Assembly (NCBI GenBank): GCA_017407905.1
Contig: JAFQVS010000008.1
Coordinates: 1 to 39,708, forward strand
Direction: 5' to 3'
Length of the DNA stretch: 39,708 nt
DNA from: Bacteroidaceae bacterium
GTDB lineage: Bacteria; Bacteroidota; Bacteroidia; Bacteroidales; Bacteroidaceae
A program made the translations under genes and the position numbers. Numbering within the stretch: position 1 is the first letter of the stretch; the number at the start of each line of letters is the position of its first letter. The notes beneath the pieces were generated by a model. That model had not been told where the DNA came from. It did no database searches and saw only the letters and a program-made list of their open reading frames with translations. Positions 1 through 39,708 of this stretch are shown piece by piece.

Positions 1-124
1 AAGAAATTCAATGTAGGTACGATTGTTTTAAGGAAAAAGTGCGAGGTATGTTTAACCGCTACTTAGACGCTTGTTTACAAGCGACTAAGTGAGGGCGGTC
101 CGCAGCACCCTTAAAACAATCGTA
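1..124. repeat. Palindromic repeat, left copy (short-core form)
   Basis: Bases 1-54 recur at 39535-39588 with a single mismatch (position 19), and bases 99-117 recur at 39690-39708. Within this copy a perfect 16-bp inverted repeat, TACGATTGTTTTAAGG at 18-33 against 109-124, encloses a second, unrelated palindrome. That inner palindrome pairs ACCGC 55-59 with GCGGT 95-99, ACTTAG 61-66 with CTAAGT 85-90, and CGCTTG 68-73 with CAAGCG 78-83 around a TTTA loop. The shared arms and different cores are visible in the sequence. That this is a dispersed, multi-copy family is an inference from its presence at both window ends. Confidence 0.85.
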
Positions 125-136
125 AACCGAAATGAC

Positions 137-256
137 AAGCAAGCCTCCGACCGAGTGAGTGCATCGTTGCCTCACGAGCAAAGGAGGCTTGCGATAATTT
201 CTTTAGGTGCAGTTTTTTTTGCTTACTTTTTTTTGGAAAAAAAGTAAGTCCTAAAG
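137..256. repeat. Further hairpins beside the left repeat
   Basis: Two more inverted repeats follow the first palindrome. GCAAGCCTCC at 139-148 pairs with GGAGGCTTGC at 183-192, with GTGAG 155-159 and CTCAC 171-175 pairing inside it. CTTTAGG at 201-207 pairs with CCTAAAG at 250-256, enclosing CTTAC-T(n) and A(n)-GTAAG arms (222-248). No coding sequence is seen in bases 1-406. The stretch may be a composite of small palindromic elements downstream of the dnaJ-like gene on the minus strand. Confidence 0.7.
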
Positions 257-406
257 TATAAAGTGAAAGAGAGAATAGCCGCACAAGTATTCCGTGAAGG
301 TGATAAATAGAGTAATCTCGACCACACCTTTTTGCTACTGAGCCGAAAATATAAGAAAAGTGCCGGAATAAATCCAAGAGCGGCCCCACTGTCTGAAAAT
401 ATTTAT

Positions 407-1300
407 TTACTGTGCCTCTTTCATCTGTCTGAGAAGCTCTTTTTGCTTGTCGTTGAGGGTGGGCAGGGTGAGGCTCAGCGAGACGTAAAGGTCGCCCTTT
501 GCGGCTTCGTTCTTGTATTGCGGGAGGCCCTTCCCCTTGAGGCGCAGCTTGGCCGAGGGCTGTGTGCCGGGCTTTATCTGCATACGGACGCTGCCGTCGA
601 GGGTGGGGACGGTTATTTCGCCACCGAGCAGCAGGGTGTATAGGTCGGTCGATACGTCGGTGTGCAGATTGTCGCCCTCGCGCCTGAAGAGCGGGTCGGC
701 CTCGATGCGGAAGGTTATGTAAAGGTCGCCGCGCGTGCCCCCGGCAGGGGCTTCGCCGCCTTGTCCTTTGAGGCGTATCTTCTGCCCGTCGGTAACGCCG
801 GCGGGGATTGTCAGGCGTATGCTGTTGCCGTTTATTGTTACCACGCGCTTGTGTGTACTGCTAATCTCGCGCAGTGTCAGCTGTAGCTCGGTCTGTAGGT
901 CGTGCCCTTTTGACGGTGCGCCCCCGCCGAACCCGCCGAACCCACGGTTGCCGAAGAGGCTCTCGAAAAAGTCGCTGAATCCTCCGCTGTTGCCTGCACC
1001 GCCGAATCCGCCAAAATCGAAGCCTCCGCCGCCGTAGCCGCTGCCATATTGTCGGCGTTGCGCCTCAAATTCGTCGGCGTGTCGCCAATGCTCGCCATAC
1101 TCGTCGTACTTTTTGCGCTTCTCGGGGTCGCTCAGCACCTGATTGGCCTCGTTTATCTCTTGGAAACGCTGTTTGGCCGCGGGGTCCTCGTTTTTGTCGG
1201 TGTGATATTTTTTTACCAATCGACGAAAGGCCTTGCGAATATCCTCTTGTGTGGCGTTTCTCTCTACTCCCAATACTTTGTAGTAATCTATGAATGCCAT
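407..1300 (-). CDS. DnaJ/CbpA-like J-domain co-chaperone with an HTD motif
   Basis: This 297-residue protein has the layout of a type II (CbpA-like) Hsp40: an N-terminal J-domain (about 1-70), a Gly/Phe-rich linker (about 85-130) and a C-terminal substrate-binding beta-sandwich region (about 135-290). The CxxCxGxG zinc-finger repeats of true DnaJ are absent. It should deliver unfolded clients to DnaK in the cytoplasm and stimulate its ATPase. The J-domain signature is abnormal: residues 33-35 read HTD, not HPD (codons CAC ACC GAC, bases 1196-1204), a change that one base (CCC to ACC) would explain. The rest of the J-domain, including the helix around KFQEINEA-like residues and DPEKRKKYDEYGE, is intact. 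No operon partner is visible; the neighbouring lipoprotein gene is divergent. Confidence 0.92.
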   Translation of the reverse strand: MAFIDYYKVLGVERNATQEDIRKAFRRLVKKYHTDKNEDPAAKQRFQEINEANQVLSDPEKRKKYDEYGEHWRHADEFEAQRRQYGSGYGGGGFDFGGFGGAGNSGGFSDFFESLFGNRGFGGFGGGAPSKGHDLQTELQLTLREISSTHKRVVTINGNSIRLTIPAGVTDGQKIRLKGQGGEAPAGGTRGDLYITFRIEADPLFRREGDNLHTDVSTDLYTLLLGGEITVPTLDGSVRMQIKPGTQPSAKLRLKGKGLPQYKNEAAKGDLYVSLSLTLPTLNDKQKELLRQMKEAQ

Positions 1301-1396
1301 AATACTAATTTTTTATCTGTAAGATAAATAACAAATAGCGTGCCAAAGTGGTTGGCTTGACTTTTTGTCATTCTTGCGCATTAAATAAAGTGAAAA

Positions 1397-1429
1397 TTTG
1401 GAACAATTGGCAGAAATAGATTATATTCG
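1397..1429 (+). promoter_or_regulatory. Candidate promoter of the 1480 lipoprotein gene
   Basis: TTTG at 1397-1400 and TATATTCG at 1422-1429 (7 of 8 to TAnnTTTG) are 21 bases apart, which fits a Bacteroidetes -33/-7 promoter. The gene starts about 50 bases downstream. Confidence 0.5.
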
Positions 1430-1479
1430 CAGACAAAATGTTTTTATCGGGGAATATAATAACGACAAAATAGAGCTTT

Positions 1480-2322
1480 ATGAAGAATCTTTTTAAATTG
1501 ATGCTGTTGCCACTCTCGCTGTTGGCCGTGTCTTGCAGCAGCGACGATGATGGCTATAATGCCGACACTGCAATTTCTCTCTATAATCCCGTGCCCGAGA
1601 GTTATAGAGTGGTTAAGGGTATTAAAATGAGCGCTACGGATGGTCGCGGCGAGCATACGTGGAATTATACCCTCAACTACGATGCGCAGAGGCGTATAAA
1701 ATCGCTCGACGCCGAAATTTCGACCTATCAGCTGCGTAACAACAGCCGTTGGTACAGGGTGAACATAAAATCATCGACCGAGTATCAATTCCTCGACGAG
1801 AAGAATCTGGGAGTGATATATAATGCCTCGCTCGAATATCCGACGTATCCCGATTGGAACACCACAAAGGGCTATCGTCTGCCGGGCGAGTTTAACGCAA
1901 AGGGTGCTTTGGTGCATTTTGGCACGTTCGATTGTGAATATTCGGGTAACACTCTTACGAAGGCCTATATTGACAATGGGCGTGTCTATAAGCCGGCACA
2001 CGACCGTTACGGCAACGTTACGGGATATATGTGCGAGGATGGCGATTCAATATATTCCAAATTGAACATCTACCCCTATTCGTCTATAAATAATAAGACC
2101 AATGTTGATTTTTCGGGCTTTATGGGCTATTGGGTGCCCGAGCGCGAGATTTACGACAATCACGATTGGCGCTACGCTTTCTGCCACCTTGCGGCATTTG
2201 ATATGTTGGGCGCGCGCAGCCTGCATCTTCCCGAGGGCGAGTGGACGTTGGACGCTTCGGGTTGTCCCGTTGCTTGTGTGCTTCCCTCGGGCATTAGACT
2301 CGAAATTGTGTATGCCGAATAA
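1480..2322 (+). CDS. Surface-type lipoprotein of unknown function
   Basis: The 280-residue product begins with a lipoprotein signal peptide whose lipobox LAVSC puts the modified Cys at 19. It is followed by SSDDDG, an acidic stretch like the signal that sends Bacteroidetes lipoproteins to the outer face of the outer membrane. The rest is rich in Tyr, Asn and Asp with alternating strands, and no catalytic motif can be picked out. I do not recognise a family with certainty. The gene stands alone: it has its own promoter-like sequence, and its 3' end faces the M64 peptidase gene across a shared terminator. Codon use resembles the flanking core genes more than the A+T-rich glycan cluster. Confidence 0.8.
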   Translation: MKNLFKLMLLPLSLLAVSCSSDDDGYNADTAISLYNPVPESYRVVKGIKMSATDGRGEHTWNYTLNYDAQRRIKSLDAEISTYQLRNNSRWYRVNIKSSTEYQFLDEKNLGVIYNASLEYPTYPDWNTTKGYRLPGEFNAKGALVHFGTFDCEYSGNTLTKAYIDNGRVYKPAHDRYGNVTGYMCEDGDSIYSKLNIYPYSSINNKTNVDFSGFMGYWVPEREIYDNHDWRYAFCHLAAFDMLGARSLHLPEGEWTLDASGCPVACVLPSGIRLEIVYAE

Positions 2323-2358
2323 TGGTGCCGACGCCTTTATCGGACGGCTAAAAGCAAT

Positions 2359-2411
2359 AAAAAACTCTCTCCCCTTTGGATTCCAATAATCCAAAGGGGA
2401 GAGAGTTTTTT
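2359..2411. terminator. Bidirectional terminator between convergent genes
   Basis: A perfect 22-bp inverted repeat (2359-2380 against 2390-2411, loop of 9) has A6 on one side and T6 on the other, so it can end transcription from both directions. Its right arm runs into the stop codon of the M64 gene (2410-2412). Confidence 0.92.
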
Positions 2412-3753
2412 ATTTGCACATATAGTCGAGATACTCTTCGATGGCTTTTTGACACACGGGACAAAAGTCGCGCAGTTGGTTCATCATACACTGAGGGGTG
2501 GGGCGGTAGATGCCTTTCTCCAAATATCCGCCACCCTCGTAGGCGCCGAGCGTCAGGCTCTCTTGCTTTTGTGTGAGCATTGCCTTGTCGAAGGGGGTGG
2601 GGACGGGGGTGGTGTCGGCAATCATACTCTTCCACTTTTTGTCGAAATTGACAAAGGTGGTAAGGTTGGCCTCCCACGGCTCTTTGTCTGCGGGGTAGAG
2701 GGCGCTGACGGTGTTCCCCACCTCGACATATTCGTCGCCGAGGCCCAAAAGCGAGTGGCCAAATTCGTGCACATATACCTCGCCCGTGCGGCCTGTCTTT
2801 CCGGCCGAGCCGAGGCCGTAGAAATTGTATATTCCGCCTCCGCCGTATTTATCGGTGTTTGTCAGTATGAAAATGCTCTCGTAAGGGGCCGAGGCTGCAA
2901 GGTCGCGCACACGCTGAAAATCCTCGACCATCTGGTAGCGCTCGCTGCCAAAGGTAAAGAAGCGCGTGTCGAGGGTAGTGTTTACCCATTTGCCGTGTCC
3001 CGGCTCGCTTATTCCTGCCTCGGGCGAGGGGGCCCACACGGCACGAATGTTTATGCGGTGGCGGTTCTTGTCGAAGGGCGAGTAGCCGAAGAGGGCGTCG
3101 CTCCACATTCGGCACGAGGCAAGGAATTTCTCCTTTTGCTCGGCTGTGAAGCCGTCGGGCAGCAGTACAATGTCGAGGCTGTGCTCGATGCTGCCGCCTA
3201 TGTGAATGTCGATGCTCTCGCAGGCGGTGCCCCGTGGACGAATATTGTAGTCGCTTACGTTTATGCTGTGCGAGTGTAGCTTCTGCATCTCTTTTGTGGC
3301 CTTGTTGCGGGCATATATCTCGATGCGGAAATTGCGCTTGGGCTCGGGGAAAATGATGGCCTCGGCAAAGGAGCGGCTCACGCGGGCGGCCTCGTCGGTT
3401 GTCTGCCACTCGTTGAAGAGCGTGCAGTAGTTGTTCTTGTATATTGTCTTTCCGCTCTGCTCATCGACGATGCGGAAGTGCTGCTCGCCATACTCAAAGG
3501 GGTTAATGAGCGCATTTTTCGAGCCGGCCCACACTCCCTCGCGCCTTACGGCGTCGAATGTGTAGCCCTCGCTCCGGCTGTTGCCCGTGTGATGAAAATC
3601 GTAGCGCAGGGTGCTGTTCTTAAAATAATCCTCGTAGCGGACATTCTCCTCGGCGGTGCCTGCCGACGGGGCACCTTTGTGTAGTTTATCGACACTCCCA
3701 CACGATGCAAAAAGGGTTACTAAAAAGGTTAGTAAAAATTCTCTCTTTTTCAT
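2410..3753 (-). CDS. M64 family (IgA peptidase-like) metallopeptidase lipoprotein
   Basis: The 447-residue protein carries a lipoprotein signal (LFASC, Cys18), an N-terminal beta-rich domain (about 35-170, like the M64 N-terminal domain) and a zinc peptidase domain. The active site HEFGHSLLGLGDEY has zinc-binding His329 and His333, catalytic Glu330 and a downstream Asp340/Glu341. This is the arrangement of peptidase family M64, named after a clostridial IgA peptidase; most Bacteroidetes members have no proven substrate, so cleavage of IgA should not be assumed. Family assignment is firm and substrate is open. It is likely anchored in the outer membrane. The gene is monocistronic, divergent from the SPOR gene and convergent with the preceding lipoprotein. 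Confidence 0.92.
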   Translation of the reverse strand: MKKREFLLTFLVTLFASCGSVDKLHKGAPSAGTAEENVRYEDYFKNSTLRYDFHHTGNSRSEGYTFDAVRREGVWAGSKNALINPFEYGEQHFRIVDEQSGKTIYKNNYCTLFNEWQTTDEAARVSRSFAEAIIFPEPKRNFRIEIYARNKATKEMQKLHSHSINVSDYNIRPRGTACESIDIHIGGSIEHSLDIVLLPDGFTAEQKEKFLASCRMWSDALFGYSPFDKNRHRINIRAVWAPSPEAGISEPGHGKWVNTTLDTRFFTFGSERYQMVEDFQRVRDLAASAPYESIFILTNTDKYGGGGIYNFYGLGSAGKTGRTGEVYVHEFGHSLLGLGDEYVEVGNTVSALYPADKEPWEANLTTFVNFDKKWKSMIADTTPVPTPFDKAMLTQKQESLTLGAYEGGGYLEKGIYRPTPQCMMNQLRDFCPVCQKAIEEYLDYMCK

Positions 3754-3780
3754 AAGTAACGTTTTTTCTGATATTTTGTG

Positions 3781-3814
3781 CGAAGTTAAGAAACTTTGCG
3801 TTAATTATAGCAAA
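3781..3814 (-). promoter_or_regulatory. Candidate promoter of the M64 gene
   Basis: On the minus strand TTTG (CAAA at 3811-3814) and TAACTTCG (3781-3788) are spaced 22 bases apart, about 30 bases upstream of the start codon. It overlaps the upstream region of the divergent SPOR gene. Confidence 0.4.
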
Positions 3815-3854
3815 AAAACTCCCTTTTAAAGTTCATACATTGCGGTTTTATTCT

Positions 3855-3862
3855 TAATTTTG
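3855..3862 (+). promoter_or_regulatory. -7 box of the SPOR lipoprotein gene
   Basis: TAATTTTG matches TAnnTTTG exactly and lies 53 bases before the start codon. A -33 TTTG at the usual distance is not evident. Confidence 0.45.
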
Positions 3863-3915
3863 CAAAAGTTTCGACAAATAATGAATTTTATTAACAGCTT
3901 ATAAGAATTATTGAA

Positions 3916-4425
3916 ATGAAGAAATTTCTTGTTTTTGGGTTGAGCATCTGCTTCGCATTGACGTTCAGCTCGTGTAAAACATCTAAGGAGAGTGCCTATA
4001 AGAGTGCATACGACCAAGCTAAACAGCAAGAGCTTGTTCAGGGCGATAGTCAGGTAGCCGAGCCCATCGAGATTGCTCCCGTAACAACCTCGACATCAAC
4101 ATCAACCGAGACGCCTCCCCCCGTTGATATGAGTTATCGTGAAGAGAAGGTAGTGCTTGCAACAGGCGAGCAGGGCGTGCTGAAGGCCTTCAGCGTTGTT
4201 TGCGGCAGCTTCGTTTCAAAGACAAACGCCGATGCTCTGAAAGCAACACTCGTGGGCGAGGGTTACAGCGCACTTGTTGTGCAGAATCCCGCAACAGGAA
4301 TGTACCGTGTGGTTTGTGCTACATACGACGATAAGCAGCGTGCAGCCGAGGCTCGCGACCAATTTAAGGCCAGCCACCCCACAGACGCCGATTTCCAGAA
4401 ATCGTGGTTGCTGTATAATAAGTAA
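3916..4425 (+). CDS. SPOR-domain lipoprotein
   Basis: The 169-residue protein has a lipoprotein signal (FSSC, Cys20), a linker rich in Lys, Gln, Thr and Pro (about 21-75) and a C-terminal SPOR domain (about 90-168: FSVVCGSF, a central GYSALVV strand and a final YRVVCATY strand). SPOR domains bind denuded peptidoglycan glycan strands, typically at division sites, so a cell-envelope or division role is likely. The exact role is not known. It lies between the M64 gene and the glycan cluster and is followed by hairpins rather than closely spaced genes, so it is probably transcribed alone. Confidence 0.88.
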   Translation: MKKFLVFGLSICFALTFSSCKTSKESAYKSAYDQAKQQELVQGDSQVAEPIEIAPVTTSTSTSTETPPPVDMSYREEKVVLATGEQGVLKAFSVVCGSFVSKTNADALKATLVGEGYSALVVQNPATGMYRVVCATYDDKQRAAEARDQFKASHPTDADFQKSWLLYNK

Positions 4426-4463
4426 TACGAATCGCGGCCATAGGCGGTTGATTCGTTATAATA

Positions 4464-4555
4464 ATATTTCTCCTTGAATTCTTTTTTCAGGGAGAAATAT
4501 AAAATTTAGACGGGTTGTTGTATGATTGGATTTCAAAAATAAATCATAGCCTGTC
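4464..4555 (+). other. Two intergenic hairpins between the SPOR and GT8 genes
   Basis: ATATTTCTCC (4464-4473) pairs with GGAGAAATAT (4491-4500), but no T-run follows. A second structure pairs GACGGG (4509-4514) with CCTGTC (4550-4555) and TATGATT (4521-4527) with AATCATA (4542-4548), and a T-rich tail follows it. One or both may terminate the SPOR transcript, or they may be part of the GT8 leader. Confidence 0.45.
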
Positions 4556-4600
4556 TTTATTTGCTTTTTATAGATAATCCCTTTCTCTTTAGATAATAAT

Positions 4601-5512
4601 ATGGAATATAATATTGTTTGTGTGGCTGATGAGAACTACGCTCAACACGCGGCAGTAATGCTGACATCCCTGTTCGAAACAAATAGAGATAAGGCGTTTA
4701 ATGTTTTCTTTATGACATATTCACTGTCGGATGAAAGTAAAAAGCGCTTGGAGATCATTTGTCAAGATGCCGGAAGTCATATATATTTCATAGAAGATGA
4801 ATATGAGCAAATTAAGGATTTTAAGGTTGGACAGTGGAACAGTATTATGTACCTTAAGTTGCTGACTCCCGAATATCTGCCAAAAGAGGTTGATAGATAC
4901 CTTTTCCTTGATGTGGATATGATTATCAACTCGGATATTAGCGACCTGTATAATTATAGATTGCAGGATAGTGTTGTAGCTGCTTGTGAAGATATTCCCG
5001 AATGTATATCGCATAAGAAACGTTTGAATATGCCTCAGACGAGCGTATATATAAATTCGGGTGTTATGGTAGTCGATCTTAAAAAATGGAGAGCAAAAGA
5101 GGAGACTTGGATTGATTGTATGACAAGGAAACAGGTCAATTTTATAAATGATCAGGATGTAATTGCAACCTATTTTAAGGATGAGATAGCGCTTCTGCCA
5201 ATTAAATGGAATATGGTAACCTTCTACTATATGAGACGACCTAAGATTTTCGAAAAGTATCTCGATACTCTTGAATATGATAAGAAACATCCTGCAATCA
5301 TTCATTTCCCGTGCCCGATAAAACCTTGGTTTAAAGATTGCAGACATCCTTTTGCAGGAATGTACAGGAAATATCTTGGCAAGACAGCTTGGAAAGATTA
5401 CAAATTCCCTTATTTCGAGCAGCTATCGAAATGGGGAAGATTTAAAAAGATTGTACGTAATGCCTTGAATGAAATAGGAATAATAAAAGACGGGATGTTC
5501 TTAATTAGATAA
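4601..5512 (+). CDS. GT8 family glycosyltransferase
   Basis: The 303-residue cytoplasmic enzyme shows the GT8 plan: an N-terminal Rossmann-like start (NIVCVADENYAQH), the metal and nucleotide-sugar binding DVD at 104-106 (LFLDVDMI), an INSGVMVVDLKKW motif near 150 and a C-terminal HFPCPIKPW motif with the His that completes metal binding. Such enzymes are retaining transferases that use UDP-glucose or UDP-galactose to build LPS or capsule. Donor and acceptor cannot be told from sequence. It opens the glycan cluster and lies 5 bases before the pyruvyl transferase gene, so the two are co-transcribed. The A+T-rich codon use contrasts with the genes before it. Confidence 0.9.
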   Translation: MEYNIVCVADENYAQHAAVMLTSLFETNRDKAFNVFFMTYSLSDESKKRLEIICQDAGSHIYFIEDEYEQIKDFKVGQWNSIMYLKLLTPEYLPKEVDRYLFLDVDMIINSDISDLYNYRLQDSVVAACEDIPECISHKKRLNMPQTSVYINSGVMVVDLKKWRAKEETWIDCMTRKQVNFINDQDVIATYFKDEIALLPIKWNMVTFYYMRRPKIFEKYLDTLEYDKKHPAIIHFPCPIKPWFKDCRHPFAGMYRKYLGKTAWKDYKFPYFEQLSKWGRFKKIVRNALNEIGIIKDGMFLIR

Positions 5513-5517
5513 AAGAG

Positions 5518-6408
5518 ATGAGCGAAAAATATAAGAAAAAGGGCTTTAATCGAATACTAACTAAGCTATTCAATATGCTTGCCGAGTTATTCACCAAGCA
5601 TATTGTTGTGAATGCTTTTATTTATTACGATAAAGGTAAAATCCTTTCACGCAATTGGGGCGATGATATAAATTATTTTTTTCTCAAGCGACTATTTCGT
5701 CGCGAAATAGTCAGTTACGATTACTCATCTCTTTCGCATCGTCTAAAGAGGGATAATTATTTGATGATTGGCTCTACATTAACCCTTCTTTGTAACTCAG
5801 AGTCAATTGTTTGGGGCGCAGGAGTGATTGATGCGACAGCCGAGCTTCCGGCCCGACCCAAAAAAGTACTCGCAGTGCGAGGCCCCTTAACGCGGAAATA
5901 TCTGCTTGAGCGTGGTATTCAATGTCCCGAGGTTTATGGCGACCCAGCATTACTTATCCCTTACGTATATTCTCCAAAAATAGGAAAAAAGTATAAATTA
6001 GGAATAATACCCCATTATTCCGATTATGATTCTCCCACCCTTGATAAATTCAGGGATAATAATGAGATAAAGTTTATAAAGATGGAGGGATATGAAAAAT
6101 GGACAGATGTAATAGATAATATCCTTTCCTGCGAAAGGGTTGTCTCGTCGTCGCTGCACGGACTGATAATAGCCGAGGCTTTTGGTATCCCTAACCTCTG
6201 GGCCGAGATAAAAGGCGAGCTTTTAGGCGGACATTTTAAATTTCACGACTTTTTCTGTTCAATAGTTAGAGACCGAGAAGCCCCCTTTGTAATAGACAAG
6301 GCTACTACATACGACCTTTTGTCGGATGCCGTCGCAAAGTGGCAGCCGGGCAAGATTGACTTAAAGCCGTTGATTGAATCAGCACCATTTAAAATATACA
6401 TTAAATAA
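5518..6408 (+). CDS. Polysaccharide pyruvyl transferase family protein
   Basis: The 296-residue protein has features of the CsaB/WcaK-type pyruvyl transferase family: an NWGDDIN motif near 46, a glycine-containing VWGAGVID segment near 100, VRGPLTRKYL with YGDPALL near 125-145, and the SSLHGLIIAEAFGIP motif near 205. Members transfer pyruvate from phosphoenolpyruvate to sugars, which adds negative charge to capsule or LPS. Some relatives in glycan clusters may act on other substrates, so the exact reaction is inferred. It follows the GT8 gene after 5 bases. Confidence 0.87.
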   Translation: MSEKYKKKGFNRILTKLFNMLAELFTKHIVVNAFIYYDKGKILSRNWGDDINYFFLKRLFRREIVSYDYSSLSHRLKRDNYLMIGSTLTLLCNSESIVWGAGVIDATAELPARPKKVLAVRGPLTRKYLLERGIQCPEVYGDPALLIPYVYSPKIGKKYKLGIIPHYSDYDSPTLDKFRDNNEIKFIKMEGYEKWTDVIDNILSCERVVSSSLHGLIIAEAFGIPNLWAEIKGELLGGHFKFHDFFCSIVRDREAPFVIDKATTYDLLSDAVAKWQPGKIDLKPLIESAPFKIYIK

Positions 6409-6560
6409 TTCAGACTATAAATATAAAATTGATAGAAAATAAGGGTAATAGTGTCATTGCTAAGGTTCTTATAGATTGCAACGAAGAGATTATAAGAATA
6501 ACATTTACCGAGGAGTATGGTAACGACACTGTAACCGATAGAATAGATGCCTACGTATAA
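6405..6560 (+). pseudogene. Possible truncated gene ending at the leader element
   Basis: A reading frame with protein-like composition runs from the end of the pyruvyl transferase gene to TAA at 6558-6560. It includes VIAKVLIDCNEEI and RITFTEEYGND and ends TDRIDAYV. It has no ATG; TTG at 6429 would give 43 residues. I do not recognise a family. The sequence reads like the first part of a longer protein that stops abruptly. The stop codon lies inside GTATAAAGTTTATA, the left border of the repeated leader element, so insertion of that element could have cut the gene. Chance is not excluded. Confidence 0.3.
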
Positions 6561-6746
6561 AGTTTATAGACTTTGCAATAGAAATTTTTATAGGTCTTTT
6601 TTAGAATGTTTTTCATTTTTCAAAGGCGAATAGTGGGTTCAAGTAACTGCGAAAATGGGGAAAACAGACAAAAAAGAGCACAAAAAGGCAATCACAACTC
6701 GCGGGTGAATGTAATCTTTTTTTTGAAAGAAATTTAAACAGTTTCT
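6555..6746 (+). repeat. Leader element copy A, upstream of the flippase gene
   Basis: This copy shares ordered blocks with the tandem copies before susC: GTATAAAGTTTATA (6555-6568), AATTTTTATAGG (6583-6594), AGAATGTT (6603-6610), AAAACAGAC (6661-6669), AAAAAGGC (6682-6689), a T-run, and AAATTTAAACAGTTTCTT (6730-6747). AACAGAC to AAAAAGGC (19 bases) and AAAAAGGC to AAATTTAAACAG (48 bases) match the susC copy almost exactly. GTTTTTC-ATTTTTC can pair with GAAAAT-GGGGAAAAC (6646-6665 region), capped by a variable segment. It is non-coding and ends 18 bases before the flippase start codon, so it would form the 5' leader of that mRNA. Confidence 0.7.
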
Positions 6747-6764
6747 TGATTGGCAGATAATATA

Positions 6765-8297
6765 ATGGAAGAAAATAATAAACGTATTATAAAGAATACT
6801 CTGTATCTATACGTCAGGATGGGAGTAACAATTCTGTTGGGACTATTCTCGACAAGGATTGTGCTGGATGTCTTGGGCGAGAGTGATTATGGAACATACA
6901 CCGTTGTCGGTAGCTTTGTTTCGATGTTCACTATTCTCAATAGTATATTGCAGTCGGGTACACGCCGCTTTCTTGCACTTAATATAGGAAAGGGAGATAA
7001 GGAATTGTTACAAAGGACATTCTCTACTGCATTTGTGATACATTTGGGAATTGCCTTAATTGTTGGTCTGCTGTTAGAGACTTTCGGTCTGTGGTACATA
7101 AATAATCTCTTGAATGTTGCTCAAGAGAGAATGTTTGCCGTAAATGTTATTTTTCAATTTTCTGTGATAACCTGCATTTTGCAGATTATTCAGACACCTT
7201 ACGTTGCGGCTGTAACGGCACACGAGAAATTTAATATTTATGCTTATATGAGCATTTTCGACATTGTGGCGAAGATTGCTGTGCTGTTTCTGATTGTCTT
7301 CTACGATGGCGATAAACTAATAATCTACGCAGCATTGTTAATGGCTGTCTCTATAATAAGCATTATAATATACATGGTTTATTACTCGCGCTCCTTCGAT
7401 GAATGTAAAATGTCGCTGAAGGTTGATAAACCATTGTTTAAGGAGATGTGTTCATTTTCGGGGTGGACAACATTAGGGCACGTTAGTGCTGTCCTTAATG
7501 CTCAGGGCACAACAATGATTCTGAATTTTTTCTTTGGCACGGTGGTTAATGCAGCCCGTGGATTGTCGGGTGCCGTATTGACGCTTATAGAGCAATTTGT
7601 TTCGGGCTTTATCACTGCTGCTGTGCCACAGTTGGTAAAGTATTATGGAGCGGGTGATATGGAGCGATTTAAGAAACTTATCTTTAATGTTTCGCAATAT
7701 ACTTTGTTCCTTTTTGCCATTTTTGCCGTGCCAATATTGCTGGAGATTGATTATGTGCTTGGATTGTGGCTGGGTGATGTGCCCGAATATACGTCGGCAT
7801 TTATTAAGGTAACCATCATTGTGTTCTTTATAAAATATTCAAACTATATGCTCGACCAAGGGCTAAATGCAAGTGGTAACGTGAAACAATTATCGCTGAT
7901 AATAGCTCCTATTTATCTTATAAAGATTCCGATAATATTAGTTGTTGCTTATATGGGCGGTTCGCCTATCGCGGTATATTTGGTGTCGCTTATTCCGCAA
8001 TTCTTGGGAATGGTGGTGATTTTGTATCTGCTGAATAAATATACTAATTTCCCCTCTATTGAGTATTTTATTAAGATATTCCTAAAGAATTTTGCTCTGA
8101 TTCTTATTGCCATAATACCGCCTTATGTATTACAGATGTATATGCAGGCCGGAGCAGCGAGGTTCTTCTCGGTGTGCGCGCTTTCTGTATTAACTACTTT
8201 GACTATCTTATACACGTTGGGGCTGAATAAGGAGGTTAGAGTAATGGTTGCCAATAAATTTGTTTCCACTCTTAGAAAATTCCATATTGTTAAATGA
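6765..8297 (+). CDS. Wzx-type polysaccharide flippase (MOP superfamily)
   Basis: The product is an integral membrane protein of 510 residues with about 12-14 hydrophobic helices and the N-terminal NTLYLYVRMGVTILLGLFS signature of Bacteroidetes Wzx-like proteins. It would flip undecaprenyl-linked oligosaccharide across the inner membrane. I chose ATG at 6765 (MEENNKRIIKN) over an in-frame TTG at 6750, because the TTG lies next to the repeated AAATTTAAACAG leader motif. The last codons overlap the next gene by 4 bases (ATGA). No Wzy polymerase is evident in the cluster. Confidence 0.9.
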   Translation: MEENNKRIIKNTLYLYVRMGVTILLGLFSTRIVLDVLGESDYGTYTVVGSFVSMFTILNSILQSGTRRFLALNIGKGDKELLQRTFSTAFVIHLGIALIVGLLLETFGLWYINNLLNVAQERMFAVNVIFQFSVITCILQIIQTPYVAAVTAHEKFNIYAYMSIFDIVAKIAVLFLIVFYDGDKLIIYAALLMAVSIISIIIYMVYYSRSFDECKMSLKVDKPLFKEMCSFSGWTTLGHVSAVLNAQGTTMILNFFFGTVVNAARGLSGAVLTLIEQFVSGFITAAVPQLVKYYGAGDMERFKKLIFNVSQYTLFLFAIFAVPILLEIDYVLGLWLGDVPEYTSAFIKVTIIVFFIKYSNYMLDQGLNASGNVKQLSLIIAPIYLIKIPIILVVAYMGGSPIAVYLVSLIPQFLGMVVILYLLNKYTNFPSIEYFIKIFLKNFALILIAIIPPYVLQMYMQAGAARFFSVCALSVLTTLTILYTLGLNKEVRVMVANKFVSTLRKFHIVK

Positions 8298-9196
8298 CAG
8301 ACACAAGACCCTACATATCAGTAATTGTTCCGGTGTATAACGCCGAGGGGTATATTCATCGTTGCGTGGATAGTTTATTGCAACAGACATACAGCAACTT
8401 TGAAATAATACTTGTTGACGACGGCAGCCCCGATGGCAGCGGTGCCATTTGTGATGAATATGCACGAAAGGATAGCCGCGTAAAGGTTATTCACAAGGAG
8501 AATGGTGGGGTGGCATCGGCCCGTCAATTGGGTATTGATAACGCAAAGGGAGAATATACCATACACGCCGACCCTGATGATTGGGTCGAGCCGACAATGC
8601 TTGAGCAGCTCTGCAATAAGGCAAAGACTGCGGATGCCGATATGGTTATATGCGACTTTTGGGTCGATTGCGAGCAGCAAAATATATACCGCACACAGCA
8701 ACCTACAAGCAATAGTGCCGACGCTGTTCTTGACGACCTGCTTTTTAATAGGATGCACGGTGCATTATGGAATAAACTCATAAAGCGCGATTGTTACAGT
8801 AAATTTAAAGTCTCTTTTGTTGCCGGACTAAACTATTGCGAAGATTATTTGGTGTGTGTGAAATTGTTGCAAAGAGGTATAAAAGTGGCATATTTAAATA
8901 AAGCCTTTTATCACTACGACCAGATTGTAAACAGTAACAGTATAACAAGAAATTATACATTAAAAATATATAGACAACGAGTACTTTTTATTGATGAACT
9001 AAAAAGAGTACTAAATGAAAAGTATTCCGAAGGCATACTGAAAAACGAAGCAAATGTTGCAATGGAGTGTCTCTCTTATAAAGTATTGACAAAGAAAGAG
9101 TTTAAGGCTATATATTCAAAAAATAAATGGAAATTACTAAAGTATATTAACGGTTACCGTTCTAAAATAAGATTTTTATTAGCATTATCATTTTAG
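8294..9196 (+). CDS. GT2 family glycosyltransferase
   Basis: The 300-residue inverting glycosyltransferase has a GT-A fold start (YISVIVPVYNAEGYIHRCVDSL), a nucleotide-binding LVDDGSPDGSG stretch near 40-52, NGGVASARQLGI near 70-80, and the DPDDW metal-binding motif at 93-97. The usual active-site E/D region follows (NYCEDYLVCVKL, near 175-190). It probably extends the repeat unit of the surface glycan; donor and linkage are unknown. Its start overlaps the flippase stop by 4 bases, so translation is likely coupled, and it precedes the fucosyltransferase gene by 8 bases. Confidence 0.92.
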   Translation: MTDTRPYISVIVPVYNAEGYIHRCVDSLLQQTYSNFEIILVDDGSPDGSGAICDEYARKDSRVKVIHKENGGVASARQLGIDNAKGEYTIHADPDDWVEPTMLEQLCNKAKTADADMVICDFWVDCEQQNIYRTQQPTSNSADAVLDDLLFNRMHGALWNKLIKRDCYSKFKVSFVAGLNYCEDYLVCVKLLQRGIKVAYLNKAFYHYDQIVNSNSITRNYTLKIYRQRVLFIDELKRVLNEKYSEGILKNEANVAMECLSYKVLTKKEFKAIYSKNKWKLLKYINGYRSKIRFLLALSF

Positions 9197-9204
9197 AGAG
9201 TATT

Positions 9205-10050
9205 ATGAAATATGTAGTTTTTTCGGGAGGTTTGGGTAATCAGATGTTCCAATATGCTTTTATGCTTTCATTAAAACATAAAGGTATTAAGGCGCTTGCC
9301 GATACAAGTGTATATGAACGCACTATTGCGCATAATGGCTTCGAGCTCGATAAGATATTTAATACAAGTCATAAGTTTATAAAGAGAAGTAAAATTGTTG
9401 GGTTTATCTTTAAACTGCTTCACAGGAGGCGCCATCCGCTATTGTGGTTTAGGGAGAATAAGCCAATGGTATATGATAATACCGTTTATAAAACAACAAA
9501 AATGTTCTTAGATGGATGTTGGGTCTCGGAGTTATATTTTAAGAATATCGAGGATGTTATAAGGCGTGAGTTTAAATTTTGTAATATCAGCAACGAGAAT
9601 CTTTTGATAGCCGAAAAGATGCGTAACGAGGAGTCTGTCTCTTTACATATAAGACGAGGCGACTATTTGACGTTCAAGAATTTTCAAGTATGTGGCACAA
9701 AGTATTATAAGCGGGCTATCGAGCATATTTGTAGCACTGTTAAAAATCCTCTCTTTTATATATTCTCTAACGATACTGTTTGGGCAAAAGAGTTTATTAA
9801 GCAGTTTCCCGTGAATTATAAAATAGTAGTACATAATACGGGAGTAAATAGTTATCAGGATATGTTTCTGATGAGTAGATGCAAGCATAATATTATTGTT
9901 AATAGTACCTTTAGCTGGTGGGGCGCATATTTAAATGATAATAAGGATAAGATTGTGGTTTCGCCCAAGCAGTGGCTTAGGCATATTGACTGCAATGCGA
10001 ATTGTCCCGGTTGGACTATTCTTGATGAGGAGTTTCCTGATATTGAATAA
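9205..10050 (+). CDS. GT11 family alpha-1,2-fucosyltransferase
   Basis: The 281-residue enzyme has the GT11 hallmarks: GGLGNQMFQYAF near 9-20, the HIRRGDY donor-binding motif at 148-154, and NSTFSWWGAYL near 230-240. The family moves L-fucose from GDP-fucose onto galactose in alpha-1,2 linkage (FutC, WbsJ, WbiQ). In Bacteroidales such genes often build host-like fucosylated surface glycans. No GDP-fucose synthesis gene (fkp, gmd, fcl) lies in the window. An AAATTTAAACAG motif starts 4 bases after its stop codon. The linkage is inferred from family; the acceptor is unknown. Confidence 0.92.
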   Translation: MKYVVFSGGLGNQMFQYAFMLSLKHKGIKALADTSVYERTIAHNGFELDKIFNTSHKFIKRSKIVGFIFKLLHRRRHPLLWFRENKPMVYDNTVYKTTKMFLDGCWVSELYFKNIEDVIRREFKFCNISNENLLIAEKMRNEESVSLHIRRGDYLTFKNFQVCGTKYYKRAIEHICSTVKNPLFYIFSNDTVWAKEFIKQFPVNYKIVVHNTGVNSYQDMFLMSRCKHNIIVNSTFSWWGAYLNDNKDKIVVSPKQWLRHIDCNANCPGWTILDEEFPDIE

Positions 10051-10054
10051 TAAT

Positions 10055-10073
10055 AAATTTAAACAGTTTCTTA
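10055..10073 (+). repeat. Solo copy of the leader-element 3' motif
   Basis: AAATTTAAACAGTTTCTTA lies 4 bases after the GT11 stop codon and about 100 bases before the GT32 start. It equals the 3' end of the element at 6730-6747 but lacks the upstream blocks. The frame through it reads on as an apparent short tail (to TAG at 10157-10159, with an internal MIHRSSKFLGF start at 10100). That tail may be a gene remnant or chance. Confidence 0.6.
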
Positions 10074-10172
10074 ACCATAATTTTTGTTTTATAAAAAAGA
10101 TGATTCACCGTTCGAGCAAATTCTTGGGCTTTATCTTATTTGGGGTGAAACACGATTAGAAATATTGCATTT

Positions 10173-10949
10173 ATGATACCAAAAATAATTCATTACTGTT
10201 GGTTCGGACGTAATCCGCTTCCGCAGTCGGCCAAAGAGTGTATTGCGTCGTGGAGAAAGTTTCTTCCCGATTATGAAATAAAAGAGTGGAACGAGGATAA
10301 TTTTGACGTTAATACAGCAACCTATACGTCCGAGGCTTATAAGGCAAGGAAATTTGCTTTTGTAAGCGACTATGCCCGTTTTTGGATATTGTATAACTAT
10401 GGGGGACTCTATTTTGATACAGATGTCGAGATTTTAAAGCCGCTGGATGATATTATACAAAGGGGCGGTTTTATGGGAATTGAAAAGATTGAGGGTAATA
10501 CTTTAGATAATTTCAAGGATGGAACAGTGCTTGTTGCTCCCGGCCTCGGTCTTGGAGTAGAGAGGGGGCATAGTCTGTACAAGGAGGTGCTTGATGTGTA
10601 TAATGGAAAACATTATATTGGTTGGAATGGCAGGCATACGGGTACTGTCGTAACTACCACAACCAATATTCTGTTAACCAAAATAAAATTGGAAAAGGAT
10701 AAGATAAGCGAGGTTGATGGCATCTTTATTTATCCCGATGAGTATTTCGACCCTATGAATTACTATACCAAAGAGATAAAGATAACGGAGAATACGCGTA
10801 CCATCCACAAATATGCGGCTACGTGGACTTCTAATGGTACAAGGCTCGGCGCTATATGCGAGAGGCTGAGGAATATATATATCAGGCTCTATATTATGTT
10901 TATGAGAAAGGCGCCTGTTATTGCCAAGCGCCAAGGAATGACTATTTAG
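10173..10949 (+). CDS. GT32 family glycosyltransferase
   Basis: The 258-residue enzyme starts with IPKIIHYCWFG, typical of GT32 (capsular polysaccharide synthesis, OCH1-related). It contains SDYARFWILYNYGGLYFDTD with the DxD motif at 82-84, which binds the metal and nucleotide sugar. A C-terminal IHKYAATW-like motif supplies the His/Trp pair common in this family. Family members use UDP-galactose, UDP-GlcNAc or GDP-mannose, so the sugar cannot be named. It is the last gene of the A+T-rich cluster. No clear intrinsic terminator separates it from the fucI promoter region. Confidence 0.9.
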   Translation: MIPKIIHYCWFGRNPLPQSAKECIASWRKFLPDYEIKEWNEDNFDVNTATYTSEAYKARKFAFVSDYARFWILYNYGGLYFDTDVEILKPLDDIIQRGGFMGIEKIEGNTLDNFKDGTVLVAPGLGLGVERGHSLYKEVLDVYNGKHYIGWNGRHTGTVVTTTTNILLTKIKLEKDKISEVDGIFIYPDEYFDPMNYYTKEIKITENTRTIHKYAATWTSNGTRLGAICERLRNIYIRLYIMFMRKAPVIAKRQGMTI

Positions 10950-11048
10950 AATCGGTTAAAATTTCTAAAAAAGATTTTTTGAATATTCGAGCTTTAGCTT
11001 AAATATTATAAAAAATGCTCAAATCTTTTATAAGAGAAAAAAAAGTGT

Positions 11049-11056
11049 TATTTTCG
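11049..11056 (+). promoter_or_regulatory. Candidate -7 box of fucI
   Basis: TATTTTCG matches TAnnTTTG at 7 of 8 positions, 53 bases upstream of the fucI start. A clear -33 TTTG is not seen. No operator-like palindrome is obvious. Confidence 0.35.
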
Positions 11057-11108
11057 CAAACAGACTACTAACAAACACAAACTAACTTTTCAATACAATT
11101 AAAAGATT

Positions 11109-12881
11109 ATGAGCAAACATCCTAAAATAGGTATTCGTCCGACGATTGACGGACGTCAGGGTGGGGTGCGCGAGAGCCTCGAAGAGAAGACAATGAATCT
11201 GGCTAAGGCTGTGGCCGAGCTTATCTCGGCCAATGTGAAATATGCCGACGGAAAGCCTGTGGAGTGTGTTATTGCCGATGGCACTATTGGTCGTGTGGCC
11301 GAGAGTGCTGCTTGTGCGGCTAAATTCGAGCGCGAGAATGTGGGTGCCACAATCTCGGTAACATCTTGCTGGTGCTACGGTAGCGAGACGATGGATATGC
11401 ACCCTCATTGGCCAAAGGCTGTGTGGGGATTCAACGGTACCGAGCGTCCCGGCGCGGTGTATCTTGCGGCGGTGCTTGCGGGACACGCACAGAAGGGGCT
11501 GCCTGCGTTCGGCATCTACGGACACGACGTGCAAGACCTTGACGATAATACAATCCCCGACGACGTTGCCTGCAAGATTCTTCGTTGGGCGCGTGCTGCG
11601 GTTGCCGTGGCACAGATGCGCGGCGAGAGCTATCTGTCGGTGGGCAGTCAGTGTATGGGAATTGCGGGCTCTATCGTTGACCAGAATTTCTTCCAAGAGT
11701 ATCTTGGAATGCGTAACGAGAGTGTCGATGAGACCGAGATTCTGCGTCGTATGGACGAGGGTATCTACGACCACGAGGAGTACGAGAAGGCTATGGCGTG
11801 GACCGAGAAATATTGCAAGCCTCGCGAGGGATGGGACAAAAATCGTCCCGAGAAGCAGAAAGACCGTGCCGGCAAGGATGCCGATTGGGAGTTTGTCGTT
11901 AAAATGACACTCATCGTGCGCGACCTTATGCTGGGCAACCCCCGTCTGCGTGAGATGGGATTCAAAGAGGAGGCCATCGGACACAATGCCATTGCCGCGG
12001 GATTTCAGGGGCAGCGTCAGTGGACCGATTGGAAGCCCAACGGCGACTTTACCGAGGCACTCTTGTGCAGCACATTCGATTGGAACGGCGTGCGCGAGGC
12101 TTATGTGCTTGCAACCGAGAATGACGCGTGCAACGGCGTTGCGATGCTCTTCGGCAAGCTGCTAACGGGCTGCGGACAGATGTTCTCGGACGTGCGTACA
12201 TATTGGAGCCCCGAGGCTGTCAAGCGCGTAACGGGTAAGGAGCTTACGGGTCTTGCCGCCGGCGGTATGATTCACCTCATAAACTCGGGCGCAACGACAC
12301 TCGACGCAACGGGCGCAAGCACAAATGCAGCGGGTGAGCCCTGTATGAAGCCCTGCTGGCAGATGACCGAGGCCGACGCCGAGGCTTGTCTGAACAATAC
12401 AAATTGGATGCCTGCCGACCGCGACTATTTCCGCGGAGGAGGATTCTCGTCCAATTTCCTCTCGAAGGGTGGAATGCCCGTAACAATGAGCCGTCTGAAC
12501 CTTGTAAAAGGCCTCGGCCCCGTGCTTCAGATTGCCGAGGGCTGGACGGCCGACGTCGCCCCCGAGATTCACGAGGTGCTGAATATGCGCACCGACCCCA
12601 CGTGGCCCACAACGTGGTTCGTGCCGCGTCTGTGCGATAAGGCTCCCTTTAAGGACGTCTATTCGGTGATGAACAATTGGGGTGCCAACCACGGTGCAAT
12701 AAGCTACGGACACATTGGCGCCGACCTTATAACCCTTGCCTCGATGCTGCGTATCCCCGTGTGTATGCACAATGTCGAGGAGGATAAGATTTTCCGTCCC
12801 GCCGCTTGGAACGCATTCGGAATGGACAAAGAGGGTGCCGATTATCGTGCTTGTCAGAATTACGGCCCTGTATATAAATAA
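11109..12881 (+). CDS. fucI: L-fucose isomerase FucI
   Basis: This 590-residue cytoplasmic enzyme converts L-fucose to L-fuculose (and D-arabinose to D-ribulose), the first intracellular step of fucose breakdown. It matches the Escherichia coli enzyme (591 residues) along its length, starting with [20 protein letters not shown]. The Mn-binding residues fall where expected: Glu337 (TEND), Asp361 (SDVRTYW) and His535 (GHIGAD). Family assignment is very secure. A strong terminator follows before the mutarotase and permease genes. The kinase, aldolase and regulator of the pathway are not in the window. Confidence 0.98.
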
Positions 12882-12902
12882 ACGTAACAAAGTGGGGTAG
12901 AG

Positions 12903-12954
12903 GAACTTGCGGCCCACGGCAAAATGTTGGCCGTGGGCTCCCTGCTTTTTTTTT
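12903..12954 (+). terminator. Terminator between fucI and the mutarotase gene
   Basis: GCCCACGGC (12912-12920) pairs with GCCGTGGGC (12930-12938) around a 9-base loop. The stem can extend through AGAGGA/TCCCT, and nine T residues follow (12946-12954). The T-run ends only 22 bases before the next start codon, leaving little room for a separate promoter. It may act as an attenuator within the fuc operon. Confidence 0.85.
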
Positions 12955-12974
12955 GAAATTCAAACAGCTTCTTA
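12955..12974 (+). repeat. Leader-element 3' motif upstream of the mutarotase gene
   Basis: GAAATTCAAACAGCTTCTTA starts directly after the terminator T-run and ends 2 bases before the start codon. It matches the 3' end of the elements at 6730 and 26746, except for T-to-C at one site and the variable base before TTCTT. The upstream blocks of the full element are absent. Confidence 0.6.
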
Positions 12975-12976
12975 TT

Positions 12977-13375
12977 ATGAGTGAAACAAAATTAACGGGA
13001 TACAAGGTTCAGCAGTATGCCGGGCCGGTGAAGAGATACTGTCAGACGCTCGACCTTAAAGACAATCCCGAGCTTATTGCCGAGTATCGTCGCCGACACA
13101 GCGAGGGCGAGGCGTGGAGCGAGATTCTTGACGGGATACGCGAGGTTGGTATTCTTGAAATGGAGATTTATATTGTCGGGACAAGGCTTTTTATGATTGT
13201 CGAGACGCCGCTCGACTTTGAGTGGAGCGAGGCAATGGCGCGCCTCTCGACGCTGCCGCGTCAGCAGGAGTGGGAGGATTATATGTCCGAGTTTCAGAAG
13301 GCTGCTCCCGGTGCCTCGTCCGACGAAAAGTGGGTGCTTATGGAGCGTATGTTCCACCTATATAATGTAAAATGA
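12977..13375 (+). CDS. L-fucose mutarotase of the RhaM (COG3254) type
   Basis: The 132-residue protein belongs to the RhaM/DUF718 fold, not to the FucU fold. It shows EYRRRHSEGEAW (compare EEYQRRH of E. coli RhaM), EIYIVGTRLFMIVET and a WEDYM motif near 100 that carries active-site aromatic residues. The enzyme interconverts alpha and beta anomers of a 6-deoxy-hexose. Because it lies between fucI and fucP and overlaps fucP by 4 bases, L-fucose is the likely substrate, as known for other COG3254 members in fucose clusters. I chose ATG 12977 (MSETKLTG) over an upstream TTG (12953) that would translate the leader motif. Confidence 0.88.
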   Translation: MSETKLTGYKVQQYAGPVKRYCQTLDLKDNPELIAEYRRRHSEGEAWSEILDGIREVGILEMEIYIVGTRLFMIVETPLDFEWSEAMARLSTLPRQQEWEDYMSEFQKAAPGASSDEKWVLMERMFHLYNVK

Positions 13376-14682
13376 GAATGGAAAATAACGGTAAACAAAA
13401 ACTTGTCGAGAGGAAGTTTCTTCTTCCGTTCATACTTATTACCTCGCTGTTTGCGCTGTGGGGCTTTGCCAATGATATTACCAATCCTATGGTGGCTGCC
13501 TTTCAGACGCTTATGGAGCTTCCGGCCTCGCAGGCTGCGTGGGTGCAGGCGGCTTTTTATGGCGGCTATGCTACAATGGCCGTGCCGGCTGCGCTGTTCA
13601 TACGAAAGTATAGCTACAAGAGTGCCATCTTGCTGGGCCTTGCGCTGTATGCCGTAGGTGCTTTCTTGTTTATCCCGGCTGCAAAATATCAGGAGTTTAT
13701 ATTTTTCTGCTTCTCGCTCTATATTCTGACATTCGGCCTTGCCTTTCTTGAGACGACGGCCAACCCTATGATAATGTCGCTGGGCGCAAAGGAGACTGCC
13801 ACGCGTCGTCTGAATTTGGCGCAGGCTTTTAATCCGCTGGGTTCGCTCTCGGGAATGGCTGTGGCGTCGCTCATTGTGCTGCCTTCGCTCATCTCGGACA
13901 AGCGCGACGCTGCCGGCGAGGTTATCTTCCACGGACTGAGCGAGGCCGAGAAGGCTAATATCCGCCTGCACGACCTTGACATCATTCGCAACCCCTACGT
14001 GGCAATCGGTCTTTTGGTGGTGGTGGTGTTTATTGTCATTGCCTGCACTAAAATGCCAAAGACAAAGGAGCGGGGCGAGAGGGGAAGCATCATAGGCACT
14101 TTTGTGCGTCTGTGGGGCAATCGTCCCTATCGCGAGGGTGTCGTTGCGCAGATGTTCTACGTTGCGGCACAGATTATGGTGTGGACTTTCATCATACAAT
14201 ATGCCGATAATTTGGGCATCGACAAGGCTACGGCGCAGAATTATAATATCTTGGCGATGGTGATGTTCCTGTGCAGCCGCTTTATTACTACCTATCTTAT
14301 GCAGTATATAAATTCGCGTGTGCTGCTGATGATTTTCGGCATAGGGGCGACGCTTGCCTCGTTGGGTACTATTCTCATCGTGGGAAAGGCGGGTCTCTAC
14401 TGCTTGGTTGCGATTAGTTTCTTTATGTCGCTTATGTTTCCCACAATCTATGGTATTGCCCTTGAAAATGTCGAGAAACGCGACACCGAGCTTGGTGCGT
14501 CGTTCCTTGTGATGGCTATCGTGGGTGGTGCGCTGATGCCCCCCTTGCAGGGCGCTATCATTGACTGTGGCGTAATTGCGGGAATGCCTGCGGTGAATGT
14601 GTCGTATGCGTTGCCGATGCTCTGTTTTGTTATTGTCGCAATTTATGCTTACAGAAGCTACCGTGGGCAAAAGGGGCTTTAA
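13372..14682 (+). CDS. fucP: L-fucose:H+ symporter FucP
   Basis: The 436-residue major facilitator protein has about 12 transmembrane helices. FALWGFANDITNPMVAAFQ near the first helix is diagnostic of the FucP family (E. coli FucP has Asp46 in the matching segment, needed for proton coupling). ETTANPMI near 130 and QFL-like helices follow the family pattern. It imports L-fucose through the inner membrane with a proton. The start overlaps the mutarotase stop (ATGA), so the two are translationally coupled. A second Met lies 2 codons downstream, and either start is possible. A strong terminator follows. Confidence 0.95.
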   Translation: MRMENNGKQKLVERKFLLPFILITSLFALWGFANDITNPMVAAFQTLMELPASQAAWVQAAFYGGYATMAVPAALFIRKYSYKSAILLGLALYAVGAFLFIPAAKYQEFIFFCFSLYILTFGLAFLETTANPMIMSLGAKETATRRLNLAQAFNPLGSLSGMAVASLIVLPSLISDKRDAAGEVIFHGLSEAEKANIRLHDLDIIRNPYVAIGLLVVVVFIVIACTKMPKTKERGERGSIIGTFVRLWGNRPYREGVVAQMFYVAAQIMVWTFIIQYADNLGIDKATAQNYNILAMVMFLCSRFITTYLMQYINSRVLLMIFGIGATLASLGTILIVGKAGLYCLVAISFFMSLMFPTIYGIALENVEKRDTELGASFLVMAIVGGALMPPLQGAIIDCGVIAGMPAVNVSYALPMLCFVIVAIYAYRSYRGQKGL

Positions 14683-14701
14683 TGGCTGCTTGTGATATAT
14701 G

Positions 14702-14730
14702 AAAATCCCGCCGTCGGCGGGATTTTTTTT
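14702..14730 (+). terminator. Terminator of the fuc operon
   Basis: AAAATCCCGCCG pairs with CGGCGGGATTTT and is followed by a T-run, 19 bases after the fucP stop codon. Confidence 0.92.
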
Positions 14731-14793
14731 GTTATATTAGTGGAGTTTATGTTTTTTTTGCTGCAATAAATAAAACCTTTCGGGTTATTTGGC

Positions 14794-14801
14794 TAACTTT
14801 G
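14794..14801 (+). promoter_or_regulatory. -7 box of the ruvX-def-TPR operon
   Basis: TAACTTTG matches TAnnTTTG and is followed by GCGCTCG. It gives a leader of about 125 bases with two hairpins (CGAGTG 14812-14817 with CACTCG 14831-14836; TTTTCGC 14838-14844 with GCGAAAA 14856-14862). The hairpins could be regulatory, but no known leader type is recognised. Confidence 0.5.
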
Positions 14802-14931
14802 CGCTCGCATCCGAGTGTGAAAATAGTCTGCACTCGTTTTTCGCTCTCTTTGTGGGCGAAAATAAAAAAGACTGCACTTTAGGAGCAAACTATTAAAATG
14901 CGATAAAAAAGAGATTAAGACAGTAGGAAAG

Positions 14932-15360
14932 ATGGCACGTATTTTGGCAATAGACTATGGGAAACGACGCACGGGATTGGCTGTAACGGACGAGCTTCAG
15001 CTGATTGCGGGCGGGCTCACCACGGTCGATACAAAAGTGCTTATGGATTATATCCTCGATTATATGAAGCGCGAGCCGGTGGAGCGCATCGTGGTGGGGC
15101 TGCCCAAGCAGATGAATAACACACCGTCGGAGAATATGGTGCGCATCGAGCCGTTTGTGAATCGTCTGCGCAAGCTCGTGGATGTTCCCGTGGAGTATTA
15201 CGACGAGCGCTTTACGTCGGTGCTTGCCCACAGGGCTATGCTCGACTCGGGGATAGGGAAGATGGCGCGACGCAACAAAGAGCTTGTCGATGAGATTAGT
15301 GCCACCATCATCCTGCAATCGTATATGGAAAGCAAAAGAATGAAAAATTCAATATTATGA
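14932..15360 (+). CDS. ruvX: RuvX/YqgF family pre-16S rRNA nuclease
   Basis: The 142-residue RNase H-fold protein starts with ILAIDYGKRRTGLAVTDE, where the first acidic residue belongs to the active site, and has VVGLPKQMNN near 64 and a C-terminal Asp (VDEISATIIL) that completes the site. The family trims the 5' end of 16S rRNA in E. coli (YqgF) and is also annotated as a putative Holliday-junction resolvase. Length is normal. It overlaps def by 4 bases (ATGA), placing it in an operon with def and the TPR gene. Confidence 0.94.
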   Translation: MARILAIDYGKRRTGLAVTDELQLIAGGLTTVDTKVLMDYILDYMKREPVERIVVGLPKQMNNTPSENMVRIEPFVNRLRKLVDVPVEYYDERFTSVLAHRAMLDSGIGKMARRNKELVDEISATIILQSYMESKRMKNSIL

Positions 15361-15914
15361 TACTACCTATTTATTTGTACGGACAGAGTGTCCTGAGAAA
15401 AGTGGCCGAGGATATTACACCCGATTATCCCGAGCTTGAGAAACTCGTTGCCGATATGTTCGACACGCTTGCACAGGCCGAGGGCATCGGACTTGCGGCA
15501 CCGCAGATAGGCTTGCCTATCCGCCTTGTGATTGTCGATTTAGACCCTCTGGCCGAGGATTTTCCCGAGTTTAAGGATTTTAAAAAGGTGTATATCAACG
15601 CACATATAATTGAGACCTCCGAGGATGCCGACTCGATGGAGGAGGGGTGTCTGAGCGTGCCCGGAATACACGAGAAGGTAACGCGTCCCACACGCATACG
15701 CGTGCAGTATATGGACGAGAATTTCAAGGAGTATGACGAGTGGGTCGATGGCTATCTGGCACGTGTTATGCAGCACGAATTTGACCACCTCGAAGGAAAA
15801 GTGTTTGTCGATCGCCTCTCGCCCCTGCGCCGTCAGATGAACAAGAATCGTCTGATGAATCTGCTAAAGGGTAAGGCGCATTGTACCTACAAGACTAAGA
15901 GGGTGCTTAAATGA
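15357..15914 (+). CDS. def: Peptide deformylase
   Basis: The 185-residue metalloenzyme removes the N-formyl group from new proteins. All three family motifs are present: GIGLAAPQIG (near 43), EGCLSVP with metal ligand Cys98, and HEFDH with ligands His140 and His144 and catalytic Glu141. Length is normal for a bacterial deformylase. It overlaps ruvX upstream and the TPR gene downstream by 4 bases each, so the three genes are translationally coupled. Confidence 0.97.
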   Translation: MILPIYLYGQSVLRKVAEDITPDYPELEKLVADMFDTLAQAEGIGLAAPQIGLPIRLVIVDLDPLAEDFPEFKDFKKVYINAHIIETSEDADSMEEGCLSVPGIHEKVTRPTRIRVQYMDENFKEYDEWVDGYLARVMQHEFDHLEGKVFVDRLSPLRRQMNKNRLMNLLKGKAHCTYKTKRVLK

Positions 15915-17929
15915 GACTGCTCAGGGGGCTCCTCGCAGTGTGTCTGCTGGTTACGCCGTTGCTGCTAAGGGCGCAGCTGAATACCGAGCAGATAATGATA
16001 ATAGGGCGCAATGCGCTCTATTTCGAGGATTATGTCCTCTCGATTCAATATTTTAATAAGGTAATCTCGGCGCGTCCTTATCTGCACGAGCCTTATTTCT
16101 TCAGGGCGCTTGCAAAATATAACCTCGACGACTATAAGGGCGCCGAGGCCGACCTTTCATTGTCCATCGAGCGCAACCCGTACGTCTCGCGCAGCTATCA
16201 GCTGCGCGGATTGTGCCGCGCGGGCATCGAGAATTTCGTGGATGCCGAGCGCGACTTTCGTATGGCCATAAAATATGACCCGCAGAATCCTATTCTGTGG
16301 CAGAATCTGGCGGTAACGGCCATTAAACGCGAGCAGTGGGACGCGGCGGCAAGCATCATCGACTCGCTGCTCATATTTTCGCCGCGAAACACTGACGCCT
16401 ATCTTATGCGCACGCAGGTGGCCGTCAAGCAGCAGGATACGACGATGGTGCGCCGTATGATTGCCGAGGCTCTTAAATGCGATAAATACTCGCCCGAGGT
16501 GCACTCGCTGAATGCAATGCTGCTGGCCGACGATGAGCGTTACGAGGAGGCAGAGGCAGCCATCGACCGTGCCATCGAGCTTATGCCGGGGCGCAGCAGC
16601 AGCTATCTCAGCCGCGCCCTCATACGCTACTACCGCAACAATCTGCGGGGGGCGATGGACGACTATGATATGGTGCTTTACATCGACCCTATGAGTTTCT
16701 ATGGCTATTATAACCGCGGACTGCTGCGTATGCAGGTGGGCGACGACAATAGGGCAATAGAGGATTTTGACAAGGTACTCGATATTGACCCCGATAATAC
16801 GATGGCACGCTTCAACCGTGCGCTGCTCAGAAACAGCACGGGCGACTACACGGGGGCCATCGACGATTTTACCCGCGTGCTCGAAGATTTTCCCTCGTTC
16901 GAGTATGGCTACCACTGCCGTGCCGAGGCGCGTCGAAGCGCAGGCGACAAGGCCGGTGCCGAGGCTGACGAGATGTGGATTCTGCGCCGACGTATGGCCG
17001 GCAGCCTCGCATCCGCCGATAATCAGTCGGGCGACTCGCTGCAAAGGGCGGGCGCCGAGAAGGTGCGTCGCCGCTCGGACCGCAACGTCAGCAACTACAA
17101 CAAAATGGTGGTTGCCGACGACGAACCGGGCCGACAATATACCACCACCTATCGTGGAAAAGTACAGAATCGCAACATACACATTGAGCTTCTGCCAATG
17201 TTCGCAATAACGTACTACGAGCGTCCGCGCGACGTAAATGCAATTATCCGCTACTATAAGCCCATAGACGACGTTAACCGCGCGCGAATTATGCAGCGCG
17301 ATATTCTGCTGACGAACAACGAAAGGGCCTTGAGCGAGGATGAGGTAAAGAGACATTTTGCGGGAATCGACGAGCAATCGAAGAATGTGGCCGATTTTCC
17401 CGATGTGATGAGCTATCGAGTGGCGCGCGCGCTCGACTTTTACCTTGTGCAGGATTTTGACGCATCGCTCGCCGACCTTAACATTGCCCTGACGCTTGAG
17501 GGCGATACGTGGTTGCTCTATTTTATTCGTGCCACGGTGCGCGCCAAGCAGATAGAGTCGCAGAATGTGAGCCGTGCAGCCTCGGGAACATCGTTCGCCA
17601 TCGAGCAGGAGAAGGCACTGCCCAATATTGATTATCGCCTTGCCAAGAACGACCTCGACGCTGTTATTGCCGAGATGCCCGATTTTATTTATGCCTATTA
17701 TAATAGGGCGAATATCTCGGCTAAACTGAGCGATTTTAAGTCGGCGGTGGTCGATTACACCGCGGCAATCGAGCTTGATGATAAATTTGCCGAGGCTTAT
17801 TATAATAGAGGATTGGCCAAGATTTATTTGGGACAGATTCACGAGGGTATTGCCGACCTCGGAAAGGCCGGCGAGCTGGGAATTTTCGCAGCCTATAATG
17901 TGATTAAGCGTTTCGCAGGGCAGGAGTAA
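15911..17929 (+). CDS. TPR-repeat protein with signal peptide
   Basis: The 672-residue protein has an N-terminal signal peptide (about 1-21, ending LRAQ) and many tetratricopeptide repeats in two blocks, about 25-365 and 515-665. Typical units are AEADLSLSIERNPY, AIEDFDKVLDIDPDN and AVVDYTAAIELDDKF. A non-repeat, charged linker (about 370-510) separates them. It probably acts in the periplasm as a protein-binding scaffold; no enzymatic motif is visible and no partner can be named. The def-TPR order with overlapping ends suggests shared expression, not necessarily shared function. Confidence 0.88.
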   Translation: MRLLRGLLAVCLLVTPLLLRAQLNTEQIMIIGRNALYFEDYVLSIQYFNKVISARPYLHEPYFFRALAKYNLDDYKGAEADLSLSIERNPYVSRSYQLRGLCRAGIENFVDAERDFRMAIKYDPQNPILWQNLAVTAIKREQWDAAASIIDSLLIFSPRNTDAYLMRTQVAVKQQDTTMVRRMIAEALKCDKYSPEVHSLNAMLLADDERYEEAEAAIDRAIELMPGRSSSYLSRALIRYYRNNLRGAMDDYDMVLYIDPMSFYGYYNRGLLRMQVGDDNRAIEDFDKVLDIDPDNTMARFNRALLRNSTGDYTGAIDDFTRVLEDFPSFEYGYHCRAEARRSAGDKAGAEADEMWILRRRMAGSLASADNQSGDSLQRAGAEKVRRRSDRNVSNYNKMVVADDEPGRQYTTTYRGKVQNRNIHIELLPMFAITYYERPRDVNAIIRYYKPIDDVNRARIMQRDILLTNNERALSEDEVKRHFAGIDEQSKNVADFPDVMSYRVARALDFYLVQDFDASLADLNIALTLEGDTWLLYFIRATVRAKQIESQNVSRAASGTSFAIEQEKALPNIDYRLAKNDLDAVIAEMPDFIYAYYNRANISAKLSDFKSAVVDYTAAIELDDKFAEAYYNRGLAKIYLGQIHEGIADLGKAGELGIFAAYNVIKRFAGQE

Positions 17930-17971
17930 TGGTGCCTTTGCCCCGAAAAATAGTAATTTATTGCCAATGAG

Positions 17972-18003
17972 AGGAAAGAAAAATGACCTTCTTTCCTGTT
18001 TTT
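17972..18003 (+). terminator. Terminator of the ruvX-def-TPR operon
   Basis: AGGAAAGAA (17972-17980) pairs with TTCTTTCCT (17989-17997) and GTTTTT follows, about 45 bases after the TPR stop codon. Confidence 0.8.
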
Positions 18004-18018
18004 AAGTGAATAATTTAT

Positions 18019-18026
18019 TATCTTAG
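18019..18026 (+). promoter_or_regulatory. Candidate -7 box of thrS
   Basis: TATCTTAG followed by GCGCC resembles the TAnnTTTGCGC contexts before ruvX and infC (7 of 8 to consensus). It would give a leader of about 160 bases. No T-box is recognised, as expected in this phylum. Confidence 0.35.
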
Positions 18027-18194
18027 CGCCGCTTAAAAAATGAGAGTGGATTTTTTGGCCGTTTGAAATTGTGTCGCACAGGCTTTTTATGGAGAGACAA
18101 TGAAAGAAACTGACATTTTCGGGAAATAAAAAACTGCGACGCACACGGCTCGAAAAAAAGAAATATACATTAGTAATTAAAAACTTCTTATACT

Positions 18195-20162
18195 ATGATA
18201 AAGATTGCATTGCCACAGGGCGCCGTACACGAATTTGGCGCCGAGAATTATGGAAAATCGTTTATCGAGCTTGTATCGTCGATAGACCCGAAAATACTTA
18301 ACACTGTTGTTGCCGCAAGAGTGGATGGAAATATCATCGACCTGCGCGACGTCCCTGCCGAAGGCTGCGAGGCGCAGCTTGTCTCTATTGAGGAAAAAGA
18401 TGCCCTGCACGTGCTTCGCCACACTGCCACACACATTATGGCCGAGGCTGTCAAGCATCTGTTCCCCGATGCTAAGGTAACAATCGGCCCGGCAACAGAG
18501 ACGGGCTTCTTCTACGATTTTGAGTGCCCTCCCTTTACAAAGGAGAATCTTGAGGCAATAGAGAAGGAGATGAAGAAAATCATAAAATCGAATCCCCGCA
18601 TCGAGCGCAAGGTAATCTCGCGCGAGGAGGCCATCGAACTTATGAAGCAAAAGGGTGAGCCTTACAAGCTGGAGCTCATTGACGCAATCCCCGAGGGCGA
18701 GCGCATCACAATATACACACAGGACGATTTTGTTGACCTGTGTATGGGCCCGCATCTGCTTAACACACGATTGATTAAGGGCTTTAAACTGCTCTCGACT
18801 TCAACCGCTTATTGGCGTGCCGACAAGAATAATGCCTCGCTGTCGCGTATCTACGGAACGGCCTTCTTCAGCAAAGAAGAGCTTGAGGCTTATCTTGCAC
18901 ATCTTGAGCACATTAAGAATATCGACCACAATAAGATTGGCCGCGAGATGGAGCTCTTCACCACGGTGGACGTAATTGGTCAGGGACTGCCGCTGCTTAT
19001 GCCAAAGGGCGCCAAAATAGTGCAGACACTGCAACGCTGGATTGAAGACCTCGAAGACAACGAGTGGGGCTATATTCGTACAAAAACCCCGTTGATGGCC
19101 AAGAGCGACCTTTACAAAATATCGGGACATTGGGACCACTATAAGGATGGAATGTTTGTGCTTGGCGACGAGGAGAACGACAAAGAGGTGTTTGCCCTGC
19201 GTCCTATGACCTGCCCCTTCCAATATTATGTCTATAAGGCCACACACCACTCGTACCGCGACCTTCCGCTGCGTTACAGCGAGACATCGACACTCTTCCG
19301 CAACGAGGATTCGGGCGAAATGCACGGCCTGACACGCGTGCGTCAGTTTACAATCAGCGAGGGACACCTCATCGTGCGCCCCGACCAAATGGTCGAGGAG
19401 TTTAAAAACTGCCTTGCTCTTGCAAAGCACGTGATGGAGACATTGGGGCTTCAGAATGACGTTACATACGTCCTTGCAAAATGGGACCCCGAGAATCGCA
19501 AAAAATACATCGGCGAGCCCGAGGTGTGGGAAGAGACACAAGAGCACATACGCCGTATGCTCAACGAGCTTCAAATACCCTTTGTCGAGGAGACGGGTGG
19601 TGCAGCCTTCTACGGCCCCAAAGTGGATATTAACGCCAAGAATGTATATGGCAAGGAGGATACAATGATAACCGTGCAGTGGGACGCTCTTTTGGCGGCA
19701 CAATTCGATATGTACTACGTTGACCAAAATGGCGAGAAGGTACGCCCCTACATTATCCACCGTACAAGTATGGGCTGCTACGAGCGTACACTCGCTTGGC
19801 TCATAGAGAAATACGAGGGTAAATTCCCCACGTGGCTCTGCCCCGAGCAGGTGCGCATTCTGCCCATCTCGGAGAAGTACGGCGACTATGCCTACGAGGT
19901 AGCCTCCGAGCTCAAGCGCAACGGAGTGCTCGTGCACGTCGATAATCGCTCCGAGAAGATAGGCTACAAGATACGCGACGCACGTAACAACCGCGTCCCC
20001 TATATGCTTGTGCTGGGACAGCAAGAGGAGGAGATGCGAACGGTGGCAGTGCGCAGCCGATTCGCAGGCGACGAGGGCGTTAAGCCCATTGCCGAGTTTG
20101 TGGCCCAAATTTGCGAGGAGATTCGCACAAAACAAATCCGCAAGGTAGAGACCACCGAGTAA
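18195..20162 (+). CDS. thrS: Threonyl-tRNA synthetase
   Basis: The 655-residue class II synthetase has the full set of domains: TGS (about 1-62), the editing domain (about 65-240, with HVLRHTATHIMAEAV), the catalytic core (about 245-545) and an anticodon-binding domain (about 550-650). The zinc ligands that sort threonine from valine are present as Cys340 (MTCPFQ), His391 (SEGH) and His522 (IHRTSMG); the Cys-His spacing of 51 equals that of the E. coli enzyme. It lies upstream of infC-rpmI-rplT as in many bacteria, but a perfect hairpin and a separate promoter-like box lie between. Confidence 0.98.
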   Translation: MIKIALPQGAVHEFGAENYGKSFIELVSSIDPKILNTVVAARVDGNIIDLRDVPAEGCEAQLVSIEEKDALHVLRHTATHIMAEAVKHLFPDAKVTIGPATETGFFYDFECPPFTKENLEAIEKEMKKIIKSNPRIERKVISREEAIELMKQKGEPYKLELIDAIPEGERITIYTQDDFVDLCMGPHLLNTRLIKGFKLLSTSTAYWRADKNNASLSRIYGTAFFSKEELEAYLAHLEHIKNIDHNKIGREMELFTTVDVIGQGLPLLMPKGAKIVQTLQRWIEDLEDNEWGYIRTKTPLMAKSDLYKISGHWDHYKDGMFVLGDEENDKEVFALRPMTCPFQYYVYKATHHSYRDLPLRYSETSTLFRNEDSGEMHGLTRVRQFTISEGHLIVRPDQMVEEFKNCLALAKHVMETLGLQNDVTYVLAKWDPENRKKYIGEPEVWEETQEHIRRMLNELQIPFVEETGGAAFYGPKVDINAKNVYGKEDTMITVQWDALLAAQFDMYYVDQNGEKVRPYIIHRTSMGCYERTLAWLIEKYEGKFPTWLCPEQVRILPISEKYGDYAYEVASELKRNGVLVHVDNRSEKIGYKIRDARNNRVPYMLVLGQQEEEMRTVAVRSRFAGDEGVKPIAEFVAQICEEIRTKQIRKVETTE

Positions 20163-20191
20163 TAAATGCTTGCTAAGCAGACGTAAATAAA

Positions 20192-20231
20192 CAAATTATG
20201 GAGAAAAAACGACTTTTTTCTCCATAATTTG
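20192..20231. terminator. Terminator between thrS and infC
   Basis: A perfect 18-bp inverted repeat (20192-20209 against 20214-20231, loop CGAC) lies 30 bases after the thrS stop codon. The T6 tract is inside the 3' arm and no long T-run follows, so termination strength is uncertain. Confidence 0.65.
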
Positions 20232-20295
20232 TTGAAAAAACATACACGGCGCGAAAAAAAACGCCGAAGCGCTTCTCTATTTGAAGAATAAATGC

Positions 20296-20303
20296 TAAAT
20301 TTG
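20296..20303 (+). promoter_or_regulatory. -7 box of the infC-rpmI-rplT operon
   Basis: TAAATTTG matches TAnnTTTG exactly and is followed by GCGCCGC. The predicted start leaves a leader of about 110 bases before infC. Confidence 0.55.
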
Positions 20304-20338
20304 CGCCGCAATAAGCGAAAAATTTAATAAAAATTTAG

Positions 20339-20385
20339 AGTTGGGTGGGTTTACCCCGTAACAAAAGGGGCGAACTTAAGCAACT
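20339..20385 (+). ncRNA. Candidate structured leader of infC
   Basis: AGTTG (20339-20343) pairs with CAACT (20381-20385). Inside, GTT (20349-20351) pairs with AAC (20373-20375) and CCCC (20354-20357) with GGGG (20367-20370), leaving a GTAACAAAA loop. The position, between promoter and infC, fits autoregulation of the operon by L20 or IF3 as known in other phyla. No match to a named leader is claimed. Confidence 0.4.
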
Positions 20386-20419
20386 AAAAAACAAAAAAGA
20401 ACCTTATCAATATTCTTGA

Positions 20420-21016
20420 ATGAAGAACGACAATCTGAAGAATCAGTACCGTGTGAACGAGCAAATTCGTGTAAATGAGGTACGTATCGTAGGCGATGAC
20501 ATTGAGGCAATGGTGCTCCCTACATCAAAGGCTCTGCGTATGGCAGAGGAGAGGGGGGTTGACCTCGTTGAAATTTCGCCCACAGCCGTTCCACCGGTGT
20601 GCCGCCTTATTGAATACTCAAAATTTCTGTACCAGCTTAAAAAGCGTCAGAAAGAGCAGAAGGCCAAGCAGGTGAAGATTGATGTTAAGGAGATTCGTTT
20701 CGGCCCTCAGACCGACGACCACGACTACAACTTTAAGTTGAAGCACGCAATCGGTTTTTTGCAGGATGGCGATAAGGTAAAGGCTTACGTATTCTTTAAA
20801 GGCCGTTCGATTCTTTTCAAAGAGCAGGGCGAGATACTGCTTCTGCGCTTCGCAAAAGACCTTGAGGAGTATGGAAAATTGGAGATGATGCCTCTGCTCG
20901 AAGGTAAGCGTATGACCATTATGATGGCACCCAAAAAGGCCGCTCCCGTAAAGAAGGAGAAGCCCGCGCAGCCCAAGCCCGAGGCTCCGAAAGAGAATAA
21001 CGAGAAAAGCGAGTAA
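20420..21016 (+). CDS. infC: Translation initiation factor IF-3
   Basis: The 198-residue protein has the IF3 N-domain (about 5-75: [44 protein letters not shown]), a Lys-rich linker ([11 protein letters not shown]) and the C-domain (about 85-170: [30 protein letters not shown]). A Lys/Pro/Glu-rich tail follows (about 172-198), as seen in other Bacteroidetes. IF3 binds the 30S subunit and checks start-codon choice. The start is ATG, not the rare AUU used for autoregulation in enterobacteria, so any autocontrol must work in another way. Confidence 0.97.
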
Positions 21017-21067
21017 CGTTGTATAGTACGTTGCCGTAATAATACTAATCAAAATAATTTTTAAACA

Positions 21068-21265
21068 ATGCCAAAAGTAAAGACTAACTCCGGTGCCAAA
21101 AAAAGATTCGCTCTTACCGGAACGGGTAAAATCAAGAGAAAGCACGCTTATCACAGTCACATCCTGACTAAGAAGACAAAGAAGCAGAAGAGAAACCTTG
21201 TACACTTTACAACCCTCTCGCCTGCTAATGTAAAGAGTGTTAAGGAGCTGTTGTCACTGCGTTAA
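21068..21265 (+). CDS. rpmI: Ribosomal protein bL35
   Basis: The 65-residue basic protein starts [36 protein letters not shown], diagnostic of L35 of the large ribosomal subunit. Length matches the family. It lies 51 bases after infC and 96 before rplT. The gap to rplT holds a candidate RNA structure. Confidence 0.97.
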
Positions 21266-21283
21266 GTAAAAAGATTATTAACC

Positions 21284-21345
21284 GAATGTTTTTAGCAGGG
21301 CGTAATAAAAAGCCCGAAAGTCCGCCTAAAGCGGCGCTAACATTC
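21284..21345 (+). ncRNA. Candidate three-way-junction RNA upstream of rplT
   Basis: GAATGTT (21284-21290) pairs with AACATTC (21339-21345) and AGC (21294-21296) with GCT (21336-21338), leaving a TTT bulge. Inside lie two short hairpins: GGGC/GCCC (21298-21301 with 21312-21315) and CCGC/GCGG (21322-21325 with 21331-21334). The structure ends 16 bases before the rplT start codon. L20 autoregulates its operon in E. coli and Bacillus by binding mRNA that mimics its 23S rRNA site, so this could be an L20 site. That link is an inference. Confidence 0.5.
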
Positions 21346-21361
21346 AAAAGGAATTAAAACT

Positions 21362-21706
21362 ATGCCAAGATCAGTAAATCACGTTGCTTCAAGAGCAAGA
21401 AGAAAGAAAATTTTAGGTTTGACAAGAGGTTACTTCGGTGCCCGTAAGAATGTGTGGACAGTTGCCAAGAATACTTGGGAGAAGGGTCTGACATACGCTT
21501 TCCGCGACCGTCGTAACAAGAAACGCGAGTTCCGCGCACTCTGGATTCAGCGTATCAACGCTGCTGCGCGTCTCGAGGGAATGTCATACTCGCAGCTTAT
21601 GGGTGCTCTGCACAAGGCCGGTATCGAGATTAACCGTAAGGTTCTTGCCGACCTCGCAATGAACAATCCCGCTGCGTTCAAGGCTATTGTGGATAAGGTA
21701 AAGTAA
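21362..21706 (+). CDS. rplT: Ribosomal protein bL20
   Basis: The 114-residue protein shows the L20 pattern: [17 protein letters not shown] at the N-terminus, [40 protein letters not shown], and [17 protein letters not shown] at the C-terminus. It binds 23S rRNA early in 50S assembly. It is the last gene of the infC-rpmI-rplT operon and is followed by a strong terminator, then by the 6S-like RNA gene. Confidence 0.98.
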
Positions 21707-21729
21707 TCCATAATTAGTAGGTTGAATAA

Positions 21730-21764
21730 CAGGCTGCACAAAAAAATGTGCAGCCTGCTTTTTT
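21730..21764 (+). terminator. Terminator of the infC-rpmI-rplT operon
   Basis: CAGGCTGCACA (21730-21740) pairs with TGTGCAGCCTG (21747-21757), followed by a run of T residues. Confidence 0.95.
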
Positions 21765-21906
21765 TGTCTCTGTGGCTCCCTAAGCGTGCGAGGTCTTTTG
21801 GGGCAATCGGCCGAGGATAAGGGGCTGAAGGCTTCTTTATCTGTCGAGGGTAAAATGTAACCGAGTATGAAAGAGATAAAAAATAATTAAAAAATAGGGG
21901 GTAAAA

Positions 21907-21938
21907 TTTGGTTTTGTGATTAAAGCACCATATATTTG
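21907..21938 (+). promoter_or_regulatory. Promoter of the 6S-like RNA
   Basis: TTTG (21907-21910) and TATATTTG (21931-21938) are 20 bases apart, a full -33/-7 match for the Bacteroidetes primary sigma factor. The predicted start falls at the 5' arm of the RNA's closing stem (about 21944). Confidence 0.75.
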
Positions 21939-21943
21939 TGTAT

Positions 21944-22132
21944 GGTTTTGCTGCATCGATTGACTGGGAAACTCATCAATTAAATCTGAAAACCGAGATG
22001 CCTTCGTATTGTTCAATGGCGGGCCACGCCTTAGGGTAGCTTTCGAGAGCCGGTGGATTACAAAGAACAGGAGCGCTCAAATCTTATATTCTCGGAGTTT
22101 CATCGTTCTCTTCGTGCAGCAAAACTTTTTTT
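21944..22132 (+). ncRNA. Bacteroidales-1 RNA, probable 6S-like RNA
   Basis: A promoter on the left and a terminal stem with T7 on the right define a transcript of about 189 nt. GTTTTGCTGCA (21945-21955) pairs perfectly with TGCAGCAAAAC (22115-22125). A second helix pairs CCGAGA (21993-21998) with TCTCGG (22090-22095). Between these two helices is a large internal bubble whose 5' strand can form a small hairpin (ATTGA/TCAAT). Size, closed ends and bubble resemble 6S RNA, which binds RNA polymerase holoenzyme. The published Bacteroidales-1 motif is described as often lying downstream of the L20 gene with a Bacteroidetes-type promoter, and this locus fits that description. Equating it with 6S is an inference. 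Confidence 0.78.
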
Positions 22133-22133
22133 G

Positions 22134-22167
22134 TGGGCTCGGCGGTATTTACCGCGGGGCTTTTTTT
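22134..22167 (+). terminator. Second terminator after the 6S-like RNA
   Basis: GCGGT (22142-22146) pairs with ACCGC (22151-22155) inside a GC-rich stem followed by GGGC and T7. It would end any transcript that reads past the RNA's own terminal stem. From here to the next hairpin (22294) I see nothing. Confidence 0.75.
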
Positions 22168-22293
22168 ATGCCTTTATGCGTAGCTGTCTTTGGAGCTTGC
22201 TTGCGCTCTGTATTAAGGCGCGAGGTTGCTCTTTTTCCTTTTTTTGTTGTCTAATGGCGCTGAGGGAATTTTGAACCGACGCATCGTGGCAAT

Positions 22294-22337
22294 AAAATTC
22301 CTCCCGACTACACAAAAAAGTAGTCGGGAGGAATTTT
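22294..22337. terminator. Terminator of the transporter-GH95 operon
   Basis: A perfect 18-bp inverted repeat (22294-22311 against 22320-22337, loop ACAAAAAA) has A and T ends, so it works on both strands. It lies 23 bases past the GH95 stop codon. Confidence 0.92.
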
Positions 22338-22360
22338 TGATTGTGGCTTCTCGGGGAAGG

Positions 22361-24865
22361 TTATTTTACTCTTAGCTTGCCGTCTTTTAGTACAACGGTG
22401 TAGCTGCGGCCTTTCTTGGTGCCGAAATTAAGGGTGCTGTCGCCGTAGCGCAGGCTGCACTTTCCACCGTTCTTCGATTTTATGGTGGCTTGTGTCAGCT
22501 TGCCTTCGTTCCACGCAATGTCAACGTCGAAGCCGCCTTTGGCGCAGATGCCGCTGATGTTACCCTCGCTCCACGCGTCGGGGAGGGCGGGGAGCAGGTG
22601 GATAAAGCCCATATGGCTCTGCATAAGCATCTCGGTGATGCCGGCTGTGCCGCCGAAATTGCCGTCTATCTGGAAGGGGGCGTGTGTGTCCCACAGATTG
22701 TCGAGGGTGCCGTTCTTCAGTAGGTTGCCGAAGAGGGTGTAGGCGTGGTTGCCGTCGTGCAGGCGGGCCCATTGGTTCAGTTTCCAGCCCATACTCCAGC
22801 CGGTGGCGCCGTCGCCGCGATGTACAAGCACTACTTTTGATGCTTCGGCAAGGGTGGGAGTGGTTACGGGCGAGATTGTGTGTCCGGGGTGCAGGCCGAA
22901 GAGGTGGTTCACGTGGCGGTGCTGGTCTTTGGGGTCGTCAATGTCTTTGCTCCACTCCATAAGCTGGCCGTAACGTCCTATTTGGTAGGGGGCGAGCTTG
23001 TCGAGCACTTGTGCCCACTCTTTGCGCAGCTTACCATCGACGCCCAGCTCTTTGCTGGCGTCAATGGCGTTGAGCAGAATCTCGCGTATTACGCCGTGTA
23101 CAAAGGTGGCTCCTTGGTCGATGGGGCCGTGCTCGGGCGAGGTTGAGGGGGCGGCGGTGTATGTGCCGTCCTCTTTCTTCCACAGATAATCGACGGCGAA
23201 GAGGGCGCTGCTCTTTATAATGTCGTAGCCAACCTCTTTAAGGAATTTCTTGTCGCGTGTGTAGTCGTAGTAGTCCCACACGTGTGTGGCCAGCCACGGG
23301 CCTGCCATCGGGTTGAAGTTCCACGACATATCTTGGCTGATGAGGGGGGCGGTGAATCCGAATATGTTGCCCGAGATGCTGGCTGTCCAGCCACGTGCTC
23401 CGAAATAGGATTTTGCGGTTACGGCGCCGGGCTTTGTGAGGGTGCGGATAAAGTCGATGAGGGGTAGGACGCACTCGTCGAGGTTGGTGGCGCAGGCTGG
23501 CCAATAGTTCATTTGTAGGTTGATGTTGTTGTGGTAATCGACACGCCACGGGCCATCGACGTTGTTGTGCCACATTCCCTGAAGGTTGGCGGGGAGGTTG
23601 CCGGGGCGCGAGCTTGCGATGAGCAGGTATCGGCCGAATTGAAAATAGAGCTCTTCGAGGCCGTAGTCGGGCTTGCCGGTGCGGTAGCTCTTGAGGCGCG
23701 CGGGGGTGGGCAGCGATGCAACGCCGGGGTACTCGAGGGTGGTGGGGGCGTTGGGGTTAAGGTCGAGGCTCACGCGGCCGAAGAGTGATGAGTAGTCGGC
23801 GTAGTGCTCGGCAAAGAGGGCGTCGTAGCCTTTTGTAAGAGCGCCTTGCATCCACGCTTGGGTGGTTGCGTCGGGGTCAACGCCTACGTAGGCTTTGGGG
23901 TCGGAAAAGTCGGGGTCGAAATTGATTTTGTAGTCGGTGTCGGCGGTTATGTAGAAGCATACCTCGTCGGCGCCTGTAATGTGTATCTGACCATCTTTTA
24001 CAGTCTGTTTACCGCCTTTGGCTACTGCCTGAATGCGCATTGTGTATTGCATTTTGTTGTTGTCGAGGGTGCCGCGGAACAGGATGCCGCAGTTGCCGTC
24101 GCTCGTCAGGGTGCCCTCGGAGACGGGGTTCTGTGCGTAGCTAAGGATGAGGTTCTGCTCTCCGGGTTTGTCGGCGCTGTATTTTATGACGATTGTGTTG
24201 GCGGGGTACGATGCGAAATATTTACGCTCGAATTTTACTCCCTTGCGCTCGTATTGTATAACGGCGAGGGCCGAGTCGAGCGAGAGGATGCGCTTGTAGT
24301 CGCCAAGGCCGATGGCATTGTGCCCCGTCTCGATGTATATCTCGCCCATTGTGGTGAAGTTTCCGAAGCGGAAGGGCTTCTCGCCGTAATATTCGTAGGC
24401 TACGGGGCTGTTGAAATTCTCGCGTGTGAGCTTGGCGGCCTTTGCTTCGTCGCCGTCGATGAAGGCTTGACGTATGTCGTCGAGCAGATGGGCCGACTCT
24501 TTGTTGACGTTCCAATAGTACTCGGCGCCTTTCTCGGTGTTGGGGCCGCCGCGCCACAGGGTCTTTTCGTTCAGCGTGATGCGCTCGGCCTCGATGGAAC
24601 CGAGGATGTTTCCGCCGATGCTGCCGTTACCGATGGGCAGGGATTTTGACTCCCACTCTTGGTCGGGGTTATGTGCGCCCTCGCCGGCCCACTCGGGCTT
24701 GCCTTTGCCTTTCCATAGGTCGGGGCGTCCGCCGTACCATACTTGTCGTCCGTTCAGGGTCGTGGGCTTGTCGAACCACACCGAGAGGCCTTGTGTGTAG
24801 TTAGTCTGTGCCTCGGCAGTGAGTGCCAATAGCACTGCCACTGCAATTGTCTTGATTCTTTTCAT
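22361..24865 (-). CDS. GH95 family alpha-L-fucosidase
   Basis: The 834-residue enzyme has a signal peptide (about 1-19, ending AEAQ), an N-terminal beta-sandwich domain (about 25-290: LPIGNGSIGGNILG), an (alpha/alpha)6 barrel (about 310-760) and a short C-terminal beta domain. The AfcA catalytic set is present: Asn447 and Asn449 in HNNINLQMN, Glu578 in SPEHG and Asp734 in FQIDGNFGG. Family members hydrolyse alpha-1,2-linked L-fucose with inversion; some prefer L-galactose. There is no lipobox, so the periplasm is its likely place. It follows the AmpG-like transporter gene after 14 bases on the same strand and should share its promoter. It would release fucose for FucP. Confidence 0.95.
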   Translation of the reverse strand: MKRIKTIAVAVLLALTAEAQTNYTQGLSVWFDKPTTLNGRQVWYGGRPDLWKGKGKPEWAGEGAHNPDQEWESKSLPIGNGSIGGNILGSIEAERITLNEKTLWRGGPNTEKGAEYYWNVNKESAHLLDDIRQAFIDGDEAKAAKLTRENFNSPVAYEYYGEKPFRFGNFTTMGEIYIETGHNAIGLGDYKRILSLDSALAVIQYERKGVKFERKYFASYPANTIVIKYSADKPGEQNLILSYAQNPVSEGTLTSDGNCGILFRGTLDNNKMQYTMRIQAVAKGGKQTVKDGQIHITGADEVCFYITADTDYKINFDPDFSDPKAYVGVDPDATTQAWMQGALTKGYDALFAEHYADYSSLFGRVSLDLNPNAPTTLEYPGVASLPTPARLKSYRTGKPDYGLEELYFQFGRYLLIASSRPGNLPANLQGMWHNNVDGPWRVDYHNNINLQMNYWPACATNLDECVLPLIDFIRTLTKPGAVTAKSYFGARGWTASISGNIFGFTAPLISQDMSWNFNPMAGPWLATHVWDYYDYTRDKKFLKEVGYDIIKSSALFAVDYLWKKEDGTYTAAPSTSPEHGPIDQGATFVHGVIREILLNAIDASKELGVDGKLRKEWAQVLDKLAPYQIGRYGQLMEWSKDIDDPKDQHRHVNHLFGLHPGHTISPVTTPTLAEASKVVLVHRGDGATGWSMGWKLNQWARLHDGNHAYTLFGNLLKNGTLDNLWDTHAPFQIDGNFGGTAGITEMLMQSHMGFIHLLPALPDAWSEGNISGICAKGGFDVDIAWNEGKLTQATIKSKNGGKCSLRYGDSTLNFGTKKGRSYTVVLKDGKLRVK

Positions 24866-24879
24866 TTTTTTGTGAATTA

Positions 24880-26151
24880 TTATTTGTTGTTTTTTGTTCC
24901 GAATTTGGGGTCAATCTTCAGTAGCGCCGATACAGCGAATGTGGCAAGGCAGCATATCATAACCCATATAAAAAAGTATTTGTATCCTATCGCCTCTTGA
25001 ATGTAGCCCGACACCATTCCCGGGAGCATCATTCCAAGTGCCATAAAGGCCGTGGAGATTGCGTAGTGGGCGGTTGCATATTCGCCGCGCGAAAAATATA
25101 TAAGGTATAGCATATAGGCTGTAAAGCCGAAGCCGTAGCCCAGCTGCTCGATGAATATGCAGCTGTTTATTGCAAGCAGGCTGTCGGGCTGAGCGTAGCT
25201 CAGATAGACATAAACAAGGTCGGGCAGGGAGATTGCAAGCACCATAGGCCACAGCCAATATTTGAGGCCCTGCCGCGAGATACATATTCCGCCGGCTATT
25301 CCACCGATTATTAGGCCTATTACGCCTATCGTGCCGTATGTGATACCTATCTGCTCGGTTGACATCCCGAGGCCGCCCACAGCCTTTGCATCCAGCAGAA
25401 AGGGGTTAATCATTTTTACCAATTGTGCCTCGGGCAGGCGGAAAAGGAGCATAAAGAGAAGGGCGCACACTATCCCGGGCTTCTGAAAATAGCTTAGGAT
25501 GATTTTTCCGAAATTGCCTCCTGCCTCGCCCACGCTGTGAATGTTGCGCGCAGCATCCTTGTGTGGCGCGGGTAGGAATTTTGTGTGGTATAATCCCATA
25601 AGAAGAAGTATGGCTGCCAGCGTGGCGAATGTGATGCTCCACGCAAGGGCAATGTTGCCCGTGTGTGTTTCGAGCAGGCCGGCAAGGATTATCAGCACCC
25701 CCTGCCCGAAAATCGTGGCTATGCGGTAGAAGATACTGCGTATTCCGCTGAAGAAAGATTGCTCTTGCTCGTCGAGGCCCAGCATATAAAAGCCGTCGGC
25801 GGCAATGTCGTGCGTGGCCGAGCTGAAGGCAATGAGCCAAAATAGACACAGTGTCCATTGAAAGAAATTGCTCGCCGGGATAAGGAAAGCTATCGAGCCC
25901 AGCGCAGCGCCCATAAGAAGCTGCGTGGCGACAATCCATCGGCGGCGGGTCGAGAACATATCGACCAGCGGGCTCCAAAAGGGCTTTATCACCCACGGCA
26001 GATAGAGCCAGCTGGTGTATAATGCTATTGCCGTGTTGTCAATGTCGAGGCGTTTGTACATAATTACCGATATTACCGTAACGGCAAAGTAGGGTAGGCC
26101 CTCGGTGAAATATAGTGTCGGTATCCACGCCCACGGGTTGTGCTTACTCAT
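24880..26151 (-). CDS. AmpG-like MFS transporter
   Basis: The 423-residue inner-membrane protein has about 12 transmembrane helices and the start PWAWIPTLYFTEGLPYFAV, followed by WLYLPWVIKPFWSPLVD with FSTRRRW in the first cytoplasmic loop. This is the pattern of the AmpG/PAT branch of the major facilitator superfamily. AmpG imports GlcNAc-anhydroMurNAc peptides; relatives in Bacteroidetes glycan loci are thought to carry oligosaccharides or amino sugars. Here it is the first gene of an operon with the GH95 fucosidase and stands back-to-back with susC, so import of a glycan product is likely, though the substrate is unknown. Confidence 0.9.
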   Translation of the reverse strand: MSKHNPWAWIPTLYFTEGLPYFAVTVISVIMYKRLDIDNTAIALYTSWLYLPWVIKPFWSPLVDMFSTRRRWIVATQLLMGAALGSIAFLIPASNFFQWTLCLFWLIAFSSATHDIAADGFYMLGLDEQEQSFFSGIRSIFYRIATIFGQGVLIILAGLLETHTGNIALAWSITFATLAAILLLMGLYHTKFLPAPHKDAARNIHSVGEAGGNFGKIILSYFQKPGIVCALLFMLLFRLPEAQLVKMINPFLLDAKAVGGLGMSTEQIGITYGTIGVIGLIIGGIAGGICISRQGLKYWLWPMVLAISLPDLVYVYLSYAQPDSLLAINSCIFIEQLGYGFGFTAYMLYLIYFSRGEYATAHYAISTAFMALGMMLPGMVSGYIQEAIGYKYFFIWVMICCLATFAVSALLKIDPKFGTKNNK

Positions 26152-26253
26152 ATTTTTGCAAAATATTAAGATGTACTGTTTTCTTGCCGCAGCCTATCGG
26201 CGGCAATATGTTGTGTGTAAATTTCGTTAATTTTTGTTGAATATGCAAATTTA
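26152..26253 (-). promoter_or_regulatory. Promoter and leader of the transporter-GH95 operon
   Basis: On the minus strand TAAATTTG (26246-26253) matches TAnnTTTG, giving a leader of about 88 bases. The leader contains a hairpin, TTGCCGC/GCGGCAA on the plus strand (26184-26190 with 26200-26206). No -33 box is clear. Confidence 0.5.
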
Positions 26254-26361
26254 AGCCATATAATAATGTGTAAACTATCGCAGCCTTGTGGAAAAATGGT
26301 TAAATGTTTCGCTTGTTAATAAAAAAGATGGAAAATAAGTTAAGGTATAAGAAAATTTGTG

Positions 26362-26369
26362 TATTTTTG
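26362..26369 (+). promoter_or_regulatory. Candidate -7 box of the susC operon
   Basis: TATTTTTG matches TAnnTTTG. If used, the susC mRNA has an unusually long leader of about 460 bases that spans both tandem leader-element copies. A promoter inside the leader is not excluded. Confidence 0.45.
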
Positions 26370-26424
26370 GCAAAATTGTATATAAACGTATGAGGGCGAT
26401 TTTTTTCGGATGATTTAAGAGGCC

Positions 26425-26608
26425 GTATAAGTTTATATCGCCAATTTTATAGTGCAGGGACGGGATGTTTTTCTCTTTTTGGGGAGTGCATAGCAGGCTG
26501 TGCGGTCTTTAAAAAGAACAGACGTTCCCCGGTGTAAAAACGGCGGATACATTATGGCCCCTATAAGAAAATGTTTTTTGGAATTTTGGAAGTTGTTTAA
26601 ATTTTTTG
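26425..26608 (+). repeat. Leader element copy B1, distal copy before susC
   Basis: It has the same ordered blocks as copy A: GTATAAGTTTATA (26425-26437), AATTTTATAG (26443-26452), GGGATGTT (26462-26469), AACAGAC (26517-26523) and AAAAACGGCG (26536-26545). The AACAGAC to AAAAACGGC distance is 19 bases, as in copy A. GGGATGT can pair with ACGTTCCC (one bulged T), and CTTTTT with AAAAAG. The apical part is a separate hairpin (GCATA/TGTGC). The end differs from the other copies: TTGTTTAAATTT (26594-26605) is close to the reverse complement of the usual AAATTTAAACAG, so B2 is flanked by inverted versions of the motif. Confidence 0.65.
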
Positions 26609-26609
26609 T

Positions 26610-26764
26610 TGCCAATTTTTTATAGGTAAAGAATAGGATGTTATTTTTTAAGGGCAAGCTATGTAAGCTCAAAAAAAACAGACATCTTTGAATATAAAAA
26701 ACGGCGAAACACAAGGAAACAACATTATAAGATAATATTTCTTTGAAATTTAAACAGATTCTTA
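26610..26764 (+). repeat. Leader element copy B2, proximal copy before susC
   Basis: It contains AATTTTTTATAGG (26613-26625), AGGATGTT (26635-26642), AAAACAGACATC (26675-26686), AAAAACGGCG (26697-26706), a small hairpin with a T-rich stretch, and AAATTTAAACAGATTCTTA (26746-26764). AGGATGT pairs with ACATCTT, closing a stem with T-run against A-run and an AGCT-ATGTA-AGCT cap. It ends about 70 bases before the susC start codon and belongs to its leader. Confidence 0.7.
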
Positions 26765-26833
26765 CAAAACTCCTGAATGTTTTTTACGGGATTTATTGCA
26801 CATACAGCCTAACAACCTTAAAATTTATAACTT

Positions 26834-29800
26834 ATGAAACTAAAAACAGTTGGTATTTCACTGTTGGCGGCCTCTCTCTTAGGATTGCCGCTTTGCGGCT
26901 TTGCTCCAAAGGCAATGGCCGAGACTAATGTGATGCAACAGGATGGTGGAGTAGTCAAAGGTGTGGTAAAAGACGCCAATGGCGAGCCGGTATTCGGCGC
27001 TATTGTCTTTGTCGTGGGTACTACAAACTCGACACAGGTCGATTTTGACGGTAACTACAAACTCGACCTTGTAAAAAAAGGCTCTACAATCTGTGCGCAG
27101 ATGATGGGTTACAACAAGCAAGAGCTTGTGTGGAACGGTGGCCCGCTTAACTTTACACTTAGCGAAGAGACCGAAATGCTCGAAGAGTTTGTGGTAACTG
27201 CTATGGGTATTATGCGTAAAGAAAAGTCTCTTACATACGCCACACAGCAGATTAAGGCGGCCGACCTTCTTCAGGTGCAGGACGTTAACCTCGTAAACTC
27301 GCTCGAGGGTAAAATCTCGGGTATCACAATTACTCCAAGCGCCGGTGGTGCCGGTGGTGCATCAAAAATCACACTGCGCGGTAATAAATCAATTATGGGT
27401 GAGAATGCCCCCCTTATCGTTGTCGATGGAGTGCCTATGACAAACGGCATCCGCGGACAGGTGGGCGACGCTGCCAACCTCACATACTCGGGAACAACCG
27501 AGGGTTCGGACCCCCTTTCAATGATTAACCCCGACGATATTGAGTCGATGAACATTCTTAAAGGTGCCAATGCCGCTGCTCTTTACGGTTCGCGTGCAGC
27601 CAACGGTGTTGTGATGATTACCACAAAGAAGGGTAAAGAGGGTAAGATGGAGGTAACATTTAACTCGAACACCACATTCGATATGCCTCTGCTCACTCCC
27701 AAGCTCCAAAATAGCTATGGTGGCTTGCGCACCGATGCCACAGGCACCAATTTCATTTCTGACGGCTGGGGCGACAGATTGGGACGCACAGGTAGTAAAT
27801 TCGCATTCGACATTGAGGGTAACAAGGCTTACTACCCCGTAGGAACAAAATATCAGGCCTATTTGCGCGACTATGCCAAAGATGATATTGCCGAGTTCTA
27901 TGATATGGGTATAAACACCAACAACTCAATTTCAGTGTCGGGTGGTACCGAGAAAATCCAAACTTATATCTCATATTCTAACTCGCACTCGATTGGAATG
28001 ATTGAGAGCAACCGTTACAACCGTAACACATTCGCACTGCGTCAGACATATAAATTGTGGGACCGCATCACATTTAACGTAAGTGCAAACTACATTCAAA
28101 CAAAGAATAAGAATCGTGTCGGCGGTGGTACACTCGGTAACCCCATCTATCATCTTTATACAACTCCGCGCGACGTAGATATGGACTACTATGCCGATAA
28201 TTACGTTGCCGATGGTCAGTGGTGGTCGTCGGGTAACTCCGAGGGTATCGGTACACAAACATATTATATGTTGCAGGATGACGGTACCTATAAAAGGATG
28301 ACCGACGGACACATCCTCCTGAAAGGCCCGATGCAGCAGTGGGCTATGCAGGCTCCTATGTATAACAACCCTTATTGGCTGGCCAATATGAATTTCAGCG
28401 AGACACAGGAAGACCGCTTCTCGGCTGCATTCTCGGCAACGGTTAATATTATCGAGGGACTTAATCTTCAGGCACGTGTCTCTATCGACCATTCAAGATA
28501 CCAGAGCGAGAGCGGAACGTATGCCACCACGTGGTCAATCACCGATATGAACCGCTACGGAAGATATTTCTTGAATACCGACCGCACAAATGAAATTTAT
28601 ACCGACTATATGCTCTCGTACAACAAGCAGTTAAACGACGATTGGGCAATCTCGGCAACAGTTGGTTATGTGGGCCACACCATACGCGGACGTTATGTAA
28701 ACACCGATGCAGTGGCAACAAAGAATATGATAGGAGGCGATGATATTTTGGATGCACAGCCCAGCAGCCCGCTGCCTATTTCGGATGTCATCAACCGTTT
28801 CGACCCCTCATCGGGCGGCCCCGGCGTTACCACAAGCAGCAACAGCAGTAATTGGGACCAAGCAGCGCTTGGAACATTCCAAATTGGCTGGAAAGACAAG
28901 GTGTTTGTTGACGTATCGTACCGCCACGACTGGTATCGTCCCTTTAAACAATTCGAGTTTATGGGTACCGACGACAGCTACGGATATTTCGGCGTGGGTG
29001 GTAATGCCATCATCAGCGACCTTATCGAGCTTCCCAAATGGTTCAGCTATGCAAAGTATCGTGTAAGCTACTCCGAGGTGGGTAACTCTATTCCCAATAC
29101 TCTCTACGGTAAACTGCCTAAGGACGAGCTCACAGGCGCCGTTGCCACTAAAGGTTGGAACTTCTTTGTTCCGCAGCCCGAGAAGACAAAGTCTTTCGAG
29201 ACAGGTCTTGAGATGCAATTCCTGCGCGATTGTCTGAATGTGGATATTACTTACTACAACTCGGCAATGCACAACTCTTACCTCGAAATTAGTGGAACAA
29301 ATGGTAAGAGACAGCCTGTGAACAGCGGTATTATCCGTAACCAGGGTATCGAGCTTTCGGTTGGTTACGATTGGGCCATCAACAAGGATTGGCGTTGGAA
29401 TACCAATGTAAACTTCTCGTACAACCACAATGAGATTGAGGAGACCTATAAGAATAAGTATGGATTCAGCCAAGATATGTCAACAGGTCTTGCCGAGGGT
29501 AAGATTCAGTTGCGCTATCGCAAGGGTGGCTCGTATGGCGATATTTATATAACCGATTTTGCACGCTACGCAAATGATATTTATATTGTAGGTTACAACA
29601 GCGAGCTTCAGAGCGACGGTACCTCTATTGATGTTCCCATATATGGAACAGAGGGCGAGGGTGAGCCGGTTCACAGAAAAGGCGACCTTTATATAACAAG
29701 CGAGGGTAAGCCTACGCTCGGTGGTTACGCCGATGTATCGGGTGGTAACATTCGTGTACGCGAAAGTAACAAGGTATTCCAGACATCTGCCGGTAATCTG

Positions 29801-30328
29801 AATAGCAAATATCAACTCTCTTGGTCGAATACCATCAGCTATAAGAACTTCTCGCTCTACTTCCTTATCAACGGTCGTATAGGTGGAAAGGTAATCTCGC
29901 TCACCGAGAGCTACCTCGACGAGATGGGTCTTTCGGAGCGTTCGGGTAGTGCTCGTTTGTATGCCGAGGAGAATAATATTTATACGGCAGACGGTCGCCA
30001 CGGAATGTACCTAAACGATGGCCGCGACCTTGTTGCCGTTGAGGATTACTACAATTTTGTAGGTAGCAGCTATGCAGGAGACTACATTTACGACGCAACA
30101 AACTTCCGTCTGCGCGAGCTCTCGCTTGGTTACACTTTCCGCAACCTCTTTGGCGAGTACAAGCACTTGAACCTCTCGTTCATCTGCCGCAACCTCTTCT
30201 TTATCTATAAAGATGCGCCCGTTGACCCCGATGTATCTGTATCAACAGGTAATGGTCTTGGTGGTATTGACGTGTTCAACTTCCCCTCGGCTCGTTCGTT
30301 CGGTCTCAACTTGAAACTTAATCTTTAA
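26834..30328 (+). CDS. SusC-like TonB-dependent glycan transporter
   Basis: The 1164-residue outer-membrane protein has a signal peptide (about 1-29, ending AMA), a carboxypeptidase-D-like regulatory domain (about 40-110: VVKGVVKDANGEPVFGAIVFV), a TonB plug (about 120-235, with LEGKISGITITPSAGGAGGASKITLRGN and APLIVVDGVPM) and a 22-stranded barrel that ends in the aromatic-poor NLKLNL. No N-terminal STN domain is seen, so it does not look like an anti-sigma signalling receptor. With SusD it should import large oligosaccharides released at the cell surface. susD follows after 44 bases to its preferred start. The linked GH85 genes point to N-glycans as substrate. Confidence 0.95.
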   Translation: MKLKTVGISLLAASLLGLPLCGFAPKAMAETNVMQQDGGVVKGVVKDANGEPVFGAIVFVVGTTNSTQVDFDGNYKLDLVKKGSTICAQMMGYNKQELVWNGGPLNFTLSEETEMLEEFVVTAMGIMRKEKSLTYATQQIKAADLLQVQDVNLVNSLEGKISGITITPSAGGAGGASKITLRGNKSIMGENAPLIVVDGVPMTNGIRGQVGDAANLTYSGTTEGSDPLSMINPDDIESMNILKGANAAALYGSRAANGVVMITTKKGKEGKMEVTFNSNTTFDMPLLTPKLQNSYGGLRTDATGTNFISDGWGDRLGRTGSKFAFDIEGNKAYYPVGTKYQAYLRDYAKDDIAEFYDMGINTNNSISVSGGTEKIQTYISYSNSHSIGMIESNRYNRNTFALRQTYKLWDRITFNVSANYIQTKNKNRVGGGTLGNPIYHLYTTPRDVDMDYYADNYVADGQWWSSGNSEGIGTQTYYMLQDDGTYKRMTDGHILLKGPMQQWAMQAPMYNNPYWLANMNFSETQEDRFSAAFSATVNIIEGLNLQARVSIDHSRYQSESGTYATTWSITDMNRYGRYFLNTDRTNEIYTDYMLSYNKQLNDDWAISATVGYVGHTIRGRYVNTDAVATKNMIGGDDILDAQPSSPLPISDVINRFDPSSGGPGVTTSSNSSNWDQAALGTFQIGWKDKVFVDVSYRHDWYRPFKQFEFMGTDDSYGYFGVGGNAIISDLIELPKWFSYAKYRVSYSEVGNSIPNTLYGKLPKDELTGAVATKGWNFFVPQPEKTKSFETGLEMQFLRDCLNVDITYYNSAMHNSYLEISGTNGKRQPVNSGIIRNQGIELSVGYDWAINKDWRWNTNVNFSYNHNEIEETYKNKYGFSQDMSTGLAEGKIQLRYRKGGSYGDIYITDFARYANDIYIVGYNSELQSDGTSIDVPIYGTEGEGEPVHRKGDLYITSEGKPTLGGYADVSGGNIRVRESNKVFQTSAGNLNSKYQLSWSNTISYKNFSLYFLINGRIGGKVISLTESYLDEMGLSERSGSARLYAEENNIYTADGRHGMYLNDGRDLVAVEDYYNFVGSSYAGDYIYDATNFRLRELSLGYTFRNLFGEYKHLNLSFICRNLFFIYKDAPVDPDVSVSTGNGLGGIDVFNFPSARSFGLNLKLNL

Positions 30329-30372
30329 TTAAGTGATTAGGAATATTTATGAATAATAGAAAATTTACGGAT

Positions 30373-32199
30373 ATGAAAAAATATTTGATGTTTGCCGGCT
30401 CTTTGCTTGTTGCGACAATGAGTTTGCAGTCGTGTCTCGATTATGACGATCCGGGAGATGAAATGGGTGTTGGTGCCATTATGGGCGAGACAACCACTTA
30501 TATAGGAAATGTCGATACAATTATGTATCATACGCTGCCAACAGAGGAGGGCGTAAGGAATGCAATCGACACGCTCGACCGCTTCGGCTATTTTGGTCAG
30601 TCGTTGGCCGGTCAGTATAATATGCGAGGCGGTAAAGAGGCCGGAATGCCTGCTGCACACGCCTATCAGCGTCAGTACTCTTTGGGTCCCGATACATACG
30701 CTCAGTATTTCACTGTGCCTCATAAAGACTTTATGTATGGTACTCTGACATCTACCTACAATGTATCGCCCGACTTTAATGGCGGCCCTCTTGGTGCTTA
30801 TACAATGGCCAAGAATGCCATTATGCCTCTCTTGCACCATCCTATGGTAGATTCTATTCCCGAGATTAAGGCTATCAACCTGCTTTATTATTGTGTGATA
30901 GCACAGGAGCAGGCCGACCTTTCGGGTCCCTTCACATATCTCGAGGATAAGCAAAATTCCGAGACTCCGTACGAGTATAACGACCTAAAGACCATCTATT
31001 ATGGTATTGTAGAGAATCTCGACACCATCGTAGCTTGTCTCGAGAATTACGAGACACGTCCCGATTGGTACAAGGAGCAAATAGGCAATGTCCTTGTCGC
31101 TTATCATCAGACTAACCGCTCGATGATTACAGGCGATATGAGTATGAAGACCTATATTATGCTTGCCAACTCATTGAAATTGCGTATGGCTATGCACATA
31201 GTAAAGGTCGAGCCCGAGACTGCAAAGCGTTGGGCCGAGGAGGCGGTTGCAGGCGGCGTTGTCGAGACTGTCGACGACCAGCAGGGTCTGTATCCTATGC
31301 TCAGCGGCTTTACTCATCCTCTTATGGATATTGCCAACAGCTGGGGCGACCTTCGTCTGTGTGCATCGTTCGTGAGCCTTCTCAAGAGCCTCGACCACCC
31401 TTATACAAAGTATCTTTTCTTGCCTAACAGCGGTGATTTAACCAACAAAAAGACGGGCGAGGTTACTCCCGCCGGTACCGATATTTTTGGTATTCGTGCC
31501 GGTCTGTTGGTTGGCAACGGTCAGCTTTATCAGCAGAATCAGCGTCAGGGCTACTCGACATTCGACAATAATGTTATGGGTGGTATGATGCCTCCTCTCT
31601 ATTTCGTGAAATTGGCCGAGGTTGATTTCTTGCGCGCCGAGGGTGCATTGCGCGGATGGAATATGGGTGGCACGGCACAGTACTTCTATGAGCGCGGTAT
31701 CCGCAACGCTTATCTCGAAGACCCGATGCAGGCTCAATTCGGCTCGCCTTATATGTCTTTGGTTGATGCTTATATGGAGCAGGAGCGCCCCGTTGAGTAT
31801 GTTAACGTCGATCCTATGGGCGACGGTGAGCCTTGGCCCAGCGTAACCACAATAGGTGTTAAGTGGAACGATGCCGATGATAATGAGACTAAACTCGAAA
31901 AGATTATCACTCAGAAATACATCGCTCTGTTCCCCCTCTCGACCGAGGCGTGGGCCGAAATGCGTCGTACGGGATACCCCAAAGTATTCTCGGTGCTTAA
32001 TACCGACGACGGCGACGGCTCTATACCGCAGGGTAAGGCCGGTCAGTGGGACCCCAACAGCATAATTCGTCGTATTCCGTGGGTGCCCATCGACCCTCAG
32101 GCAGTACAGATGGTCGAGAACAGCGGTATTCCCGCACTCGGCGGGCCTGACGAACAGGCTACTCGCCTATGGTGGGACGTTGATAAACCTAACTTCTAA
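30373..32199 (+). CDS. SusD-like surface glycan-binding lipoprotein
   Basis: From ATG 30373 the product has 608 residues with a lipoprotein signal (SLQSC, Cys21). The following DYDDPGDE is an acidic surface-export signal. An upstream in-frame ATG (30349) would add eight residues before the signal peptide and is less likely. The body is alpha-helical with the TPR-like pattern of RagB/SusD proteins (YYCVIAQEQADLSGPFTYL near 160, WAEMRRTGYPKVF near 520). It forms the lid over SusC and binds the glycan. The gene is followed by an attenuator-like hairpin before the first GH85 gene. Confidence 0.92.
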   Translation: MKKYLMFAGSLLVATMSLQSCLDYDDPGDEMGVGAIMGETTTYIGNVDTIMYHTLPTEEGVRNAIDTLDRFGYFGQSLAGQYNMRGGKEAGMPAAHAYQRQYSLGPDTYAQYFTVPHKDFMYGTLTSTYNVSPDFNGGPLGAYTMAKNAIMPLLHHPMVDSIPEIKAINLLYYCVIAQEQADLSGPFTYLEDKQNSETPYEYNDLKTIYYGIVENLDTIVACLENYETRPDWYKEQIGNVLVAYHQTNRSMITGDMSMKTYIMLANSLKLRMAMHIVKVEPETAKRWAEEAVAGGVVETVDDQQGLYPMLSGFTHPLMDIANSWGDLRLCASFVSLLKSLDHPYTKYLFLPNSGDLTNKKTGEVTPAGTDIFGIRAGLLVGNGQLYQQNQRQGYSTFDNNVMGGMMPPLYFVKLAEVDFLRAEGALRGWNMGGTAQYFYERGIRNAYLEDPMQAQFGSPYMSLVDAYMEQERPVEYVNVDPMGDGEPWPSVTTIGVKWNDADDNETKLEKIITQKYIALFPLSTEAWAEMRRTGYPKVFSVLNTDDGDGSIPQGKAGQWDPNSIIRRIPWVPIDPQAVQMVENSGIPALGGPDEQATRLWWDVDKPNF

Positions 32200-32216
32200 T
32201 TTTAAGAAATAATTGG

Positions 32217-32257
32217 TCAGTGTATCCCCAAAATACGTGGGGTACACTGATTTTTTT
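32217..32257 (+). terminator. Hairpin with T7 between susD and the first GH85 gene
   Basis: TCAGTGTATCCCC (32217-32229) pairs with GGGGTACACTGA (32239-32250) with one bulged base, followed by seven T residues. It lies 22 bases before the GH85 start codon with no promoter between, so it probably lowers rather than abolishes downstream expression. Confidence 0.85.
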
Positions 32258-32279
32258 AATAATTAAAAAAACAGCAACT

Positions 32280-35200
32280 ATGAACAAAAAACTAACTCTT
32301 TTAGGTAGCCTTGCACTTATGGCTGTTGCAGCAAATGCACAGACCTATCAAGAGGGCTACATCAATTGGGGTAATTTTGCTCAACAGTTCGGAAATACAT
32401 TGAAGCAATGGACACCCGGACAGCAGGTTACCGAGGACGATAACTTCTTTATCTCGCGCGTGAAGCCTAAAGAGCGTTTCCGTAACGCAGCAACACAGGT
32501 GCGCACCGATATTACCGAGGCCAACGACAAGCGTCTGCTTATGTGGGTGCCCATCGACGATGCTGCCGAGAATGCACTGCCCAACGGCGTCTATGACTCG
32601 GAGGTATTCAATATGTGGCCTTATATTTCGCACTATGGCAACTGGACAGCGCCTCAGGGCCGCGTGCCCGGTAACTTTGCCGACGTTGCCCACAAGAATG
32701 GTGTGGCAGTGTCGTCGGTTGCGGGAATCCCCTACGGCGGATTGTATGGCAACGGCTGGCAAGAGGCAATGCAGGCAACCGTTGACGCGGGCGCCGAAAA
32801 GACCGCAAAATTCCTACACTACTATGGTGTAGATGGATTGGGCTACAACTCGGAATTTTCGGGTGGTGCTTATATCGTTAAGCAACTGATTAACTACCAC
32901 CAAGAGCTTACGGCTGCATCGAAACCCCTGAATCCTCTGTTCGAGAATCTGTGGTACGATGGTACAAACGATAATGGTTATATCTCGTTCGACCAAGGCT
33001 TCGGCACACACAACGACGATATTGCCAAGGGTGCTTCGCTCTTCTTCAACTACAATTGGAATAGCTCTTATCTGCTCGGTAAGGCGGTCGATTATGCAAA
33101 AAGTACAAACTACGACCCTCTGATGATATACGCAGGCGTGAATATGCAGGGTGCCGAGCCGGGCAGCAACAGCTGGCCTCTGCTCAAGGACTACCCAATA
33201 TCAATTGGTCTCTGGGGTGCTCACAGCACAAATATGTTTTGGGAGAGCCGTGGCGAGAAGGGCAGCGCCCCCGAGGTTAAGCAACGCACCTATATGTTGC
33301 GCACCGAGCGCTGGTTCACAGGCGGTACACGTAACCCTGCAAACACCCCCGAGATTACAAGCTCGATGAAATATCACGCCGACAACTTTACCTTCCACGG
33401 AATGTCGTCGTTTATGACAGCAAAGAGTACTCTTGCGTGGAGCTTGGACGAGGAGCCCTTCATCACATATTTCAATCTTGGAAACGGACGTTACTTCAAT
33501 TGGAAGGGCGAGCGTCAGCACAACGGCGAGTGGTATAATATCGGTGTTCAGGACTATCTGCCCACGTGGCGCTGGTGGTTCACCACAAACCTTTTGGGAC
33601 GTACGGCAAGCGAGGTTCCCGCAAGTGGCCTCGACGCCGAGTTTACTTGGGACGAGGCTTGGGTTGGCGGTTCAACCGTTCGCATTTTCGGTAGCGTAGA
33701 TTCCGAGTATCTGCATCTGTTTAAGACACAATTCGAGGTTAAGGATGGCGACGTAATTACCTTCCGCTATAAGCTGTCGAAGGGTAGCACCGACGTTAAC
33801 CTTATACTGACGGCTGTTGGCGACGAGCAGAATCCCATCGGCGAGCTCTCGGTGTGCGACGCGGCTCAGGAAGCCGATGAGGATGTATGGGTCGAGAAGA
33901 GCTTTGTTGTCGGAAAGGACGTCGATGCAGCCAATATCGCCCTCGTAGCCCTCGAATTTACAAATGCTAAGGATATTGACCTCTATTTGGGCGAATTTTC
34001 AATTGTACGCAGTAAGGCTGCCGCTCCCGCACAGCCCGTTATTGCAAGCTCAAAGGTTCTTGCATTCAGCAAATATGGCGTTGATGGAAAGATAATCTTC
34101 AATATGCCCAACGACAAGGCAGCAGGCGAGCCTTGCTACAATATCGACGTAAATACGGCGCTCTTCAAGCTATATGCTCAGCAAGAGGGTGGCGAGCCCG
34201 TGCTTATGGGTCTTACAACATCTTGGGCCGGAATGTACTATCGCGTGCCTATGGATATGACAAAGGCCGATAAGGTGCGCTTCGGTGTTGCAGCCGTTTC
34301 GCTTGATATGAACAGCGACTCCGAGATTGCTTGGGGCGAGTATCACGATGCAGGCACATACGTTTACGACGACGATATTCAGATTAACAAGACCACAATC
34401 AAGCCCGGCGAGGATTTTGAAATTTCTTACGTCGATGCTCGCCACGAGGAGGCCGTGTGGACAATCACCGATGCTAAGGGCAGTGTGCTCTACGAGCAGA
34501 CCGGTAAAGGTATTAAGGTGGCCGAGGGTCCCGCGGCTATCGGTAGCTACAATCTGAAAGTGGTAGGTAAGGAGTATGATGCAAATGGTAACCGAGTGCA
34601 GACTACACGCAATTTCGTCGGTTACATTCAGATTACAAGCGAGGGCATCGGTGCGCTTCCAAAAATCCTGACACTTACAGCCAACGGCAAAGAGGCTGAT
34701 ATTACAGTGAACGCAGGCGACGAGATTACTCTTGCTTATACGGGTCGTAAGGCCGACGGTGCGGGCTCACAGGGTGTTGACCTTGCCGAGGAGCGCTTCG
34801 GTGTTAAGGCAAGCGATATTGGCGTTGTTGGCACCGAGAGCTTCTCTACCGCCTTCTGGATTAAGATAAACAAGCTGGCAGCAGGCGAGACACAGCTTCT
34901 GGCCGTTGCCAATAAGGTTGATATGTGGCCTAAGACCGATTGGGGCTGGATATGGACAAATATCAAGGAGGATGGCACAATGGGCTCATTTACCTTCCGC
35001 GGTACCGACGCAAGCAACAATAACGAGCTTCGTTACAAATTTGCAAATACATCTGTTCCCGTGGGCACTTGGGTACATATGGCCTTTACGTTCGAGTATA
35101 ATGCCAGCCGCCAGTTGCACTGCAAATTCTATATAAACGGTCAGAGACAGGAGGTTACTGCTTGGAACCGTACAAATAGTTCTACCGACAAACCCGGCGA

Positions 35201-36020
35201 CCCGGGCTTCCAGAGTGGTGTCTATAATATTACCTACGGTCAGGTGCTCTCGGTGGGTGGTTCGGCTCACGGACGCAACGGTATTGATGGTGTAATAGAT
35301 AATTTCCAAGTTTGGAACAAGGTTATGAGCGACGAGGATGTTCTGCTCTCTATGGGCGATATTGACGCCAATAATCTGCCCTCGGGTCTTGCCTATTATT
35401 GGGACCTTGAGAGCAAGGCCGCTGCCGATTATACATTTGCGTCGGTTGGTGCGAAGAGTGGTGTTAAGGCAGGATTGCACAACTACGCAGCGACAGGCAG
35501 CGAGGGACAGGGTGCTTTTGCTTGGATTGAGTCGGGCTATACCTCGGGTTGTCCCTTCATCAGCGGCTCGGCGTTCCCCGTTGTTACTTCGCCCGTATGG
35601 AAGGCTAAAAAAGGTGTCATAAGCAGTGCCGAGGGTAATGATACCGAGGGCTCGGCTGTTGTAAGCTACAAGAATGGTGGCGACTATACTGTTACTCTTA
35701 CTCTTGAAAATTCACTCGGTAGCGACGCACGTACCTTCCAAGTAATTAAGGTCGAGGGTGTCGAGAGTGGTGTCGAGAGCCCCGTGTCCGAGCAGATTGC
35801 CACATACGTTGTCGAGGGTGCTGCTTTTGTTGAGTTTGCTCGTGAGGGTAACTATAAGGTGGCCATTTACACGCTCGATGGCAAGAGTGTTGCCCGAAAG
35901 AGTGTGTCGGTGGCAGCGGGCGAGAATGCACAGATTACTCTTGGTGCCGAGGGTGTTTATCTGCTTACCGTCGAGAGCGAGGGTAAGATTCTGCGCAGTG
36001 TGAAGCTTTTGAACAAATAA
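32280..36020 (+). CDS. GH85 endo-beta-N-acetylglucosaminidase with LamG, PKD and sorting domains
   Basis: The 1246-residue enzyme cuts the GlcNAc-GlcNAc bond in the core of N-glycans. Segments: signal peptide (about 1-20, ANA-QT, no lipobox); GH85 barrel (about 25-390) with the family N-x-E pair as Asn190 and Glu192 in GYNSEF, where Asn steadies the oxazoline and Glu is the acid/base; a jelly-roll module (about 435-580); Ig/Fn3-like modules (about 585-830); a LamG/concanavalin-like domain (about 845-1040); a PKD-like domain (about 1090-1155); and a C-terminal type A sorting domain (about 1170-1246, ending GVYLLTVESEGKILRSVKLL). I chose ATG 32280 because an upstream in-frame ATG (32220) lies inside the terminator hairpin. 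Glycan type preference is unknown. Confidence 0.93.
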   Translation: MNKKLTLLGSLALMAVAANAQTYQEGYINWGNFAQQFGNTLKQWTPGQQVTEDDNFFISRVKPKERFRNAATQVRTDITEANDKRLLMWVPIDDAAENALPNGVYDSEVFNMWPYISHYGNWTAPQGRVPGNFADVAHKNGVAVSSVAGIPYGGLYGNGWQEAMQATVDAGAEKTAKFLHYYGVDGLGYNSEFSGGAYIVKQLINYHQELTAASKPLNPLFENLWYDGTNDNGYISFDQGFGTHNDDIAKGASLFFNYNWNSSYLLGKAVDYAKSTNYDPLMIYAGVNMQGAEPGSNSWPLLKDYPISIGLWGAHSTNMFWESRGEKGSAPEVKQRTYMLRTERWFTGGTRNPANTPEITSSMKYHADNFTFHGMSSFMTAKSTLAWSLDEEPFITYFNLGNGRYFNWKGERQHNGEWYNIGVQDYLPTWRWWFTTNLLGRTASEVPASGLDAEFTWDEAWVGGSTVRIFGSVDSEYLHLFKTQFEVKDGDVITFRYKLSKGSTDVNLILTAVGDEQNPIGELSVCDAAQEADEDVWVEKSFVVGKDVDAANIALVALEFTNAKDIDLYLGEFSIVRSKAAAPAQPVIASSKVLAFSKYGVDGKIIFNMPNDKAAGEPCYNIDVNTALFKLYAQQEGGEPVLMGLTTSWAGMYYRVPMDMTKADKVRFGVAAVSLDMNSDSEIAWGEYHDAGTYVYDDDIQINKTTIKPGEDFEISYVDARHEEAVWTITDAKGSVLYEQTGKGIKVAEGPAAIGSYNLKVVGKEYDANGNRVQTTRNFVGYIQITSEGIGALPKILTLTANGKEADITVNAGDEITLAYTGRKADGAGSQGVDLAEERFGVKASDIGVVGTESFSTAFWIKINKLAAGETQLLAVANKVDMWPKTDWGWIWTNIKEDGTMGSFTFRGTDASNNNELRYKFANTSVPVGTWVHMAFTFEYNASRQLHCKFYINGQRQEVTAWNRTNSSTDKPGDPGFQSGVYNITYGQVLSVGGSAHGRNGIDGVIDNFQVWNKVMSDEDVLLSMGDIDANNLPSGLAYYWDLESKAAADYTFASVGAKSGVKAGLHNYAATGSEGQGAFAWIESGYTSGCPFISGSAFPVVTSPVWKAKKGVISSAEGNDTEGSAVVSYKNGGDYTVTLTLENSLGSDARTFQVIKVEGVESGVESPVSEQIATYVVEGAAFVEFAREGNYKVAIYTLDGKSVARKSVSVAAGENAQITLGAEGVYLLTVESEGKILRSVKLLNK

Positions 36021-36059
36021 GCCTCTCTCCCTTTCGAGACGTTTATTTGAATTGATAAT

Positions 36060-36098
36060 GAGTGTGTGTCGCTTGTGTGGCACACACTCTTTTTTTTT
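36060..36098 (+). terminator. Terminator after the first GH85 gene
   Basis: GAGTGTGTG (36060-36068) pairs with CACACACTC (36081-36089) and nine T residues follow. Confidence 0.92.
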
Positions 36099-36179
36099 GC
36101 GTTTATGCTCAATAATACAAAAAATATGAATTTTTGTATTTATTTTGTGATTTGTAGGGGCGCAATTATATAAATTTAC

Positions 36180-36187
36180 TATATTTG
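36180..36187 (+). promoter_or_regulatory. -7 box of the second GH85 gene
   Basis: TATATTTG matches TAnnTTTG and is followed by GCGC. It lies about 140 bases before the start codon and downstream of a strong terminator, so the second GH85 gene probably has its own promoter. The leader ends in AACCTTAAATTTTGTGATTA, like the AACCTTAAAATTTATAACTT before susC. Confidence 0.6.
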
Positions 36188-36328
36188 CGCTAATATGCGA
36201 ATATAATGGTCGGACTGCTTTAAAAACCCTTTCGATTAGCGATAAGAATCGAAAAAAGTATTCCGAGATTATTTGACTGTTTTAAAAGATTTAAAAATAA
36301 TTATTTACTAACCTTAAATTTTGTGATT

Positions 36329-39325
36329 ATGAAGAAACATTACATCGCAGGATTGGCGCTTGCTTGCTCTTTGTTTGCAGCACCCGCTTCGGCGCAGACC
36401 GATGAAATCTACGATTTTGCCGGTTTCAGCGACAAAAACCTGCTTGAGCTCTTCTACAACGCTTTGCAGGATGGACGTAACTATCCTACGGTCGAGGAGT
36501 TCGAGGCAGCCGGTATTCAGGCATCGGATATTGCCTTTGTACGTTCACACGTTCGTCGTGCAACAATCTTGGATCGTGCCGACCGTCTGATTCCCTCGAC
36601 CTACGAGACACGTAATCTATGGATGAATATTCCTATGGATGTCGGTTCGGGTGGTGATGCCGGTTATCCCGGTGATAAATTTGCTGCCGATGTTTATTCG
36701 ATGTGGCAATACACCAATCTGTTCGGTTCGTGGAATCACTCTATTTTCCAAGCTCCCGGCGCGTGGGTAGATGCTGCTCACCGCAATGGAACCGATATAA
36801 TGAGCGGTATCAAATTCTTTGAGTCTTGGACTGCCGGTAGTGGCGATGGCGAGTATAGCGCCCTCATCACAAAGAAAGATGCACAAGGCAATTTCTTGTA
36901 TGTCAAGCCTCTTATCAACTGCTTGATGTTCTTTGGTTCGGATGGTATAAATTATAACTGGGAGGATAACAGCTACCAGAACGCCGATATTGTAAAATTC
37001 CACAAAGAGCTCTATAAGTATGCTGCCGAGGTTGGCTTCGATAACTATCACAGCGGTATATACACAGCTGTTTCGGGCCTTAATCCCGGCAATGTAAACC
37101 AACTCTTCGGTACAAAAGAGAGTGGCAAGACACACGATACAATGCTTAATTATGCCAACGGCGACTTCTCGTGGCAGATTGGTGCATCGGTAACAGCTGC
37201 CGAGAATGCAATGGGCACAGCCGAGGGTCTTTACACCGGAGTGTGGATTGTGGGTATGGACCGTCGTTGGACTGCTCTTGACGAGAATGCCAACGCTCAC
37301 AAAGCCGGTATATGTCTTTGGGGCGAGCACGGACAGAGCCGTTTTATGAGCTACAATACAGGTGATGGTGCTTACGATACACAAGGTAACTATCAGCGCC
37401 TCTTGGAGCGTGGCTTCTCGGGTGGTAATCGCAACCCTCTCGCGCGTCCCGCTATAAGTAATACAGGTAACAATTGGGAGAAAGATGGCGATAAACTGCC
37501 TCTTTCGACATTCGCCGGTATTGCCTCTTGGATTCCCGAGCGTTCGGCTATTCACGGAAGTCTGCCTTTTGCTACTCACTTTACTCTTGGTAACGGCGAC
37601 CGTTATTTCTATAAGGGTAAAAAATCGGCCGCAAGCAGCTGGTACAATATGGGTGCTCAGGACATTGTTCCCACCTATCGTTGGTTGGTTGTCGAGAGTG
37701 GCAACCACGCAACTGCCGCTACAAATATCGAGGTTAACTACACTCACCTTGATGCTTATACCGGTGGTTCTTGTATAGAGCTTACAGGTGCATCTAACAA
37801 TAATGGTACCGATATTGTACTCTATAAGACTGAGCTCGAAGCCTCTACAAATGCATACGCAAAGGTTGCCGTAAAGACTTTGAAGGATGTTAAGGCTACC
37901 AACCTCTATCTTATTATCCGTGAGCAGGGTAGCGATGCTTGGACCGAGTATGCCATCGGCGAGGTATCGGGTAACAATTGGGAAGAGAAGAAAATCGACC
38001 TTTCGAGCATTGCAGCAGGCGACGTTATCGACCGCATCGGATTGCGCGTGAAAGGTGCTAACGACGACTATCAGCTTTATGTTGGTAAGCTCGAAATTAA
38101 CGACGACAATAAGGTGGCTCCCGCAAAAGTAAAGGATGTAGTTGCCGAGGTTAAGAAAGAGACTAAGGCTTCAATGACATTGAAGCTGCATTGGGGTGTT
38201 GAGGCTTCTGCCACTACACGTGCCGATTGGGGTCTTGTTTATAACGACGAGGCTAACATCGACCACTTCGAGATTCTCTACAAAGTAGGTGAGGAGGGTC
38301 GTGTGTCGTTGGTTGGTACAACATCGCAGTGGGCAACAATTGTACCCAATGTACGTTTCGAGAGCGTAAATGACGTTCCTTATGTGGGTGTTCGCGCCGT
38401 TTCTACCGACCTTAAGAGCTACTCGCCCGTTGAGTGGGTCGAGGTGGCACGTGCACCTCAGGCATCACTGCCCGATGAGGTCGAGGAGGATACTTACGGT
38501 GTCAGCGCAATGGACCCCGCTTGCGAGGGTGCAGCCATTGCACGCGAGCAGCGTTATGTAGAGAAGGTTGTTACCACAGGTGCTGTTAAAGACCTTAACT
38601 ATTCTGCAAGCGGCCCTGTAGCCGATGGTTCACAGTATGCCGATGCACGCGACCACGTACTTGTGGTTGAGCAGGGTCAGACTATTACAATGACAATCAA
38701 ATGTGCCGACTTTAGCGACGGTCTGAAATGGTGTTTTGCAGGCGGTTGGCTCGACCTTGATGCAAGTGGCGACTTTAATCACCCCGGTTCAATTGAGGAG
38801 GACCCCTTGAGCGAGCGTCTCTTCTTTGCCGGTACATTGCGTGCTGCTACTCCCGAGTTCCAGAATCCCGGTCTTACATTCTCGTTCAAAGTACCCGAGG
38901 ATGCAACTCCCGGAGAGAGCCGTCTGCGCATCGTATTCTCTGATGCTTGGTTCGCCGGTATGTTCCTTCCCACAGGTCTCCACGCCAAGGGATTCTCAAT
39001 TGACTTTAGTGCTGAGATTCAAGGTTCTAACCCCGGCCGTGTAGCTGTTGATACACGCGACCAAGGCGTAGCCGACGAGCCTGAGGGCTTCGGACCCGAA
39101 ACTTCGGTCGAGGAGGTTGTTGCAGGTGAGGTGTCTGTTGCCGTTGCAGGCGAGGGTGTTATCAACCTGAGCAACGTCGATAAGGCGTGGGTTTATACAG
39201 CCGATGGTAAGCTGGTTAAGTTCGTTAACGGCAATCCTACACAGGTTGATGCTGCTGCCGGTGTATATCTCATCAAGATGCAGAATGGTAACATCATCCG
39301 TTCGGCTAAGGTTGTTGTAGAGTAA
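36329..39325 (+). CDS. Second GH85 endo-beta-N-acetylglucosaminidase, with GEVED-like and sorting domains
   Basis: The 998-residue enzyme is a distant paralogue of the preceding one. Segments: signal peptide (about 1-24, ASA-QT, no lipobox); GH85 barrel (about 30-400) with Asn210 and Glu212 in NYNWEDNS; a jelly-roll module (about 430-580); an Fn3-like module (about 585-715); a GEVED-like domain (about 740-895, with GGWLDLDASGDFNHPG); and a C-terminal type A sorting-like domain (about 925-998, ending GVYLIKMQNGNIIRSAKVVVE). I chose ATG 36329 (MKKHYIAG) over a GTG two codons earlier. Accessory modules differ from those of the first enzyme, which suggests different glycan or surface targets. Substrate is inferred from family. 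Confidence 0.92.
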   Translation: MKKHYIAGLALACSLFAAPASAQTDEIYDFAGFSDKNLLELFYNALQDGRNYPTVEEFEAAGIQASDIAFVRSHVRRATILDRADRLIPSTYETRNLWMNIPMDVGSGGDAGYPGDKFAADVYSMWQYTNLFGSWNHSIFQAPGAWVDAAHRNGTDIMSGIKFFESWTAGSGDGEYSALITKKDAQGNFLYVKPLINCLMFFGSDGINYNWEDNSYQNADIVKFHKELYKYAAEVGFDNYHSGIYTAVSGLNPGNVNQLFGTKESGKTHDTMLNYANGDFSWQIGASVTAAENAMGTAEGLYTGVWIVGMDRRWTALDENANAHKAGICLWGEHGQSRFMSYNTGDGAYDTQGNYQRLLERGFSGGNRNPLARPAISNTGNNWEKDGDKLPLSTFAGIASWIPERSAIHGSLPFATHFTLGNGDRYFYKGKKSAASSWYNMGAQDIVPTYRWLVVESGNHATAATNIEVNYTHLDAYTGGSCIELTGASNNNGTDIVLYKTELEASTNAYAKVAVKTLKDVKATNLYLIIREQGSDAWTEYAIGEVSGNNWEEKKIDLSSIAAGDVIDRIGLRVKGANDDYQLYVGKLEINDDNKVAPAKVKDVVAEVKKETKASMTLKLHWGVEASATTRADWGLVYNDEANIDHFEILYKVGEEGRVSLVGTTSQWATIVPNVRFESVNDVPYVGVRAVSTDLKSYSPVEWVEVARAPQASLPDEVEEDTYGVSAMDPACEGAAIAREQRYVEKVVTTGAVKDLNYSASGPVADGSQYADARDHVLVVEQGQTITMTIKCADFSDGLKWCFAGGWLDLDASGDFNHPGSIEEDPLSERLFFAGTLRAATPEFQNPGLTFSFKVPEDATPGESRLRIVFSDAWFAGMFLPTGLHAKGFSIDFSAEIQGSNPGRVAVDTRDQGVADEPEGFGPETSVEEVVAGEVSVAVAGEGVINLSNVDKAWVYTADGKLVKFVNGNPTQVDAAAGVYLIKMQNGNIIRSAKVVVE

Positions 39326-39351
39326 TAATCTATAGTCTTTTAATATTTATG

Positions 39352-39381
39352 GTGCGGCCCTTTTCGGGGGCCGCACTTTTT
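39352..39381 (+). terminator. Terminator after the second GH85 gene
   Basis: GTGCGGCCC (39352-39360) pairs with GGGCCGCAC (39368-39376), followed by T5. The following 150 bases hold no gene. They contain CACAGTA/TACTGTG and GTGCAA/TTGCAC palindromes of unknown meaning. Confidence 0.92.
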
Positions 39382-39534
39382 GTCTTATACGGCCTTTGGT
39401 GCGTTTAATCTTTTCGTTGGGGCACAGTAGAAATTTACTGTGGGTAAGAATCAATAATCTATTTCTCACTTTCAAGAACAGCCGCATATAATACGTGCAA
39501 AAGGTAATTTTAAATTAAATATTGCACCATAAAA

Positions 39535-39708
39535 AAGAAATTCAATGTAGGTTCGATTGTTTTAAGGAAAAAGTGCGAGGTATGTTTACGCCGCCGGGCG
39601 TTGACAATGCTTGCCATTCGCATCCCGCGCGCTGCAAGCTGCGCCTGCACTTTCGCGCGACTATTGCTGCAAGCATTGTCGATTATAATTCCGCAGCACC
39701 CTTAAAAC
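39535..39708. repeat. Palindromic repeat, right copy (long-core form), cut by the window end
   Basis: Bases 39535-39588 match 1-54 with one mismatch, and 39690-39708 match 99-117. The core between them (39589-39689, about 101 bases) is unlike the left copy's 44-base core, yet it also holds a perfect palindrome: GACAATGCTTG (39603-39613) against CAAGCATTGTC (39670-39680). The copy is incomplete on the right. Confidence 0.85.

Follow-up and report, generated by a model that had tools for sequence, protein, structure and literature searches.

Probable decayed IS5-type MITEs upstream of flippase-like and susC-like genes in a Bacteroidaceae bacterium, and a hairpin tip shared with MITEs of other bacteria

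Introduction

Among the Bacteroidales, IS5-family MITEs have been described from Porphyromonas gingivalis, where BrickBuilt, MITE239, MITE464/PgRS and MITE700 are distinguished and promoter activity is reported for BrickBuilt (PMC4596501). The QMITE1 and QMITE2 of Coxiella burnetii are transcribable MITEs which give rise to small RNAs (PMC5896051). Here we analyse an element found in three copies (A, B1 and B2) in a stretch of 39,708 nucleotides from a Bacteroidaceae bacterium (contig JAFQVS010000008.1, positions 1 to 39,708), hereafter the window. The original prediction saw in it a structured leader before flippase and susC genes, to be read either as a cis-acting RNA of surface-glycan operons or as a small mobile element.

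Three copies in the window

All three copies on which the prediction was built were recovered, with their sequence blocks in the order and with the spacing claimed; AACAGAC is followed by AAAAA(N)GGC at 6663, 26517 and 26677. In its strict form, to which the shuffle control applies, this pair occurs twice in the window versus 0 in 200 first-order Markov shuffles; copy A matches the relaxed form alone. A profile derived from 14 elements, all of them from genomes other than that of the window, detected all three copies (107.7, 65.1 and 43.1 bits), the control maximum with the same profile being 13.3 bits in 25 Markov shuffles and the reversed window. The copies, their parts and two further traces of the element are as follows.

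6553..6745, + strand: copy A, subfamily II MITE, decayed (profile 6580-6745, E 1.3e-32; left limit set by eye)
6625..6647, + strand: hairpin tip (core) of copy A, degraded (from the alignment)
6730..6745, + strand: right terminal inverted repeat of copy A (motif 6729-6747, 0 mismatches)
10054..10072, + strand: lone right end of this element (motif with 1 mismatch; E no better than 3.6 with the profile)
12955..12973, + strand: lone right end of this element (motif with 1 mismatch; E 0.006 with the profile)
26419..26587, + strand: copy B1, subfamily I MITE, decayed (profile 26420-26580, E 8.4e-13; ends set by eye)
26484..26505, + strand: hairpin tip of B1, degraded (from the alignment)
26589..26761, + strand: copy B2, MITE of subfamily I (profile E 1.4e-19; pair of terminal inverted repeats 173 bp apart)
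26652..26668, + strand: hairpin tip of B2, partly deleted (from the alignment)

The left end of copy A (6553-6580) is degenerate, and 19 bp after the copy lies the ATG (6765) of the flippase-like gene (PF01943). In B1, the left terminal inverted repeat (26419-26434) is damaged, with TAA just before it, and the right end merges into B2, which is the sole copy in the window with both terminal inverted repeats (26589-26604 and 26746-26761). The susC-like ATG (26834) of the susC/susD-like genes (PF07715, PF12741) follows B2 by 72 bp, and the solitary right end at 12955..12973 sits 3 bp before another ATG (12977). The block AAATTTAAACAG-N-TTCTT, which had been counted among the leader blocks, is the right terminal inverted repeat of the mobile element.

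Inverted ends, target duplications and IS5-family partners

The element is a fold-back MITE of approximately 190 bp, bounded by the inverted ends GAAGCTGTTTAAATTT and, in most full-length copies, by 3-bp duplications of a TWA target. The end motif has 98 matches in the window's genome versus 4 for the reversed control, and in its exact form was detected in 32 of the 44 genomes of the genus and in none of 57 outside it (control, 0). With up to 4 mismatches allowed, 55 end pairs were found, a number that takes in some alternative pairings of single ends; 25 of these have identical 3-bp flanks (24 of them TWA), versus 13.7 expected from shuffling. Among the pairs 184-196 bp long, flanks are identical in 21 of 28 (one cut by a contig end). 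Full copies measure 173-196 bp and are without a transposase gene, and the ORF lists gave no long ORF confined to them. The element thus shows the marks of a MITE, being short and non-coding, with terminal inverted repeats, target duplications and many copies at unrelated sites. B1 and B2 are nested or abut, and many contig ends fall within copies, both of which are consistent with a repeat.

IS5-family elements elsewhere in the bacterial family have ends identical or nearly identical to those of the MITE, and the same TWA target. Paired ends were observed at 11 of the 14 IS loci examined, with identical TWA flanks at 7 of the 11, and the two IS ends at locus L150 match the MITE end at 16/16 and 15/16 positions. 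Across the 44 genomes of the genus, no intact IS with MITE ends was found. PF13340 occurs in two of them, at a decayed locus (L116) and at locus L136, where the IS5-family transposase (NF033580) of a truncated IS copy lies beside a perfect MITE end. The window's genome has no PF13340, its two PF01609 genes are without MITE ends, and none of the 16 same-genus genomes listed in a family-wide transposase search had a match.

The identity of the element as an IS5-type MITE is well supported, and A, B1 and B2 are very probably old decayed insertions of this non-coding fold-back element. The suggestion of a small mobile element is borne out by the inverted ends, the TWA duplications, the high copy number and the IS5-family elements with the same ends. 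An IS5-family transposase would act in trans, cutting at the MITE ends, and the MITE would insert at TWA sites that are for the most part intergenic; the positions before flippase and susC would accordingly be chance landings; the three copies presumably decayed after insertion. Counted against this explanation are the missing intact IS in the genus, the flanks of B2 (TTG and TTA, i.e. no identical target duplication) and the fact that A and B1 each lack one clean end.

A hairpin tip shared across bacteria

The whole element forms one long imperfect hairpin with a 22-nt tip at its apex. The compensating stem changes noticed earlier are real and were also upheld in an alignment of 24 sequences, in which 96.0% of cells are paired versus 83.4% in shuffled alignments, and the covariation score is 0.388 versus 0.177 (0 of 500 shuffles reached the observed value). 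Covariation in a wider alignment had been proposed as a check on the leader; it was found, and a fold-back mobile element can give the same signal.

At least 118 public genome stretches, belonging to Bacteroidales MAGs, many Lachnospiraceae, other Clostridia and one Methylomonas, contain the tip GGCRCRTAGCGGGCTAYGTAAC, for which 0.23 chance matches are expected. The tip is almost always the apex of a palindromic MITE, and the tip-bearing MITE classes have unrelated ends and mostly unrelated arms. The 22-nt form, GGCGCATAGCNNGCTAYGTAAC, consists of a stem GCRYAG/CTRYGY, a CNNG loop and a GC/AA internal loop. No match was detected in E. coli genomes, nor in viral contigs with two tip patterns; 3 matches in plasmids and 1 in phages, all at E 5-6, were taken as chance. 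The tip strings did not occur in the literature searched, and no literature on MITEs in Lachnospiraceae or Methylomonas was found. A possible likeness between the tip and the XerCD dif site was dropped because the spacer is 4 instead of 6 and a CG/CG stem variant breaks the likeness. That the tip is part of a transposase-bearing IS was rejected, as it was not found in the 11 IS5 element bodies examined (best, 6 mismatches of 18) or, at up to 4 mismatches, in the Robinsoniella IS locus L356. At the inspected loci of the Lachnospiraceae GGAACTG class and the Methylomonas class, autonomous partners were not found.

Our best guess is that the tip is a recognition element which aids the spread of the MITE. 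The chances are about even that its retention reflects recognition by a host factor or a transposition factor, the recognised form being either a DNA cruciform or hairpin or a hairpin in RNA. More specifically, and tentatively, it may be a functional module, a hairpin bound by a widespread factor, needed for spread and exchanged, across three or more phyla, among families of IS5-type MITEs that differ in their ends. Alternatively, the tip could be a non-functional trace of descent, left either by a MITE that crossed phyla and had its ends and arms replaced through recombination with local IS5 ends, or by fold-back synthesis that joined copies of a hairpin seed to new IS ends. We consider this possible but rather doubtful. 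The arms still pair though their sequence differs between classes, as copy-back predicts, and the Robinsoniella MITEs share their ends with a resident IS5 element. Within a Bacteroidota sample of 345 genomes the tip occurs in the window's genome only, plus one match with 2 mismatches, which suggests acquisition. However, between classes with mostly dissimilar arms, 19-22 of the 22 tip positions are kept, and so is the unpaired GC/AA internal loop, which palindrome correction would erase. In elements selected by their ends, moreover, conservation of the tip (0.884) is close to that of the ends (0.893 and 0.942), the arms being at 0.795 and 0.718.

Leader RNA and stand-alone repeats

A dedicated cis-acting leader RNA, i.e. 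a 5' UTR hairpin that senses a signal or controls the processing of the flippase and susC transcripts, is very unlikely, although the copies precede both operons on the operon strand and their hairpin covaries. The 98 genome matches, the non-glycan neighbours (one copy, at locus L004, lies by eye between exonuclease-like and coaBC-like ORFs) and the lack of a significant orientation bias speak against an RNA of surface-glycan operons. Core-bearing copies are nearly all intergenic; 127 such elements, chosen by their core from several genomes with crude ORF calling, comprise 31 in tandem sense and 43 in tandem antisense position (p 0.20), 28 divergent, 15 convergent and 10 incomplete cases. On the core strand, G.T changes slightly outnumber A.C changes (91:55, p 0.0036), which would favour an RNA, but this excess does not clearly exceed the unpaired control of 184:156 (Fisher p 0.11; binomial versus control 0.047). 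Between 26350 and 26840 there is no terminator-like site, on which ground a Rho-independent attenuator in B1/B2 was rejected, and promoter-like sites are at the shuffled level. The copies carry transposon ends with TWA duplications and are covered by no Rfam family.

The sole match in the window at the Rfam gathering score is a Bacteroidales-1 RNA (6S-like, RF01693) at 21949-22127, separate from the element in place and sequence and unlinked to it. Eight Clostridia and Methylomonas loci gave sub-threshold matches only (best, MIR5380 with 60.1 bits versus 150), which are generic microRNA hairpins; no known RNA family was found for the element.

Stand-alone structured repeats of REP or ERIC type, moved without IS5 transposases, would likewise be palindromic, intergenic and numerous, but are extremely improbable given the defined inverted ends, the target duplications, the IS5-family elements with the same ends and the Robinsoniella IS5 element with MITE ends in the same genome, abutting a MITE in one copy.

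Significance and comparison with known systems

MITE interiors are commonly regarded as dispensable; if the tip is indeed a functional module, they are more than filler. A 22-nt tip near-unchanged between MITE classes whose ends differ, across Bacteroidota, Bacillota and one gammaproteobacterium, would point to a new factor acting on MITEs, or to a new mode of MITE origin. The case also cautions that covarying 'leaders' upstream of operons can be mobile fold-back elements.

Like the MITE of the window, those of P. gingivalis are short, non-coding and intergenic elements of Bacteroidales whose ends match resident IS5-family elements, but the ends themselves differ (GAGACC..., ACGTCA...), and no fixed 3-bp TWA duplication is reported for BrickBuilt (PMC4596501). 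BrickBuilt has an internal 23-nt tandem repeat (PMC4596501); a tandem-repeat MITE of this type was rejected, there being no such array in the window copies. QMITE1 and QMITE2 differ from the window MITE in their sizes and direct repeats (PMC5896051). The IS5-family IS (NF033580 transpos_IS5_3; PF13340 + PF01609), unlike the MITE, are about 850-900 bp long, carry a transposase gene and, in those examined, lack the tip, but they share with it the ends and the TWA target.

Copies in the window and in its genome

The three recurring copies originally predicted in the window, namely A (6553..6745, before a flippase-like gene), B1 (26419..26587) and B2 (26589..26761, before a susC-like gene), were borne out by a profile whose 14 source elements were taken, to avoid circularity, from other members of the genus. 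In the window search, A scored 107.7 bits, B2 65.1 and B1 43.1, with controls (25 Markov shuffles and the reversed window) at or below 13.3 bits. Since the element in its entirety is an imperfect palindrome, a profile of it hits either strand. A full copy reads TWA, GAAGCTGTTTAAATTTATATCG ... TTTTTATAGG ... GGCGCRTAGCGGGCTAYGTAAC ... AACAGAC ... AAAAAnGGC ... AAATTTAAACAGCTTC, TWA. The block 'AAATTTAAACAG-N-TTCTT', predicted to belong to a leader, is present as one half of an inverted repeat. B2 is flanked by TTG and TTA. Solitary right ends, of which the window holds two, are common in its genome.

Features of the window
2356-2414: perfect inverted repeat, 27 bp with a 5-bp loop, terminator-like
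10054-10072: solitary right MITE end, from the end motif alone
12955-12973: solitary right MITE end, from profile (E 0.006) and end motif; 3 bp 5' of an ATG, past a terminator-like hairpin
21949-22127, + strand: Bacteroidales-1 (6S-like RNA), Rfam match, 114.6 bits
22361-39325: cluster for glycan use; susC/susD-like genes and, after them, two GH85-type proteins, with GH95 and MFS genes in divergent orientation

A 54-bp repeat (98%) lies close to both contig ends (1-54 and 39535-39588); the break is thus likely to fall within a further repeat.

Further copies, which the prediction had left to a genome search, were found: with up to 3 mismatches to the end block, the genome (2,295,836 bases, 102 contigs, 84% complete) gave 98 matches, many as opposite pairs, against 4 for the reversed pattern. 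Flanks were taken from nearly all of these places, a few with 3 mismatches being left out, and those listed were read. Many contigs break off within copies, as near-identical repeats would lead one to expect. Shorter versions of 44-81 bp occur at L049, L009 and L013, some without the tip, the 22-nt hairpin apex of the element. Two other MITEs of this genome (L053 and L075) have like ends and TTA duplications, with a different interior carrying TAGCSSGCTA mid-element.

Target duplications and a candidate IS5-family partner

Among 55 end pairs from this genome and its relatives, some of which reuse one end, 25 had identical 3-bp flanks (24 being TTA or TAA), where 13.7 were expected with left and right flanks shuffled. 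At 184-196 bp the proportion rose to 21 of 28 pairs, a contig end cutting one of the other seven. The exact end motif was found in 32/44 genomes of the genus and in 0/57 from the rest of the family and order, with controls at 0. PF13340 transposases occur in two of the 44: at L136 a perfect end lies approximately 100 bp 5' of a truncated IS5-family gene, and L116 is a decayed remnant flanked by TAA. No intact IS partner with these ends was found in the 44 genomes or in the window's own. Relatives of the L136 protein piece are present in 31/251 genomes of the family; 11 of 14 loci examined had paired ends approximately 0.85-0.9 kb apart, seven with identical TWA flanks. L149 shows a wider pair besides, and at L150 the MITE end is exact on one side with one difference on the other. 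Membership of the IS5-type MITEs is thus well supported, in favour of the small mobile element that was one of the two readings originally offered.

Structure and covariation

Across 24 aligned elements (21 chosen by their ends, plus the three of the window), a predicted 23-pair structure had 96.0% of cells paired versus 83.4% after shuffling, and 38-61% in slid versions, the structure being derived from the aligned sequences themselves, which favours it. Cells changed on both sides numbered 78 versus 29.8. The covariation on which the original prediction depended is present in this wider alignment (0.388 versus 0.177; 0/500 shuffles equally high). Further pair types were not raised (26 versus 25.4), and five A-T pairs in a run switch to T-A between two subfamilies, which probably represents few events counted many times. 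In this alignment the tip had a mean identity of 0.884, the ends 0.893 and 0.942, and the arms 0.795 and 0.718.

A tip shared between MITE classes and phyla

The exact 22-mer of the tip, GGCRCRTAGCGGGCTAYGTAAC, occurs in at least 118 stretches of public genomes, with 0.23 chance matches expected. Among the matches listed (118 stretches, names counted by eye) were 58 Bacteroidales MAGs, one Methylomonas MAG and 59 others, comprising 55 Clostridia names, three 'bacterium' without group and one named Selenomonadales; the Clostridia include Robinsoniella peoriensis, Clostridium sp. MCC353, Lachnospiraceae A4 and other isolates. When 121 listed matches were sorted automatically by their ends, 60 fell into the window's class, 27 were GGAACTG-type, 22 AGCGTGTTT-type and 12 stayed unsorted; by eye, these 12 comprise damaged or related forms of the sorted classes, the Methylomonas type (L210) and an unclear case (L266). 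Genomes of 18 loci, chosen for having the tip, carry 2 to 111 copies when up to 3 mismatches are allowed, and none of the reversed control. Of 345 Bacteroidota genomes drawn evenly, the window's own has it in 17 places, allowing up to 2 mismatches, and one other has it a single time, at 2 mismatches. Four strings of the tip had no match in the literature searched, which covers part of the published record.

Consensus tips of six sets are identical at 19-22 of 22 positions. Arms of the window's and AGCGTGTTT classes show no similarity (z -1.7 to 1.7). The GGAACTG class has arms related to those of the Methylomonas class (z 4.3 and 5.0), and a few right arms in other comparisons also gave raised scores (2.1 to 2.8). 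In one MAG (ERR6760096_bin.23; L240, L290, L268), MITEs of two classes share the tip but differ in their ends, and a Lachnospiraceae locus (L249; tip 5234-5255) is barely more than inverted ends and the tip.

Identical TWA duplications flank 11/15 GGAACTG-class elements in one genome, G663 (5.6 expected), and 6/8 of the Methylomonas class (3.2 expected); no autonomous partner for either class was seen in the loci read. In the AGCGTGTTT class most sides show CTAG, and with so uniform a target shuffling fails to set the duplications apart (13/23 and 11/19 identical; 10.0 and 11.1 expected). In Robinsoniella, an IS5-type element of approximately 0.88 kb (L356), which by eye has its reading frame in two pieces, shares its ends with the resident MITEs, and another (L360) adjoins a tip-bearing MITE.

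Sampling by the AGCGTGTTT end instead (30 loci, two Clostridia genomes) gave 22 loci paired at 145 bp, with 18 distinct sequences; 14 of these carry the tip with no more than 2 mismatches, and four an GNGRCGYAGCGGGCTACGTTGACC-like variant keeping AGCGGGCT. Two further loci represent a single IS that lacks the tip near its ends, and six are solitary ends, of which one has the tip. In the window's class, TAGCNNGCTA is present in 24/28 full-length pairs.

Neighbouring genes and the reading of the tip

By crude ORF calling, one of 127 tip-bearing elements lies inside a long ORF; 31 stand in tandem sense and 43 antisense (p 0.20, without genome-wide background), 28 divergent, 15 convergent and 10 incomplete. 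These orientations speak against the leader role, one of the two readings originally offered. Chance is the most likely reason for the insertions 5' of flippase and susC. A role for the tip-strand RNA would be expected to shift single changes in pairs towards G.T rather than A.C; distinct events in four sets, selected by the tip, were 24:12, 22:21, 32:15 and 13:7 (total 91:55, p 0.0036), differing weakly from unpaired positions (184:156; Fisher p 0.11, binomial 0.047).

The new point is the shared tip. It may be a recognition element or a trace of mere descent; we lean towards the first, because not only the pairs but also the letters of its unpaired loop are conserved. Single copies of the MITE may still affect expression, as is reported of BrickBuilt (PMC4596501).
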